The translations under genes and the position numbers were made by a program. 64,000 nt of DNA from Mucilaginibacter ginsenosidivorans. Lineage in GTDB: Bacteria > Bacteroidota > Bacteroidia > Sphingobacteriales > Sphingobacteriaceae. The stretch's first letter is position 1, and each line of letters starts with the position of its first letter. The stretch covers positions 1,240,001 to 1,304,000 of the forward strand of contig NZ_CP042436.1 in the NCBI RefSeq assembly GCF_007971025.1, in the 5' to 3' direction. A model generated the notes under the pieces. It saw only the letters and a program-made list of their open reading frames with translations, did not search any database and was not told where the DNA came from. Below are positions 1 to 64,000 of this stretch, piece after piece.

Positions 1-66
1 GCTTACTTCCAGGTGCTTAACAGCGATGACAGTACGCTCAAACGGGCCATTGCCGAAATTAACTAA
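1..66 (+). CDS. 3' end of an unidentified gene
   Basis: The first frame is open from the window edge for 21 codons and ends in TAA at 64-66. The visible residues end in KRAIAEIN, a helical-looking tail. The stop overlaps by four bases the stop of the convergent lipoprotein gene (CTAA serves both), the compact convergent arrangement expected of two real genes. Too little is visible to assign a family or function. Confidence 0.45.
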   Translation, partial: AYFQVLNSDDSTLKRAIAEIN

Positions 67-707
67 TACAATACTATGCCACTGAAATAGACAATATTCT
101 GGCGATTGTCGTCACGGAATATTGCAACCGGGTACTCGGTGTTTTTCGGCCTGACCGCCCACGCCTTAACGATATTGGGCGTTTCGTTCCCGGTACCTGC
201 ATTCAAATTATAGTATCCAAAACGCGCCACAAGACATGAGTCACGGAACCCATTGTAGGCGTCTGCCGTGGTGTTTTTCTTTAGCTCCGTCATATATAAA
301 CTCCTTAACAGCGGTAAAGACAACGTTGAATGTGTGTCAAGGGGTACGGAAGCATACCTTTTGCCCGATGTATGCTGGTAAACGCCATCTAAAAAATGAT
401 ATCCAAAATCGTCTGATAGCACAGGCAGCCCTTTGATAAATTGGATGGCGGCTATATACTGGTAAACATGTGTACCGTTTTCGGCATTTGTGATCGTATC
501 GCGCAGGTTGATATACTCCATCTCGATATCATTGGTCGCAATATGATTGTTCTGTAATAACTGTAGTGCAGCAAGCGAATCGGCAGGGTTAAGCCCGAAA
601 CTTTGTGTTTGCCGCTGGCTGATACAACCGTTATCGCCGTTTATATCATTTTTTTTGCAGGAAGCCAGTACTGCCAATGCAAAAAGGATAAGGAAAATAT
701 GCTTCAT
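63..707 (-). CDS. hypothetical lipoprotein, 214 aa
   Basis: The N-terminus is a lipoprotein signal: MKH, a hydrophobic stretch, then lipobox LASC with Cys17 followed by KKND. The rest of the chain is soluble, with no membrane segment and no motif I recognise. Since outer-membrane export is the default for many Bacteroidota lipoproteins, it probably faces the periplasm or the cell surface. It lies downstream of der on the same strand, separated by a repeat-rich spacer, so it is probably a separate unit. Function unknown. Confidence 0.75.
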   Translation of the reverse strand: MKHIFLILFALAVLASCKKNDINGDNGCISQRQTQSFGLNPADSLAALQLLQNNHIATNDIEMEYINLRDTITNAENGTHVYQYIAAIQFIKGLPVLSDDFGYHFLDGVYQHTSGKRYASVPLDTHSTLSLPLLRSLYMTELKKNTTADAYNGFRDSCLVARFGYYNLNAGTGNETPNIVKAWAVRPKNTEYPVAIFRDDNRQNIVYFSGIVLY

Positions 708-757
708 ACGACCAGTTTTAATAGTATTACGAAGCTGATAGCCAGAGTGCTACACCA

Positions 758-835
758 TAGATGTGCGAATGTGCAAATATGCAGATGTGCAAATGACTCA
801 TGATTAATCTGCACATTCGCACATCTGCACATTTT
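758..835. repeat. Inverted array of 8-bp GCACATNN units
   Basis: The spacer between der and the lipoprotein gene is built from 8-base words of the form TGCACATT / CGCACATC. They run in one orientation at about 760-794 (as GATGTGC, AATGTGC) and in the opposite orientation at about 810-833, around a non-repetitive centre. It can fold into a long imperfect hairpin. A second array of different words lies on the other side of der. This appears to be an intergenic repeat of unknown role. Confidence 0.7.
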
Positions 836-836
836 A

Positions 837-2138
837 CTACTTCTGCCTGAAAAATATTTGTATCGGTACGCCGGTAAAGTCAAAGTTCTCGCGCAATTTG
901 TTTTCCAGGAACCGGTAGTATCCTTCTTTGAGATATTGGGGTAAATTACAGAAAAATGCAAACATGGGCGATACGCCGTTGATCTGCGTGATGTATTTTA
1001 TTTTAACGTATTTCCCTTTGATAGACGGCGGCGGAAAGCTTTCGATAATCGGCAGCATCACGTCGTTAAGTTTGGAAGTGGGTATTTTTTTCTTTCGGTT
1101 ATCGTAAACCTTTTGTGCTGTTTCTATCACTTTCAGCACCCGTTGTTTTTCGGTAACAGATGTAAAGATGATAGGGACGTCGGTGAACGGAGCCACCTTT
1201 TGGCGTATCATATCCTCAAATACTTTGGTGGTTTTATTGTTCTTTTCTATCAGGTCCCACTTATTCACCACCACCATAATGCCCTTTTTATTCTTTTCGG
1301 CCAGGTGAAAAATGTTGATGTCCTGCGACTCGATACCTTCAACCGCATCGATCATCAGGATCACCACGTCGGCTTCCTCCAGCGCTTTGATGGTGCGCAT
1401 AACGGAGTAAAACTCTATATTTTCCTTAACCTTCGTCTTTTTGCGCATTCCTGCTGTATCAACCAGCATAAAATCGTGCCCATATTGGTTATAATGGATA
1501 TAGATAGAATCGCGGGTGGTGCCTGCTATCGGTGTTACGATATTACGATCCTTACCTATAAGTGCGTTGATAATGGATGACTTGCCTACATTAGGGCGCC
1601 CGACGATGGCGAACTTCGGCAAGGTGTTTTCTTCAACCGGCTCATCGTCAAAATGCTTTACCAGTTCATCAAGCAATTCGCCGGTTCCCGAACCCGTCAT
1701 CGAGGATATGTTATATATCTCGCCCAGGCCCAGGCTATAAAATACGGCAGCGTCCGATTGTTGGGCATTATTGTCCACTTTGTTCACAACAACCATCACC
1801 GGCTTCTTTCCGCGGCGCAGCAACGCTGCAATTTCATCATCAAGGTCGGTAACGCCTGTTGTCACGTCGACCATAAACAATATAGCAGTGGCCTCTTCGA
1901 TAGCGATGATTACCTGTTCGCGTATAGCAGCTTCAAAAACGTCTTCTGAGTTGGCTACGTAACCGCCTGTATCTACCACGGTAAAACTGTGATGCGTCCA
2001 TTCCGAAACCCCGTAATGCCTGTCGCGTGTTACGCCGCTAAAATCATCCACGATGGCTTTGCGCGTTTCGGTCAACCGGTTAAATAAAGTCGATTTGCCT
2101 ACGTTGGGGCGGCCCACTATGGCTACTATATTGCTCAT
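837..2138 (-). CDS. der: Ribosome biogenesis GTPase Der (EngA)
   Basis: Der is the double-GTPase factor needed for maturation of the 50S ribosomal subunit. Two G domains are in tandem: the first P-loop GRPNVGKS at residues 9-16 with NKVD near 119-122, and the second P-loop GRPNVGKS at 180-187 with NKWD further on. A KH-like C-terminal domain follows. I start at the ATG at 2138 (MSNIVAIVG), which gives 433 aa, the usual length. An in-frame extension to 2252 would add 38 residues lying in the repeat-rich spacer and is unlikely. The gene shares strand and neighbourhood with era, another ribosome-assembly GTPase. Confidence 0.97.
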
Positions 2139-2145
2139 TGGTCTG

Positions 2146-2276
2146 CAGATTTGAGGTGTGAGATTTGAGATGTGAGCTATCTCACACCCGGCCCACAACC
2201 TTATAATAATTTTGAGTTTGAGGAGGACGATGGGAGCCAGGAAGGCTCTCATATCTCACATCTCAAGTCTCACGTC
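2146..2276. repeat. Inverted array of GAGATNTGAG-type units between era and der
   Basis: The era-der spacer carries repeated words GAGATTTGAG / GAGATGTGAG at about 2147-2176 and their reverse complements (CTCACATCTCAAG and similar) at about 2247-2276, flanking a non-repetitive middle. The word differs from the GCACAT array on the other side of der, but the design is the same: short tandem words, inverted halves, in a spacer. It may fold into a hairpin in the era-der transcript. Role unknown. Confidence 0.65.
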
Positions 2277-3154
2277 TAACTCTCGTACCCAAACTGTTTC
2301 AGGTAATTTTTCTTTTGGCGCCAGTCGGGTATCACTTTCACAAACATCTCCAGGAACACCTTACGCTGAAAAAGTTCCTCCATATCCTTACGGGCATAAG
2401 TGCCAACGCGTTTCAGTGTTTCGCCCCCTTTGCCTATTAGTATATTCTTCTGCGAATCCCGTTCGACAATGATCTCTGAACTGATGCGGTATAGTTCATC
2501 ACCTTCTTTAAAGGCAGTGATAATAACTTCGGTACTGTAGGGTATCTCCTTTTCGTAGATCTTAAATATCTTCTCGCGGATAATTTCGGAAGCAAAGAAC
2601 CGGTCATTACGATCGGTCAGGAAATCCTTTTCGTAATAGGGTGGATGCTCGGGCAAGTGCTCTATCACGAAATTCATTACCGCCAGTACATTATGCTCCT
2701 TTAATGCCGAAACGGCGAATATTGCCTTGGGATTTAGTTTCTCCTGCCAATACGCCACCTTAGCCTTTACCGTTTCCTCGTCCGACTTGTCGATCTTATT
2801 AATGATCACGCAAAGCGGGGCCAACGAGCCCTGCAACTTTTCTATCGCGTCGCTTTCATCATATTTTTCATTAATGTCGGTTACCAGCAATACCAGGTCG
2901 GCGTCCACCAGCGAACCGGACACCTGGTGCATCATCGTTTCCTGCAAAGCATAGTGCGGTTTGATAATTCCGGGAGTGTCCGAGAACACGATCTGGTAAT
3001 CTTCGTGATTGACTATGCCGAGTATACGGTGCCTGGTTGTCTGGGCTTTAGGAGTAATGATGGACATTTTTTCGCCCACCAGCGCGTTCATAAGGGTCGA
3101 CTTACCCGCGTTGGGCTTACCAACTATACTCACGAAACCCGCCTTATGACTCAT
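2276..3154 (-). CDS. era: GTPase Era
   Basis: Era is a small GTPase that binds the 3' end of 16S rRNA through a KH domain during 30S subunit assembly. The 292-aa chain has P-loop GKPNAGKS at residues 12-19, a switch region with TTRHRILG, DTPG, and NKID, then a C-terminal KH domain containing GKGGETLKRVG. The ATG at 3154 gives the standard Era N-terminus. The gene is transcribed toward der and diverges from the initiator tRNA gene about 100 bp away. Confidence 0.97.
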   Translation of the reverse strand: MSHKAGFVSIVGKPNAGKSTLMNALVGEKMSIITPKAQTTRHRILGIVNHEDYQIVFSDTPGIIKPHYALQETMMHQVSGSLVDADLVLLVTDINEKYDESDAIEKLQGSLAPLCVIINKIDKSDEETVKAKVAYWQEKLNPKAIFAVSALKEHNVLAVMNFVIEHLPEHPPYYEKDFLTDRNDRFFASEIIREKIFKIYEKEIPYSTEVIITAFKEGDELYRISSEIIVERDSQKNILIGKGGETLKRVGTYARKDMEELFQRKVFLEMFVKVIPDWRQKKNYLKQFGYES

Positions 3155-3255
3155 AAAAAATATATAAAATTTAATTTGGACTGCAAAGAAACGAATTATA
3201 TCTTTGCAGTCCCAATAAAAATAAGGATTACCCCGATTTTAATGGGAAAACACAG

Positions 3256-3328
<73 letters not shown>

Positions 3329-3338
3329 CCTTTAAGAC

Positions 3339-3374
3339 AAATGCAACGGAAGAGTTCTTTCGTTGCATTTTTTG
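3339..3374 (+). terminator. Intrinsic terminator after tRNA-fMet
   Basis: A 10-bp perfect stem AAATGCAACG / CGTTGCATTT (3339-3348 with 3361-3370) encloses a 12-base loop and is followed by a T run. It lies 10 bp beyond the tRNA, so it should end that transcript. Confidence 0.85.
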
Positions 3375-3681
3375 TTTTAAAATGGAATTAGTTTCGCAGC
3401 CTTAACAATGATCAAGGTAATTTTGGTTCGAGTCCTGTTAGGGTCAACGAAACTTTAGATTGAGGTGTGTTTTGTTAAACATTTTTTTCTACGTTTTTCA
3501 TTTCATACTGCTATTTACTGTGCATAAAAAATGACAAAGCAACCCATTCGACTGTAAATCATTTGGTCTTTCCGACTTTTTTATACTTATCTTTAAAGAT
3601 TCCTTTCCTACTTTAATAGTTGCCGTGTAATTAGTCCGGGATTTTAATAGAGCATATTAATTTATTAACCGAGAATTGTCT
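3375..3681. other. Gene-free spacer with a tRNA T-arm scrap
   Basis: No coding frame is supported here. At 3425-3437 the 13 bases GGTTCGAGTCCTG exactly repeat the T arm of the tRNA-fMet gene (3307-3319), but the bases after it do not continue as an acceptor stem. The rest is AT-rich and probably contains the promoter of the downstream kinase. The scrap could be left from integration at the tRNA or from a decayed tRNA duplicate. Confidence 0.5.
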
Positions 3682-5508
3682 ATGAAACAAGCGCTCAGAC
3701 CAACCGGTATCGAAGTACTCGGCAATATACCGTGGGGCACTCATTTTTGTCATTTTTACCAAAATGACGAGGACCTGTTGTCGATTCAAGTGCCTTTTTT
3801 TAAAACTGGTTTGGAAAACAACGAATACTGCATATGGGTAACTTCCGGACAAACCACCGTTGAGAATGCTAAGAATGCACTAAAGGAGGTAGTTCCTGAT
3901 CTTGATAAATATTATGAACATAAAAGTATCGAGATCCTTTCCCACCATGACTGGTACCTGATTAATGGACAATTTGAACTGGATAACGTCATACGCTTGA
4001 TGTTAGCGCGTTTAAAAATTGCACTTGAGAACGGCTTTGCCGGCTTACGCCTCAATGGTGACGAAGCCTGGATGGACCAAAGAACATCGCACGATTTTAT
4101 GGAATATGAACGCTTCCTTAATCCGGCAATAGCGGGAAAAAAGCTTATCATATCATGTAGTTATCAATTAAGTAAATGCACCGCGACAGACGTGTTAGAT
4201 GTTGCCCTGTTGCATGAATCTGCTGTTTCGAAACGTAAGGACCGATGGGAAATACTGGAAACCCGGAACTTCTTAACATCCCAGACGCAACTGAACCTGG
4301 AAAGAGATTTGCTCACGAAACGAGTGCTAAAAACGACGAGGGAGTTAAACGGGATCACCGAACAGGTAAAGAAGGAACGTTCCGAAAGAAAGAAAGGGGT
4401 ATTTTCCCCGTACAAATCCGAACTTTATTTAAAAACAATAGTAAACACCTCAGATATCGCGTTTGTATTATTCGATAGTGACTCACATGTATTGTTGTTT
4501 AATGCTATAGCAAATTATTGGTCAATCCTGTCTTTCGGAGTTCCTTTGAAGAAAGGCGTCTATTTGCCTGACCTTTTGAATGAAGAAGGAAAAATCAAAT
4601 TTAAAGAAACGATAAAAGCTGTCCTGTCGGGGCAGTCGCTAAGCTATGAGACGAGCTACCAGGACCAGGGCGAGTTCCGGGAATGGTACCGCGTCACCAT
4701 TCATCCTGTAAAGGATGATGATGGAAAGGTTGTCGGAGTATGTTGCACTGCAAGCAATATTACCCGAGATAAACGGGCGGAAACAGAGCTCCAACGTATA
4801 AGCGGCCGATTAGAAGAACGCAATAAAGACGTAGATAAATTTGCTTTTAGTTTATCGCACGATTTGCGGGCGCCATTGGCCAACATGCTTGGGTTAGCCA
4901 GGATGCTTAAAAACACAAATGTTCCCAATTCAGAAAGACCAGAACTCGAAAGCTTTTTATTTCAAAGCATCGAGAAACTGAATGATGCAGTTTATAATTT
5001 GAACCGCATTTTGGAGTTGGACAAAACTCTGAGTCTGAAAAAAGCAAAGGTCAATCTAACCGAGCTGGTAAATGAAGTATCTGCCCGGTATAAACCGATC
5101 GCCAAACAGGACGCCGTCCGAATTTATACTGATTTCGACAACGTGAACGAGATTTTTACTATTGTAAGTTACCTGGAGAGTATTTTTTTTCATCTTATTT
5201 TCAGCAGTATAACATATAACCAAACCGGGAGGCCACCGGTGATTGAAATCACTGCTGAAAAGACGGCGAACAAAGTTATTATCCATTATAAAAATTTCGG
5301 GAAAGGTGGTTACAGTAAGGGTACAAAGGCAGACGCCGGATCTTATAAGACCCTGAACACGTCCATCAGAGGTCACGGTGTTGGCTTGTCTACAGTGAAA
5401 ACAAGGGTTGACATCCTTGGAGGATCGATCAGTGTTGGCACATTGCCTGATGGCGGCAAGGAATACCGGATCGAACTGCCGCTTGACTTAAGCGAAACCA
5501 ACCTTTAG
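3682..5508 (+). CDS. MEDS-PAS sensor histidine kinase with degenerate ATP-binding boxes
   Basis: This 608-aa protein starts at the ATG at 3682; a TTG six bases upstream is less likely. Residues 1 to about 175 match the MEDS sensory domain (GTHFCHFYQNDEDLL, then an acidic GLENNEYCIWV stretch), known from methylotroph and methanogen regulators. A PAS domain follows at about 250-370. The dimerisation helix has the phospho-acceptor His393 in SLSHDLRAP. The catalytic domain keeps a G2 box (GHGVGLS), but the usual N box NLxxNA reads HLIFSS, with Ser508 at the Mg-binding Asn position, and the DNGxGI G1 box reads KNFGKGG. No response regulator gene is adjacent. It is probably a soluble cytoplasmic sensor; ATP binding is doubtful. 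Confidence 0.85.
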   Translation: MKQALRPTGIEVLGNIPWGTHFCHFYQNDEDLLSIQVPFFKTGLENNEYCIWVTSGQTTVENAKNALKEVVPDLDKYYEHKSIEILSHHDWYLINGQFELDNVIRLMLARLKIALENGFAGLRLNGDEAWMDQRTSHDFMEYERFLNPAIAGKKLIISCSYQLSKCTATDVLDVALLHESAVSKRKDRWEILETRNFLTSQTQLNLERDLLTKRVLKTTRELNGITEQVKKERSERKKGVFSPYKSELYLKTIVNTSDIAFVLFDSDSHVLLFNAIANYWSILSFGVPLKKGVYLPDLLNEEGKIKFKETIKAVLSGQSLSYETSYQDQGEFREWYRVTIHPVKDDDGKVVGVCCTASNITRDKRAETELQRISGRLEERNKDVDKFAFSLSHDLRAPLANMLGLARMLKNTNVPNSERPELESFLFQSIEKLNDAVYNLNRILELDKTLSLKKAKVNLTELVNEVSARYKPIAKQDAVRIYTDFDNVNEIFTIVSYLESIFFHLIFSSITYNQTGRPPVIEITAEKTANKVIIHYKNFGKGGYSKGTKADAGSYKTLNTSIRGHGVGLSTVKTRVDILGGSISVGTLPDGGKEYRIELPLDLSETNL

Positions 5509-5740
5509 GCTTATGGACTCGAATCGAGTCCCAAATCTTAAAATAGAACAGGCAAAATATTTAGTCGCTGCGGGCAAAATATTTTTTAACGCTGAGTCAC
5601 TTTCGAAATAATTTTGAAAGCGCAACAGTCACTCGGTTTTATATATCGATCCGGCTATCATGTGAGTTGACTTTACCGATAGTTTTTAGATCATCAAAAA
5701 AGTTCGACATTTGTCCGCTTCCCTCTACCTTTTAAAGCAT
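5509..5740. other. Spacer with two further tRNA-like scraps
   Basis: No gene is supported. At 5515-5531 lies a 17-bp palindrome, GGACTCGA-A-TCGAGTCC, whose arms resemble a tRNA T stem. At 5711-5730 the sequence GTCCGCTTCCCTCTACC followed by TTTTAAA resembles the end of the tRNA-fMet gene (GTCCTGCTCCCGCTACC, TTTAA), and a terminator follows it at similar distance. No intact cloverleaf can be folded. The kinase gene is thus bracketed by tRNA-fMet and tRNA-like remnants. Confidence 0.4.
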
Positions 5741-5775
5741 AAAGCCTTCAACGAAAAGTTGAAGGCTTTTTTTAT
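5741..5775 (+). terminator. Intrinsic terminator
   Basis: Perfect 12-bp stem AAAGCCTTCAAC / GTTGAAGGCTTT with a GAAAA loop, followed by TTTTT. It sits just upstream of the IS200 left end and after the tRNA-like scrap at 5711-5730, where it would end any transcript from the kinase. Confidence 0.85.
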
Positions 5776-5784
5776 TATTATAAT

Positions 5785-6350
5785 AGTAAAACCACCGCCT
5801 AAGGCGGTAGGTAAGGTGTGAAGGCTAGGCCAGAAACCGCTATCTTAGTATTTGTGACGAAATACAGGAAATTATCTCATAGCTTTTACTATTGTGTTTA
5901 CCATGTTGTGTGGACGCCGAAATATCGCTTCAGGGTATTAACAGATGTGGTGGCCGATACATTGGAGAATAAGATTCGAGCAATATGCGGATGGAAAGAA
6001 GTGGAGATATTGGAGATGAATATTCAAGCCGATCATGTTCACATGGTTTGTAGCATCCCGCCAAAGATGAGTGTGAGTGATTTCATGGGGATATTAAAAG
6101 GTAAAACAGCACTAATGATGTTCAGTAATTATCCGAGTTTGCGCAAGAAGCCATATTGGGGTAATCATTTTTGGAGTAGAGGTTATTTTGTAAGTACGGT
6201 AGGTTTAGATGAAGAACGGATAAAGAACTATGTAAAATATCAGGAAACAGAAGAGCGGAAAGAAGACGGAACAACTGACCTGAAATTGTTTTGACGACCA
6301 TCCCCTTTCAGGGGTTAGGATAAAGCCCCCACCTTAGGTGGGGGTTGTTT
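5785..6350 (+). mobile_element. IS200-type insertion sequence (IS200/IS605 family)
   Basis: A single-gene element encoding only a TnpA HUH transposase. Like other IS200 elements it has no terminal inverted repeats but carries subterminal hairpins. The left hairpin is ACCGCC-TAA-GGCGGT at 5794-5808. The right hairpin is CCCCCACC-TTA-GGTGGGGG at 6326-6344. An extra small hairpin CCCCT-TTC-AGGGG lies at 6302-6314. Exact cleavage points cannot be placed without an empty site, so the ends are approximate. It appears complete, and no tnpB accompanies it. Confidence 0.85.
5854..6294 (+). CDS. tnpA: IS200/IS605 family transposase TnpA
   Basis: This Y1 HUH single-strand transposase cuts and joins the element ends using hairpin recognition. 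The chosen start is GTG at 5854 (M-T-K-Y-R-K-L-S-H), giving 146 aa and the usual TnpA beginning. A GTG at 5818 would add 12 residues inside the left-end region. The metal-binding HUH motif is His61-Val-His63 in ADHVHM, and the nucleophilic tyrosine is Tyr126 in IKNYVKYQ. All catalytic residues are present, so it should be active. Confidence 0.93.
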   Translation: MTKYRKLSHSFYYCVYHVVWTPKYRFRVLTDVVADTLENKIRAICGWKEVEILEMNIQADHVHMVCSIPPKMSVSDFMGILKGKTALMMFSNYPSLRKKPYWGNHFWSRGYFVSTVGLDEERIKNYVKYQETEERKEDGTTDLKLF

Positions 6351-6559
6351 ACTTTTACTGTAGACGAAGACGATGGGTACAATCGTCCGAGGTTCGTAAA
6401 CTTCGGACAGCCGCGGCGAGCCACAAAAAGCTGCCGGACAAAAACGATTTGCTTGCTGATCCTTACTATTCATCTCGTGATCAATTTGGGGCTGTGCGCT
6501 TCCTGCACCTTTAAAAATCATGCCGTCAGTTTATGGAGAGCCAGTTTTATATCCAGCTG
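6351..6559. other. Spacer downstream of the IS element and TonB receptor gene
   Basis: About 210 bp without a convincing gene. A plus-strand frame at 6362-6514 reads as a plausible protein tail (LPDKNDLLADPYYSS and on to a TAA) but has no start and no recognisable family. It could be a remnant of a gene cut by the insertion. No terminator is evident for the receptor gene. Confidence 0.3.
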
Positions 6560-8983
6560 TCAGAATTTGGCGCCGAGTGTAACATAGCATGATCTTCCAT
6601 CTCCGGGTAATATACCATTACCGACATAAACGAGCGTTTCGGTTCTGCGGGTAAAGTATTTATTATCTGTCAGGTTATTTACTCCGATCCTGATGTTATA
6701 CTTTTCGGAAAACTTATAACCCAGGGCAAAATCGGCCACCCCATATCGCGGCACATAGCCTACGTTAGGACTTGTTTTGGTGGCTACTGTATTGTTCGCA
6801 TCCGACCACGATCCGCCAACGTATGAATAATAAAAAGTAGCGGTGATGTTATGTACCCGCCCATTTATGCCCGAGCGACTAACAAATTGGGGGACATCTT
6901 CTAATGTTTTCCCGGTCAGATCAACCGCGCCTGTTTTGCCATTCAAATACCTGGCATGATTATAAGCGTAAGAAGAAAATATTGAAAGATCATTATTACT
7001 TTGCTCGTCATCGAAATTAAGCAGGTGGAGCTCAAAAAAAGCTTCCACGCCCTTAGTGAGCGCATTACCTGCATTGGTAGTGTAGGTGTACGGCTCTCCG
7101 TTGGCATCGGTCAGTGTTATATTTCCTATCCTGTTGTTATACTTTAGTTCAAAAGCGCTTAAATCAAAGTTCAATATGTTTTTAACCTTCCCCCGGATGC
7201 CAATATCTGCATTGTGGCCGCTCGCATCTTTCAAATCCGGGTCGATCACCGCTGTACTCGATCCAATTATAAGATTTGAATAAAGGATGGGCCTGTAAGC
7301 CTGCGAATAATTAGCATAGATATTAATACTTTGAGTGATCTTATATTGCGCCCCTATTCCACCCAGCACAATGTTCCTGGTGGTTGAAAGCGATACCGGG
7401 TTGAAGTTTTTGTATACTTTATATTCCGTCCCGTTTAAAGTTGAATTGAGATTATCGTACCTGATGCCGGGTGTTACGGATAACCTGTCTGTGATTCGGA
7501 AAAGGTTTTCAAGAAACGCCCCATAGTTTATTGTTTTAAAGAGCAGCGCGATACCGTAATTGCCGGTTTGAGTAAGATCAAAATTAGTGCCTGTAGTGCC
7601 CTCCCCGTTTTGTTTTCTGTTTGTAGCGGCGCTGGAATATTTTAAACCGCCCGATAGGGCACTCTCGTGGCCGAACAGGTCGTATTTTTTTATCATTCTT
7701 GCATCAACAGTATAGCTGTTGTAAAAGTCCCTGTTTATCTCTCTTGGCGCGTAGGAACCTGTAGTTTTGCTAATGGTATCGGCATTGGTGGCTAAACCCG
7801 GGCTGGCAATAACCATGTTTCTTTGCCCGAATAAAGTATAGGCTTTGACATTCAATTGTGTTTTATTATTGATGGCGTAATTAAAACTCAAAGCGGGCAC
7901 GTTAAGTATCGGGTTAAAATAATTTCTGCTCCTTGTTGATTGGCGCGGATCGGCAGCAAACATCGCATCGGTAAGCCCGCCGGCAAATTTTTGCACGTAG
8001 TTTTCTCTCGAGTATTCAAGGCCAATATCCATTTTATCTGTTGGCTTGTAGTGCAGGCTTGCATAAGCATTCAGGAAATTATAGTTAGAGTTAAGACGCC
8101 ATCCGTCGCTGCTGCGGTAATTAAAGAAAGCATAATAAGTGAATTTGCCTTTTTTGCCGCCTGCCGAAGCAAAGGAATTTGAGGTATTGAACGATCCATA
8201 TGTTTGCTCGGTTTCGATGCTTAATGATCTTGTAGTGTCGGGTTGCTTAATTACATAATTGAGCATTCCGCCAAACTGAGGACCGTATTGAAGAGCGGCC
8301 GATCCCCTGATGATCTCAATTTGCTGTACGGCCTCGAGTGGCGGGTTGTACATAGCCTCAGGATAACCATACAGATCGTTATTAACATTGTAACCATTCT
8401 GGTTCACGTTGAACTCCCATGATCTGTGCGGATTTAATCCTCTTGCCGCTACACTTGTTTGGGTGCCCGAACCATCCAGCTCCCACGACGTGATACCTGG
8501 TACTTTTGCAAACATATCGCGGGCTTTACTTTGTGCAATATCTGCATTGATACTGTCAACCAAAATCACTTCAATTTTTTTGCCCGAATAAATATTTGTT
8601 CCCCCGATCTCGGGTAACGTCGTGATGCTTCCCGCATTTCGTTCGCCTTGTACTTCAACAGATGGTATCTTAATAACGCTGTCCTGAAGTGGATAGGAAA
8701 ATTCAGCGGTCTCATGGTTTTTTACGATTATATGCTGTTTAACAGATTGATAGCCGATGTGCGAGATAATGATCTGGTAATTTCCGGCAGGAATGTTATC
8801 GATACTGTATTGACCTTTATTGTTTGTGATGGCCCTGAAATTCGTTTGGTAAAGGATGATATTCACCAGTTCTAACGGTGTTTTTTTATTGTCGGTGATG
8901 CTACCTTTAATATTACCACTTGATTGGGAAAAGGCATGATTGAGTGTTATGAAGAATAGAAAAAAAAGGAAAGTTTTTTTCAT
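6560..8983 (-). CDS. TonB-dependent receptor, FecA-like
   Basis: An 807-aa outer-membrane receptor with a signal peptide (MKKTFLFFLFF to AFSQ). A carboxypeptidase-like regulatory domain covers about 22-105 (GNIKGSITDNKKTPL), typical of Bacteroidota receptors. The plug domain starts near residue 130 and the 22-strand barrel ends in the C-terminal aromatic strand VTLGAKF. The segment PHRSWEFNVNQNGYNVNNDL and the following PLEAVQQIEIIRG resemble the ferric-dicitrate FecA subgroup, so a ferric siderophore or citrate complex is the likely substrate. No FecI/FecR regulator genes adjoin it. A 26-bp inverted repeat just upstream may be its operator. Confidence 0.9.
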   Translation of the reverse strand: MKKTFLFFLFFITLNHAFSQSSGNIKGSITDNKKTPLELVNIILYQTNFRAITNNKGQYSIDNIPAGNYQIIISHIGYQSVKQHIIVKNHETAEFSYPLQDSVIKIPSVEVQGERNAGSITTLPEIGGTNIYSGKKIEVILVDSINADIAQSKARDMFAKVPGITSWELDGSGTQTSVAARGLNPHRSWEFNVNQNGYNVNNDLYGYPEAMYNPPLEAVQQIEIIRGSAALQYGPQFGGMLNYVIKQPDTTRSLSIETEQTYGSFNTSNSFASAGGKKGKFTYYAFFNYRSSDGWRLNSNYNFLNAYASLHYKPTDKMDIGLEYSRENYVQKFAGGLTDAMFAADPRQSTRSRNYFNPILNVPALSFNYAINNKTQLNVKAYTLFGQRNMVIASPGLATNADTISKTTGSYAPREINRDFYNSYTVDARMIKKYDLFGHESALSGGLKYSSAATNRKQNGEGTTGTNFDLTQTGNYGIALLFKTINYGAFLENLFRITDRLSVTPGIRYDNLNSTLNGTEYKVYKNFNPVSLSTTRNIVLGGIGAQYKITQSINIYANYSQAYRPILYSNLIIGSSTAVIDPDLKDASGHNADIGIRGKVKNILNFDLSAFELKYNNRIGNITLTDANGEPYTYTTNAGNALTKGVEAFFELHLLNFDDEQSNNDLSIFSSYAYNHARYLNGKTGAVDLTGKTLEDVPQFVSRSGINGRVHNITATFYYSYVGGSWSDANNTVATKTSPNVGYVPRYGVADFALGYKFSEKYNIRIGVNNLTDNKYFTRRTETLVYVGNGILPGDGRSCYVTLGAKF

Positions 8984-9005
8984 GGAAAGCTTTGTTTAAA
9001 ATCTT

Positions 9006-9031
9006 GCGTTATATATTTAAAAATATAACGC
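9006..9031. promoter_or_regulatory. Inverted repeat upstream of the FecA-like receptor gene
   Basis: GCGTTATAT (9006-9014) and ATATAACGC (9023-9031) are perfect 9-bp inverted arms around an AT-only centre. It starts 23 bp before the receptor ATG on the receptor's coding strand, a position suited to an operator or a leader hairpin. An iron-responsive repressor is the obvious candidate, but the sequence is not a standard Fur box. Confidence 0.5.
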
Positions 9032-9255
9032 TAAAATAAGTTTTAATTAACCCGTGGACAATGTTTTTGTAAACAAATTATGACGGAAGTAAATGTGGCA
9101 TGTTGAAAGGCTCAACCCGACCGGCAGGATGCCTGTTACATGTTAGAAAGAAGTTTGTTGAAGACACTGTTGTTGGTTTATGGTTTAAAGGGAAGGTTTT
9201 TAAGAAAAGTGTATCTGCAACCAAAACAGGAACGCCATGGAAAGTGAAAATGGCC

Positions 9256-10143
9256 TCACGTCAAATTTTCTTTAAAAAAATTGATCGTGCGATTCCAGGC
9301 CAGCTCGGCTGCGGCCTTGTCATAACGGGGTGTTGTATCGTTATGAAATCCGTGGTTCACATTTTCGTAAATAAAGGCCTGGTATTTTTTGCCGTTGGCT
9401 TTTAAGGCAGCTTCGTAAGCCGGCCAGCCACCGGTAATGCGGTTATCGAGCGATGCGTAGTGCAGCATAAGCGGAGCGTGAATTTTAGGCACATCTTCAG
9501 CAGCAGGCTGGCTTCCGTAAAAAGGCACCGCTGCTGCCAGGTCGGGTATCCTTACAGCCATCATATTGGCTATGCCACCGCCAAAACAAAAGCCCACAAC
9601 GCCTACTTTGCCGTTGCAGTCCTTGTGATTTTTAAGGTAATGATAGGCATCTATAAAATCCTCCTCCATTTCGCCCTTGTCCCTTTTGCTTTGCATTTCC
9701 CGGCCTTTGTCGTCGTCGCCCGGGTAACCGCCAAGCGGTGTAAGCGCATCCGGTGCGAGCGAAATAAAGCCTGCCAGGGCGGCCCTTCGGCCTACATCCT
9801 CGATATAGGGGTTTAAACCGCGGTTCTCGTGGACAACAACGACCCCGCCTAGTTTCCCACTGGCATCTGCCGGTTTTGACAGCAGTGCCTTGATAGTTCC
9901 GCCGCCTTTGGGCGAATCATACTTGATATACTCCGATTTTATGCGGGGGTCGTCAGCCCTGATCTGGATGTTCCCTTTGTAATCGGGCATCAGGAAACTC
10001 ATCAAGGCCGGTACGGTTAGACCGCCAACGGCGTAAAGCGATAACTTTTGAACGAAATCACGACGGTCAAGCCGGTTATGTGCATAGTCATCGTACAGGT
10101 CGAATACTTCCTGCCTGATGTCTTCTTTCCTGATCTGGTTCAT
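9256..10143 (-). CDS. Dienelactone hydrolase family protein, Tat-type N-terminus
   Basis: An alpha/beta hydrolase of the dienelactone hydrolase family, with catalytic residues counted from the ATG at 10143 (295 aa; a TTG six codons upstream is possible). The nucleophile is Cys186 in GFCFGGG, with Asp233 (SLDNR), His264 (NVNHGFH) and Glu106 (HENRG). A twin-arginine segment DRRDFVQKL is followed by a hydrophobic stretch at about 34-52, so the enzyme may be exported folded or membrane-anchored. Substrate unknown; family members cleave lactones or other esters. It is downstream of the iorAB operon on the same strand but 126 bp away, with its own inverted repeats upstream. Confidence 0.9.
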
Positions 10144-10181
10144 AACAAAAGGTTTACTCAAATGTAGCGATTCACGGCAGT

Positions 10182-10262
10182 TACCTGCCAGTCAGGAAGT
10201 AACAGTTGTGTTACCCTTAAGGTTTGAAAAAACTTCGCCATCAGGCATGAACCTGGCAGGTA
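10182..10262. promoter_or_regulatory. Nested inverted repeats upstream of the dienelactone hydrolase gene
   Basis: An outer 10-bp inverted repeat, TACCTGCCAG at 10182-10191 and CTGGCAGGTA at 10253-10262, encloses an inner palindrome GTAAC-AGTTGT-GTTAC at 10199-10214. The pair lies between the iorB stop and the hydrolase start. The outer repeat could end the iorB transcript or form an RNA structure; the inner one looks like a protein-binding site. Confidence 0.4.
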
Positions 10263-10269
10263 TTACTGC

Positions 10270-12426
10270 TTAGATCATATCCAGGCTAAAAGGTAGTTTT
10301 CGGATGCGCTTACCAGTCAGGTCGAAAATTGCGTCAGTTAATGCCGGAGCAAAGGGAGGCAGACCCGGCTCGCCAACACCTCCTGCATCAGCGTCGTTCT
10401 CCATAATATGCACTTCAACCGGCGGCACGTCGTTCATTCGCGGCATAATGTAGTTGTAAAAATTCCTCTGCTCCACCAGCCCGTCTTTGAATGTGATCTC
10501 ATGATTGGTTGCCGCGCCTAAAGCCATAACAATGGCACCTTCGACCTGCGCCTTTACAATATCGGGATTGACATACCAGCCGCAATCCATTACTGCCCAA
10601 ACCTGGTCTATTTTCAGCTTTTTGCCCGAGCCGCCTGAAACTTTTACTACCTGGCCGACGGTGGTTCCAAAACACTCGGTAATAGCGGTGCCATATCCGG
10701 CGTTTTTCTGCCGGGCTTTCCAGCCAGATACTTCTTCCATTTTATCTATCAGTTTCTGGCACCGTTCGTCCTTCAAGTATTCCCTGCGAAAATCGAGTTG
10801 GTCCTTGCCCGCGGCGGCAGCCAGTTCGTTCAAAAAGCTTTCATAGGCAAAACCGTTGGTTGATGCATAAACCGAACGCCACCAGACATTAGGAATAGGT
10901 ATTTCAAATGGCACATCCCAAAAGCTGATATTGGCTATAGATTTGTAGTAAGGTGCAAGAAATCCTTCTGAAATGCTTCGATTGGGTTGTGTCTTGGGCG
11001 CTCCCATCCAGTGACCGATGTTCTGCCCGGCCGCTTTGAATTTGAGTGCGCTTAGCTGCCCGTCGGTTATAGCGCCCTGGCACCTGTACGAGATACCCGC
11101 CCGGTAAGGGCCTTGCGTCATATCGTCTTCTCTTGTCCAGACAACCTGTACCGGAGCGCTCATTTCTTTCGAGATAAGGCACGCTTCGTGAGGATAATCC
11201 ATAAATGCCTTCCTACCGAAGCCACCGCCTAAAAAGGTCATATTAACTACCACCTTTTCCTTAGGCAGTTTGAATTGTGTGCTTATGTAATCCTGAACCC
11301 ACTCCGGCGCTTGTATGGGCCCCCAGATTTCTAATTTATCAGGTTGATAAAATGCCACGCAATTAAGTGGTTCCATTGCGCTGTGCGATTGATATGGGGT
11401 TTCATACGTTACATCAAGCTTTTTAGGCGCAGCAGCCAGAACGCCATCACTATCGCCTTGTTTTCGTGCTGAAAGCCCTTCCTGGTTTTTTAAGATGTCG
11501 TTTTGCTGCTGATATATCCCAGCGGTGCTAACATGGTCAAACCCACTGTCATCCCATTCTATGTTCAGCGCCTTTCGCCCCTGTATGGCCGACCATGTGC
11601 TGTCAGCCACAACGGCCACACCATCCCTGAAGGTTTGAAACACGCCTGTTTGGATCTTGAACACCTTTTTTACCCCGGGTACCTTAAGCGCAGCGCTTGC
11701 ATCAAAGCTCTTCAGCTTACCGCGCAAACGCGGGTTCCTTTCTACAACAGCATAAAGCATACCGGGTAATTTCTTATCCAGGCCAAATATTGCTTCGCCG
11801 TTGGTTTTCAGTGGGGTATCCTGCCTGTGCAGCGGTTTGCCAATCAATTTATAATCCGAACGTTTTTTGAGCACAACATCCTTCGGCGCCTCCAATTTGG
11901 ATGCGGCTTCCACCAACTCGCCGTAATGGAATTTCTTTCCTGACGGCTTGTGGATCACGCGGCCATTCTCGGCATAACATTCTGACGCAGGCGCGTTCCA
12001 TTTCCCGGCAGCAGCGGTTATCAGCATTTCACGCGCCGATGCGCTAAGCTTCAATAATTTTTTATACGAACCGCGGATAGTCGAGCTTCCCCCGGTTACC
12101 TGGTTGCCGTATTTTTCCCTGTCTCCCTGCGCAAAAATAATATTCACGTCGTTCAGGTCAACCTCCAGCTCTTCCGCGATGATCTGCGGTACCGATTGAT
12201 ATGAGCCCTGGCCCATTTCGGCCCGGTGATCTGTAAGCGTTACTTTGCCGTCGGTATCAATGTGTATCCAGGCATTCATTTCAACGCCAGTTTTTTCCGC
12301 ACCGGCAGCTGTCATGATCTCCTCTTTTTTTGCGTCCGCAGGAAAATAAAAGCCGAGGCAAAGGGCCGTTCCGGCAAGACTGGACGCCCTTAGGAAATTT
12401 CTTCTTGATATCGCGTTAGTTTCCAT
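10270..12426 (-). CDS. iorB: Molybdopterin-binding hydroxylase subunit (IorB-like), paralogue 1
   Basis: The large subunit of a periplasmic molybdenum hydroxylase of the isoquinoline 1-oxidoreductase / aldehyde oxidoreductase type; 718 aa. The N-terminus is a Tat signal (SRRNFLRASSLAG). The Mo-pterin contact GGGFGRKAF lies near residue 400 and the active-site glutamate sits in [14 protein letters not shown] near residue 684. It is the last gene of an operon iorA / cytochrome c / iorB2 / iorB1, 21 bp after the preceding stop. With IorA it would oxidise an N-heterocycle or aldehyde, passing electrons to the c-type cytochrome. Exact substrate unknown. Confidence 0.88.
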   Translation of the reverse strand: METNAISRRNFLRASSLAGTALCLGFYFPADAKKEEIMTAAGAEKTGVEMNAWIHIDTDGKVTLTDHRAEMGQGSYQSVPQIIAEELEVDLNDVNIIFAQGDREKYGNQVTGGSSTIRGSYKKLLKLSASAREMLITAAAGKWNAPASECYAENGRVIHKPSGKKFHYGELVEAASKLEAPKDVVLKKRSDYKLIGKPLHRQDTPLKTNGEAIFGLDKKLPGMLYAVVERNPRLRGKLKSFDASAALKVPGVKKVFKIQTGVFQTFRDGVAVVADSTWSAIQGRKALNIEWDDSGFDHVSTAGIYQQQNDILKNQEGLSARKQGDSDGVLAAAPKKLDVTYETPYQSHSAMEPLNCVAFYQPDKLEIWGPIQAPEWVQDYISTQFKLPKEKVVVNMTFLGGGFGRKAFMDYPHEACLISKEMSAPVQVVWTREDDMTQGPYRAGISYRCQGAITDGQLSALKFKAAGQNIGHWMGAPKTQPNRSISEGFLAPYYKSIANISFWDVPFEIPIPNVWWRSVYASTNGFAYESFLNELAAAAGKDQLDFRREYLKDERCQKLIDKMEEVSGWKARQKNAGYGTAITECFGTTVGQVVKVSGGSGKKLKIDQVWAVMDCGWYVNPDIVKAQVEGAIVMALGAATNHEITFKDGLVEQRNFYNYIMPRMNDVPPVEVHIMENDADAGGVGEPGLPPFAPALTDAIFDLTGKRIRKLPFSLDMI

Positions 12427-12447
12427 AGCTGGAGTTGTTTAAGCAGT

Positions 12448-14601
12448 TTAACTTATTTTTAAGTCGAAAGGCATTTTACGAATCCGGGTTCCTGTCGCCG
12501 CAAAAATTGCATTGGCCAGCGCCGGCGCAAATGGCGGCAATCCGGGTTCGCCTACACCCTTTATTTTCCCCTCGCCCGTAAGAATGTGAACTTCGACCTG
12601 CGGCACCTCGTTAATGCGAATCATGGTGTTGTCATAAAAATTATGCTGCATCACCTTGCCATTTTTTAGCGTAATGGCCGGTTTTGTGGCCGCGGTTAAA
12701 GCCATCACCACGGCACCTTCTGTTTGATTTCTTACGTTATCAGGATTGACGGCCACGCCAAGGTCTATTACGGCATAAACCTTATCTACTTTGATGGTTC
12801 CATCGGGCCGGAGCGTCACTTCTACAGCCTGTGCACATTGCCCGGCAAAAAATTTCCATTGCGCCAAACCGCGCCCGCTTCCTTTTGGTAGCGGCTGATC
12901 CCAGTTTGACACCTCGCGGAGTTTTTTGAAGATCTTAGCGGTGTCCGAATCCGGGGCAAGCAGGCTCATCCTGAAATCGAGCGGGTCCTTGCCAGCTTTA
13001 TGTGCCAGTTCGTCCATAAAGCATTCATGGGCGAAAGCTAAAGTAGAACTGGTTACCGACCGCCAGGCTGCTACCGGCACATGGTAATCGGCCCTGACAT
13101 AAGATGTTTTTATATTGGGTACCTGGTAATCCTGCTCGCCTATCCCTTCTACCATTGTCCCGTCGACTTTCGTTTTATCGAAATTGGGACGCGCCGACTC
13201 GGATATGGAAGGGCTGATCACTTTATGTTTTAAGACAAGGAGCTTGCCGTCATCAGAAAAACCACCGCTGAGCTTGGAAAAAGTCATTGGCCTGAAAGGG
13301 CCGAATTGGGTGGTATCTTCCCGCGACCAGATCACTTTTACAGGCTTGTCGTATTGTTTGGCTATGTTGACAGCCTCGACGAGATAATCCAGGTACAGCC
13401 TCCGGCCAAAGCCGCCGCCGACAAACATATTATGCATTTTTACATTTTCAGGCGAAAAACCGGTAAGCTTTGGCAACTCGTTGGGGCTGCTGCCTACCAC
13501 CGAACTGGGTACCTGGGTAGATGTCCATATCTCCAGGTTGTCGCCGTGCACCTGTGCCACAGCGTTCATTGGCTCCATAGGGCTGTGCGCCACTACCGGC
13601 GTTTCATAAAATGCATCGACGGTATTTTGCAGCGAAACATTCACCTTATCCGCGTTCCCGATATTTTTGTCAACCAAACCCTCTTCATCGGCCAACTTGC
13701 GCAAATGCTCGTCGTAATCTTCTGAGTCAAAATTATCAAATCCTTTATAGTCCCAGTTTATCTTCAACTTTTTGCGGGCTTGTAAAGCGGTCCAATAGGA
13801 ATCGGCGATAACGGCCACCCCGGTATAACGATAATTGCCCACCACGCGCTCAGCTTCAACAACCTTAAGTACGCCCGCTATTTTGAGTGCATCTGAAGCG
13901 TCAAAGTTTTTTAGTACGCCGCCTATCACGGGGCACCTTTCCACCGACGCATAAACCATTCCCGGTACCCGTACGTCGATGCCAAATTTGGCCTCGCCGC
14001 AGGTTTTTAAGGGAATATCGGGCCGGTGCGACATTTTGCCTACTATCGTGAAGTCTTTCGGGTCCTTCAGTTTTGGATCCTTAGGCAGATCGAGCCTGGC
14101 GGCGTCTTCAACCAATTCTCCATAAGTAAACGACTGATCGTTTGTCCTGTTGATCACCTTTGCATTCCGGGCGTAGCAATTATCGGGACTCGTCTGCCAG
14201 CGCTTAGCCGCGGCCACTATAAATACTGTCCTTGCGGCGGCACCTGTTTTCCTGTAATCGTTATAACCGGTACGGATAGAGGAACTACCCCCTGCCCGCT
14301 GTCCACGACCGAATTCGGGCTCACCACTTGTATTTTTGATCTTCACCTGGTCAAGCGAGACCTCGAACTCTTCTGCGATGACCGCCGGAACGGACTGAAA
14401 CGTACCCTGTCCCATTTCGGGCTTGATATTGTAGATGGTTATATTACCGTTGGACTCGACAAGTATATATGGGGAAAAGTTTTTGGCTGCGGCAATATCA
14501 CTTGTTTTAATGATGGCACCTTTTGCAGAAAGGCCCAGCCATATTGAAATACCGGCAGTACCGGCAGTTTTAATAAAATGGCGTCTTGATACCTGCTCCA
14601 T
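12448..14601 (-). CDS. iorB: Molybdopterin-binding hydroxylase subunit (IorB-like), paralogue 2
   Basis: A 717-aa paralogue of the next gene with the same layout: Tat signal [13 protein letters not shown], the pterin-contact motif GGGFGRRLY near residue 394 and [14 protein letters not shown] near residue 682. The two copies are clearly diverged and each looks complete, so the operon probably makes two enzymes sharing one IorA, or one heteromeric complex. Spacing to the cytochrome gene upstream is 14 bp, consistent with one transcript. Confidence 0.88.
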
Positions 14602-14615
14602 ACTTCAATCCCTTT

Positions 14616-15224
14616 CTATTTAATTTTTGCAGATGGCGCATAAGCTCCCTTTGCTATCCATAACCGCACTTGTGCTGCAAACGCTGCCCTGCTCATAGGC
14701 GGCAAGGTACGTCCGTCGCCCGGGTGCCAGGCCCAGCCCACGAGATCATCGTTTGCCATATGGTCTATCAACTGTGCTTTTGTCCTGTTGCCGTTCCGTT
14801 TTGGATCTAGCAACTGCAACGCCAGTTGGCGCGGTGTGCGCCCCTGGAACACCATTCGCATATCGGCGGGGGGCAATGCCCATTTCGGGTTGCCCGGCGG
14901 CGCATGCAAACCGGGTGTATTTTCGGCCTGGTGGCAATTACTGCAACGTACCGAATACAATCCTTTGCCGTCTACTCCCCGTTTAACGTTCATGGTATGG
15001 ATGTGGCTATCGTCGCCCTGCAGGGGGGCGTCGCCGGAGGGGTGGCAATTCATACAACGCGCACTTTTTAGTACTTTATACACCGACATGAATGCCTTCA
15101 CCGAACCCACGCTGTCTTTTGCCAGCACAGGATAGCTTTCGTTTTTTGCGGTTTTTGTAGTAAACGATATGGTTACCACGGCGGCTATCAGAACCACCAT
15201 TGTCAAAACAACCAGTTTTTTCAT
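14616..15224 (-). CDS. Periplasmic di-haem c-type cytochrome
   Basis: A 202-aa protein from the ATG at 15224 ([12 protein letters not shown]), which overlaps the iorA stop by four bases (ATGA). The N-terminal hydrophobic segment exports or anchors it. Two haem-attachment motifs, CMNCH and CSNCH, are visible. It is placed between the iron-sulfur and molybdenum subunits, so it probably accepts electrons from IorA in the periplasm and feeds them to the respiratory chain. A longer in-frame ORF starting at 15407 lies within iorA and is not used. Confidence 0.88.
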
Positions 15225-15691
15225 ATTTTGGCTCCTTCCCGCTGCATTTCTGCCGCTTTGTGTATTGCGGCCCTGACACGCTGATAGGTTCCGCAGCGGC
15301 AAATATTGCCCGACATGGCATCGTCGATGTCCTGGTCGGTCGGATTGGAGTTTTCGCGCAGCAAAACAGCTGCCGACATCAATTGTCCCGATTGGCAATA
15401 ACCACATTGCGGGACATTCAGTTCATTCCAGGCAACCTGTAACGGATGGTTGTTGGCGGCAGAAAGACCCTCAATAGTAACGATCTGCTGACCGGCCGCG
15501 CGGCTCAGTTTAGTTACGCAGGACCGCACCGCCTCCCCGTTCAGGTGAATGGTACAGGCGCCGCACTGCGCCACGCCGCAGCCGTATTTTGTTCCCGTAA
15601 GGCCAAGTATGTCCCTGATGGCCCATAGCAGGGGCATATCGGGGTCCGCATCTACATTATGCTGTTTCCCGTTTACTGTAATGGTGATCAT
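15221..15691 (-). CDS. iorA: 2Fe-2S subunit of molybdenum hydroxylase (IorA-like)
   Basis: The small electron-transfer subunit, 156 aa. It has a plant-type ferredoxin domain with CGVAQCGAC and a distal Cys in AVRSC, then a helical domain with CGYCQSGQ and CRCGTYQR binding the second 2Fe-2S cluster. Length and motif order are standard for the family. It has no export signal of its own and would be carried out with the Tat-targeted large subunit. First gene of the operon; a possible AraC-type site lies just upstream (15707-15732). Confidence 0.93.
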
Positions 15692-15706
15692 AAGCGCTGT
15701 TATATT

Positions 15707-15732
15707 TGGTTATACTAATATACCGATATATG
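15707..15732. promoter_or_regulatory. Possible weak relative of the AraC-locus element
   Basis: Upstream of iorA the sequence TGGTTATACTAATATACCG, followed by ATATAT, resembles the core TGGTATACATATCCGTAATA of the 30-bp elements at 16731 and 19980 if small gaps are allowed. If real, one AraC protein would control the hydroxylase operon as well. Confidence 0.25.
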
Positions 15733-15782
15733 CAGAAAACTATAAATTGCTTCCCGATTGTTACAAAGGAAAGCAATAGTTA

Positions 15783-16685
15783 TCAGTTCGCGGAACGATA
15801 TTCCAAAGGCGAATGTCCGACGCGCTGCTTAAACACCCGCGCAAAATGCTGCGGATATTTAAAGCCTAATTCGTAAGCAATCTGACTTACCGTTTTGTTT
15901 GTATCAAATATCTTTTGTTTGGCAAAATCGATCAGGGTCGACTGGATATACTCCTGTGCTGATATCCCGGTTTCTTTCTTTACAAGGTCGCCGAAATAAT
16001 TGGGGGACAGGTTTAATTCATAAGCGCAGTAGGCTACAGAAGGCAATCCGATAGTTTGCGGCTTATCCGTGGCGAAATAATCATTAAGCAGCTCTTCAAA
16101 TTTTTCCAAAACCCCCTTGTGGACATGCTCGCGTGTAATAAATTGCCTGTCATAAAAACGGACGCAATAACCCAAAAGCAATTCGATATTGGTTGCTATC
16201 AATCTTTTACTGTGCTTATCAATAGCATGATCCAGTTCATAATCGATTTTTGAAAAGCAATCCAGGACGATCCCTCTTTCCCTGTCCGATAAGTGCAGCG
16301 CTTCGTTAGACTGGTAGGCGAAAAAGCTATAATCCTGTATATGCCGGCCCAACGAGGTGCCATGTATAAAATCGGGATGAAATACAAGACCATAGCCTTT
16401 CGGCTGATATATCTCGCCATTGCTGTTAATGCCCGCCACTTGCCCGGGTGCAAAAAAAACAAGCGTACCTTCCTGGTAATCGTATGTGCTCCTGCCGTAT
16501 GTCAGGTCGCCGCATTTCACATCCTTCAGGAATATCGTATAAAACCCAAAATACATACGGGACCCGCTTCTTGGCGATGCCTTTGATAGATCAACAACAC
16601 TTACGAGGGGATGCTTGGTTGCGTTATTATTAAACTCGTTGTATTCGCTGATCGTGTTGAAACGGCGCATGTCGTCCATATCCAT
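15783..16685 (-). CDS. AraC family transcriptional regulator
   Basis: A 300-aa regulator with an N-terminal cupin-like sensing domain and a C-terminal pair of helix-turn-helix motifs (about 195-300). The second HTH is SQIAYELGFKYPQHFARVFKQ and the end is the family signature GHSPLEYR. It lies between the iorA operon and the divergent carboxylesterase gene, which places it as local regulator. The 30-bp element in its upstream region recurs upstream of the NTF2-like gene, so it probably activates both units and itself. The inducer is unknown. Confidence 0.92.
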   Translation of the reverse strand: MDMDDMRRFNTISEYNEFNNNATKHPLVSVVDLSKASPRSGSRMYFGFYTIFLKDVKCGDLTYGRSTYDYQEGTLVFFAPGQVAGINSNGEIYQPKGYGLVFHPDFIHGTSLGRHIQDYSFFAYQSNEALHLSDRERGIVLDCFSKIDYELDHAIDKHSKRLIATNIELLLGYCVRFYDRQFITREHVHKGVLEKFEELLNDYFATDKPQTIGLPSVAYCAYELNLSPNYFGDLVKKETGISAQEYIQSTLIDFAKQKIFDTNKTVSQIAYELGFKYPQHFARVFKQRVGHSPLEYRSAN

Positions 16686-16730
16686 CTTCGTTTATTTCAA
16701 AAATACTATATAATTCATTTAACGTAGCAC

Positions 16731-16760
16731 AATCAGTAATAATGGTATACATATCCGTAA
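16731..16760 (+). promoter_or_regulatory. 30-bp element, copy 1 (probable AraC operator)
   Basis: Begins AATCAGTAATAATGGTATA and ends ATCCGTAA. It agrees at 28 of 30 positions with 19980-20009 in the same orientation. It lies in the spacer between the araC gene and the esterase, 88 bp before the esterase ATG. Confidence 0.7.
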
Positions 16761-16847
16761 TATATATTATATCTGTGCCAAAAAAACCCGTCACCTTTGT
16801 GTCGTCGAAAATACGAGTAAACCTGATCGTCAAAAATTATAAAAGTT

Positions 16848-18467
16848 ATGAAAGGATTTTTAGCTTGTATCGCATTATTGATGGCATGCACAGGACATGC
16901 ACAACAAACACAAACAACTACCGCCAGCGGACCAACCGTTCGTATTAAATCCGGCATTTTGCGTGGTCTTATTGAAAATGGAGTGTCGAGCTACAAGGGA
17001 ATTCCCTATGCCGCTGCGCCTGTGGGTGAATTACGCTGGCGGCCACCACAACCATTCCCGGCCTGGGAAGGCGAGCGCGACGCCAGCAAATATGGCGCGG
17101 ACTGTGCCCAACGGGGATTTGGTGCCGGTAACGGTGGAATTTCTCCCACCTCGTCCGAAGACTGCCTTTTTTTAAACGTTTGGAGCCCGGCCGGTACTTC
17201 CAAAGGAGCAAAACTCCCGGTAATGGTTTGGATACATGGTGGCGGGTTTGTATTTGGGAGCGGGAACCAGGGGCCTGATTTTACAGGAGCGTCATTCACG
17301 GACAAGGGTGTTATTTTAGTTACGATCAATTATCGCTTAGGGCGATTGGGTTTCTTCGCTTTTCCTGCCCTCAGCCAGGAACACCCGGAAGAACAAAAAG
17401 GCAATTATGCCTACATGGACCAGATCGCTGCACTTAAATGGGTCAGGGAAAATATTGCTGCGTTCGGAGGCAATCCCAACAACGTAACTATTTTCGGTGA
17501 ATCTGCCGGGGGCGTTTCAGTACAATCTCTTCTTACAATTCCGTCGGCGAAGGGCTTATTTCAAAAAGCTATTGTAGAATCTGGCGGGGGCCGCGATGGT
17601 GTGCTTACCGGCAGACCGATCAGTAAAGATAATGCCGATTCCTATTATCCTGTTTCTGCCGAAACCATCGGTATCAATTTTTCAAAAAAACACGGGATTA
17701 TGGGAACCGATGCTGCGGCATTGGCTAAGCTTAGGGCCCTGCCCGTAGCAGATATTGTGGATGGGGGACAGGAAACAGCCGGCAACGGCGGCTCATTGAT
17801 CTATTCAGGGCCAATACTGGATGGTCGCCTTGTTGCGGAGACCGCTGAAAGCGCTTACAAAGCCGGCCGGCAAGCACGGGTTCCACTCATAATCGGTTCA
17901 AATAGCGCAGAAATAGGACAAGGCTTTGTGAATGCCGGTTCAAAAGATGCATTACTGGATCAGTTTGGTGATATGAAGGCTGAAGCCAGTAAGGTATATG
18001 ACCCGGATGGTACCACCGAACTCGCGAAAATGCTGACCCTGGTAAACACAGATAAGGTGTGGGCAGAACCGGCACGCTTCAGCGCGCGTGCTATGGTAGC
18101 CAAGGGTGCACCGGCGTACGTCTATATGTTCTCCTATGTTTCGCCGTCGATGCGGCAGTTCATGCGTTATGGCGCAGCGCATGCGTCAGAGATAGGGTAC
18201 GTATTCAATAATCTAAGGACGCGAACCGGAGCCGATACGATAAAAAAGGATCTGCAAGTTGCTCAACTGATGAATACTTACTGGACAAATTTTGCCAAAA
18301 CGGGAGATCCTAATGGCGGCGGATTGCCCCAATGGCCCGCCTTTAAAACGGAAACGAATGAGATTTTGGAGATCACGCCGGATGGTTCGGCAGTGGGTGA
18401 GCCTGATGCCAGAAAACCGCGTCTTGATCTGATGGAAAAAGCGCCGGTAAGAACGCACATGCAATAG
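16848..18467 (+). CDS. Exported type-B carboxylesterase
   Basis: A 539-aa carboxylesterase/lipase of the alpha/beta hydrolase fold with a signal peptide ending at GHAQ. The oxyanion hole is [10 protein letters not shown], the nucleophile is Ser219 in GESAGG, and the C-terminal [10 protein letters not shown] supplies the catalytic His. It would hydrolyse an ester substrate outside the cytoplasm. It heads a plus-strand run of genes (reductase, cupin, NTF2-like, cupin, reductase), likely controlled by the divergent AraC regulator through the 30-bp element upstream. Confidence 0.93.
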
Positions 18468-18470
18468 TGA

Positions 18471-19370
<900 letters not shown>

Positions 19371-19431
19371 TGTTTAAAACACGCAATATTTTAACAGAAC
19401 GGGAATAGGACCCATAAATAAAACTCAAATC

Positions 19432-19908
19432 ATGAAAAACTTATTAGGTATGTTGCTCGTCAATTTGTTTCTTTTATACCTTACCCCGGTTCATGTCAAT
19501 GCACAAACGCGCCCGGATTCATCTTCGTCGCAAAGAACCGGACAGTCGCCGGTCAGAAGTTTTTTCTCTGGCGGAACTGCCACGGTAGTCAGGATGACCA
19601 TGCCCCCGGGCCTCAATTGCGGTGCGGCCAAAGTAACCTTTCAACCGGGTGCGCGCACCATCTGGCATGCTCATGCCGGTGGCCAGGTGATCGTTGTCAC
19701 ATCAGGTACGGCCTGGTACCAGGAGAAGGGCAAGCCCAAGCAAATTATTAAACAGGGAGAGGCAGTAGTATGCCCCCCGGGAGTAATGCACTGGCATGGG
19801 GCATCGCCGGACGGCCCGATGACACATATCGTTACAACCCCTAACCTGGACAGGGGCGGAGTTACCGCCGGTGCCGTAGTTACCGATCAGGAATATATGG
19901 AGCATTAA
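19432..19908 (+). CDS. Exported cupin-domain protein
   Basis: A 158-aa single-domain cupin with a signal peptide ending VNAQ. The metal-binding motif reads WHAHAGGQ, with Gln where many cupins have Glu, and the second motif ends PPGVMHWHGAS. The beta-barrel would hold a metal in the periplasm. Such small cupins accompany oxidoreductase clusters in many Bacteroidota, with unknown reaction. It resembles the broken cupin gene at 20634 in its motifs and its C-terminal TDQEYMEH. Confidence 0.88.
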   Translation: MKNLLGMLLVNLFLLYLTPVHVNAQTRPDSSSSQRTGQSPVRSFFSGGTATVVRMTMPPGLNCGAAKVTFQPGARTIWHAHAGGQVIVVTSGTAWYQEKGKPKQIIKQGEAVVCPPGVMHWHGASPDGPMTHIVTTPNLDRGGVTAGAVVTDQEYMEH

Positions 19909-19979
19909 TATTTCATATCCCACGATCATCGCTATTAAAAACGATCCGCTATTTATGCGGCTGAATGTCCACGTCATAA

Positions 19980-20009
19980 AATCAGTAATAATGGTATAAA
20001 CATCCGTAA
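19980..20009 (+). promoter_or_regulatory. 30-bp element, copy 2 (probable AraC operator)
   Basis: Begins AATCAGTAATAATGGTATA and ends ATCCGTAA, with only two mismatches to the copy at 16731. It lies 74 bp before the ATG of the NTF2-like gene, after the first cupin gene, and suggests a second promoter under the same control. Confidence 0.7.
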
Positions 20010-20082
20010 CCTGTATCCTATCATGTTCGCTAAAACGCATGAAATTTGTACAGGCATTATGGACACACATAAATTCAAATCA

Positions 20083-20571
20083 ATGAAAAAATCAATTATC
20101 ATTATCTTCCTGTGCATAGCTGGTGTATCGCTATCACATGCCCAGGCTAACTTACCCAGTGCACCGAAAGCAAACCCAACAAAAGAAGAAAAGGAACTTC
20201 TCGATCTTTCTAAATCCAAATGGGAATGGATGGCAGATAAAAAGACAGATACGCTGAATGGCTTGTTTGATGAGAACTGCGTTTTTGTACATATGGGGGG
20301 AAGCTGGGGGAAAACACAGGAGTTGAATACAATAAAGGGCGGTTTTATCTGGTATAAAAAAGCCGTGGTGTATGGCGCCTCTGTAAACATTTTTGGCAAC
20401 ACGGCCATCCTTTTAAATGACATAGACCTTGAGGCAGTGGTTGGCGGGAACGACGTCACGCATGCCTTTATGGTGACCGAGGTATACCTTAAAGAAAATG
20501 GAAAATGGAAAATGGGCTCCCTCACTTTCTCAACTCTGCTGAGACCTGTTAAAATGAACGGTAATAAATAA
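20083..20571 (+). CDS. Exported NTF2-like protein (DUF4440 type)
   Basis: A 162-aa protein from the ATG at 20083 (MKKSIIII, signal peptide ending SHAQ). An in-frame extension to 20023 would put residues before the signal peptide and is not used. The mature part has the small cone-shaped NTF2 fold pattern: WEWMADKKTDTLNGLFDENCVFVHMGG, then HAFMVTEVYLKENGKWKMGSLTFS. Such proteins bind small ligands or act as isomerases or cyclases; no catalytic residues can be assigned with confidence. Confidence 0.82.
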   Translation: MKKSIIIIFLCIAGVSLSHAQANLPSAPKANPTKEEKELLDLSKSKWEWMADKKTDTLNGLFDENCVFVHMGGSWGKTQELNTIKGGFIWYKKAVVYGASVNIFGNTAILLNDIDLEAVVGGNDVTHAFMVTEVYLKENGKWKMGSLTFSTLLRPVKMNGNK

Positions 20572-20633
20572 TTACCCGCGCTATCAATTAACTTTAATGA
20601 ACAATTAGTGTTCGATAATTTAAAAGGGGAACA

Positions 20634-22987
<2,354 letters not shown>

Positions 22988-23053
22988 TTCATATTCATTT
23001 TATCATTACCAGGATGGTCCACCTCATATTATTCCATGGCTTTTAACTGCTGA

Positions 23054-23067
23054 GTAACAAATGTTAC
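23054..23067. promoter_or_regulatory. Perfect palindrome GTAAC-AAAT-GTTAC upstream of the efflux operon
   Basis: A 14-bp perfect palindrome whose centre lies about 53 bp before the tolC start codon. It has the five-plus-four-plus-five shape of CRP/FNR-family sites but with TAAC half-sites, unlike the TGAC boxes further right. It is probably an operator for the RND operon; the binding protein is unknown. Confidence 0.5.
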
Positions 23068-23113
23068 CAAACGGTTTTTTTAGCCGGGGTAAGTTTGCTG
23101 CAAATTAAATGCA

Positions 23114-24460
23114 ATGAGCAGCAATAAGAAGTATTTTATTTTATTCTCCGTTACGGCGAGCTTATTTTTTTTGGCGCCGGTACTAAAAGCCCGGGCACAG
23201 GATAGCATTAGGAATTTGAGCCTGGATGAAGCTATAGCCGCCACCCTGGGCAATAACAAGGCCATTGAAATAGCCAAACTGGACGAAAAAATCGCGATAG
23301 CAAATTATAAGCAAACCCAGGCCATTTTCCTGCCAAGGATAGGCTTTTCCTATACCGCCATGACCACCAACGACCCGCTGAATGCCTTCGGGTTTAAGCT
23401 TGATCAACGGGTGATCACCCAAAACGACTTTAATCCGCAGTTGCTCAATCACCCTTCTGGCACACCGGACATCATAACAAAACTGGAGGTGCAGCAACCG
23501 CTGTTGAATATGGATATGCTGTACATGCGCAAAGGCGCTGAAAAGCAAATCGAGGTTTATCAATACAAAACCAAACGTACAAAGGAATACCTGACTTTCG
23601 AGGTACAGAAGGCCTTCATGCAATTGCAACTGGCGTACGAAGCCGCCGGCGTTTTGAACGAAGCATTAAAGACCGCAAAATCAGTCTATAAGTTTACGGA
23701 CGATCATTACAAGCAGGGACTTATCCAAAAGTCGGACGTGTTGAATGCGAATGTGCATTTGACAAGTATTGAAAGCAACATAGCTAAGGCGCAAAGTAAC
23801 ATCCGTAACGCGTCAGACTATCTCAGTTTATTGATGGGGGCAAAAACAGGCGTCGTTTATAAAACAGATGGCCTTACAGCCGATGGATCACAGTCGGCCG
23901 ATACTACGCAAAAAGTTCCCGGTTCAAGAGCTGATTTTATGGCGATGGAAAAGGCGATTGAAGCTTCTGACATGATGATCCGATCGAACCAGTTAAGTTA
24001 CCTGCCCAAATTAAATGCATTTGGTAATTACCAGTACAATGACGCGCATTTAACAGGTTTTGGTGCAAACTCATACCTGGTGGGTGTACAATTATCATGG
24101 GATATATTCAAGGGTAATTCAACAAAAAATAAGATCACTGCTCAAAAACTTGAACGTGATAAGCTTTCCGCAGAATTGTCGCAGCAGAAAGATCAAAGCC
24201 AAATGGAGATCAATAAGGTATACCGCGACCTGGCCGATGTGCGGTTCGAAATAGGACAGGAAAAAGCAGCAGTCGAACAGGCAACGGAATCTTTGCGGAT
24301 ACTACAGAACCGCTACCAGCAGGGGCTCATCAATACTACTGATGTATTGACTGCCGAGACCCAATTATCACAACAAAAATTTGCATTGGCCCAGGCTGTA
24401 TTCACCATGAATGTTACCAGGGCTTATATACAGTTATTAACCTCATCAACTAACAAATAA
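23114..24460 (+). CDS. TolC-family outer-membrane efflux protein
   Basis: 448 aa with a signal peptide (ending RARAQ) and two OEP repeats forming the beta-barrel and the long periplasmic alpha-helical tunnel; LSLDEAIAATLGNNKAIE marks the start of the first repeat. It is the outer-membrane exit duct of the RND pump encoded by the next two genes, with the adaptor gene following after 11 bp. Confidence 0.93.
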   Translation: MSSNKKYFILFSVTASLFFLAPVLKARAQDSIRNLSLDEAIAATLGNNKAIEIAKLDEKIAIANYKQTQAIFLPRIGFSYTAMTTNDPLNAFGFKLDQRVITQNDFNPQLLNHPSGTPDIITKLEVQQPLLNMDMLYMRKGAEKQIEVYQYKTKRTKEYLTFEVQKAFMQLQLAYEAAGVLNEALKTAKSVYKFTDDHYKQGLIQKSDVLNANVHLTSIESNIAKAQSNIRNASDYLSLLMGAKTGVVYKTDGLTADGSQSADTTQKVPGSRADFMAMEKAIEASDMMIRSNQLSYLPKLNAFGNYQYNDAHLTGFGANSYLVGVQLSWDIFKGNSTKNKITAQKLERDKLSAELSQQKDQSQMEINKVYRDLADVRFEIGQEKAAVEQATESLRILQNRYQQGLINTTDVLTAETQLSQQKFALAQAVFTMNVTRAYIQLLTSSTNK

Positions 24461-24471
24461 AACTCAAAACT

Positions 24472-25578
24472 ATGCGATCAGCTACTAATATATCTATCAT
24501 AACACTAATTGCCGGGGCAGGTGCGCTGGTGCTTGGTTCCTGTTCTTCTAACAAAAATGAGCGCGCCGCATCGGATAGCGGCCCGGCAATAGCTGTAACC
24601 GTTTCGACGCCATCATCAGGCGAACAGGATAACATTAATGTAAGCGGGCAAATTGAATCTTCGCAGTCGGCTAATATCAGCACAAGGGTAATGGGATACA
24701 TCACCAAACTGAATGTAAAAGTAGGCGATCATGTAAACAAGGGACAACTGCTTGCAACCATTAGCAATGATGATATTCTTGCAAAAAGGGCGCAGGCTGA
24801 TGCGATGATAGCCCAGGCCGAGGCCGCATATAGTAATGCAAAAAAAGATTACGAACGTTTCAGCGCTTTATACAAGCAGCAAAGTGCATCGGCAAAAGAA
24901 CTTGAGAATGCTACGCTGCAATACACTGCAGCAAAATCGGGACTGGAAACGGCAAAACAAATGCGCAACGAGGCCAATGCGATACTCAACTACACCAACT
25001 TAACCGCCCCGTTTGACGGCATTGTAACACAGAAAGCAGCGGATGCCGGCAATATGGTCAATCCCGGAATGCCAATATTGACCATCGAGCGTACCGGTAG
25101 TTACCAGGTAAGAGCATCCGTTCCTGAAAGCTCTATCGGGCAGATAAAACAGGGAGAAAACGCCACCGTATCTGTTAGGGCCATTGGTAAGACCATCAGC
25201 GGAAAAATAACCGAAGTGAGCCAATCATCACAATTTTCGGGGGGACAATACCTCATCAGGGTGAATATCCCGGATAATGAAAAAGCCGGCTTGTATGGCG
25301 GCATGTATGCCAACGTTTCTATCCCGGTAAAGGGATCTGGAAAAGTTAAAACTGGCAGCGATGTGGTAATGGTACCGCTCGGCAGCATCGAAAAAAAGGA
25401 TGACCTGACAGGTATTTATACCATCAGTGAAAATAATACGGCGCTGCTTCGCTGGGTACGGCTGGGTAAAGTTGACGGCAATAATGCCGAAGTGCTTAGC
25501 GGCCTGGCAAAGGATGAAAAATTCATTGTGAGCGCCGACGGCAAATTGTTTAATGGTGAACCTGTAAAAATAAAATAA
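24472..25578 (+). CDS. RND efflux periplasmic adaptor lipoprotein
   Basis: 368-aa membrane-fusion protein. The lipobox LGSC (Cys24) anchors it to the inner membrane. A barrel-sandwich hybrid domain (VMGYITKLNVKVGDHVNKGQ) is split by an alpha-hairpin, followed by LTAPFDGIVTQKAADAGNMV, beta-barrel and membrane-proximal domains. It bridges the RND permease and TolC. Spacing to the permease gene is 4 bp, so the two are translationally close. Confidence 0.94.
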   Translation: MRSATNISIITLIAGAGALVLGSCSSNKNERAASDSGPAIAVTVSTPSSGEQDNINVSGQIESSQSANISTRVMGYITKLNVKVGDHVNKGQLLATISNDDILAKRAQADAMIAQAEAAYSNAKKDYERFSALYKQQSASAKELENATLQYTAAKSGLETAKQMRNEANAILNYTNLTAPFDGIVTQKAADAGNMVNPGMPILTIERTGSYQVRASVPESSIGQIKQGENATVSVRAIGKTISGKITEVSQSSQFSGGQYLIRVNIPDNEKAGLYGGMYANVSIPVKGSGKVKTGSDVVMVPLGSIEKKDDLTGIYTISENNTALLRWVRLGKVDGNNAEVLSGLAKDEKFIVSADGKLFNGEPVKIK

Positions 25579-25582
25579 GGGC

Positions 25583-28500
25583 ATGGAAAAGGGATTTTCA
25601 GGAAAAATAGCAGGGGCCTTTCTGCAATCGAAGCTCACCATACTGCTCATGATCGCTTTCTTGCTCATAGGCGGTTACAGCACTTTTTTGATCCCTCGAG
25701 AGGAGGAGCCTCAAATACAGGTGCCGATGGCGGATATTTTCATAGGCTACCCCGGAGCCGAACCAAAAGACGTCGAAACCAAGGTAGCGGCGCCAATGGA
25801 GAAAATGATCTCGAACGTGAAAGGCGTGGAATATGTTTATTCCACCTCGATGAAGGGACAGGCCATGATCATCGTGCAGTTTTATGTTGGCGAGGACGTG
25901 GAGCGTTCACTCGTAAAGCTATACAGCGAGTTAATGAAGAACATGGATAAAATGCCGCAGGGCGTTACGCTTCCGTTAATAAAAACACGGGCTATTGATG
26001 ATGTACCTGTTTTAAGCTTAACGCTTTGGAGCGAAAAATATAGCGACTACCAGTTAAGGCAGATCGGGCAGGAACTTACCAACGAGATCAAAAAAATAAC
26101 CGATGTGTCGGACATCAATATCATCGGTGGCCGCAGCCGCGAGGTAAAAGTTTTACTCGATAAAAATAAGATGGCCGAAAATCATGTCGATTTTCTGTCG
26201 ATAAACAAACAGATACGAGGCAGTAATGCGCAAATGCAAAGCGGCGAACTGCTGCAAAAGGATACTGCATTTTCCGTCGAGACCGGGAATTTTCTTTCCA
26301 ATGCCGATGATGTGGCAAACCTGGTAGTCGGCACCAACCAGCAGCAACCCGTTTACCTGAAGCAGGTTGCCCGTGTTGAAGAAGGTCCTGAAACGGCCAG
26401 CCAATATGTATTATTCGGTTATGGCCGCGCCGATACCTCGAAAGCAAAAAATTTTAGGTCAAGCTATCCGGCAGTTACCTTGTCGATAGCCAAGAAAAAA
26501 GGCGCCGATGCAATGAAATTATCGGAGCAAATACTTAAAAAAGTCGATCTGCTAAAAAAAGACCTTCTCCCCAATGATGTACAACTAACGGTTACGCGTA
26601 ATTACGGCGAGACTGCGTCGGATAAGGTATCTGAGCTATTGTTCCACCTTTTTATAGCTATTGTGGTGGTAACGGTTTTTGTGATGCTGGCAATGGGCTG
26701 GCGGGGTGGCCTGGTGGTTTTCTTATCCGTCCCGGTAACCTTCGCGCTTACGCTGTTCAGTTATTATTTCCTGCATTATACCCTCAACCGGATCACGCTG
26801 TTTGCCCTGGTATTTATCACGGGTATCGTGGTGGACGACTCAATTATCATTGCCGAAAATATGCACCGGCATTTTAAAATGAAAAAACTGCCGCCTTTGC
26901 AGGCCGCTCTGTATGCCATTAACGAAGTAGGGAACCCGACCATCCTGGCCACCTTTACGGTAATAGCTGCGGTATTGCCCATGGCATTCGTGTCCGGCAT
27001 GATGGGCCCATACATGAGCCCTATGCCTATTGGCGCATCTATTGCCATGCTTTTATCGCTTATCGTCGCTTTGACGCTTACACCCTACCTGGGGTTTATA
27101 TTCCTGAGGGAAAAGGAAAAGAAAGGTGTTGACCACGAAGAGAGTAAGCCGGTAGTATTGGAACAAACCGGTATCTACAAGATATATCGCTCATTTATAT
27201 TTCCCCTGCTACAAACCCGGTGGAAACGCTGGACATTTATCATGGGCATTGTCGTCATATTATTTGCGTCGCTGTCTATGTTCTACACCAAAGCAGTAGC
27301 AGTAAAAATGCTGCCTTTTGACAACAAAAACGAGTTCCAGGTAGTTATCGACATGCCTGAAGGGACCACGCTGGAGAAAACCCAGGCCGTTACCAAAGAT
27401 ATCGCGGATTACATCTCGGGGCAACCGCTGGTCAGGAATTATGAGGAATATATCGGCACATCGGCTCCAATCAGTTTTAACGGACTGGTTAGGCATTACG
27501 ACCTGCGAACGGGTGACAATGTTGCTGACATACAGGTAAACCTGGTTGATAAAAAAGACAGAAGCATACAAAGTCATGCCATTGCCAAACTAATGCGTGG
27601 CCCTGTACAGGCTATCGCCAAAAAATATAATGCCAACGTGAAAATGGTGGAAGTGCCGCCCGGCCCGCCGGTATTGTCTACCCTGGTGGCCGAAGTTTAC
27701 GGACCAAACTATAAGGAGCAGATGAAGATAGCCAAACAGGTAAAGGGCCTGTTCAGCAAGACTGCTGATGTGGTAGATATCGATTGGATGGTTGAAGACG
27801 ACCAGCCGGAATATCATATTGATGTGGACAAGGAAAAAGCCATGCGATATGGTGTTGCTCCGGTACAGGTTGTCGCCACGGTTAATGCAGCTTTATCGGG
27901 CATGGTTGCAGGCAACATTTATCAGCCATCATCCTATAACCAAACGGCTATCAGGTTACAGTTAAGTGACGCGGATAAGTCGGGCCTGGATGATATACTG
28001 GATCTGAAAGTAGTGGGTATGCAGGGTAACACCGTCCCTATCCGCGACCTGGTTTCGGTGACGAGGCAGATCAGGCAGAAAAATATTTATCGTAAAAATC
28101 AGAAAGAGGTGGTTTATGTACTGGCCGATATGGCCGGCAACCTGGAGAGTCCTTCTTACGCCATTTCAGACGTATCAGATAGCCTGAAAAATGTACACGT
28201 TCCGAAGGGTTACACACTAACAGAGGAGTACACGCATCAACCCGAAATGGAGGACAACTATTCGCTCAAATGGGATGGCGAATGGCAGATCACGTATGAA
28301 GTGTTTCGCGATTTGGGCATTGCCTTCGCAGTGGTGATCATCATGATCTATATCCTTATCGTGGGCTGGTTCCAAAACTTTACCGTACCGCTGGTTATGC
28401 TGGCTGCCATACCGCTGTCGCTGGTGGGCATTATTCTCGGGCATTGGATGCTGCATGCTTATTTCACGGCTACATCCATGATAGGTTTTATCGCGTTGGC

Positions 28501-28804
28501 GGGCGTAATGGTCCGTAACTCAGTGCTGCTGATTGACTTCATTAACATAAGGCTGAGGGAGGGCATTCAGTTAAAGCAGGCAATAATTGAAGCGGGCGCG
28601 GTGCGTACTACACCTATCGTGCTGACTGCCGGTGCGGTTGCGCTGGGTGCAGTTATCATCCTGTTCGACCCCATATTCCAGGGCCTTGCCATTTCATTAA
28701 TGGGCGGGACGATCACCTCGACATTCCTTACCCTGCTGGTGGTGCCTTTACTATATTATAAAATGATGCGCAAGAAATACCCCGTTAATAAATTAAACGA
28801 TTGA
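25583..28804 (+). CDS. RND efflux permease (HAE-type, drug/organic substrate)
   Basis: A 1073-aa proton-driven trimeric pump with 12 membrane segments and two large periplasmic loops. The TM4 proton-relay residues are in GIVVDDSIIIAEN near residue 415. The double Asp resembles the hydrophobe/amphiphile exporters rather than the metal pumps (CzcA-type have a different TM4 signature), so organic substrates are likelier than heavy metals. The start MEKGFSGKIAGAFLQSKLT is standard for this Bacteroidota subgroup. It is followed within 4 bp by a small PII-like gene. Confidence 0.94.
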   Translation: MEKGFSGKIAGAFLQSKLTILLMIAFLLIGGYSTFLIPREEEPQIQVPMADIFIGYPGAEPKDVETKVAAPMEKMISNVKGVEYVYSTSMKGQAMIIVQFYVGEDVERSLVKLYSELMKNMDKMPQGVTLPLIKTRAIDDVPVLSLTLWSEKYSDYQLRQIGQELTNEIKKITDVSDINIIGGRSREVKVLLDKNKMAENHVDFLSINKQIRGSNAQMQSGELLQKDTAFSVETGNFLSNADDVANLVVGTNQQQPVYLKQVARVEEGPETASQYVLFGYGRADTSKAKNFRSSYPAVTLSIAKKKGADAMKLSEQILKKVDLLKKDLLPNDVQLTVTRNYGETASDKVSELLFHLFIAIVVVTVFVMLAMGWRGGLVVFLSVPVTFALTLFSYYFLHYTLNRITLFALVFITGIVVDDSIIIAENMHRHFKMKKLPPLQAALYAINEVGNPTILATFTVIAAVLPMAFVSGMMGPYMSPMPIGASIAMLLSLIVALTLTPYLGFIFLREKEKKGVDHEESKPVVLEQTGIYKIYRSFIFPLLQTRWKRWTFIMGIVVILFASLSMFYTKAVAVKMLPFDNKNEFQVVIDMPEGTTLEKTQAVTKDIADYISGQPLVRNYEEYIGTSAPISFNGLVRHYDLRTGDNVADIQVNLVDKKDRSIQSHAIAKLMRGPVQAIAKKYNANVKMVEVPPGPPVLSTLVAEVYGPNYKEQMKIAKQVKGLFSKTADVVDIDWMVEDDQPEYHIDVDKEKAMRYGVAPVQVVATVNAALSGMVAGNIYQPSSYNQTAIRLQLSDADKSGLDDILDLKVVGMQGNTVPIRDLVSVTRQIRQKNIYRKNQKEVVYVLADMAGNLESPSYAISDVSDSLKNVHVPKGYTLTEEYTHQPEMEDNYSLKWDGEWQITYEVFRDLGIAFAVVIIMIYILIVGWFQNFTVPLVMLAAIPLSLVGIILGHWMLHAYFTATSMIGFIALAGVMVRNSVLLIDFINIRLREGIQLKQAIIEAGAVRTTPIVLTAGAVALGAVIILFDPIFQGLAISLMGGTITSTFLTLLVVPLLYYKMMRKKYPVNKLND

Positions 28805-28807
28805 CAT

Positions 28808-29107
28808 ATGAAACTATTTATAGCAACATGTTTGAAAGAGTACAGGGATGACGTTTTCAAACTATTTAAAGAAGCCAGTATGGCGGTTTACAGCGTCACA
28901 GATATTACCGGCATAAAGGAAGATAATTCCCCTGATCTGTTGCAGGATTGGTTTGCAAGCGGCGATGAAAAATTCGATTCGATCATGATATTCTGTTTTA
29001 CCGGTGAGGCTAACGCAAGAACTGCGAAAGGATTGATCGCAAAGTACAATGAGAAAAATAAAACGGATTTCCCGGTCAGGGCATTTATAGTGCCTGTTGA
29101 AGAATAA
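28808..29107 (+). CDS. Small PII-like protein of the RND operon
   Basis: 99 aa, cytoplasmic, with the alternating strand/helix pattern of a ferredoxin-like PII fold: MKLFIATCLKEYRDDVFKLF, then FDSIMIFCFTGEANARTAKG and a final strand RAFIVPVEE. Small PII-like proteins accompany several RND and CO2/metal transport operons and sense metabolites or metals; no ligand residues can be assigned here. It is probably a regulator of, or accessory to, the pump. Confidence 0.7.
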   Translation: MKLFIATCLKEYRDDVFKLFKEASMAVYSVTDITGIKEDNSPDLLQDWFASGDEKFDSIMIFCFTGEANARTAKGLIAKYNEKNKTDFPVRAFIVPVEE

Positions 29108-29128
29108 AAACATAAAAAATTAAAAGAT

Positions 29129-29311
29129 ATGAAAGAGAGAATTATCCGCGCTGTAGCCGGTAGCTTTGTACTGACCAGCATTGCCATGGCCTATTTTGTG
29201 AACGTCAATTGGATATGGCTCGGCGTTTTTGTAGGCGTCAACCTGTTGCAATCGTCGTTCACCAAATTTTGCCCGCTCGAAAAAATATTGGATGCATTTA
29301 AAATTGGTTGA
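29129..29311 (+). CDS. DUF2892 (YgaP-like) inner-membrane protein, 60 aa
   Basis: A two-helix hairpin membrane protein with the DUF2892 pattern: MKERIIRAVAGSFVLTS, a second helix VNWIWLGVFVGVNLLQSSF, and the invariant-looking FCPLEKILDA near the end. In other bacteria the domain is often attached to rhodanese proteins or sits in RND operons. It is 21 bp after the PII-like gene and presumably co-transcribed. Role unknown. Confidence 0.85.
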   Translation: MKERIIRAVAGSFVLTSIAMAYFVNVNWIWLGVFVGVNLLQSSFTKFCPLEKILDAFKIG

Positions 29312-29325
29312 TCATTCAAATCAGC

Positions 29326-29751
29326 ATGGAAATGGAAAGTGTAAAAGCTGGCAATTTAAGAATGTGGCCCGCGATAGTTCATGCAAAATGCCCGCGTTGC
29401 AGGGCTGGAAAGATATTTACTAACCCGGCGTATGGTTTCAAGGGGCAGAAAATACTGAAGGAATGCCCGCACTGTGGTTTGGTTTATGAGAGAGAACCCG
29501 GCTATTTTTATGCGGCCATGTATGTAGGTTACGCTTTCATAGTTGCCGAACTGGTTACGCTGGCTGTTGGTACTTATATACTTACAGGAAGCGAGAATCC
29601 CTGGGTATATCTCTGTATCATGTTAACGGTGGTTGCCCTGCTGGCACCTCTCAACTTCAGGTATTCAAGAGTGTTGTTGTTGCATTGGCTAACGCCCGGC
29701 TTGCGCTATCATCCTGAACTTAGTGGCAATAACGGTAAATCCGGCGGTTAA
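29326..29751 (+). CDS. DUF983 membrane protein
   Basis: 141 aa from ATG 29326; a TTG at 29308 overlapping the previous stop is less likely. A zinc ribbon formed by CPRC and CPHC (HAKCPRCRAGKIF, KECPHCGLVYEREPGYFY) precedes two or more membrane helices. This is the DUF983 family, common next to cytochrome oxidase and respiratory genes. Function unknown. It ends the operon and converges with the flavodoxin gene 5 bp away. Confidence 0.85.
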   Translation: MEMESVKAGNLRMWPAIVHAKCPRCRAGKIFTNPAYGFKGQKILKECPHCGLVYEREPGYFYAAMYVGYAFIVAELVTLAVGTYILTGSENPWVYLCIMLTVVALLAPLNFRYSRVLLLHWLTPGLRYHPELSGNNGKSGG

Positions 29752-29756
29752 CCAGA

Positions 29757-30281
29757 TCAAAGTAAGGCTTCCGAATTGGAATATTGAAGCACGCTTTTGA
29801 TGAGGGAATTGATATTTTCCCGTTTCATGCCATCAAATCCTCTCCGCATCACAGCTTTTTTCTGCGGATCTTTTTCTAAAAAAGCCCCGATTTTTACTAT
29901 CAGTTTGTCGGTCCATGATAGCTTGTTCACTATCACCCTGCCCCGGGCAAAATATATCGAATAGTCCCTGGCCAGTTCGTCGGGTATATTGGCTTTTATC
30001 ACAGCCTCCTGCCTCGGTTTGTCGCCATCGGCAGCCGAGCTCACTATAAATAGAAATACTTTTTTGCCCTGAAGCATTGACGCGTTTTTATGCAGCCAAT
30101 CGCGCAATAGTAATTTACCTACGTATACCGGGCTCCCGATGATAACATAATCATAGGCCGACAGATCACCCGGTGCCCGCTGGTCCACGTCAATAACCGG
30201 TAAACAGAGGGCCTCGGCAAGCCACGCGGCGTACTGCGCGGTGGCGCCGTATTTTCCTTTATAGATTATTATACCTTTCAT
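29757..30281 (-). CDS. Flavodoxin-domain protein (HemG-like)
   Basis: 174 aa. It starts MKGIIIYKGKYGATAQYAAWL, matching the FMN phosphate loop of long flavodoxins and of HemG, followed by YDYVIIGSPVYVGK and VFLFIVSS. It could be a menaquinone-dependent protoporphyrinogen oxidase or another FMN redox protein. It lies 12 bp after ppsA and therefore belongs to the unit preceded by the tandem low-oxygen boxes. A HemG function would fit the HemN gene of the same island. Confidence 0.8.
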   Translation of the reverse strand: MKGIIIYKGKYGATAQYAAWLAEALCLPVIDVDQRAPGDLSAYDYVIIGSPVYVGKLLLRDWLHKNASMLQGKKVFLFIVSSAADGDKPRQEAVIKANIPDELARDYSIYFARGRVIVNKLSWTDKLIVKIGAFLEKDPQKKAVMRRGFDGMKRENINSLIKSVLQYSNSEALL

Positions 30282-30292
30282 TTGAATTTAAA

Positions 30293-32722
30293 TTAAAGCA
30301 CCAGGGTTTTCAGTCCGGCGGTTTCATTTTCCGGGGCAGTTACCCGCTGTTTATCCAGTATCTCGTTTATGTTATTTATGCCCGCTATCAAAGCATCCGG
30401 GTTAAAGGCTATGCTGTCTATACCCGCTTCAACCAATATTTGGGCGAAAGCTTTCGAATCGCTGGGTGCCTGGCCGCATAGCCCAACCTTTCGGTTCAGC
30501 CTTTTGGCTTTTTCGATCATGGTAACTATCAGTTGCCTGCTCGCCGCATTCTGCTCGTCAAAAAGGTCGGCTATCAGCGCCGAATCGCGGTCGATACCCA
30601 GCGTTAATTGGGTAAGGTCATTCGAGCCGATAGAAAAGCCATCAAATATTTTAGCGAACTCTCCGGCCAATATCACATTGCTCGGTATTTCGGCCATTAC
30701 GAATATCTCGAGCCCGTTTTCGCCCTGCGTTAAGCCAAATTCCTTCATTTGGGCGATAACTTTTTTGCCTTCTTCCACCGTCCTACAAAACGGGATCATC
30801 AGCTTAACATTGGTCAGCCCCATTTCGTCCCGCACAATTTTCATCGCTTCACATTCCAGCCTGAACCCTTCGCGATACCGGGGATTATAATACCTTGATG
30901 CCCCGCGGAAACCGATCATTGGATTTTCTTCCCTGGGTTCAAAATATTTTCCGCCGACCAATCCTGCGTACTCGTTCGATTTAAAATCGCTCATCCGCAC
31001 TATCACTTCTTTCGAGAAGAAGGCTGCGGCTATGGTTGCCACGCCCTGCGACAGTTTATCGATAAAATATTCCTGTTTATCAGGATAGTGCGAGGTAAGC
31101 CGGGTAATTTCATCGCGCTCTGCATCGCTGGTCACCTTATCAAAATTTATCAGCGCCAGCGGGTGTACCTTTACATAGTTGCTGATGATAAATTCCATTC
31201 GCATCAGGCCGATGCCGCAGTTTGGGTAAAATGATAGCTGGAAAGCCTTATCTGGCTCCCCGATGATCAACTGGGGTTTAACTATTTCAGGCAATTTTAT
31301 CGCGCTTACATCAGTGGTAGTTTCTTCCCACAAACACTTGCCGCGATACACAACCCCGTCTTTACCTTCGGCGCAACTCAGTGTTATCAATTCCCCATCC
31401 TTTATGGTTTGGGTAGCGTCTTCGGTACCCACTATGGCCACGGCTCCCAGTTCGCGGGCTATAATGGCTGCGTGACTGGTGCGCCCGCCCTTGTTGGTGA
31501 CAATGCCGGCCACTTTTTTCAATATAGGGTCCCAGTCCGGGCTGGTCATGCCGGTAACTAAAATATCTCCCTCCTCAAGTTTGCCGGCTTCTGCGGGCGA
31601 GGTCAGCAAGCGCGCGTAGCCCGAGGCGATTTTGCTACCGATAGCTTCGCCGGTAGTTATAACCTCGCCTTTTTGTTTTATTTTGTATGAGGTTACGGCA
31701 ATTGACCGTTCGCGGCTGTGGACAGTTTCGGGCCTTGCCTGGATAATGTATATCTGGTGATCGCAGCCGTCTTTGGCCCATTCAAAATCCATGGGTTTTT
31801 GATAGTGCTCTTCGATTATCAAGGCCCAGTTTGCAAGCTTTTCAACTTCCCTGTCATTCAGCACAAACTTTTCCTGCATGTCGCGCGGAGTATCCTTGTT
31901 GATAGTGGAATTCGCTTCATCACTTTCATCAGCATAGATCATCATCTTGCTTTTGCTGCCAAGGTTTTTTTGCAGGATGGCCCGCTTCTTATTTTTAAGC
32001 GCCGGTTTAAACACCAGGAACTCATCGGGTGTTACCGTGCCCTGCACAATATTTTCGCCAAGGCCCCAAACGCCAGCCAGGTGGACCACATCCCTGAAGC
32101 CTGATTCGGGCTCAAGCGTAAAGCCGACACCAGAGCAACCAATGTCGGCCCGCACCATTTGCTGTACGCCTACCGATAAAAATACCTTGCTGTGCTCAAA
32201 ACCTTTGTCTTCCCTGTATTTTATTGCCCGGTCGGTATATAATGAAGCGTAGCATCGTTTTACCGAATAAAGTAAATGTGTATGGCCCTGCACATTTAAA
32301 TACGACTCGTGCTGCCCGGCAAAACTTGCATCAGGCAGATCTTCTGCTGTCGCGCTGCTGCGTACAGCAACCGGCTGGTCATCGTTATCAAAAAGATAAT
32401 CGTAGGCGTCTGTTATTGCGAAACCAAGGTCAGAAGGAATATGTCCATCCATGATCAGCTTCCTGGCCCGGGCGCCTGTTTCGCTTAAATTTGAAAAATC
32501 TTTCCTGTTCAGGCCTTTCATCAGCTCACCGAGCTTGTCTTCCAGATCGTTACAGGTAATAAAATAACGATATGCCGAGGCTGTGACGGCGAAACCATTA
32601 GGTATCAAAAGACCCCTGGCGGTGAGATGACTGAACATTTCGCCCAACGATGCGTTCTTCCCGCCTACCTCGGCAATATCATTAATGCCGGTTTGGCTAA
32701 ATTTCTTTATGAATTTTTCCAT
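30293..32722 (-). CDS. ppsA: Phosphoenolpyruvate synthase
   Basis: 809 aa from the ATG at 32722 (MEKFIKKFSQTG), a usual PpsA length. It has an N-terminal ATP-grasp pyruvate-kinase-like domain, a mobile phosphohistidine domain with GGRTSHAAIIAREL near residue 415, and a C-terminal PEP-utilising TIM barrel (SIGSNDLTQLTLGIDRDS). It converts pyruvate, ATP and water to PEP, AMP and phosphate. Expression from the tandem boxes suggests PEP recovery under oxygen limitation, as for the ppsA genes in known Anr-type stress clusters. Confidence 0.95.
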   Translation of the reverse strand: MEKFIKKFSQTGINDIAEVGGKNASLGEMFSHLTARGLLIPNGFAVTASAYRYFITCNDLEDKLGELMKGLNRKDFSNLSETGARARKLIMDGHIPSDLGFAITDAYDYLFDNDDQPVAVRSSATAEDLPDASFAGQHESYLNVQGHTHLLYSVKRCYASLYTDRAIKYREDKGFEHSKVFLSVGVQQMVRADIGCSGVGFTLEPESGFRDVVHLAGVWGLGENIVQGTVTPDEFLVFKPALKNKKRAILQKNLGSKSKMMIYADESDEANSTINKDTPRDMQEKFVLNDREVEKLANWALIIEEHYQKPMDFEWAKDGCDHQIYIIQARPETVHSRERSIAVTSYKIKQKGEVITTGEAIGSKIASGYARLLTSPAEAGKLEEGDILVTGMTSPDWDPILKKVAGIVTNKGGRTSHAAIIARELGAVAIVGTEDATQTIKDGELITLSCAEGKDGVVYRGKCLWEETTTDVSAIKLPEIVKPQLIIGEPDKAFQLSFYPNCGIGLMRMEFIISNYVKVHPLALINFDKVTSDAERDEITRLTSHYPDKQEYFIDKLSQGVATIAAAFFSKEVIVRMSDFKSNEYAGLVGGKYFEPREENPMIGFRGASRYYNPRYREGFRLECEAMKIVRDEMGLTNVKLMIPFCRTVEEGKKVIAQMKEFGLTQGENGLEIFVMAEIPSNVILAGEFAKIFDGFSIGSNDLTQLTLGIDRDSALIADLFDEQNAASRQLIVTMIEKAKRLNRKVGLCGQAPSDSKAFAQILVEAGIDSIAFNPDALIAGINNINEILDKQRVTAPENETAGLKTLVL

Positions 32723-32774
32723 AACACTCCTGCGATTAGTTCTCAAAGCTACTTTGGACCTCTAAAAAAGTGCG

Positions 32775-32808
32775 TGATCGTAGTCAGCAACAGATATGAC
32801 TGATGTCA
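32775..32808. promoter_or_regulatory. Tandem low-oxygen boxes, divergent ppsA / small helical gene
   Basis: TGATCGTAGTCA (32775-32786) and TGACTGATGTCA (32797-32808), centres exactly 22 bp apart. The nearer box is 58.5 bp from the ppsA ATG on one side and 63.5 bp from the 32866 ATG on the other, so the pair can serve both. Confidence 0.8.
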
Positions 32809-32865
32809 CAATTAATTGTGCATACAGTCATTAGGGATGAGCGTTATACCCGGTAATCTTGTAAC

Positions 32866-33246
32866 ATGGAAAAGCTAAACATTAAACACATCGACAATTT
32901 GCATAATGATGCAATAAGAGGCCTCGACTTTTACTGGCAGGAATTAACCATCCTAAGAAAACGCCTTGAGGAGATAGCAGCAGATAACACCAGCCACGAG
33001 GTTGCAGAACAGGTTGAACATTTCCAGAATCAGTTCACCATCCATAACGAACAGATAGACGAATTACGGCATGCTTTTCATCAAAACTTTAAAGAAATGG
33101 AGGTGCAGCTTGTTGAAACAGCGGGCTTTGCCGATGAAAGCACATTTGCGACAAATGAAGAGCTTTATGAACGTTATATAACTGAAGAGAGATTATTTAA
33201 CGAGTTGCGGCATGACTTTAACCGTTTTGCGGCTAAATGGATGTAA
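32866..33246 (+). CDS. Small helical protein of unknown function, family A
   Basis: 126 aa, no signal or membrane segment, almost all predicted helix with long charged heptads (coiled coil). I recognise no named family. It resembles the 144-aa protein at 60005: both share F-Y-x2-E-x3-L-R-x2-L-D/E-D/E near the start, a central heptad region and a C-terminal helix rich in E, L, F and K. Both sit behind tandem low-oxygen boxes. It is followed after 27 bp by the beta-CASP nuclease gene and probably co-transcribed with it. It may bind a stress partner or ribosomes; that is speculation. Confidence 0.8.
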   Translation: MEKLNIKHIDNLHNDAIRGLDFYWQELTILRKRLEEIAADNTSHEVAEQVEHFQNQFTIHNEQIDELRHAFHQNFKEMEVQLVETAGFADESTFATNEELYERYITEERLFNELRHDFNRFAAKWM

Positions 33247-33273
33247 CTATTTGGAATATTAAATTGACCTGAT

Positions 33274-34683
33274 ATGCATCCCGGATCAACTCCATTTGAC
33301 GATAAGGGCGTTTACCTGCAGTCGCTTGGTGCGGCCGAAACGGTGACGGGCTCGAAGCACTTGCTCCGAACCCCCGGATTTAACCTTTTGGTTGATTGCG
33401 GGCTGTTCCAGGGAATTAAGTACCTGCGCGAGAAAAATTGGGAGCCCTTGCCGGTCGATGTGGCGTCAATTGATGCAATGATCCTTACCCATGCGCACCT
33501 CGATCATTGCGGTTACATCCCCCTGCTTATCAAAAATGGATATAAGGGCAAGATATTTATGAGCAAGCCAACGCGCGATCTGACCGAGTTGATATTGAGA
33601 GATAGCGCAAAGCTGCAGGAAGAAGACGCCTGGAAAGCAAACAAGCACCGGTATACCAGGCATAGCCCGGCAAAACCGTTGTATGATACCCTTGATGTAG
33701 AAGCCGCCTTGCCGCATTTTGTCATAATAGGGATGGATGAGGCTTGTAAACTGAGTGATAATATATGGTTCAAGTTTTATTCGGCAGGGCATATACAGGG
33801 AGCTTGTACCGTTGAGGTCAACTGCTATGGAAAAACCATCATTTTCTCGGGCGATATTGGCCGGTACCATTCCGAATTGCTGCATCCGCCGAGCCATCCT
33901 GCCACTGCCGATTTTGTGATCATGGAATCGACCTATGGCGACCGCCTGCACGAAAAAGGTGACGTAGCCGATGAACTGGCACTGGTAATTAATAATACGA
34001 TTACAGCCGGTGGAAATATACTCATACCGTGTTTTGCAGTCGGTCGCGCGCAGGAGGTTATCCATCTTTTGTACAGGCTGAAAGCGAAGCGGGCCATACC
34101 GCCGATTGTACCGGTTTATCTTGACAGCCCGATGGCTGCCTCGGCCGGTAAAAGCCTGCTGAAATACCCGGAGTGGCTTACCGTTAGCCAAAAGGAATGC
34201 GCTCAAATGTTCAACGGCATTACCATTAACCAGGATTACGATGGTACCGAAAAGATTATCAGGCAAAAGGGAAGTAAGATAATACTGGCAGCCAGCGGGA
34301 TGCTGACAGGCGGCCGGGTGCTGGAGTATTTAAAACATTACGTTACTGATTCAAAAAATACAATTTTGATCATGGGCTTCCAGGCTGGTGGTACACGTGG
34401 CAGGGCATTGTTAAACGGAGCGTATGAGTTAAAGATACATGGCCAATATTATCCGGTAAGGGCAAATGTAAAGGAGATCGGCGGCTTATCGGCCCATGCC
34501 GACCAGCACGAATTGCTTACCTGGCTGAAAGAATTTGCTCCGGAGCCAAAGCGCGTTTACCTCGTTCACGGCGAACCTTCAGCGATGGACGCTTTAAGGG
34601 TGAAGATCAAGGATGAATTGAATATTGAGCCAGTGATTCCCAAAGAAGATCAAAGGCAGCTTCTGTTTAGTGTAAAGGGTTAG
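33274..34683 (+). CDS. Beta-CASP metallo-beta-lactamase RNase-like protein
   Basis: 469 aa. The metal site H73-A-H75-L-D77-H78 (HAHLDHCGY) is followed by GHIQGA and a GDIGR strand. The inserted beta-CASP domain (STYGDR, DSPMAASAG) and the C-terminal RMMBL domain (SAHADQHELLTWL, VHGEPSAMDAL) are present. This is the YSH1-like class of RNA processing nucleases. A cluster of the same protein with ppsA, Hsp20 and universal stress genes is known from low-oxygen regulons, where it probably degrades or trims RNA. Confidence 0.93.
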   Translation: MHPGSTPFDDKGVYLQSLGAAETVTGSKHLLRTPGFNLLVDCGLFQGIKYLREKNWEPLPVDVASIDAMILTHAHLDHCGYIPLLIKNGYKGKIFMSKPTRDLTELILRDSAKLQEEDAWKANKHRYTRHSPAKPLYDTLDVEAALPHFVIIGMDEACKLSDNIWFKFYSAGHIQGACTVEVNCYGKTIIFSGDIGRYHSELLHPPSHPATADFVIMESTYGDRLHEKGDVADELALVINNTITAGGNILIPCFAVGRAQEVIHLLYRLKAKRAIPPIVPVYLDSPMAASAGKSLLKYPEWLTVSQKECAQMFNGITINQDYDGTEKIIRQKGSKIILAASGMLTGGRVLEYLKHYVTDSKNTILIMGFQAGGTRGRALLNGAYELKIHGQYYPVRANVKEIGGLSAHADQHELLTWLKEFAPEPKRVYLVHGEPSAMDALRVKIKDELNIEPVIPKEDQRQLLFSVKG

Positions 34684-34733
34684 GATGACGCGCCCCTGTT
34701 AGCAGGCCGGGTGCAGTAATAAGCGGCAAATGA

Positions 34734-34767
34734 TGCTTTATATCAAATACTTAAGTGACGCCCGTCA
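34734..34767. promoter_or_regulatory. Tandem low-oxygen boxes upstream of the universal stress pair
   Basis: The perfect box TGACGCCCGTCA is at 34756-34767, centred 53.5 bp before the ATG at 34815. A weaker second box TGCTTTATATCA is at 34734-34745, centre 22 bp upstream. Confidence 0.75.
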
Positions 34768-34814
34768 TTCATCATCTTGCTGTGAAATAGAATATTTGTT
34801 CAGCAAAACTTATT

Positions 34815-35672
34815 ATGATGAAAAATATTCTTGTCCTTACCGATTTTTCCGAAAACGCCGCATCAGCCGCGGAAGCAGGCTTGCAGCTTGCCGGAAAGTT
34901 ACATACAGACCTACTGCTGTTTAATACTTACATCGATTATAAAACCATCACATCGTACGCCGGAGGCGGGTGGGATATAGACGGATTTTCCGAAAGGCAG
35001 CAGCACAGTAGGATCGGTCTTCAAACCTTAACTGAAGGCTTGGAGTCTTTAAGCTATCAGCTAAGTCCGGAGGATCGCAAACCCGCTATCAATACCGAAT
35101 CTGACGATAGCGACCTCGGGTTGGATGTAGCCGATATTATTCGTGAAAAAGATGTTGAGATGGTTGTAATGGGTGCACGGTCGGGTACAGAAAGCGACCT
35201 GATGTTTGGCGCCGACACCAATGCAGTGATCGACTATTCAACTCGTCCGGTTTTAGTTACCCCATCGGGAACTAAATTAAAAGATATCCATAAAATAGTT
35301 TTTGCCACCAATTTTGAAAAAGCCGACCTGGAAGCTATTCGCTTTTTAACCAAATTGGGGAGCTTGTTCCATTATAAACTGGAAATTATCCATGTATCTG
35401 ATCCCGAAAAAAGGAGTGCTGAAGACGAGGAAGCTGAATTTGCAGTTGGCCTCGCTAAAATAAAATATACCGGCCTGCAATACCACAAGATCAATGGTAA
35501 AGACGTTGTAAACAGGCTAAACCGTTTTGTAACAGAAATACCGGGCACCATGCTGGCCATGGTACATGTTCAAAATTCGTTCCTGGCGCGCCTGTTCCGG
35601 CATAGTACTGTAAAAAAAACCCTGACAGATCAAAAAATTCCCCTACTTGTTTTTCCATCGAAGATGAAATAA
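34815..35672 (+). CDS. Universal stress protein, double domain
   Basis: 285 aa with two UspA domains in tandem (about 1-155 and 160-285), each starting with an ILVLTDFSE-like or KIVFATNFE strand. The ATP-loop of the first domain reads GARSGTESDLMFGADT, in which the spacing and one glycine of the usual G-x2-G-x9-G pattern are altered, so nucleotide binding is uncertain. First of a two-gene unit under a strong low-oxygen box. Confidence 0.93.
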   Translation: MMKNILVLTDFSENAASAAEAGLQLAGKLHTDLLLFNTYIDYKTITSYAGGGWDIDGFSERQQHSRIGLQTLTEGLESLSYQLSPEDRKPAINTESDDSDLGLDVADIIREKDVEMVVMGARSGTESDLMFGADTNAVIDYSTRPVLVTPSGTKLKDIHKIVFATNFEKADLEAIRFLTKLGSLFHYKLEIIHVSDPEKRSAEDEEAEFAVGLAKIKYTGLQYHKINGKDVVNRLNRFVTEIPGTMLAMVHVQNSFLARLFRHSTVKKTLTDQKIPLLVFPSKMK

Positions 35673-35712
35673 ACCGACTCCACGATAATTTAAAAATTAA
35701 AACAGAACAGCC

Positions 35713-36579
35713 ATGAAAACTATCCTGATACTGACCGACTTTTCAGAGAATGCTGCGCACGCAGCTCTTTCCGGTGTAATGCTTGGTAAAAAAATACATG
35801 CCAATCTTTTGCTTTTTAACGCCAATGTGGCCCAACCAGTGGCGCCGGCCTATGCAGGTGGCATTACCGTGATAGATAATATCAGTTATATGGACGAGGA
35901 AAATAAGCGCCAGCTTGAACAGCTTGCCGATACGCTCAAACCTTTCTTATCGCAGGAGGAAACAGAATGGAGGCCTTCCTTACATTTCGAGGAGGGGCTG
36001 GGCGGACTTGCTTTGCAGGTGAAAAACCTGATCAGGGAAAAGGATATTGAAATGGTTGTTATGGGTGCGCGGACAGGCAGCGGCATCGACCACCTTTTAA
36101 CCGGCAGCGATACTTACTCGGTAATTGATGGTTCAAAAAGGCCGGTCCTGATCGTGCCGGCAGAAGCAGATCTTGCGCATGTGAGGAAAGTGGCTTTTGC
36201 GACAAATTTTATTGAGGCTGACATCAAAGCTATCCACTACCTCATCAAGCTTGGTCACATTTTCAACTATCATCTTGAGGTGGTCCATATCAATTTGCTT
36301 GGGGAAGATGATATAACAAAAGATCTGCGCAAAGCTGAGTTTATGAAACATGTTCACAGGCTTAGGTATACGAATATTGAGATCAAAGAGCTTTACGGGA
36401 AAGATGTGATCGGCCGCCTGAATAAATATTGTGAAGAGTCGGGGACCGACCTGCTATCGTTTACACATTATAAAAACTCGTTATTTTCAATTATTTTCCG
36501 TCAGAGTATAACCAAGAAGGCAATATCCAGGCAAAAAGTTCCATTGCTCGTATTCCCCTCAAAAAACGAACAGGATTGA
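35713..36579 (+). CDS. Universal stress protein, double domain
   Basis: 288 aa, the same double-UspA layout as its neighbour (MKTILILTDFSEN; second half KVAFATNFIEADIKAIH). The loop GARTGSGIDHLLTGSDT keeps the spacing to the final Gly-Ser but has Thr at the second Gly. It lies 40 bp after the first stress gene with no terminator between, so the two are co-transcribed. Converges with a minus-strand gene. Confidence 0.93.
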   Translation: MKTILILTDFSENAAHAALSGVMLGKKIHANLLLFNANVAQPVAPAYAGGITVIDNISYMDEENKRQLEQLADTLKPFLSQEETEWRPSLHFEEGLGGLALQVKNLIREKDIEMVVMGARTGSGIDHLLTGSDTYSVIDGSKRPVLIVPAEADLAHVRKVAFATNFIEADIKAIHYLIKLGHIFNYHLEVVHINLLGEDDITKDLRKAEFMKHVHRLRYTNIEIKELYGKDVIGRLNKYCEESGTDLLSFTHYKNSLFSIIFRQSITKKAISRQKVPLLVFPSKNEQD

Positions 36580-36590
36580 TGATCGGTTTT

Positions 36591-37103
36591 TTAGACGCGG
36601 TCTTTTATCTTTCTGATCCTGGCGCTAATTGAAGGAATGTTCTCGGTCTCTAGCCGGGTAATGATATGCATAAGGTCGTTTTTATAACCGGGGTGCATCA
36701 ATGCGATCTGGTAAAGACCTTGCAGGGAGTTTACCCGAACGATGCGGGAGTTTGAGGTGCATTCAGCCCAATTTTGCAGCATGAGCCACGCATGCTGCAA
36801 ATCTTTTGATTCTAATTTGACGCGTGGAATTAGCAGCGCTAAATGCCATTTTAATTCTTTATTCTCTGCTTTTTCTGAAAGTTTCAGTATGTCGCCTGGG
36901 TATTTTGCCAGGTATTCAGGTCTCGCTATGGTGATCTTTTCGACTGCGTCGGCTGCACGCATGGCTATGATCCTGTTTGGGCTGAATATTAACCTGAATA
37001 ATTCATCAAAATCCTCCTGGTTTTGTATAGCTGAAACGACCCTGTTACTTTCGCCGATAGACCTCAGGTCGTCCCCCGACAATAATCGTTCAAGATCACT
37101 CAT
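36591..37103 (-). CDS. HEAT-like helical repeat protein, 170 aa
   Basis: From ATG 37103 (MSDLERLL); an upstream TTG is less likely. The sequence is all helix with repeated pairs such as RIIAMRAADAVEKITIARPEYL and RIVRVNSLQGLYQIALMHP, as in HEAT/armadillo-type repeats that form protein-binding surfaces. Its start overlaps the stop of the upstream membrane-protein gene by 8 bp, so translation is coupled. No enzymatic motif. It is the last gene of a three-gene unit preceded by a low-oxygen box. Confidence 0.75.
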   Translation of the reverse strand: MSDLERLLSGDDLRSIGESNRVVSAIQNQEDFDELFRLIFSPNRIIAMRAADAVEKITIARPEYLAKYPGDILKLSEKAENKELKWHLALLIPRVKLESKDLQHAWLMLQNWAECTSNSRIVRVNSLQGLYQIALMHPGYKNDLMHIITRLETENIPSISARIRKIKDRV

Positions 37104-37500
37104 GCGATGCTTCAAGTTTGTTGAGAATATATCCTATCAGAACCAGCAGTAACCCAATAGAAGCCAAAATATAATGAAAGAAACTTGTTGTTTGGATCAT
37201 CAGCACCTGTATAATGATCCAGCTAAAAAGAATGCCTCCCTGCAGGATAACAAACCGGCAATACAGTTTTGTACGGAGTAAAACGGTGACAAGTGTCCAA
37301 AGCCCCAGGACGCCATTAGATAACAGAAGCAGTAATCCCGGTATGAAATAATCAGAGAACATAGAATGCCGGAGCAGGCCTGGCGATAGATGCAGCCTGC
37401 TTCCGTCCGGAAACATGACCAGGTTTAACCCGCCATAGACGGCACCGCCCGCATTGAATAATAATAGTGCAGCTGTCACAAGTCTCAAAAATTGTTTCAT
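37096..37500 (-). CDS. Four-helix membrane protein, 134 aa
   Basis: Hydrophobic segments at about 5-25, 50-72, 80-100 and 105-127 predict four membrane helices with short loops. No conserved motif recognised. Located between the small Cys protein and the HEAT-like protein, with coupled ends on one side and a 10-bp gap on the other, so it is the middle gene of a three-gene unit. Function unknown. Confidence 0.75.
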   Translation of the reverse strand: MKQFLRLVTAALLLFNAGGAVYGGLNLVMFPDGSRLHLSPGLLRHSMFSDYFIPGLLLLLSNGVLGLWTLVTVLLRTKLYCRFVILQGGILFSWIIIQVLMIQTTSFFHYILASIGLLLVLIGYILNKLEASHE

Positions 37501-37510
37501 CTCCCGGCAG

Positions 37511-37672
37511 TTAAATGCGGATGCCCGACTTTTTCATCTCTTCGGCAAGCTTTGCCGGAACAGGTCTGCACGAACAATTTTTTTGATGCTCGATGTGCCA
37601 GGTCACTTTTTGTTCAAATGTTGGGTTTTTAGGCATAGGATGATTTAAATGCCATTCTTTGTTCAGCTTCAT
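37511..37672 (-). CDS. Small conserved protein with a CSC motif, 53 aa
   Basis: From ATG 37672 (MKLNKEWHLNHPMPKNP). The only cysteines are in NCSCRP, after WHIEHQ. Similar 50-60 aa proteins with the phrases NKEWH, HPMPKN and CSCR are common in Bacteroidota, but have no known function. The His/Cys content would allow metal binding. First gene of its unit; the perfect box TGACAGTAATCA lies 52.5 bp upstream. Confidence 0.75.
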   Translation of the reverse strand: MKLNKEWHLNHPMPKNPTFEQKVTWHIEHQKNCSCRPVPAKLAEEMKKSGIRI

Positions 37673-37718
37673 GACTTCATTTTTCAACCAATTAAAGAAA
37701 AAACAGGGAGGCCCGGAA

Positions 37719-37752
37719 TGACAGTAATCATGCAAAAAAATGATCGGGAAGC
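37719..37752. promoter_or_regulatory. Low-oxygen box upstream of the 53-aa gene unit
   Basis: Perfect box TGACAGTAATCA at 37719-37730, centred 52.5 bp before the 37672 ATG. A poor second site TGATCGGGAAGC sits at 37741-37752, centre 22 bp further upstream, ending at the adjacent alcohol dehydrogenase stop codon. Confidence 0.65.
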
Positions 37753-38763
37753 TTATTTGGTATCCATCACCAGCACTGCGGCGCCTTTTACCAATCCGTT
37801 TCTGAGGCGGGCTATAGCTTCATTAGCCTGCGACAGCGGAAATAGTTCAGTTTGGGTATGTACGGTAATAGATTTCAGAAGATCAAAAAAATCGAGTCCA
37901 TCTTGCCGGGTCAGGTTGGCTACTGAGCGTAACACGCGTTCTTCCCAAAGCAGGTCGTACGAAAAAGCGGGTATCTCGCTCATGTGTATGCCGCCGCAGA
38001 TAACGGTTCCGCCCCAGTCTGTGTCCTGTAAAGCTTTCGGGATCAACTCACCTGCGGGTGCGAAAATAATTGACGCGTCGAGTTTTTCCGGTGGGATATC
38101 GCTGCTGCCGCCAACCCAAAAAGCGCCCAGGTCGCGGGCGAACGATTGCGATTTTACATCGCCGTCCCTTGTAAAAGCGAATACCTTTTTATTTTGAGCC
38201 TTTGCTATCTGTATCAATATGTGGGCCGCCGCCCCAAAACCATACATGCCTATATTTTTCGCAGCAGCATCGATCATATGGTACGACCGGAAGCCTATCA
38301 ACCCGGCGCAAAGCAAGGGCGCCGAAGCAGGATTGTGATATTGATCTGAAAGCCTGAAGCAATATTGCGCGTAGGCCACGGTATATTCGGCATAACCGCC
38401 ATCCATGGTGTAGCCGGTAAATTTTGCATTCTCACATAAATTTTCCCTGCCTTTTTTGCAATACCTGCATTTGCCGCAGGTATAACCCAGCCAGGGCACA
38501 CCGACAATATCACCGATACGGATACCCTCGACACCTGCCCCGACCGCAGCCACCGTCCCTATGATCTCGTGACCGGGAATGAGTGGCAATTTGGGCCCGG
38601 GAAGCTCGCCATCCAGCACATGAAGGTCTGTACGGCAAATGCCGCATGCTAACACCCTGATAAGTACCTGGCCATCAGAAGGCACCGGAACAGCGACATC
38701 CTGATAAACCAAAGCCCGGCCCGGCTCCTCAAACACCATAGCTTTCATTGTGGCAGCGTTCAT
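37753..38763 (-). CDS. Zinc-dependent alcohol dehydrogenase
   Basis: 336-aa medium-chain dehydrogenase. The catalytic zinc site begins CGICRTDLHV with GHEIIG, the structural zinc site is CGKCRYCKKGRENLC, and the nucleotide-binding stretch is GMYGFGAAAHI. It would interconvert an alcohol and an aldehyde with NAD(P). It has no box in its own upstream region and follows hsp20 behind a terminator, so expression may depend on readthrough or its own promoter. A fermentation role fits the island. Confidence 0.93.
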   Translation of the reverse strand: MNAATMKAMVFEEPGRALVYQDVAVPVPSDGQVLIRVLACGICRTDLHVLDGELPGPKLPLIPGHEIIGTVAAVGAGVEGIRIGDIVGVPWLGYTCGKCRYCKKGRENLCENAKFTGYTMDGGYAEYTVAYAQYCFRLSDQYHNPASAPLLCAGLIGFRSYHMIDAAAKNIGMYGFGAAAHILIQIAKAQNKKVFAFTRDGDVKSQSFARDLGAFWVGGSSDIPPEKLDASIIFAPAGELIPKALQDTDWGGTVICGGIHMSEIPAFSYDLLWEERVLRSVANLTRQDGLDFFDLLKSITVHTQTELFPLSQANEAIARLRNGLVKGAAVLVMDTK

Positions 38764-38848
38764 TGCATTGGTAAATTAAATGATGAATTTAGCAGTATTT
38801 ATATAATCATAACAAGTTTTCCAACCGCAGCCGTTCAAATAAAATAAG

Positions 38849-38870
38849 AAACGCCCGTCACCGGGCGTTT
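38849..38870 (-). terminator. Intrinsic terminator between hsp20 and alcohol dehydrogenase
   Basis: AAACGCCCG and CGGGCGTTT form a perfect 9-bp stem with a four-base loop. On the minus strand it is followed by a T-rich run. It lies after the hsp20 stop and should end most of that transcript before the dehydrogenase gene. Confidence 0.8.
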
Positions 38871-38914
38871 CCCAACTTAACTGATTGATTTGAAAATGGC
38901 AGTAAGCTAAAAGA

Positions 38915-39352
38915 TCAGTTTACCTTCACCTCTTTTTTTGAGATGGCCGCTTTGCCGGATTTCTCCAGATCGATAGTAAGCAGGCCATCGCGGTACCTCG
39001 CGTTAATAGCGTCTTCCTCCACATTGTCCGGTAAGGTGAATGTACGGGTAAAGGATGAACACGAAAACTCGCGACGGGTATAATTGTCCTTTTCTTCATT
39101 ACGCTCGCTGCTGGTCTCGGCGCTAATGGTTAACAGTCCGTTCTCGGTTGTTATTTTAAAATCATTTTTGTTAAAGCCCGGGGCTGCTACTTCTACTTCG
39201 TAATGGCCTTTTGCATCTTTAATGTTTACCGCAGGCAATGTTTCTCCATTAAACAATGTTTTGTCGAAGAACTTGTCTGTGTTCCAGAAATCTTCCATCA
39301 TTGACCTCAATGATGAAAATCCGTTTGGTTTTGTTTTTACTAAAGTTGACAT
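38915..39352 (-). CDS. Hsp20 family small heat shock protein
   Basis: 145 aa with a central alpha-crystallin domain (YEVEVAAPGFNKNDFKIT to RDGLLTIDLEK) and a short C-terminal tail. It forms oligomers that hold unfolding proteins without ATP. Hsp20 proteins are among the most strongly induced proteins of low-oxygen regulons, and the two perfect boxes upstream agree with that. Confidence 0.95.
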   Translation of the reverse strand: MSTLVKTKPNGFSSLRSMMEDFWNTDKFFDKTLFNGETLPAVNIKDAKGHYEVEVAAPGFNKNDFKITTENGLLTISAETSSERNEEKDNYTRREFSCSSFTRTFTLPDNVEEDAINARYRDGLLTIDLEKSGKAAISKKEVKVN

Positions 39353-39410
39353 AACGACTAATATTTAAAGTTTCTGTTATAAAGGTCGAAACATCAAAAC
39401 TTTTGTACCA

Positions 39411-39444
39411 TGACGGTGGTCAATGATTGGGGTGATTGTTATCA
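39411..39444. promoter_or_regulatory. Tandem low-oxygen boxes upstream of hsp20
   Basis: TGACGGTGGTCA (39411-39422) and TGATTGTTATCA (39433-39444). Both are perfect matches to TGAY-N4-RTCA with centres exactly 22 bp apart; the nearer is 64.5 bp from the hsp20 ATG. Confidence 0.85.
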
Positions 39445-39465
39445 CAATGCCGTTTCATCAACAGC

Positions 39466-40185
39466 TTATTCCCGCTCAAACAGCCATTTCAACGGCCTGA
39501 CTCTGCGTTTAGGCTTGAGGTTATATTGATTGATGCTTTTTTCAATGATCAATGCTTTAGCCTCTTCGATATCATCGGTTACCAGGAACAAACGGTCATC
39601 GTTTTCGCCAATGGTCGCATTAGTTTTCATCTGGTCAATATGGGCCAGCAACTCTTTATGATATTCTTTGCCAAAAATAATTATGGGGAAATTTTTGATC
39701 TTACGTGTTTGTATTAACGTTAACGCTTCAAAATATTCGTCCATTGTTCCGAACCCGCCCGGCATTACCACAAATGCAAAAGAATATTTTACCAGCAATA
39801 TTTTGCGAAGAAAGAAATGTTTAACGTCGACCCATTTATCCAGGTACGGATTCGGCTTTTGTTCTACCGGCAGCTGAATATTACAGGCAACCGAGCGCCC
39901 GCCAACTTCTTTTGCCCCCCTGTTTGCTGCTTCCATCAGGCCCGGCCCTCCCCCTGTCATTATCGTAAAGCCCAATTTGGCGAAAGCCCCGGCGGCCTCC
40001 CTGGTTAGTTCATAATAAGGATGGCCCTCCTTAAAACGTGCCGAACCAAATATGGTAATACAGGGCCCTATAAAATGCAGTGCGCGAAACCCACGTATAA
40101 ATTCAACCATAGTTTCGAGCGTGAACTTAAGCTCTTTGAGCCTGGAATGCGGCCCGTCAAGGAATACGATCTCTGATTTGTCCAT
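39466..40185 (-). CDS. LOG family protein (TIGR00730 type)
   Basis: 239-aa Rossmann-fold nucleotide-binding protein with GGGPGLMEA at 78-86 and PGGFGTMDE at 142-150, the signature of LOG (Lonely guy) phosphoribohydrolases. These split nucleoside 5'-monophosphates into base and ribose phosphate; the plant enzymes release cytokinin bases, and bacterial relatives may salvage or clear nucleotides. Preceded by two perfect boxes. Confidence 0.92.
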   Translation of the reverse strand: MDKSEIVFLDGPHSRLKELKFTLETMVEFIRGFRALHFIGPCITIFGSARFKEGHPYYELTREAAGAFAKLGFTIMTGGGPGLMEAANRGAKEVGGRSVACNIQLPVEQKPNPYLDKWVDVKHFFLRKILLVKYSFAFVVMPGGFGTMDEYFEALTLIQTRKIKNFPIIIFGKEYHKELLAHIDQMKTNATIGENDDRLFLVTDDIEEAKALIIEKSINQYNLKPKRRVRPLKWLFERE

Positions 40186-40237
40186 AAGATGGTAATAAAT
40201 CTATTACAAACATCCCTGTTATGCAAGTTATCCTAAA

Positions 40238-40271
40238 TGACACGGGTCACGTAACTTACTGACTGCGGTCA
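40238..40271. promoter_or_regulatory. Tandem low-oxygen boxes upstream of the LOG gene
   Basis: TGACACGGGTCA (40238-40249) and TGACTGCGGTCA (40260-40271). Perfect matches, centres 22 bp apart; the nearer is 58.5 bp from the 40185 ATG. Confidence 0.85.
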
Positions 40272-40418
40272 TGGTGCTATTCTTTAAAAATCTCCTTTTT
40301 TGGCGCAAAGATCAAGTGTTTATTACCTGTATAAAGAAAACAGACGGGCTATCGGGGTCCTTTTTTGAGCGGATCAATCCACCCAATCGATAGTTGCTTT
40401 GCGGCAATAGTCAAAAAA

Positions 40419-40430
40419 TGACCTGTGTCA
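40419..40430. promoter_or_regulatory. Low-oxygen box upstream of the sensor kinase
   Basis: TGACCTGTGTCA, a perfect match, centred 76.5 bp before the kinase ATG. No second box at 22 bp. Its centre is 66 bp (three times 22) from the box at 40485. The spacer 40186-40500 holds this, the LOG pair and the 40485 box, and nothing else I can recognise. Confidence 0.75.
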
Positions 40431-40484
40431 TTTTTTTAAATAATTTAAAGCATTCTTCATAACCTGATGCATTTTAGATATTTG

Positions 40485-40496
40485 TGATAAATATCA
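40485..40496. promoter_or_regulatory. Promoter-proximal box abutting the kinase start codon
   Basis: TGATAAATATCA, a perfect 12-bp palindrome ending 4 bp before the ATG at 40501. A regulator bound here would lie over the transcription start or the ribosome-binding region, so repression is more likely than activation. It suggests negative autoregulation of the sensor pair. Confidence 0.7.
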
Positions 40497-40500
40497 TTTT

Positions 40501-41685
40501 ATGGAGAGCGCCGCTTTATTAAAAGCCATTATTGAGAACGCCATTGACGGCATCATCACCATTGATGAACGTGGGCATATCGAATCCATAAATCCCGCTG
40601 CGTGTGCCCTTTTTCAGTATACTCCCGGCGAGGTTATCGGTAAAAATATCTCCGTGCTGATGCCTTCGCCTGATCGTGAAAATCACGACGGATATCTTGC
40701 AAGATATCAACGAACGGGCGATGCCCATATTATCGGAATAGGGCGCGAGGTAAGGGGACTGAAAAAAGATGGCTCCGTTTTCCCTTTCAGGTTAGGGGTA
40801 AGTCAGGTTCAATATTCAGGGCGAATAATTTACAATGGGTTTATTCATGATCTGACGCGCGAAAAAGATGCTGAAGAAAAATTGAGAGGTTATGCGGCTA
40901 AACTGGAGGAGTTAGTCGAAGAGCGTACCAGTTCATTAAAAGAAACTGTACTGGCACTACAGGCGGCCAAAGAGGAGGTGAGCTTATCGCTTGAAAAAGA
41001 AAAGGAGCTAAGCCAGCTAAAAAGCCGGTTTGTGTCGATGGCGTCGCATGAATTCAGGACGCCCTTAAGTGCAATACAGCTTTCCGCCGTATTGATAGAG
41101 AAATATTCTGCACAAAAGGATAACGAAAACATAGCCAAACATATAGCAAAAATAAAGAATGCAGTTCGCAACCTGACTTCAATATTAAATGACTTTCTTT
41201 CGCTCGAGAAGCTGGAAGCAGGGAAAGTGGAGCCCGTTTATGCTGAATTTGATATTGTAAAATTTGCTGAAGATATCATCGAGGAAATGCAGATGGTGGC
41301 GAAGCAAAACCAGCTGATTGTTTATGAACATACCGGCACTGAAAGTCTCGCAAAGCTGGACCAGGCCCTGCTGAAGAATTGCATTATCAACCTGATAGGC
41401 AATGCCATTAAATATTCGGGCGAAAATACTTTTATTGAATTTAATACAGAAATAGCTGATAAGCAGTTATTTGTGACCGTAAAAGATAATGGTATAGGTA
41501 TTCCGGAAAACGACCAGAAGCACCTCTTCGAAGCCTTCTTCCGTGCGCATAATACCGGCAACATACCCGGAACGGGCCTTGGACTGAATATCGTTACACG
41601 ATATACCAACCTGATGAATGGAAAAATAAAATTTCAGAGTAAAGTAAATAAAGGCACATCATTCACTATCTCTTTTCCGCAATAA
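40501..41685 (+). CDS. FixL-like haem-PAS oxygen-sensing histidine kinase
   Basis: 394 aa, no membrane segment. Residues 1-125 form a PAS domain that matches rhizobial FixL: the stretch PDRENHDGYLARYQ and GDAHIIGIGREVRG aligns with Bradyrhizobium FixL. His62 would be the haem ligand (His200 there), Arg68 matches Arg206, His76 matches His214 and Arg82 matches Arg220, the residue that reports oxygen; all spacings are identical. Coiled coil 125-175 leads to the phospho-acceptor His183 (ASHEFRTP), the N box with Asn301 (NLIGNAIKY), DNGIGI and GTGLGL, all intact. It should autophosphorylate when oxygen leaves the haem and pass phosphate to the next gene's protein, whose ATG is 2 bp away. Confidence 0.9.
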   Translation: MESAALLKAIIENAIDGIITIDERGHIESINPAACALFQYTPGEVIGKNISVLMPSPDRENHDGYLARYQRTGDAHIIGIGREVRGLKKDGSVFPFRLGVSQVQYSGRIIYNGFIHDLTREKDAEEKLRGYAAKLEELVEERTSSLKETVLALQAAKEEVSLSLEKEKELSQLKSRFVSMASHEFRTPLSAIQLSAVLIEKYSAQKDNENIAKHIAKIKNAVRNLTSILNDFLSLEKLEAGKVEPVYAEFDIVKFAEDIIEEMQMVAKQNQLIVYEHTGTESLAKLDQALLKNCIINLIGNAIKYSGENTFIEFNTEIADKQLFVTVKDNGIGIPENDQKHLFEAFFRAHNTGNIPGTGLGLNIVTRYTNLMNGKIKFQSKVNKGTSFTISFPQ

Positions 41686-41687
41686 CT

Positions 41688-42737
41688 ATGAAAACGATAC
41701 TGATCATCGAAGACAACACAGACATCCGCGAAAACACCGCCGAAATATTGGAGCTCGCAGGATACAAAGTACTGCAGGGCATTAACGGTAAAACAGGCGT
41801 CGACCTTGCCTATCAGCATAAGCCTGATCTGATATTATGCGATATCATGATGCCCGAACTGGACGGTTACGGAGTTTTATATATGCTCAGTAAAAATGCC
41901 GAGGTTGCATCAATACCATTTATATTCCTGACAGCCAAAGCTGAGCGGATAGATTTCAGGAAAGGGATGGAAATGGGCGCCGACGATTATCTTACCAAGC
42001 CTTTTGATGATATTGAACTTTTGAATGCAATTGAAAGCAGGCTGGAAAAAAAACGCAAGCAGGAAGAATTTTATAGCAAATCGTTGCAAAGCCTGGAGAA
42101 ACTATCGGCGGGAAACGGGCATGGGATGGCCGAACTAAAAGCGATGATAGCCGGGCGGAAAATACGCCAGATAAAGAAGAAGCAGATATTATACTATGAA
42201 GGCGACCAGCCCCAGGGTATTTACCTGGTGATTGAAGGGGCCATAAGAACATTTAAACTAGCCGAGGATGGCAGGGAACTAATGATGGGTTTATATAAAC
42301 CTGATGATTACCTTGGTGTGCACGCATTGTTGCTGGACGAGCCCTTTACAGAGACAGCCGAAGCCGTTGATGACGCAGCTGTATGCCTTTTGCCCAAGGA
42401 TGCGATAATTAACCTGGTAAACCGGTATCCTGATATTACGCTGCAATTCATCAAAATACTGGCGAATAACATACGCGAAAAGGAGGACCAACTGCTTGAA
42501 CTGGCTTATAATTCGGTACGGAAAAGACTGGCGCAGGTGCTGGTGAGACTAAGCAAACAGTTTACCGACCCTTCTCAATTTAAGATATCAAGGGACGAAC
42601 TGGCATCAATGGCGGGTATGGCCACCGAAACGGTTAGCCGTACGCTGAGTGACTTTAAAGATGAAAAATTGATAGAAAAAAAGGGGAGTCACATACAGAT
42701 ACTAAACCTTGAGAAGCTCGCCAAAATGAAAAACTGA
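41688..42737 (+). CDS. Response regulator fused to a CRP/FNR-type transcription factor
   Basis: 349 aa. Residues 1-120 are a receiver domain: phospho-acceptor Asp52 (LCDIMMPELDG), switch Thr82 and Lys104 (YLTKPF). Residues about 155-260 are a cyclic-nucleotide-type beta-barrel (ILYYEGDQPQGIYLVIEG) without the Cys cluster of FNR. Residues about 272-349 are a winged helix whose recognition helix reads ATETVSRTLSDF: Glu314, Ser317 and Arg318 occupy the positions of E209, S212 and R213 of E. coli FNR, which read TGA half-sites. In rhizobia FixJ and FixK are separate proteins; here both jobs are in one. Probable master regulator of the RTGAY-N4-RTCAY boxes. Confidence 0.92.
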   Translation: MKTILIIEDNTDIRENTAEILELAGYKVLQGINGKTGVDLAYQHKPDLILCDIMMPELDGYGVLYMLSKNAEVASIPFIFLTAKAERIDFRKGMEMGADDYLTKPFDDIELLNAIESRLEKKRKQEEFYSKSLQSLEKLSAGNGHGMAELKAMIAGRKIRQIKKKQILYYEGDQPQGIYLVIEGAIRTFKLAEDGRELMMGLYKPDDYLGVHALLLDEPFTETAEAVDDAAVCLLPKDAIINLVNRYPDITLQFIKILANNIREKEDQLLELAYNSVRKRLAQVLVRLSKQFTDPSQFKISRDELASMAGMATETVSRTLSDFKDEKLIEKKGSHIQILNLEKLAKMKN

Positions 42738-42768
42738 CGAATATCACTTTTCTTATTGACCGTTCTCA
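42735..42768. promoter_or_regulatory. Tandem low-oxygen boxes upstream of ldhA
   Basis: TGACGAATATCA (42735-42746, overlapping the regulator's stop codon) and TGACCGTTCTCA (42757-42768), centres 22 bp apart. The nearer one is the weaker and lies 58.5 bp before the ldhA ATG. Confidence 0.75.
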
Positions 42769-42820
42769 TACGGCAGCGATAACGACAGAGCTAATTTTGT
42801 TCAAATAAATTCTGTCGAAA

Positions 42821-43870
42821 ATGAAGGTAGTAGCCTATAGTATAAAGCCGTTTGAAAAGGAGTTTCTTGCGAGAGCCAATCAGAAGAAACACGATATAAC
42901 GCTTATATCGAACCCCTTGGGCCCCGAGACTGCCTCCTTTGCGGCGGGTAAAGATGCTGTCCTGGTTTTTACAAATGACGATGTATCAGCGGGGGTAATA
43001 GATAAACTTGCTGATTTTGGTGTAAAATATATTGCAACAAGGTCTTCCGGCACCGATCATATTGATAAGGGCGCTGCCGAAAAAAGAGGCATCAGGCTGG
43101 CTAACGTCCCGGCATACTCACCCGAGGCGATTGCCGAACATGCGGTTGCGCTGGCACTTGCGCTTAACCGTAAACTGATCAAAGCCGATGAACAAAGCCA
43201 CAATTTTGACTTCCGCCTGGACAACCTGATCGGCTTTAATTTCCACGGGAAAACAGTTGGGATAATTGGGCTTGGAAAGACCGGCCTGGCCGCCGCAGCT
43301 ATTTTCAACGGGTTTGGCTGCAGGGTGCTCGGGCATGATATATTGCCCCCGAAAGATGCCGAAAATATTGAATTGACCGACCTTAATAAACTATTTTCTG
43401 AATCGGATATTATCTCGATCCATGTACCGCTTAACGACCAGACCAAACACCTCGTCGACAAGGCTGCAATAGCGTTGATGAAGGACGGTGTAATGATCGT
43501 CAACACTTCAAGGGGTGCCCTGATCCAGACAACTGATGTATTGAACGCACTTGACAACGGCAAAATAGGTTACCTGGGATTGGATGTGTACGAATTTGAA
43601 AAGGGACTCTTTTTCACCGACCATGAAGATGATAAACAGAAGGATGCATTGCTCAAAAGGTTAATGGATCATCCAAATGTGCTGATCACGCCGCACCAGG
43701 GCTTTTTGACCAGGGAGGCACTGCAGGAGATCGCAAATCAGACCATCATTAACCTGGATCTGTGGCAGCAGGAGAAATGTGTGGGTGATGCCTGTATCGG
43801 TAATAAAAAATGCAATGAAAAAAAAGCGGATGCGCCTGTAAGTATGGACCATATTAATCTTTTGCCATGA
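42821..43870 (+). CDS. ldhA: D-lactate dehydrogenase (with Cys-rich tail)
   Basis: 349-aa D-2-hydroxyacid dehydrogenase. NAD-binding GIIGLGKTG is at 148-156. Catalytic Arg231 (TSRGAL), Glu260 (VYEFEKG) and His292 (TPHQGF) have the same mutual spacing as Arg235, Glu264 and His296 of lactobacillar D-LDH. It reduces pyruvate to D-lactate and restores NAD. The last 30 residues (C320, C325, C331: CVGDACIGNKKCNEKK) exceed the usual C-terminus and may bind metal. It overlaps hemN by 4 bp and shares its boxes. Confidence 0.93.
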   Translation: MKVVAYSIKPFEKEFLARANQKKHDITLISNPLGPETASFAAGKDAVLVFTNDDVSAGVIDKLADFGVKYIATRSSGTDHIDKGAAEKRGIRLANVPAYSPEAIAEHAVALALALNRKLIKADEQSHNFDFRLDNLIGFNFHGKTVGIIGLGKTGLAAAAIFNGFGCRVLGHDILPPKDAENIELTDLNKLFSESDIISIHVPLNDQTKHLVDKAAIALMKDGVMIVNTSRGALIQTTDVLNALDNGKIGYLGLDVYEFEKGLFFTDHEDDKQKDALLKRLMDHPNVLITPHQGFLTREALQEIANQTIINLDLWQQEKCVGDACIGNKKCNEKKADAPVSMDHINLLP

Positions 43871-45237
43871 ATCACCTGCCAAAACACCTGATAAATAAAT
43901 ACAACGTGGCGGCGCCGCGGTATACCAGTTATCCCACAGTGCCATATTGGAGTAAAGAGCCCTTTGATCAAAAACAATGGGCAGGGGCTGTAAAGGGGGC
44001 CTTTGATGCCACCAACGGCGAAGATGGTATAAGTTTATATCTTCACCTGCCGTTTTGCGAAAGCCTTTGCACCTATTGCGGCTGCAATACCAGGATAACC
44101 AGAAATCACGGGGTCGAAGAGCCTTATATCAAAGCATTGCTGAAGGAATGGGATATATATCGTCAAATATTCGGCGGTAAGCCGGTGCTTCGCGAAATAC
44201 ACCTGGGCGGCGGCACACCCACATTTTTCAGCCCCGAGAATCTTAAATTATTGATCAACGGTATATTAAAAGATTCCGTTGTCCACCCGCAAGCCGATTT
44301 TGGTTTCGAAGGGCATCCGGCTAATACAACTTTCGAACATTTAAAAACATTGTATGATCTCGGGTTTCGCCGGGTTAGTCTTGGGATACAGGATTTTGAT
44401 CCCCGCGTGCAGTTCATCATTAACCGCATCCAAACCTTTGAACAGGTTAGGGATGTAACCGAACAGGCGAGGCAGATAGGATACACCTCGGTAAATTACG
44501 ATCTGATATATGGTTTGCCCTTGCAAACACAGGAAAGCCTGGTAGATACCATTGAAAAGGTAAGTTTACTCATGCCCGATCGCATTGCGTTTTACAGCTA
44601 TGCGCATGTACCCTGGGTAAAACCCGGACAACGGCGTTTTACCGAACAGCATCTGCCATCGCCGGAAGAGAAAAGGGCATTGTATGCCCTCGGCCATCGC
44701 ATGCTTGCCGCGCTTGGTTATCATGACATTGGCATGGACCATTTCGCCCTGCCGACTGACAGTCTTTATAAAGCTGAAAGGTCCAAACATCTGCACCGTA
44801 ATTTTATGGGATATACGCACCAATATACCAGGCTGATGGTTGGGCTGGGCGTATCGTCCATCAGCGATACCTGGGATGCTTACGCCCAAAATGTCAAGAA
44901 GGTTGAAGATTATATCGCTATGATCGGCAATAACGAGTTACCGGTCGTAAAAGGACATTTTTTGACTGAAGAGGACATGGTCATTCGCAAACATATCCTC
45001 GATATCATGTGTAAAGGCGAAACCTATTGGAATTTTCACGAAGAGCCTTGTTACGCTTTATTCGAAGGGCTGGAACGTATGCAGGAGCTGGCCGATGACG
45101 GTCTTGTTCAACTTAGCTCCTATAGCCTTACGGTTACGCCCATCGGTAAAAGATTTTTGCGGAATATCTGTATGGCTTTGGACGCCAGGCTTTGGGCCGA
45201 TCAACCCACTACGCAGTTATTCAGCATGGCCGGATAA
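43867..45237 (+). CDS. hemN: Oxygen-independent coproporphyrinogen III oxidase
   Basis: 456-aa radical-SAM enzyme making protoporphyrinogen IX without O2. The SAM-cluster motif is Cys64-x3-Cys68-x2-Cys71-x-Cys73 (CESLCTYCGC), the CxxxCxxCxC pattern of true HemN. Starts MNHLPKHLINKYNVAAPRYTSYPT, as in the family. Overlaps the ldhA stop (ATGA), so translation is coupled. It supplies haem for the cbb3 oxidase of the same island at low oxygen. Confidence 0.95.
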   Translation: MNHLPKHLINKYNVAAPRYTSYPTVPYWSKEPFDQKQWAGAVKGAFDATNGEDGISLYLHLPFCESLCTYCGCNTRITRNHGVEEPYIKALLKEWDIYRQIFGGKPVLREIHLGGGTPTFFSPENLKLLINGILKDSVVHPQADFGFEGHPANTTFEHLKTLYDLGFRRVSLGIQDFDPRVQFIINRIQTFEQVRDVTEQARQIGYTSVNYDLIYGLPLQTQESLVDTIEKVSLLMPDRIAFYSYAHVPWVKPGQRRFTEQHLPSPEEKRALYALGHRMLAALGYHDIGMDHFALPTDSLYKAERSKHLHRNFMGYTHQYTRLMVGLGVSSISDTWDAYAQNVKKVEDYIAMIGNNELPVVKGHFLTEEDMVIRKHILDIMCKGETYWNFHEEPCYALFEGLERMQELADDGLVQLSSYSLTVTPIGKRFLRNICMALDARLWADQPTTQLFSMAG

Positions 45238-45259
45238 GGAATAAATTTTTTTTTAATGT

Positions 45260-45301
45260 AAAAGCCAGCCTGCCGGTACCTATTCGGCAGGCTGGCTTTT
45301 G
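45260..45301. terminator. Bidirectional terminator between hemN and the 602-aa gene
   Basis: A 16-bp perfect stem, AAAAGCCAGCCTGCCG (45260-45275) and its complement (45285-45300), with a nine-base loop. The A/T ends allow termination in both directions; hemN and the minus-strand gene converge here. Confidence 0.9.
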
Positions 45302-45340
45302 TATGTTTACCCGCGGCCAACCCGGCGGTATTCGAATTCT

Positions 45341-47149
45341 TTACTGCAAGGATAACTGATTGGTCGCTGCTTCAATATTAACCAGGCAAAGCTGCTGTTC
45401 TGATAGCGCCAGGTCGCTGAACATCTTTTCGATATAAGAGTTGGCGTAATTTGTCATTTGCGGGATCAGCTGCTGATAATATTGTATGCCCTGCTGCAAT
45501 TGGGCTTTAAAGTTCTGAAGGTGCTTGTGCTTTTTATCATTCATATTCTCCATGTATGCCGATATTTCGCGTTTCAAATAATCAATGTACAGGTTCAGTT
45601 CGTTGATAAAGATATCGGACCGATCGGAGCCCTGGAGCAAATTTATCTTGCCATAAATATGGCTAACCATTTCGTCGAGCGAATAAACATTTGAGAAATA
45701 AGCAAGATTCGGTCCCGGGCAAATGGCAACAGCGGATCTTTCCCCGGCCGTCAGCATATCATTTTTTATATAGACCGAAGCTGACAACCCCTCGCACAGG
45801 CACACCTTTTCCGTGATGCTTTCATATTGCCGGTTGTAATCTTCATCATTCAATTTCAGAGCAGCCAATTCTGCTATTTTCAAGTGCTGGTATTGCCTTG
45901 ATGCAGTGCATATCGGCTTGTCTGTAAACTCAGTGTTGCTGCATAAATATTTTTTGGTACACGGGCTTCCCGGCCTGTTTCTCGCTATGCGGTGTTGCTT
46001 TTCCTGTTCAATACTGCTGTTTTTGAAGTTATTGAATAACACACCCAGCGGCGACGCATTACTAAGATAATAATCATCTCTTTTTGAGCCGGCCAAATGC
46101 TTCAGCGTATCATCATCGACGTTAGTTGCCTCAGGCACCAGCAGGAAGGGGCTGCCCCAGCCGGCTGCATCCAGTTGATAGTGCTGCAGGAGAAAATTAT
46201 GCTCATTGCCTGTGCCGATACCTCCCTGGGCAGTTACGCGTTGAGTAGGTGCTTCGTTAATTTCAAGACCTTTTGTTTGGAGAGCGGACTGATACATGGC
46301 AAAAAGCTCCAACTGCATCGCCAATCTTTCCGACTTAAATTCCTCCAGGATGGGCCCAAGTAACAAGCCATCGGTAGCGAAGGCATGGCCGCCGCAGTTA
46401 AGACCCGATTCGATACGGAATTCCGACACCCAAATGCCTTTTTTTGCCAGGAACTTTGCCTGTATCAGTGCAGAACGATAATTGCTTACTTTCAATGTGA
46501 CCTTTTTCCGCAGGGCGCCGTTTTCATCGGGGTAAAAATCACGGAATTTTTCAAGGTAACTATATAATTTGGGGTTCATACCTGCAGATAGTACAACCGA
46601 CGATTCCAGGTCGCTTTCTGCAAAGCCCCTTAAAGCCGCCAATGCATCGGTATTCTCGTCGCCGCTATAATCACCTTTCGCATCATAATTCAGCTTATCT
46701 ACTTTGGCCATGATGTTTACATCAATCGATCCTTTTTGTATTTGAGCCCGCAATACCTGCTGAAAAATTTCTTTGCGCTCACCTTCATGTTCCTTCATCA
46801 GGTCGTATCCCTGTTTTAAAACAGAGCGTTCCGGCAGCAGATCGAAATAGCGTTCAATGTCGCTTCCCTCGGTAAAAGGTTCCTGTTTTAACCTGGTGAA
46901 TTGATCGTTTACAATGGTATTCAACAGGTTCAGGTAGGCAGTTATCCTGCGTGCGCGGCAATCCGGCGACGTTTTATGAATTGGAGCATACGGGATATTA
47001 TTTAACCCGCTATGATATTTGCGCATACGTTCCACCAGTTCGTCGTCCACGACAGAAACTACGGATGAGATGCCGTACCGTGCAACTTTTATTGGTGTAT
47101 CAATGGAAAAAGCAAGCCCTAAAACGGGTATATGAAATGAGTGGATCAT
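45341..47149 (-). CDS. Unidentified 602-aa protein, TIM-barrel-like with Cys-rich C-terminal part
   Basis: I cannot name this protein. The first 370 residues look like an FMN-type TIM barrel related to nitronate monooxygenase / enoyl-reductase: the start RYGISSVVSVVDDELVE, SGLNCGGHAFATDGLLLGP at 249-267 and GGIGTGNEHNF at 309-319. The C-terminal 200 residues carry Cys397, 403, 414, 450, 452 and 477 (CTKKYLC, PICTAS, KVCLCEG, AICPGP), enough for an iron-sulfur cluster or metal site. Final residues form charged helices. No signal peptide. It lies between hemN and the oxidase genes, so a redox role at low oxygen is likely but unproven. Confidence 0.8.
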   Translation of the reverse strand: MIHSFHIPVLGLAFSIDTPIKVARYGISSVVSVVDDELVERMRKYHSGLNNIPYAPIHKTSPDCRARRITAYLNLLNTIVNDQFTRLKQEPFTEGSDIERYFDLLPERSVLKQGYDLMKEHEGERKEIFQQVLRAQIQKGSIDVNIMAKVDKLNYDAKGDYSGDENTDALAALRGFAESDLESSVVLSAGMNPKLYSYLEKFRDFYPDENGALRKKVTLKVSNYRSALIQAKFLAKKGIWVSEFRIESGLNCGGHAFATDGLLLGPILEEFKSERLAMQLELFAMYQSALQTKGLEINEAPTQRVTAQGGIGTGNEHNFLLQHYQLDAAGWGSPFLLVPEATNVDDDTLKHLAGSKRDDYYLSNASPLGVLFNNFKNSSIEQEKQHRIARNRPGSPCTKKYLCSNTEFTDKPICTASRQYQHLKIAELAALKLNDEDYNRQYESITEKVCLCEGLSASVYIKNDMLTAGERSAVAICPGPNLAYFSNVYSLDEMVSHIYGKINLLQGSDRSDIFINELNLYIDYLKREISAYMENMNDKKHKHLQNFKAQLQQGIQYYQQLIPQMTNYANSYIEKMFSDLALSEQQLCLVNIEAATNQLSLQ

Positions 47150-47171
47150 TATTTAATTATCAGATACATAA

Positions 47172-47194
47172 AAAAAGCCCCAATACGGGGCTTT
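47172..47194 (-). terminator. Terminator for the 117-aa membrane-protein gene
   Basis: AAAGCCCC / GGGGCTTT (47174-47181 with 47187-47194) plus the A run at 47170-47176 act as a terminator for minus-strand transcription after 47215. It ends only 22 bp before the ATG of the 602-aa gene, leaving little room for a separate promoter. Confidence 0.8.
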
Positions 47195-47214
47195 CCGATT
47201 TTAACCAGGGGTAA

Positions 47215-47568
47215 TTATAATATGATCACAACAACAGACATAATAACCTGGATTAAAATGCTTATCGCAGACATCAACAAAACTGCGCGGATGCTTGCAC
47301 CACCCATATAGGCGATGATAGTTGAAAAAAAGCAAGTCATGGTAATTAAAAGTACGGGCAGCGCCGGGGCATCATAATAATATACCAGGAACACCGGTAG
47401 CGGCAGGAAAAATATGCCCTGTACCACCAGTGCTAAAAAGAACCACATGGTCTTTCTTTCCTGCTGGCTGTCTGCAAAGACTGTAAATTTCTGCCATAAA
47501 GAGATGTTCGTGTCGGTGGAGTGTGAATGAGCCCAATTTGCGGGCATGCTTGTTTTTAAAGTAGCCAT
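47215..47568 (-). CDS. Membrane protein, 117 aa, three helices
   Basis: A cytoplasmic N-terminal 40 residues are followed by three hydrophobic helices (about 42-63, 70-90, 95-117). The layout resembles small cytochrome-oxidase accessory subunits, but no family motif is visible. It lies downstream of safE on the minus strand, yet has its own tandem boxes, so it is a separate unit of the low-oxygen regulon. Unknown function. Confidence 0.75.
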   Translation of the reverse strand: MATLKTSMPANWAHSHSTDTNISLWQKFTVFADSQQERKTMWFFLALVVQGIFFLPLPVFLVYYYDAPALPVLLITMTCFFSTIIAYMGGASIRAVLLMSAISILIQVIMSVVVIIL

Positions 47569-47617
47569 AACTGTTAATCTTTAATTCAAAGATCGCAAAG
47601 AGGAAACTACAACAGGA

Positions 47618-47651
47618 TGACGACGGTCATTTCAAAAAGTGACAGTACTCA
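47618..47651. promoter_or_regulatory. Tandem low-oxygen boxes upstream of the 117-aa membrane protein
   Basis: TGACGACGGTCA (47618-47629, perfect) and TGACAGTACTCA (47640-47651, one arm weak). Centres are 22 bp apart; the perfect one is 55.5 bp before the ATG. Both lie between this gene and the end of safE. Confidence 0.8.
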
Positions 47652-47658
47652 CAAACGA

Positions 47659-48345
47659 CTACTGACACAAATTTTGAGCGGCCCTGATCACCGGACTCAG
47701 GTATGGAATATCCAGCGAGAGACCGCGCAGGATAAACCACGCGCCAAGCAATACCATAAAATAAGGCACCACCAGGTTCAATTTTCGCCTTACCCCCAGG
47801 TTAATAAAACCTGACCCAACCGTGGCAAGGAACATGAGCGGGAGTGTGCCCAGCCCAAACCAGAACATATACTGCATAGCGCCGCCGGCCGATGAAGTGT
47901 TAATAGCGCCGGCCAAAGCAAGATAAACAAATCCGCAAGGCAGTAAACCATTTAGCATACCGACGAAGATATGCCCCCAGCGATGATTAATTGCGTAAAC
48001 CACCAGCCGGTTAATGGCTAAAAAAAACCTGTTCCCTCTCTGGCTGTTCGTGAATGACAGTTTGAACAATCGGGAAGAAGCAGCTATAAGTATTAAAATA
48101 CCGCTTGCAATTGTTACACCGCGCTGCAGGCCAAGCAGCCAGAGCTGTTTGCCTATGAGGCCAATAAGCAACCCCAACAACGAATAGCTGATAATGCGGC
48201 CGAACTGGTAAACAAGTTTATCCCATACAAAAAGCCACCGGCGTTTATCTCCGGTTGGTATCGCAAACGCGAGGGGCCCGCACATGCCGATACAATGGAT
48301 ACTGCCAAACAGCCCTATATAAAAAGCTATTTGGTAGGTGCTCAT
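47659..48345 (-). CDS. SafE/TauE-type membrane protein of the cbb3 operon
   Basis: 228-aa protein with about six membrane helices. The first carries GSIHCIGMCGP and a later one GLLPCGFVY, the pattern of UreH-like or copper-delivery family members found after ccoGH in Bacteroidota. It may move copper or help mature CcoN. The start overlaps the ccoH stop by 4 bp (ATGA), so the two are translationally coupled. Last gene of the operon. Confidence 0.85.
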   Translation of the reverse strand: MSTYQIAFYIGLFGSIHCIGMCGPLAFAIPTGDKRRWLFVWDKLVYQFGRIISYSLLGLLIGLIGKQLWLLGLQRGVTIASGILILIAASSRLFKLSFTNSQRGNRFFLAINRLVVYAINHRWGHIFVGMLNGLLPCGFVYLALAGAINTSSAGGAMQYMFWFGLGTLPLMFLATVGSGFINLGVRRKLNLVVPYFMVLLGAWFILRGLSLDIPYLSPVIRAAQNLCQ

Positions 48346-48779
48346 GGCAGGTCTATTTCTTTTTTGTAGATATATTTTTTGTTGTTGGCCTGCCAGTCGA
48401 CAGTCAGGCTCCAGCGTCCGCTGCGCAGGCCGTCGCGGGGGATAACAATATGATCGTCACCATCGCTGTTAAAGTTGATAACCTTATCAAGGGTGGCATC
48501 GGCCGGCCTTTCGAACCGGACGCTTCCTTTTACAGCCGACGTAAACATGAATGCAAGACTGTTTTCTGAGATTTTAATAACCGGCTGTGCCTTGTCGGTA
48601 ACAACCTGTTTCTCCTGGTTGTAAACGGAGTCGAAAGCAAGCCCCTTCTCATAGTATTGCCGGTCAAAATCGTTGGGCGACTGGCGGAACATTTGCACGC
48701 CCAGCACCACTATAAAAGTTATGAAAGCACCCATGCCCAGCACAAGTCCCTTTCCCCAGTTTAGCTTAATCTTCTTCAT
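48342..48779 (-). CDS. ccoH: FixH/CcoH-like cbb3 assembly protein
   Basis: 145 aa with one N-terminal membrane helix and a periplasmic domain of the FixH type (FDRQYYEKGLAFDSVYNQE, then a beta-rich part LRSGRWSLTVDWQ). It assists assembly of the cbb3 oxidase. It overlaps the end of ccoG by 14 bp and the start of the safE-like gene by 4 bp, so the three form one message. Confidence 0.88.
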   Translation of the reverse strand: MKKIKLNWGKGLVLGMGAFITFIVVLGVQMFRQSPNDFDRQYYEKGLAFDSVYNQEKQVVTDKAQPVIKISENSLAFMFTSAVKGSVRFERPADATLDKVINFNSDGDDHIVIPRDGLRSGRWSLTVDWQANNKKYIYKKEIDLP

Positions 48780-50157
48780 CGTCGTATGGTCCTATGAAAG
48801 TTGTGCTTATGGAATTCAATACCTTACCATGGTCCACCACATTCAATTTAATGTTTGTTTTGGCTGCGTGTATTTGCTTGACCGGCAGCATCAGGAAAAA
48901 GACAGCTTTTGTCGAACTTTCCTTACCGAGCGTACCAGGCGCCTGTATGTACTTTACTTTTACCGAAGGGTCGGCAGGTACCAATTGAACGTCCTGCAAT
49001 TTGTCGGTTTTATTAATGATATCAGCGTTGTAAATATTACTGATATAATGCCCGGGCTGTTCCTGGTAAAGCATCCCGCCCGTGCGCAGAACAGTTACGT
49101 CGATGTCCTTGCGCTGGTAGATAAAATAAGCCAGCACCCCAAACAGCACAGCTATGATGACACTATACGCTTTCATGCGACCGGTGAAAGTAGGTTTCTT
49201 ATTTTCCCTGATCATTTCTTCAGAGTAGAAGCCGATCAGGTTCATATCGCGGTGTATCTTTTCCATTACCTGGTTACAGGCGTCGATACACATGGTACAA
49301 TTTACACATTCAAGCTGTGCTCCCTTCCTGATGTCGATGCCCGTGGGGCACACATCAACACACAAGCCGCAGTCCACGCAATCGCCTTTCGGAGTTGGAT
49401 CTTTGCGCGACAGTTTGCCACGGGGCTCTCCACGCGTGTAATTGTAAGCCACCAATAACGTGTGCTTATCTGTAAGCACTCCCTGCAAACGGCCGTAAGG
49501 GCAAAGAACAGTACAAACCAGTTCGCGCACACGGCTATAAACCAGGTAGAAAGCTATTGTGAACACCCATATACTGATAAAGCCAATTACGTGCTGTGTC
49601 ACCGGCTCCGTCATGATCTTTAACAGGTTTTCACTGCCGATAAGATACGCCAGGAATGTATTGGCGATAAGGAATGAAAGAACCACGAAAATGAAATGCT
49701 TGGATGTCTTTTTGATGATCTTTTCCCGGGTCGCTGGTCCCTCGTCAAGCTTTCTTCTTTTTTTGGCGTCCCCCTCTATCCATATCTCGATCTTCCGGAA
49801 AACCATCTCCATAAAAATCGTTTGCGGACATATCCAACCGCAAAAAACCCGGCCAAAAGCCATGGTGAAGAAAACGATACACACCACGAAGGCCAGCATA
49901 GCGAGCACGAAGAGAAAGAAGTCCTGCGGCCAGAACGTCTGGCCGAGCAGGACAAAATGCCTTTCCATTACATTGAGCAGTAATAACGGGTGCCCGTTTA
50001 TCCGCAAAAATGGCCCGGCAAAAAACAGGATGAGATACACATAGCTCAGCCAGTTGCGGTATTGGTAAAATTTACCTTTCCGTATCACCGGGTACATCCA
50101 TCTGCGCTTACCCTTACCGGTGGTTTGTGGCTGTTCTGAAATATCTGTATCTAACAT
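48766..50157 (-). CDS. ccoG: cbb3 oxidase accessory protein CcoG (FixG)
   Basis: 463-aa membrane protein with the polyferredoxin motifs CVDCGLCVDVCPTG and CVNCTMCIDACNQ (two 4Fe-4S clusters), the NapH-like CGWICPQT, and a C-terminal FixG domain. About five membrane helices. It reduces copper for delivery to CcoN in studied bacteria. It lies 23 bp downstream of ccoP in the cco operon. Confidence 0.95.
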   Translation of the reverse strand: MLDTDISEQPQTTGKGKRRWMYPVIRKGKFYQYRNWLSYVYLILFFAGPFLRINGHPLLLLNVMERHFVLLGQTFWPQDFFLFVLAMLAFVVCIVFFTMAFGRVFCGWICPQTIFMEMVFRKIEIWIEGDAKKRRKLDEGPATREKIIKKTSKHFIFVVLSFLIANTFLAYLIGSENLLKIMTEPVTQHVIGFISIWVFTIAFYLVYSRVRELVCTVLCPYGRLQGVLTDKHTLLVAYNYTRGEPRGKLSRKDPTPKGDCVDCGLCVDVCPTGIDIRKGAQLECVNCTMCIDACNQVMEKIHRDMNLIGFYSEEMIRENKKPTFTGRMKAYSVIIAVLFGVLAYFIYQRKDIDVTVLRTGGMLYQEQPGHYISNIYNADIINKTDKLQDVQLVPADPSVKVKYIQAPGTLGKESSTKAVFFLMLPVKQIHAAKTNIKLNVVDHGKVLNSISTTFIGPYDDEED

Positions 50158-50180
50158 CTGTTGTTATTTATTCACTTGTG

Positions 50181-51107
50181 TTATTTAATCAGTGCTGCCG
50201 TTTTTGGTGCTGGGGTAGCCGGTTTTGCTGCTCCGTCATCAACTATTTTATCTCCCTGCGGCTCTTTCGGATTGGCAGGGTTACTGCCATGTATCGATTT
50301 TACATAGTTGGCAACATCAGAAATTTGCTTGGGCGACAGTTGTGTTTCCCAGGTTGGCATGCCTTTGCTGGCAACGCCATATTTAATTGTCTTAAATATT
50401 TCGTTTATCTTATTTCCATGGAGCCAGTAATCATCGGTCAGGTTTGGACCTACATTACCCTGGCCATGATCGCCATGGCATGCTATGCAACGGCTTTTAA
50501 AGATATCCTGACCCGAACTTAACACGGCCACGTCGGTTGTAAGTTTGACGGTATTTTCATCAACCATATTCCCTACTTTGGCCAGGTAAGCCGCCTTTTC
50601 TTTAGCAGCAACAGCCATTTCATTTTTATATTCGTCGTACTGTAACGGCGCAGCATCGAATACGTGATAAATAAGCAGGTAACCTATTGCGAAGGCTATT
50701 GTTACGTAGAACAGGTACATAAACCAAGCAGGCGTCGGGTTGTCGAGTTCCTGTATACCATCGTAATCGTGCTCTATCAGCAGCGATTTTTCTTCCGACA
50801 TAGGCTTCAGCGATAACAACCTGTTTAACCTGTCGGCGCGCGCGGCCTTCCTGGCTTCTTTAAGCGCTGCTTTGTCGGCTTTTGCGTCAACTGCTGCTTC
50901 GGGACCAAGCAATAAACGGGCGACCAGTTTGAATGCTTTTAACACCGTAAGCATGGCTACAATAAGCACAACTAATGCAATCATAATAGCGCCATAGCCT
51001 ATATAATTCATCGTTTCGCCTGATAAAAGACTATGATCATCGGCCGCAAATGCCGGCTGAATACTTAGTATGAGGAGTGATAAAAATATGAAGCGGATAG
51101 TTTTCAT
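50181..51107 (-). CDS. ccoP: cbb3 oxidase subunit CcoP, one-haem form
   Basis: 308 aa: signal peptide (ending AFAA), two membrane helices, then a cytochrome c domain with a single CIACHG motif near residue 207 and the distal Met in GMPTWE. Proteobacterial CcoP has two CxxCH motifs, so this is the one-haem version usual in Bacteroidota. It carries electrons to CcoN. Overlaps the ccoQ stop by 4 bp. Confidence 0.93.
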   Translation of the reverse strand: MKTIRFIFLSLLILSIQPAFAADDHSLLSGETMNYIGYGAIMIALVVLIVAMLTVLKAFKLVARLLLGPEAAVDAKADKAALKEARKAARADRLNRLLSLKPMSEEKSLLIEHDYDGIQELDNPTPAWFMYLFYVTIAFAIGYLLIYHVFDAAPLQYDEYKNEMAVAAKEKAAYLAKVGNMVDENTVKLTTDVAVLSSGQDIFKSRCIACHGDHGQGNVGPNLTDDYWLHGNKINEIFKTIKYGVASKGMPTWETQLSPKQISDVANYVKSIHGSNPANPKEPQGDKIVDDGAAKPATPAPKTAALIK

Positions 51108-51295
51108 GACTTTAAAGGATTAGGGGTTTCTTCCGTACAATCATTTAAGGGTATATCGCTCATGTAATCAACATGCTGTTTGCGCAGGCGCAATAACAGT
51201 ACGGTAACCACGATGAAGAATACAAGGAATATGAACATGGAGAACAGCAGGTAAACCTGGTTACCGTCGATATGCTCTGTAAATTGTCTAAACAT
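51104..51295 (-). CDS. ccoQ: CcoQ-like small subunit, 63 aa
   Basis: One membrane helix at about 12-35 (VYLLFSMFIFLVFFIVVTVLLL region) followed by a charged tail RLRKQHVDYMSDIPLND. Position (between ccoNO and ccoP, 4 bp after ccoN) identifies it. It stabilises the oxidase complex in other species. Confidence 0.85.
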   Translation of the reverse strand: MFRQFTEHIDGNQVYLLFSMFIFLVFFIVVTVLLLRLRKQHVDYMSDIPLNDCTEETPNPLKS

Positions 51296-51299
51296 CTTC

Positions 51300-53426
51300 T
51301 TAATTATTTGCAGTTTTATTTGCTTTAATATCGGTTCCCAGGCGTTGCAGGTAAGCGATAATGGCTACTATTTCTTTGTTGCTCTTAACCTTGATATGGT
51401 CCTTAGCCAAGTTATCGGCAATGCCTTTAGCCTGCTTGTCCAGGTCGTTGTTTGCTATCTTGTCGTAACCGGTCGGGTATGGAACGCCCAATGATTGCAT
51501 GGCCCTTATTTTGGCCCCCGTTGTATTGGTGTCCAGCTTTTGTTTTATCAGCCAGCTATATTCGGGCATGATACTCCCCGGCGACATCAGCCTGGGGTCC
51601 ATCAGGTGATTAAAATGCCACGAGTCGCCATACTTGCCGCCTTCGCGCTGCAGGTCGGGGCCGGTTCGTTTCGATCCCCACAGGAATGGGTGGTCGTACA
51701 CGAATTCGCCCGCTTTGCTGTATTCGCCATAACGTTCCGTCTCCGACCTGAACGGCCTTATGGTTTGCGAGTGGCAGTTGACGCACCCCTCGCGGATATA
51801 GATGTCGCGGCCCTGTAACTCAAGTGGTGTATAAGGCTTGACGCTTGCAATAGTTGGGATATTAGAAGATATGGTCAGCGTTGGCATAAGTTCTACAAAT
51901 GTTCCGATAAGGATGACGATCAGCGATGCAACCAGGAAAAGGATAGGCTTGCGTTCGAGCCTGCGGTGCCAGCGTTCGTTACTTGCCTCTGGCCTTAATT
52001 TTTCAAGCGGCATTGCTTCGGCGGCTTCATCGGCAACCAGTTTACCGCGAACAGCAGTTTTATAAAGATTGACGGCCATGATAATTACTCCCGTCAGGTA
52101 CATGGTACCACCTATTGAGCGCATTACGTGCATAGGGATGATACGCATAGTAGTTTCCAGGAAATTCGGGTATTTCAAAATACCTTCCGGTGTAAACTCC
52201 TTCCACATTAAACCTTGCGTAAAGCCCGACCAGTACATCGGGATCGCATAGAACAGGATACCCAGCGTGCCGATCCAGAAGTGGAACGAAGCCATTTTTT
52301 TTGAGTAAAGTTCCGTTTTATAAATGCGAGGGATAAGCCAGTAAAGAATGGCGAAAGTAAGGAAACCGTTCCAGCCTAAAGCGCCCACGTGAACGTGAGC
52401 AATGATCCAGTCGGTAAAGTGACCGATAGCGTTCACTTGTTTTAGCGAAAGCATAGGCCCTTCGAACGTCGCCATACCATAAGCAGTTAAGCCAACTACC
52501 ATGAACTTGAGGATCACATCATCGCGAACTTTGTCCCAGGCGCCGCGCAGCGTAAGCAAACCATTGATCATACCGCCCCAGCTTGGTGCGATAAGCATGA
52601 TAGAAAACACCACACCCAGTGATTGCGCCCAGCCGGGCAGGGTGCTGTAAAGCAGGTGGTGCGGGCCCGCCCATATGTAAATAAATATCAGCGCCCAAAA
52701 GTGCAGGATACTTAATTTATAAGAATATATAGGACGGTTGGCCATTTTAGGCAGGAAGTAATACATCATGCCCAGGTATGGGGTAGTCAGGAAAAATGCA
52801 ACAGCGTTGTGCCCGTACCACCACTGCACCAGCGCGTCCTGCACCCCGGCAAAAACCATATAACTTTTAGTGAAACTTACCGGTATCTCGAGCGAGTTAA
52901 CGATGTGTAGAACGGCAATAGTAACAAACGTGGCGATATAAAACCATATAGCAACGTAAATATGCCTTTCGCGGCGTTTGATGATGGTGCCGAACATATT
53001 GATACCAAAAACCACCCATATAATGGTTATCAGTATATCTATCGGCCATTCCAGCTCTGCATATTCATGCGAGGTAGTGATACCCAGCGGAAGCGTAATA
53101 ACCGCCGATACGATGATCAGCTGCCATCCCCAGAAGTGGATCTTACTGAGTACGTCACTGAACATGCGGGCCTTCATCAGCCGCTGGAGAGAATAATAAA
53201 CGCCCATAAAAATGGCATTGCCCACAAAGGCGAATATCACCGCATTGGTGTGCAGCGGCCTTACACGCCCGAACGAGGTGTACTGGTTATGCATATTCAT
53301 CTCAGGCTGGTACAATTGTATTGCTATGATCAGGCCCACCAGCATGCCGATGATACCCCAGATAACTGTCGCAATACCAAAATTTCGAACGATCTTATTG
53401 TCGTAGTAAAATTTTTCCGGTTGCAT
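51300..53426 (-). CDS. ccoNO: Fused cbb3 oxidase subunits I and II (CcoN-CcoO)
   Basis: 708 aa. Residues 1 to about 480 are the 12-helix haem-copper catalytic subunit (RPLHTNAVIFAF, PDALVQWWYGHNAVAFF-type helices with the His ligands, HVHVGALGWNG). Residues about 520-708 are a mono-haem cytochrome c subunit (CVNCHS near 547, Met ligand in SIMPEYSWL). The fusion of CcoN and CcoO in one chain is characteristic of Bacteroidota. It reduces O2 to water with very high affinity while pumping protons, supporting respiration at trace oxygen. Confidence 0.95.
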   Translation of the reverse strand: MQPEKFYYDNKIVRNFGIATVIWGIIGMLVGLIIAIQLYQPEMNMHNQYTSFGRVRPLHTNAVIFAFVGNAIFMGVYYSLQRLMKARMFSDVLSKIHFWGWQLIIVSAVITLPLGITTSHEYAELEWPIDILITIIWVVFGINMFGTIIKRRERHIYVAIWFYIATFVTIAVLHIVNSLEIPVSFTKSYMVFAGVQDALVQWWYGHNAVAFFLTTPYLGMMYYFLPKMANRPIYSYKLSILHFWALIFIYIWAGPHHLLYSTLPGWAQSLGVVFSIMLIAPSWGGMINGLLTLRGAWDKVRDDVILKFMVVGLTAYGMATFEGPMLSLKQVNAIGHFTDWIIAHVHVGALGWNGFLTFAILYWLIPRIYKTELYSKKMASFHFWIGTLGILFYAIPMYWSGFTQGLMWKEFTPEGILKYPNFLETTMRIIPMHVMRSIGGTMYLTGVIIMAVNLYKTAVRGKLVADEAAEAMPLEKLRPEASNERWHRRLERKPILFLVASLIVILIGTFVELMPTLTISSNIPTIASVKPYTPLELQGRDIYIREGCVNCHSQTIRPFRSETERYGEYSKAGEFVYDHPFLWGSKRTGPDLQREGGKYGDSWHFNHLMDPRLMSPGSIMPEYSWLIKQKLDTNTTGAKIRAMQSLGVPYPTGYDKIANNDLDKQAKGIADNLAKDHIKVKSNKEIVAIIAYLQRLGTDIKANKTANN

Positions 53427-53491
53427 ATATTTATTGATTAATGTGATTTTTATACCGCCGTAAAATTATTCCGGCCGGTTCAATGACAGAA

Positions 53492-53525
53492 TGATATTGG
53501 TTGTGCCGATTTGTGATCGTAATCA
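53492..53525. promoter_or_regulatory. Low-oxygen boxes upstream of ccoNO (internal promoter)
   Basis: TGATCGTAATCA (53514-53525), a perfect match overlapping the ccoS stop codon, and TGATATTGGTTG (53492-53503), a weak match, centres 22 bp apart. They allow the oxidase genes to be transcribed independently of ccoI-ccoS. Confidence 0.75.
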
Positions 53526-53684
53526 CTTTTTCTCCTCTTTTTCCGGCTCATCGTCAAGCAGTATCCGGACCGAAGGAGTATACAGGTCGTCATTCTGACC
53601 ATTCTTTTGGGCCCAAAAAAATGCCCCAAGGAATATCAGCGCCAGCAACATGCTGCACCCGATCAAAAAATAAATGATACTCAT
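53523..53684 (-). CDS. ccoS: cbb3 assembly protein CcoS
   Basis: 53 aa, short enough to be missed by standard ORF length cut-offs. MSIIYFLIGCSMLLALIFLG forms one membrane helix, followed by AFFWAQKNGQNDDLYTPSVRILLDD, the family pattern in which the helix is followed by an acidic D/E-rich tail. CcoS is needed for cofactor insertion in CcoN. The start overlaps the ccoI stop (ATGA). Confidence 0.93.
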   Translation of the reverse strand: MSIIYFLIGCSMLLALIFLGAFFWAQKNGQNDDLYTPSVRILLDDEPEKEEKK

Positions 53685-56074
53685 AGTAACTTCCTTTTTT
53701 TAGCAGCCAGGTGTGCGGCAATACTGGTGAACGAAATAATGGTAACTGTACTCAGGGGCATTAGTATCGCTGCAATAAGCGGCGATAGCCTGCCGCTTAC
53801 AGCATAGCCAAGGCCGGCAATGTTGTAACAAAGCGATATGATGAACGATGCATATATTATATGTAGGGCATCTTTTGAAAATTTAAAGAAATCGGGCAAG
53901 CGGCTTAATGCTTTGCCATCGAGTATGGCATCGCTGCCGGGCGAAAAGTTATTGACGTTGTCTGTTATGGCTATGCCCAGGTCGCTTTGCTTTAACGCTC
54001 CGGCATCATTCAGCCCATCACCTATCATCATCACTCTATGCCCGTTCGCCTGCAGCATTTTAATAAAGTCGAGCTTTTCCTGGGGGGATTGTTCGAAAAA
54101 CATGTGACCCGGTTTAAACACAACCGACAGCGCTTCCCGCTCGTGGTTATGGTCGCCCGATAGCAGGAATACTTCATACGCGGATGAAAGATCCTTTATA
54201 TTTTTTATGCCGTCGCGGTAATGTTGTTGTACACTGAAATATCCTTTATAAATATTGTCGATCCGGATATGAACTTCGGTCAATTTAGGCCCCGAACCGG
54301 GCGAGGATATGCCCCGGATAAACCTTTCGCTGCCAACGTCCACAATATGTCTGTCGATATCGGCGGTGATACCGCGGCCCGGTATCTCGTAGTAAGAGTT
54401 AGTGCTCAATTTATGCTGGTGGTTCCAAAACTGGCAGATAAGCCTGCTAAGCGGATGCGCCGAATTACTGCAAGCCGAATAAATAAGTCCTTTCTCGTAT
54501 TCGGAAACATCACCGTGCTGCGTAACGGTATTGCCGCCTGCAATGGTAATGGTGCCCGTTTTGTCAAGAACGATGGTATCAATATGGGCCAGTTGTTCAA
54601 CAACGGCCGTGTTTTTCAGGTAAAAAAAATTCTTATCAAAAATGCTCAATGCCGCAGCCATGGTAAACGGCGTACTAAGCGCCAGCGCACACGGGCAGGC
54701 GATGATTAGCACAGCGGTGAATGCAGATATACCCCGGTGAAGATCGGCAGGCAACCAGAACAGGAATGACCCTAAAGCTATCGCCAACAGCACGATGGTA
54801 AAATATTTGCTTGCCTTTTCACTGAAGGTTTGCATGCGGTTATCCTGCAGGCGGGTAAATGCCTCGTTATTCCAAAGCCGGGTAAGGTAACTTTGCGATA
54901 CGGGTTTTACCACCTCCAGTTCAATGGCTTCGCCGGTTTGTCTGCCACCTGCATACACAACTTCGCCCAGCACTTTTTCAACAGGTACAGACTCACCGGT
55001 AACAAAGCTAAAATCAACCTTACCTTCACCTTTCAGCAAAATTGCGTCGGCCGGGATGATCTCATTATTCCTTATCAGTATCCGCTGCCCCACCTGTATA
55101 TCAGCCAGCGGCACCGGTCGTTCTTTTTCTTCTTCGATCACCTGTACAGCTACAGGGAAAAATGAACGGTAATCGCGTTCGAAGGACAGGTGATAGTAAG
55201 TTTTGCGCTGGACAAATTTCCCTACCAGCAGGAAAAAAACCAGCCCGCAACAGGTGTCGGCAAAGCCAGGCCCCATATGCGTTATTATTTCTGCTGCCGT
55301 GCGTACGAACAGAACGGTAATACCTATGGCCAGAGGAAGGTCGATGTTCAATACCTTATTCTTAAGGTTTGTCCAGGCCGATGTGAAATAGCCATTGGCA
55401 CAATAAAGTACCACAGGCAGGCAAAACACCAGGTTCAGCCAGCCGAAAAACTGCCGGAAGGCTTGTTCGTTCACTGATATGCCCAGGTATTCGGGGAAGC
55501 TCAGTAACATTACGTTGCCAAAGCAAAAACCGGCTAATGCAATTTTTTTAACCAGGTTATCTTTCTTATCCGAGCCTTGTTTCCTTATCACATCCTGCAG
55601 GCTGATGAGCGGCTCATATCCGATCCGGTCCAGAACTTCAACCACCCCGTGCAGGGTGATCTGCTTATTGTTGAACCGGATGTTAACCTGTTTGCGCAGG
55701 AAATCAACCCGGCTGTAATAGATAGCCGGGTTGATCCTGTTCAATTGCTCAAGCAGCCATATACACGAACTGCAATGAATATTGGGTATGTAGAAGGTTA
55801 CAATAGTGAATTTCTCGTCCGAATAATCGACAAGGTCCTTTACTATGGAAGGCTCTTTAAGGTAATCGAACCGTTTATTCCCGCTTTTTTGCTCTGCACC
55901 CGGATGTACATTAAAGGAGTAGTAGTTGCAGAGCCCGCTTTGTGACAGAATGGAATAAACCTCGCGGCAGCCATTGCAGCAAAACACCTTTTCGTCCTGT
56001 TCAATATATCCTTCTTCACAGTCATTGCCGCAATGGTAGCAATGAATTTGCTGCTGTATCTTAATTTGTTTCAT
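53681..56074 (-). CDS. ccoI: Copper-exporting P1B-type ATPase CcoI (FixI)
   Basis: 797 aa. A Cys-rich N-terminal segment (CYHCGNDCEEG, FCCNGCREV) precedes a heavy-metal domain with CSSCIW, then eight helices with the metal-site motif CPC (IACPCALALS), the phosphorylation site DKTGT and the hinge GDGLNDAGAL. FixI-type pumps supply copper to the cbb3 active site from the periplasmic side. First gene of the cco operon; a box pair lies 56-80 bp upstream. Confidence 0.95.
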   Translation of the reverse strand: MKQIKIQQQIHCYHCGNDCEEGYIEQDEKVFCCNGCREVYSILSQSGLCNYYSFNVHPGAEQKSGNKRFDYLKEPSIVKDLVDYSDEKFTIVTFYIPNIHCSSCIWLLEQLNRINPAIYYSRVDFLRKQVNIRFNNKQITLHGVVEVLDRIGYEPLISLQDVIRKQGSDKKDNLVKKIALAGFCFGNVMLLSFPEYLGISVNEQAFRQFFGWLNLVFCLPVVLYCANGYFTSAWTNLKNKVLNIDLPLAIGITVLFVRTAAEIITHMGPGFADTCCGLVFFLLVGKFVQRKTYYHLSFERDYRSFFPVAVQVIEEEKERPVPLADIQVGQRILIRNNEIIPADAILLKGEGKVDFSFVTGESVPVEKVLGEVVYAGGRQTGEAIELEVVKPVSQSYLTRLWNNEAFTRLQDNRMQTFSEKASKYFTIVLLAIALGSFLFWLPADLHRGISAFTAVLIIACPCALALSTPFTMAAALSIFDKNFFYLKNTAVVEQLAHIDTIVLDKTGTITIAGGNTVTQHGDVSEYEKGLIYSACSNSAHPLSRLICQFWNHQHKLSTNSYYEIPGRGITADIDRHIVDVGSERFIRGISSPGSGPKLTEVHIRIDNIYKGYFSVQQHYRDGIKNIKDLSSAYEVFLLSGDHNHEREALSVVFKPGHMFFEQSPQEKLDFIKMLQANGHRVMMIGDGLNDAGALKQSDLGIAITDNVNNFSPGSDAILDGKALSRLPDFFKFSKDALHIIYASFIISLCYNIAGLGYAVSGRLSPLIAAILMPLSTVTIISFTSIAAHLAAKKRKLL

Positions 56075-56124
56075 TTAAGCCCGTTGTCAAAAGCAAAAAT
56101 GAGTGCTATTTGCCTGTAAAAGAA

Positions 56125-56159
56125 TGATCTTAATTAACGCTGAAAAGTGACCTTCGTCA
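56125..56159. promoter_or_regulatory. Low-oxygen boxes between ccoI and the Nramp-like gene
   Basis: TGACCTTCGTCA (56148-56159), perfect, and TGATCTTAATTA (56125-56136), weak, centres 23 bp apart. The perfect box is 65.5 bp from the Nramp ATG; the weak one is 56.5 bp from the ccoI ATG, so the pair may serve both directions. Confidence 0.75.
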
Positions 56160-56218
56160 TTTTTTTTGCACCGCTTAATTAAAGCTTACTTTGTTATATT
56201 GCTGCCGAAATTATAGCG

Positions 56219-57472
56219 ATGCCCGCACCGAAAAGAATCTTTAAAAAGACTTTATCCGTTCTGAAAACTTTGGGACCGGGCCTGGTAACCGGATCAAGCG
56301 ATGACGACCCGTCGGGTATAGCAACCTATTCGCAGGCAGGAGCACAATTCGGCTTTTCCATGCTTTGGACGGCCCTTATAACGTTTCCGCTTATGGCCTC
56401 AATGCAGGAAATGTGTGCCCGCATAGGATTGGTAACCGGTGGTGGACTAGCCAGCACTTTGAAAAATCATTACCCAAAATGGATACTTTGGCTCATGATC
56501 ATTTTTTCATTTCCTGCAATTGTTCTCAATATAGGAGCAGATATTGCAGGAATGGGGGCTGCGGCCCATCTGATCTGCCCTGCGGTGCCGTCTTTTATTT
56601 TCACTATTGTATTTACTGCTTTAATCATCGTAGCTATTATCTACTACCCTTATCAAAAGCTGGCGGCGGCTTTAAAATGGGCATGCATTACGCTGTTGGT
56701 GTACCTGGCCGTACCGTTTTTTACAGATACAAAATGGCTTTCAGTACTCAGGCATACCTTCATTCCCAATGTTGAATTTAACAGGGACTTTGTGGGGATG
56801 ATGGTAGCTATTTTGGGAACAACAATTTCTCCTTATTTATTTTTCTGGCAGGCAACAATGGAGGCCGAAGGCATCAAACAAAGTAAAGCAGCGCTCATAG
56901 TTGACAAAAGGGTACTTAAAGATATGCGGAAGGATGTGGATATAGGTATGTTGTTTTCCAATATCGTCATGTTTTTCATCATACTAACGTGCGGAAACGT
57001 GCTTTACCCCAATGGCGTGCACCAAATAGAAACGGTTGAGCAGGCAGCCGTCGCATTGAAGCCTATCGCGGGAAATTTAGCTTATACTTTGTTTGCAATC
57101 GGTATTATTGGTACGGGTTTTTTAGCTATTCCGGTATTAAGCGGTTCGTTATCCTATATGTTTGCCGAGACCTTTGACTGGGATGAGGGATTAGATAAGA
57201 AATTCTCCCAGGCCAAACCGTTTTATGCAGTCATTGTTATTGCGCTGGTTATAGGGCTGCTCATTAATTTTACCAATATTACGCCACTGCAAGGGCTTAT
57301 CTATTCGGCTATGCTTTATGGTATTACATCTCCTGTAATCATCCTGATCGTATTGCATATCAGTAACAATCGCAGGATAATGGGCGATAATGTTAATAGC
57401 CTTCGCTCAAACATTATGGGAGCAATTACGTTTTTGTTAATGCTCGGCGCAGCCCTGGCCCTTTTTATTTAA
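56219..57472 (+). CDS. Nramp-family divalent metal transporter with altered ion site
   Basis: 417 aa with about 11 membrane helices. The TM1 ion-binding motif of Nramp is DPGN; here it reads DPSG (Asp30-Pro31-Ser32-Gly33, in SSDDDPSGIATYS). The TM6 motif MPH reads SPY (Ser204-Pro205-Tyr206, in TISPYLFFWQ). Loss of the canonical Asn and Met/His favours ions other than Mn/Fe; related proteins with such changes include magnesium transporters. It probably imports Mg or another divalent ion under low-oxygen control. Confidence 0.88.
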   Translation: MPAPKRIFKKTLSVLKTLGPGLVTGSSDDDPSGIATYSQAGAQFGFSMLWTALITFPLMASMQEMCARIGLVTGGGLASTLKNHYPKWILWLMIIFSFPAIVLNIGADIAGMGAAAHLICPAVPSFIFTIVFTALIIVAIIYYPYQKLAAALKWACITLLVYLAVPFFTDTKWLSVLRHTFIPNVEFNRDFVGMMVAILGTTISPYLFFWQATMEAEGIKQSKAALIVDKRVLKDMRKDVDIGMLFSNIVMFFIILTCGNVLYPNGVHQIETVEQAAVALKPIAGNLAYTLFAIGIIGTGFLAIPVLSGSLSYMFAETFDWDEGLDKKFSQAKPFYAVIVIALVIGLLINFTNITPLQGLIYSAMLYGITSPVIILIVLHISNNRRIMGDNVNSLRSNIMGAITFLLMLGAALALFI

Positions 57473-57478
57473 CTTTAA

Positions 57479-57500
57479 CGGGTTATCAACCCGGAGTTTA
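57479..57500. terminator. Possible weak terminator between convergent genes
   Basis: CGGGTT-ATC-AACCCG (57479-57493) forms a short stem followed by GAGTTTATTTT. It lies between the Nramp stop and the end of a convergent universal stress gene. Confidence 0.45.
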
Positions 57501-58355
57501 TTTTCCCGGAATTACTAATAACGGTATAGTAATATGCTGAGCCATTTTTTGGGTATGGCTGCCGGTTAATATTTTATCAAAGAAGGACCGTTTGCGGTGT
57601 ACCATTGCCAGTATATCCACATTGCCGAACCTGCATAGCCAATCGAGACCTTTTGCAGGTTTATTGCTTTTTACAATCCGGTAGTATATATGCGGGTAAT
57701 TGGCTTTGTTGGATAACTCAAGCAGGAAACCTTCAATGGTCTTCTTGAAATCGTAAGCCTCATCTATCTCGTCATAAATGTGTGTTAAAAGCAATTCGGC
57801 ATTCAGGCGTTTCAGCAGGGAAATCAGTTCGAATATGGCTTCCAGGTCCTTTTTGGGTTCTTTAAAATCGGTAGCAAACGCTATCTTCTTTACCGGGGCG
57901 ATTTCAGCTGTTGGCGGGACCAACAAAAGTGGACATGTAGCATCATCTATCATTTTGCGGCTATGGTTCCCTAAAAACGTTCCGCTAACCCAGGTATGCC
58001 CATGGGTCCCCATTACAACCAGTTCGACGTTCTCTTTTTTTGCTGCCCTATTAACGATATCGGAAACGATACCGTCTTCACTGATACGAGTGATATAAGG
58101 GCGGAATGCAGGCCCTTTTGCAGACCGTTCAAGCGATTTTTCTAATTCTTTTAACTCGTCAGCGCTGCTTTTTTGCAATTCTTCGTATTCGTACTGTGGC
58201 CAAACCAGTGTACCGCCCTGCGGAATTTCGGCAGGCACAAGAAAAGCATTACACAAAACCACATTGGCTTCTATCTTGCCGGCGAGCGTGTAACCATACC
58301 TGGCAGCATGCTTTGCATTAGTCGAAAAATCTGTCGCGATAAGTAAATTTTTCAT
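57498..58355 (-). CDS. Universal stress protein, double domain
   Basis: 285 aa with two UspA domains. The first keeps a full nucleotide loop GTHGHTWVSGTFLGNHS (G-x2-G-x9-G-N), as in ATP-binding Usp proteins; the second begins KKIAFATDFKEPKKD. This is the most canonical of the four Usp genes here. It lies 25 bp after the L,D-transpeptidase gene, so it is co-transcribed from the boxes at 59901. Confidence 0.94.
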   Translation of the reverse strand: MKNLLIATDFSTNAKHAARYGYTLAGKIEANVVLCNAFLVPAEIPQGGTLVWPQYEYEELQKSSADELKELEKSLERSAKGPAFRPYITRISEDGIVSDIVNRAAKKENVELVVMGTHGHTWVSGTFLGNHSRKMIDDATCPLLLVPPTAEIAPVKKIAFATDFKEPKKDLEAIFELISLLKRLNAELLLTHIYDEIDEAYDFKKTIEGFLLELSNKANYPHIYYRIVKSNKPAKGLDWLCRFGNVDILAMVHRKRSFFDKILTGSHTQKMAQHITIPLLVIPGK

Positions 58356-58380
58356 CTTTTTAATTATTAATGGGCCATTA

Positions 58381-59850
58381 TTATTGCATTGTCAGTGTTT
58401 GGGGTGCGCTGTAAAGGGCCATTTCCAGGCTCTTGTCCAGGTCGTAAATATCTTTGTAGTTATAAACGGATCCTTCTTTCACTTCGCAGGTCAGGTAGGT
58501 GATCTTAATGGACACCGGATTTGAAAATGATATGTTTTTTGTCAGGTGGTTCTTCATTGCTTTGGTAAGCGTCGCGATTTTGCCACTGTCGCCACCGCGT
58601 TTTAACATTAGCTCTGCCAGGTGCTGCGCATTTTCAACTCGTATGCAGCTATGGCTGAATGCTCTTTCTTCGCGGTTAAATAGTTGCTTCTCCGGGGTAT
58701 CGTGCAGGTAAATATCATACACGTTCGCGAACCGGAACACAAGCTGCCCTAATGCGTTATCGCAGCCTGAAGACTGGCGGGCATAGTACAATTGGGGGTT
58801 GCGCTTCACCGTCAGCAGGCTTGTCCTGTCCGGCGTAATATAATTACCACTTTTGTCGTAAATGGCAAAATGACTGTTCTCTATATAGTCAGCATTCTTT
58901 AGTGCTTTGGGTAATATTTCATTCACAAATATTTTCTGTGGTATTTTCCATTCAGGCGAAGTTGTAAAATACGTGATCTCGCTATTCAGTGTCGGTGTGG
59001 GAGCTGATGTTTTGCCAACCACCACCTTAAACTCATAAACTGTGTCGGGCTGGTAAAACTTTAAAGTGTAGCTTGGGATATTAACCTGGATGTAACCGTT
59101 GCCGCCGATGTCTGCCCAGCGCAGGCGTTCCATGTTGATAGCGATCTTGTGCACCTCGCTGTCAGGTACTGCATAGCAATCTTCCTGGTACTGGCCTTTC
59201 AGCAGCCGCATGCGATCCTGCATAGCAAGGTATTGTTTTGATCTTGGCTGCACACTTACTATGGCATTTGTAATATCAGGTTGCCGGCGGGCATTCATCA
59301 ATACGGATTCGGCATGGAACGGGAGTGACATATCTCCGTCTATTTTTTCTGCAGCATACCATGGGTTAAGCTTACCATAGTGCAGGTTGTTAATAAATGT
59401 GATGAGCGCATCGGTAAGCAAAATATCAAACCGGGCCTTTTTGCTGTTGCTGATCTTCCCGGGCTCTTCTATCATTGTATGCAACGGATCGTACAACAGC
59501 GCTTTTGGATGATAATCCTCGTGCGAAAGGCCATATTGCAGCACACAATCCAGTAACATCATTGCTTCCCAGGTTTGCTTTGTATCGCCTTGCCTGCTTA
59601 CCCAGGCAGCCTGGTAACCATTGGCTTCGTAAAATCTTTTTACCGAGTTTGGATAATATAGCATAGGTTCTTTGCCCGGTACCAGGTATTGCTGTATCAG
59701 GGCGGTTACGGATGTATCCGCATCATTTGCCTTGCTGGATGAGACCGCGTTGCATGACGCGAAACCCCTTATCGATGCAAATAATAACAATGTGCAAAAA
59801 ATAACAGCATTTGCTCTGTTCCCGTGTGCATGTTTGATCAGCTTTTCCAT
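58381..59850 (-). CDS. L,D-transpeptidase (YcbB-like)
   Basis: 489 aa with a signal peptide. A YcbB-type N-terminal scaffold is followed by the YkuD catalytic domain with a His/Ser-Cys motif (FSHSCIRVENA, Cys near residue 402) and an upstream SSGCDN. It forms 3-3 cross-links in peptidoglycan independent of penicillin-binding proteins, which strengthens the wall in non-growing cells. Two boxes upstream tie it to the low-oxygen response. Confidence 0.9.
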   Translation of the reverse strand: MEKLIKHAHGNRANAVIFCTLLLFASIRGFASCNAVSSSKANDADTSVTALIQQYLVPGKEPMLYYPNSVKRFYEANGYQAAWVSRQGDTKQTWEAMMLLDCVLQYGLSHEDYHPKALLYDPLHTMIEEPGKISNSKKARFDILLTDALITFINNLHYGKLNPWYAAEKIDGDMSLPFHAESVLMNARRQPDITNAIVSVQPRSKQYLAMQDRMRLLKGQYQEDCYAVPDSEVHKIAINMERLRWADIGGNGYIQVNIPSYTLKFYQPDTVYEFKVVVGKTSAPTPTLNSEITYFTTSPEWKIPQKIFVNEILPKALKNADYIENSHFAIYDKSGNYITPDRTSLLTVKRNPQLYYARQSSGCDNALGQLVFRFANVYDIYLHDTPEKQLFNREERAFSHSCIRVENAQHLAELMLKRGGDSGKIATLTKAMKNHLTKNISFSNPVSIKITYLTCEVKEGSVYNYKDIYDLDKSLEMALYSAPQTLTMQ

Positions 59851-59900
59851 GACTTTGCTTTTTGTTATTCAAAGTTGCTTAATAGACCCGGGCGAAATAA

Positions 59901-59935
59901 TGACCATCGTCATATAATATTCTGACAGTGAGTCA
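59901..59935. promoter_or_regulatory. Tandem low-oxygen boxes upstream of the L,D-transpeptidase gene
   Basis: TGACCATCGTCA (59901-59912), perfect, centred 56.5 bp before the ATG, and TGACAGTGAGTCA (59923-59935), a match with a five-base spacer, centre about 22.5 bp further. Confidence 0.75.
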
Positions 59936-59946
59936 CCCGGTGGAAC

Positions 59947-59983
59947 AAAAAAAGCGCTCATGTATATCTGCATGGCGCTTTTA
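59947..59983 (-). terminator. Terminator after the 144-aa helical gene
   Basis: AAAAGCGC ... GCGCTTTT with ATG/CAT pairing inside forms a hairpin; on the minus strand a T run (TTTTTTT) follows. It lies 22 bp beyond the stop at 60005. Confidence 0.8.
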
Positions 59984-60004
59984 CTGAAAAATATGACTGA
60001 TTAA

Positions 60005-60439
60005 TTAATTTGGAAAGAGCATGTTGGTGGCCAAACCATTTTGGCTATGTGGTTTTTGTAAAAAGCTGAAGATTTTCTTTTTAAGTTCTTTATATTCCGA
60101 AAAGATGTTGGTTACCATATATTCAAGCCTGATCTGCTTACCTGCCAGCCAGCTCACGTCTTCGGGAACAACATCTTCTGACATCAGTTCGAGATGCCTT
60201 ATTTGTTCATCCAGGGCCTTTTCTAATTGATTTTTATCAGCGTCAAGCTTCATCAGCTCGCGATTAAGCTCCAGTACATCCGCGCGACCGTCCTTATGCT
60301 GAATATTAAAATAGTAATCATCCAGCAGGGTACGTAAAAAACCGGTTTCGAATTTATAGAATTCGAGGTCGGAACCCCACTTGCGGGCAATAACATAATA
60401 CTGAAGTGCACGGGATGACAGGCTGTTGGTGGTTTCCAT
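60005..60439 (-). CDS. Small helical protein of unknown function, family A
   Basis: 144 aa from ATG 60439; an in-frame extension to 60562 would run through the regulatory boxes and is not used. All-helical, no signal or membrane segment. The sequence F-Y-x2-E-x3-L-R-x2-L-D-D near the start, a central heptad region (LNRELMKLDADKNQLEKAL) and a helical end resemble the 126-aa protein at 32866. Monocistronic, between a terminator and a pair of perfect boxes. Function unknown. Confidence 0.8.
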   Translation of the reverse strand: METTNSLSSRALQYYVIARKWGSDLEFYKFETGFLRTLLDDYYFNIQHKDGRADVLELNRELMKLDADKNQLEKALDEQIRHLELMSEDVVPEDVSWLAGKQIRLEYMVTNIFSEYKELKKKIFSFLQKPHSQNGLATNMLFPN

Positions 60440-60491
60440 ATGTTTGTGTTTGATATGAGATAAAGGTCGGTCGGGCCACGCAGGTGATACA

Positions 60492-60525
60492 TGACGGGGG
60501 TCACACAAAAAATTGATCTTCGTCA
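60492..60525. promoter_or_regulatory. Tandem low-oxygen boxes upstream of the 144-aa helical gene
   Basis: TGACGGGGGTCA (60492-60503) and TGATCTTCGTCA (60514-60525), both perfect, centres 22 bp apart. The nearer is 58.5 bp before the 60439 ATG. The far one overlaps the mgtA stop codon. Confidence 0.85.
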
Positions 60526-63069
60526 GTTTTGCCGGCGCTTTTTCATATGCCTGTAAAACCATCTTTTAGCCAGCTCGGCCCAAAAAAGATACATAGCTAC
60601 AATAAAAAGCATCCAGCCGTAATAGGATAAAGGCAGCCGGGTAAAACCGAGCCAGCCGGCAAGCGGGAGCAGGGGTATCGATAAAACAAAAACCAGTACA
60701 AGGATAGTGGCCAGTGACAACAACCTGCCCGGGAGACTTTTGAAGAATGGCAATTTGGTACGAACTACCAGCACGATGAGTATGGCTGATATAACAGATT
60801 CAGTAAACCAGCCGGTTTGAAATGTTTTTTCATTGGCATGCATAATATAGATCAACAGCCCGAAAGTAAGGTAGTCAAACACCGAACTAAGTAATCCGAA
60901 GATGACCATGAAGCGCCTTACAAAACCCAGATCCCACTTTTGGGGCGACATGATATTTGCCTCATCCACTTTATCTGTAGCTATCGCCATTTCGGGAAAG
61001 TCAGTTAGCAAATTTGTTAACAATATCTGTTTTGGCAGCAAAGGTAAAAAGCTCATCATTAACGATGCGCCGGCCATGCTGAACATATTGCCAAAGTTTG
61101 CGCTGGTTGCCATGAAAATATATTTCATGGTGTTGGTAAAGGTTTTGCGCCCTTCCACAATTCCGTCAACCAACACGTCAAGGCTTTGACTTAACAAAAC
61201 TATTTCGGCAGCTTGCTTGGCGACATCCACTGCGCTATCAACCGATATGCCCACATCCGCCGTGTGAAGTGCAGGAGCATCGTTTACGCCATCGCCCATA
61301 AACCCCACCACAAAGCCTGCCTTTTTCAACATATTTATAATGCGCTCCTTCTGGTTGGGTTCCACCTCGGCAAAAATATCCGTGCGCACAGCTTTATGTA
61401 TCAGGGCGGCGTTGTTCATTTGGAGTAACTGCGCGCCGGTCAGAATATTCGGTTGTTTGATGCCAACCTGCAGGGCCAGACTTTTCGCCACCAACGCATT
61501 ATCACCGGTGATTATTTTGAGCTTCACACCCAGGCTATTCAGTTTTGTTATTGTTTCAGGCACATTAGCCTTCGGCGGATCGAACAATGCAATAAAGCCG
61601 AGAAAAATCATTTCCCGCTCATCATTTCTTGTAAACTTAGTTTCCGCACCCCACGGTTTGAAAGCTACGCCTAATGTACGGAAGCCGGCGTCGCTCAATT
61701 GTTCATATTGTTTTAAAATACCGCCCTTGCAACCATTTATGTTAATGATGCCGTCCGCCGTTTCGGCGCGGTCGCAAACATCCAGTACGGCTTTTAACGC
61801 GCCCTTGGTGATAATGAGATCTTCTTTTTTGTCGGTTACCTGTATCGTGAGCCGTTTGCGGATAAAGTCATAGGGTACCTCTGCTACCGGTACAAAAGGG
61901 TTTTCCACGATATGCCAGGCTCCGGATATGGCCTCATCTACCGGGTTATGGAACCCCTGCTGCAACGAGGCGTTTAACCAGGCGTATTGTAAAACCCTGT
62001 CGCTGTGCACTCCGGAAATATCAAGCGCATCCTTCAGTTTTACTTTCCCTTCTGTAATAGTGCCGGTTTTATCAGAACACAATATCTGCATGCTTCCGAA
62101 GTTTTCGATAGAAGCCAGTCGTTTAACAATAACTTGTTTACGGGCCATGCGCCGGGCGCCTGTGGACAGGTTGACGCTGATGATGGCAGGCAATAATTGT
62201 GGGGTGAGTCCCACGGCAAGTGCCAACGAAAACAATAAAGAATCGAGGGCCGGTTTGTGAAGATATACATTAATGGCAAAAATGATGATGACAAGCAGCA
62301 GCGTTATTTCCATCAACATATACCCGAACCTGCGTATACCGCGTTCGAAATCAGTTTCGGGCGCCCTGGCCTGCAGGCCAGATGATATTTTACCAAACTC
62401 CGTTTGTGTGCCCGTTCTGATAACCAACGCGGTTGCTTTGCCACTGATAACGTGCGAGCCCATAAACAGGGTATTGCTGCGTTTTGATAATGGGGTATCA
62501 GCAGCGCATATCCCGGTTCGCTTTTCTACCGGATAGGTTTCGCCCGTAAATGCGGCTTCGTCAATAAATATCTCCTGCGATTCGAGCAAAAGACAATCGG
62601 CCGGGATAATGTCACCAGCAGATAAGTAGATCACATCGCCCGGTACAGCGGCTTCAAATGGGACTTCTTTTTTTTGGCCGTCCCTCAAAACCGTGCAATT
62701 AAGTCTTACCAACTTCATCAATTCGTCTATGGCATTAGCCGCTCCGCGCTCCTGCCAGAAACTTAGGATGCTGCCGATCATGACAATCAAAAGTATAATA
62801 ACAGTATCGATGACGTCGCCAAGCCCAGCTGATAACAAAGCGGCAGCGATCAGCAGTAAGGTTATTGGACTTTTGAATTGTGAAAGGAAAAGTGTTATGG
62901 TCGAGCTTTTGTGCCCCGGCTTTATGGTATTTGGCCCATATATTTTTAAGCGGTTAGCTGCTTCACTGCCGGTAAGGCCGTCCGAACCGCAGGATAGTTC
63001 ATTTAGTGCCTGTTCCGGAGTAAGATTCCAGAAATGATCGGGTTCAGAACATTGATTCTTTTTATCCAA
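60523..63069 (-). CDS. mgtA: Magnesium-transporting P-type ATPase (MgtA-like, P3B)
   Basis: 848 aa. The cation-transporting ATPase N-terminal domain is followed by SLLFSLALAVGLTPQLLPAI in the fourth helix (TPQLLP replaces the usual PEGL, as in MgtA), the phosphorylation site DKTGT near residue 335 and the hinge GDGVNDAPAL. It imports Mg2+. It lies 21 bp after the universal stress gene at 63091 and is co-transcribed with it. Mg import by such pumps is a regular part of low-oxygen regulons. Confidence 0.93.
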   Translation of the reverse strand: MDKKNQCSEPDHFWNLTPEQALNELSCGSDGLTGSEAANRLKIYGPNTIKPGHKSSTITLFLSQFKSPITLLLIAAALLSAGLGDVIDTVIILLIVMIGSILSFWQERGAANAIDELMKLVRLNCTVLRDGQKKEVPFEAAVPGDVIYLSAGDIIPADCLLLESQEIFIDEAAFTGETYPVEKRTGICAADTPLSKRSNTLFMGSHVISGKATALVIRTGTQTEFGKISSGLQARAPETDFERGIRRFGYMLMEITLLLVIIIFAINVYLHKPALDSLLFSLALAVGLTPQLLPAIISVNLSTGARRMARKQVIVKRLASIENFGSMQILCSDKTGTITEGKVKLKDALDISGVHSDRVLQYAWLNASLQQGFHNPVDEAISGAWHIVENPFVPVAEVPYDFIRKRLTIQVTDKKEDLIITKGALKAVLDVCDRAETADGIININGCKGGILKQYEQLSDAGFRTLGVAFKPWGAETKFTRNDEREMIFLGFIALFDPPKANVPETITKLNSLGVKLKIITGDNALVAKSLALQVGIKQPNILTGAQLLQMNNAALIHKAVRTDIFAEVEPNQKERIINMLKKAGFVVGFMGDGVNDAPALHTADVGISVDSAVDVAKQAAEIVLLSQSLDVLVDGIVEGRKTFTNTMKYIFMATSANFGNMFSMAGASLMMSFLPLLPKQILLTNLLTDFPEMAIATDKVDEANIMSPQKWDLGFVRRFMVIFGLLSSVFDYLTFGLLIYIMHANEKTFQTGWFTESVISAILIVLVVRTKLPFFKSLPGRLLSLATILVLVFVLSIPLLPLAGWLGFTRLPLSYYGWMLFIVAMYLFWAELAKRWFYRHMKKRRQN

Positions 63070-63090
63070 AGCCGAAATTCAATTCGTTAT

Positions 63091-63915
63091 TTATAATGGG
63101 AAAATTATTACCGGTACCGGAATATGCTCGGGCAGCGTATTATTGATGCACTGCCCGAACAATTCTTCAAAATGGAATCGGTGGTTTACCAATGCCAGCA
63201 GATCGGCGTGTAAACTATTGATCATCACATCAACGGCAATCTCTAAATTTCGCTCTTTTATATTGTTAAAATAGGTCTTATCGTAAAATATTTTATTGGT
63301 GATCTCGCTTTCGAATAATGTTGCAGCATAGTCGTCGCTCAACGGCGGCAAACCTTTTGCCGAGAAATGCTCAATTACAAGATTGGCGCCATATTCCCTG
63401 GCAAGTTCGGTTATAAATTTCAATATCGCGGTGCGGCAATAGCGCATATCCAAAGCATAAGTAATATTTTCAAACCCGCGTTTTTTGTAATTGCAAGGCA
63501 CAAGCAACAATGGGCAGGCTACACGGTTCAAAACCGCCTGTACATTTATATTGGACAATGAGTTGTGTGTAGCATGCGTTTCTATTCCCTTTACCATCAG
63601 CCAAATGTTCTTCCCGGTCACCAGTTCGCAGATCTCCTTTTCTGTAAACCCGCTTACGTTCATGTCATTCACTACAGGTCGGAAAGCATTGTCTCGGGTA
63701 ATGTTGTATAAGTGCTTAACCAGGCTGAATAAACCGGTGCTTTCCGCCGACAGCTGCTCGCCTGCTGTTACCGCCTGTTTGTTTTCGACCATGACATCAT
63801 CGCATAAATTCAGGATAAGGATATCAGCTTTCAATTTTTGAGCAATATCCAATGCGAACTCTGCAGCATTTTCAGCTTCGGGCGAACTGTCGTTGAATAG
63901 AAGTATGGTTCTCAT
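63091..63915 (-). CDS. Universal stress protein, divergent
   Basis: 274 aa. Begins MRTILLFNDSSPEAENAAEFALDIA, a UspA-like first strand and helix, with a second domain starting near residue 150 (FENITYALDMRYC). No recognisable nucleotide loop, so it probably does not bind ATP. It lies just upstream of mgtA in the same unit and is preceded by one perfect box at 63977. Confidence 0.88.
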   Translation of the reverse strand: MRTILLFNDSSPEAENAAEFALDIAQKLKADILILNLCDDVMVENKQAVTAGEQLSAESTGLFSLVKHLYNITRDNAFRPVVNDMNVSGFTEKEICELVTGKNIWLMVKGIETHATHNSLSNINVQAVLNRVACPLLLVPCNYKKRGFENITYALDMRYCRTAILKFITELAREYGANLVIEHFSAKGLPPLSDDYAATLFESEITNKIFYDKTYFNNIKERNLEIAVDVMINSLHADLLALVNHRFHFEELFGQCINNTLPEHIPVPVIIFPL

Positions 63916-63976
63916 GCGTTGCTAAATGGCCAATGACTATTCGGCCCAAGTTCGGCAACAAATCAAAAAAACGGGA

Positions 63977-63988
63977 TGACCGCGGTCA
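63977..63988. promoter_or_regulatory. Low-oxygen box upstream of the Usp-mgtA unit
   Basis: TGACCGCGGTCA, perfect and fully palindromic, centred 67.5 bp before the 63915 ATG. A partner 22 bp further would lie beyond the window end. Confidence 0.75.
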
Positions 63989-64000
63989 CCGGACTATGTG

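Follow-up and report, generated by a model that had tools for sequence, protein, structure and literature searches.

We identified in the genome of Mucilaginibacter ginsenosidivorans what is probably a conserved low-oxygen regulon of Bacteroidota, in which a FixL-type kinase would act through a receiver-Crp protein on pairs of palindromic boxes 22 bp apart. Computed directly from the sequences were the boxes, their 22-bp phasing, their distance to the -7 element of the promoter, the domain make-up of the two proteins, and the association between protein and box pairs across genomes.

Box pairs in the window and its genome

The TGAY-N4-RTCA palindrome box (TGAYNNNNRTCA) occurs 22 times in the 64-kb window, the whole stretch of DNA analysed, against 3.15 copies expected, a number reached by none of 100 shuffles; RTGAYNNNNRTCAY occurs 15 times against 0.71 expected. 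An earlier note on this DNA had counted 15 full boxes after 32.7 kb. Our count agrees closely, with 19 of the 22 in that region, or 16 when those at 40419 and 40485 (5' of the kinase gene) and at 60228 (within an ORF) are set aside. Eleven of the 22 full boxes are matched at 22 bp by a second box that departs from the motif at one position or none, every other distance up to 80 bp giving at most two; 22 bp is the sole preferred box spacing in the window.

Nine of the eleven pairs that had been listed hold. Seven are spaced by 22 bp and show no more than one mismatch, comprising the perfect-perfect pairs 32775/32797, 39411/39433, 40238/40260 and 60492/60514 and the one-mismatch pairs 34734/34756, 42735/42757 and 47618/47640; an eighth, 53492/53514, has two mismatches, and the ninth, 56125/56148, has one mismatch at a distance of 23 bp. 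The pairs 37719/37741 and 59901/59923 were dropped, the partner box carrying three mismatches in each. Missing from that list, owing to the edge, was a pair that crosses the window end, formed by perfect boxes at 63977 and at genome position 1303999.

Throughout the 5.35-Mb genome, RTGAYNNNNRTCAY occurs in 118 copies against 34 of the reversed pattern; for the 22-bp pair, two mismatches being tolerated, the figures are 40 and 6. Eight of the 19 genome pairs with at most one mismatch fall inside 31 kb (C1:1272775-1304010, the window and across its right edge). The claim that such regularity exceeds chance is thus borne out both by shuffles and reversed patterns, which are far lower, and by enrichment of the pair in the whole-genome scan.

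Promoters and genes of the island

The island gene block probably serves low-oxygen life. Family searches recognized a fused CcoNO, a CcoP with a FixP_N domain, FixH, a FixI-like P-type ATPase, a radical-SAM protein, a D-2-hydroxyacid dehydrogenase, a universal stress protein, PEP synthase, a Mg-type ATPase, an Nramp transporter and an L,D-transpeptidase, while HemN, CcoG, Hsp20 and further stress proteins were named by eye from translations.

From left to right, the perfect pair at 32775..32808 (22 bp) probably drives the PEP synthase gene on the minus strand (likely ATG 32722), with a -7-like element TAGCTTTG at 32744..32751 (minus strand) whose TTTG stands 28 nt past the inner box, and perhaps also the plus-strand gene at 32866. 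A pair with one mismatch at 34734..34767 (22 bp) precedes a universal stress protein gene at 34815, with AATATTTG at 34791-34798. Perfect pairs at 39411..39444 and 40238..40271 precede two minus-strand genes, one Hsp20-like (39352; named by eye) with GACCTTTA at the +28 place, the other LOG-like (40185) with GATGTTTG at 40207-40214. Upstream of the kinase gene stand two perfect boxes, 40419 and 40485 (40419..40496), 66 bp or 3 x 22 apart, the second ending 4 nt before the ATG; autoregulation of or feedback on the kinase gene through these boxes is suspected. The one-mismatch pair at 42735..42768 faces a D-2-hydroxyacid (lactate-type) dehydrogenase gene at 42821, with TAATTTTG at 42792-42799; this gene and a radical-SAM gene, hemN-like by eye, occupy 42821..45237 on the plus strand.

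Another one-mismatch pair, at 47618..47651, lies before the gene of a 117-aa protein (47568, minus strand), with GATCTTTG at 47587-47594. The cbb3 oxidase genes (47659..53426, minus strand) encode the fused CcoNO, CcoP, a CcoG-like protein (by eye), FixH and a DsbD_2-type membrane protein; upstream of ccoNO (53426) is the pair at 53492..53525, whose inner box has two mismatches, with TAATTTTA at 53461-53468. The 23-bp pair (56125..56159) lies between divergent genes for the FixI-like P-type ATPase (56074, minus strand), whose promoter has CATTTTTG at 56094-56101, and an Nramp-like transporter (56219, plus strand). A single perfect box at 59901..59912, with no valid 22-bp partner, precedes the L,D-transpeptidase gene (59850, minus strand; CAACTTTG at 59870-59877), and the perfect pair at 60492..60525 precedes a small minus-strand gene (ATG 60439; GACCTTTA at 60461-60468). 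At the right edge, the inner box of the pair that crosses the window end (63977..63988, outer box at genome 1303999) precedes a USP-like gene (63915, minus strand; by eye).

The end of the inner box lies 48-66 nt from the likely start codon in 13 of 15 window promoters, close to the 52-72 reported earlier; outside this count are the kinase gene (71 nt from box 40419) and the box at 37719, which has no clear gene. At +28 from the inner box, 7 of the 15 carry TTTG, 3 carry TTTA and 5 neither.

Two island proteins gave no Pfam or NCBIfam match. One is a 602-aa protein (45341-47149, minus strand), for which a similar protein was seen by eye at C1:1544004 and whose relatives account for 6 of the 230 box-pair promoters described below; the other is the 117-aa protein (47215-47568, minus strand), with relatives' promoters paired likewise in 6 of 230.

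Spacing and promoter geometry in related loci

We compiled 118 loci, picked for presence of the regulator, from a first set of 40 (14 to 20 kb each) and 78 of 80 named loci, L119 and L125 being left out as overlapping. The first 40 hold 218 full boxes, 155 of them inside noncoding DNA, which makes up 13 percent of the sequence. At 22 bp they contain 11 pairs of full boxes and 24 of a full box with a one-mismatch box, against at most three and four, respectively, at other distances from 12 to 100 bp. These 35 pairs occupy 24 of the 40 loci, the other 16 having no pair, and 31 of the 35 are noncoding under a strict ORF rule. The 78 further loci yielded 36 and 124 pairs of the two kinds at 22 bp (next best distance 5 and 9), minor additional counts appearing at 44, 65 and 66 bp, and the pair is present in 73 of them. 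Across the 118 relatives' loci, 22 bp is the single strong spacing peak. A search of 31 family genomes that allowed any gap from 0 to 30, used for a first look only, gave a match in 19. Also observed, in G019 (C15:285055-285402), was a 21-bp array of TGACGT-rich palindromes that differs from the 22-bp pairs.

From the 118 loci we obtained 385 oriented pair calls, each pair being called once per strand, of which 382 lie outside the deep interior of long ORFs (a looser rule). An ATG was in reach for 248, and 230 promoters were left after near-copies were removed by similarity. The comparison of coding with noncoding DNA proposed in the earlier note therefore came out, in these relatives, with nearly all pairs noncoding rather than with equal frequencies. 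TTTG begins 28 nt past the inner box in 103 of the 230 promoters and at offset 27 in 11, every other offset up to 50 giving at most 5; the other 127 have no TTTG exactly at +28. The longer motif TAnnTTTG is found 56 times at offset 28, 6 times at 27, 3 times at 29 and at most once elsewhere. We take TAnnTTTG to be the Bacteroidota -7 element, with TTTG as its end, and inferred the transcription start from its position, which puts the centre of the inner box at about -41 and that of the outer box at about -63. A class II position of the inner box, at a fixed distance to the promoter core, is well supported by this alignment of sequences. The 103 aligned promoters further have an A tract 5' and a T tract 3' of the outer box.

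The pairs recur upstream of predicted targets in relatives' genomes. Assigned by their best match among island proteins, the commonest downstream genes were those of the dehydrogenase (44), the kinase (29) and universal stress proteins (23, summed over three labels); 80 of the 230 promoters had genes with no island protein match, and those among them with a -7 element include BON-like proteins (by eye). Both main parts of the earlier interpretation are well supported by sequence statistics: the spacing kept in independent loci and the fixed -7 distance favour a pair of dimer sites separated by two turns, the inner being in class II position, and the same conservation, with pairs nearly all noncoding, points to a regulon. 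It is exceedingly improbable that the boxes are chance palindromes or an unregulated repeat family, for which one might cite the similar palindromes that some relatives carry in a 21-bp array or as further 21-bp pairs, given that the pairs are noncoding, keep a fixed distance to the -7 element, precede the same genes in diverged genomes and far outnumber their counterparts in shuffled sequence and reversed patterns.

The outer base of the box had been described as a purine. This was found not to be general, and a strictly-R outer base was rejected; "seldom T" fits instead. Among the 103 relatives' promoters, C, A and G all occur at the left outer position, with T at only 0.14 and 0.16 in the two boxes. 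Purines did prevail at loci whose receiver-Crp protein has an S-type (mostly ETVSR) recognition helix, where full boxes have R at the left outer position in 0.61 and Y at the right in 0.85. Outer-base use differs between S-type and I-type helices (p 0.01 and 0.002, confounded by ancestry), and covariation of helix residue with outer base is only suggestive, the I group comprising 31 promoters from 13 loci with ancestry not removed.

A haem-PAS kinase and a receiver-Crp protein

The gene at 40501..41685 (plus strand) encodes a histidine kinase with a FixL-type haem PAS, HisKA and HATPase, as judged from Pfam and from a match to FixL. Its PAS domain aligns with that of FixL (1dp6) at E 2.2e-29, with the haem His and Arg aligned, such that the sequence shows the proximal His, distal Arg, HisKA and HATPase of FixL; the NCBIfam FixL model matched with 161.4 of 850 bits, far under the cut-off. 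The product of 41688..42737 (plus strand) combines, according to Pfam, a receiver domain (residues 4-116), a cNMP-binding fold and a Crp HTH (HTH_Crp_2), and is the likely reader of the boxes. NCBIfam models scored it at 77.9 of 300 bits for FixK, 93 of 228 for Fnr and 80.3 of 266 for Crp. By eye, it has two Cys, far apart, and the Arg-Ser of the Crp phosphate cassette seems to be missing. Its closest counterpart among the matches listed (80 named loci) belongs to a Mucilaginibacter MAG, at 90 percent identity.

Alignment of the regulators from 39 of the first 40 loci (L073 has no regulator ORF) showed the receiver Asp to be invariant (39 of 39) and the recognition helix to be framed by E and R in every protein. 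A kinase lies near the regulator in 36 of the 40 loci. Of these kinases, 35 of 36 have the haem His and 25 of 36 the haem Arg, which leaves the case for oxygen sensing strongest in the window and near relatives; some relatives' kinases have a looser PAS type that may lack haem binding. This variation bears on the unlikely alternative that the same regulator and boxes answer another signal, be it carbon starvation, redox state, or a gas such as nitric oxide or carbon monoxide. Both NO and CO are ligands that haem PAS domains can take up, the haem Arg is absent in 11 of 36 relatives' kinases, and stress and envelope genes stand among the targets beside respiration; set against this, the window PAS aligns with FixL (E 2.2e-29) and keeps both the His and the Arg, and the island includes genes for cbb3 oxidase, FixH and a fermentative dehydrogenase.

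The genome carries a second FixL-like kinase and receiver-Crp pair at C1:1504080-1506313 (L018), with a regulator of 59 percent identity; beside it lie a stand-alone Crp gene and a dehydrogenase gene of reduced length. The 12-kb stretch around this second pair contains no full box.

Association of box pairs with the regulator over the class

In a phylum sample of 296 genomes, the receiver-Crp protein has matches of 39-66 percent identity, and the full-length matches, which extend over much of one class, all belong to the same class as the window. At E 1e-55 it was detected in 96 of 198 class genomes (the G372 copy being in two pieces). Pairs with at most one mismatch number 693 against 16 reversed controls in these 96 genomes, and 170 against 25 in the 102 genomes with no such match; pair counts differ between the two groups with a rank-test p of 2e-19, ancestry not corrected. 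G014, of the same genus, has 37 pairs against 0. Half-turn spacing (27 bp) shows no excess with the protein in the same 198 genomes (104 with, 132 without), which rules it out as an equally good arrangement. The association is not strict, as 6 of the 96 genomes have at most one pair and 18 of the 102 have 4 to 9. Among the matches listed, a wider search of those 18 pair-bearing genomes found receiver or Crp pieces and none that was full-length.

Such genomes could be explained if stand-alone Crp/Fnr proteins with an N-terminal cysteine cluster were the main readers, the receiver-Crp protein being only a target or minor partner, which we regard as quite unlikely. The M. ginsenosidivorans genome has nine HTH_Crp_2 matches above the cut-off, with four related stand-alone proteins at C1:988.5k, 1506.6k, 1565.1k and 2955.9k (by eye, close N-terminal cysteines number four in three of them and three in that at 1565.1k), and genomes that encode a stand-alone protein have more pairs, be the receiver-Crp protein present (p 3e-4) or absent (p 2e-5). 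The effect of the receiver-Crp protein nevertheless persists in both strata, with and without stand-alone proteins (p 8e-11 and 2e-10), and the median number of pairs is 3 in 28 genomes with the receiver-Crp protein only against 0 in 51 with neither, ancestry not corrected. The concentration of 8 of 19 own-genome pairs within 31 kb round the receiver-Crp gene, and the variation of the outer base with the helix type of that protein (again confounded by ancestry), also argue against stand-alone proteins. Taken together, these findings make the stand-alone proteins less likely as sole readers; the receiver-Crp protein is likely the main reader here, with shared use probable in places.

Proposed mechanism and comparison with known systems

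We infer the oxygen signal, the phosphotransfer, the DNA binding and the direction of control from the features above. Under the proposed low-oxygen control by the receiver-Crp protein, the haem-PAS kinase (40501-41685) would give up O2 as oxygen falls and phosphorylate the receiver of the 41688-42737 product. Since this regulator has its own Crp/Fnr-type DNA-binding half, the two steps of FixJ and FixK would be done in one chain. Active dimers would then fill two TGAY-N4-RTCA boxes with centres 22 bp apart, on the same helix face; 22 bp is about the length of one Crp footprint. The inner dimer, at about -41, would replace the -33 element and make class II contact with polymerase at the TAnnTTTG -7 element, and the outer dimer, between the A tract and the T tract, may aid binding or add a second contact. 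A more specific version, which we put forward tentatively and with some doubt, is a one-protein form of FixJ-FixK: a widespread Crp/Fnr activator, switched by phosphorylation, whose two dimers would abut on the DNA, perhaps linked through their receivers, and which would govern a low-oxygen regulon not described before and shared by many families of the class.

Control of high-affinity respiration and hypoxic survival in aerobic Bacteroidota is seemingly little known. Given the box, its spacing, the promoter rule and a candidate sensor-regulator couple, the regulon can be predicted from many genome sequences. The literature searched, which takes in a minority of the subscription journals, gave no account of FixL working with a receiver-Crp regulator in Bacteroidota, nor, in the portions of text covered, of a fused regulator reading a 22-bp double box in a regulon spread over much of the class; as evidence of absence this is weak. 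For Flavobacteriales and Saprospiraceae MAGs, the parts of PMC8510549 consulted describe CRP/FNR homologues with a MalR matrix and predicted carbon sensing. These belong to the same phylum and protein superfamily; the word "receiver" is absent from the main text of that paper, and the paired box was not found in the parts consulted.

The closest parallel is the FixL-FixJ-FixK cascade of rhizobia, which likewise has a haem-PAS kinase, a receiver protein, a Crp/Fnr-type activator, and cbb3 and fix genes as targets. It differs in that receiver and Crp/Fnr parts are fused here, the boxes are paired at 22 bp and the promoter is of the Bacteroidota type. FixJ has a LuxR-type HTH as its output, whereas the output here is a cNMP fold with HTH_Crp_2, and FixK is a stand-alone protein with no receiver. 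Also, the consensus of FnrN/FixK, given as TTGANCNNGATCAANG with outer T in the portion of PMC4999443 consulted, corresponds to a FixK/Fnr outer T (TTGA...TCAA) that is seldom met in the boxes here (0.14 and 0.16).

Fnr recognizes a TGAY-N4-RTCA core through an E and an R of the recognition helix, and acts from a class II position. These traits of Fnr, Anr and Dnr are common to the present system; unlike them, the regulator here has no N-terminal cysteine cluster (4Fe-4S), and the signal is expected to arrive via its receiver. In mycobacteria, the DosR dormancy regulon has a haem-sensor kinase, universal stress proteins, a small heat-shock protein and repeated boxes. The haem kinase, the stress targets and the repeated boxes are alike in the two systems, but DosR is of the LuxR type and reads another box. 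FixL, receiver domains, Crp/Fnr proteins and class II activation are all of known kinds and their combination is apparently new; if true, the classic cascade would here be cut short, the phosphorylated protein being itself the Crp-type activator.
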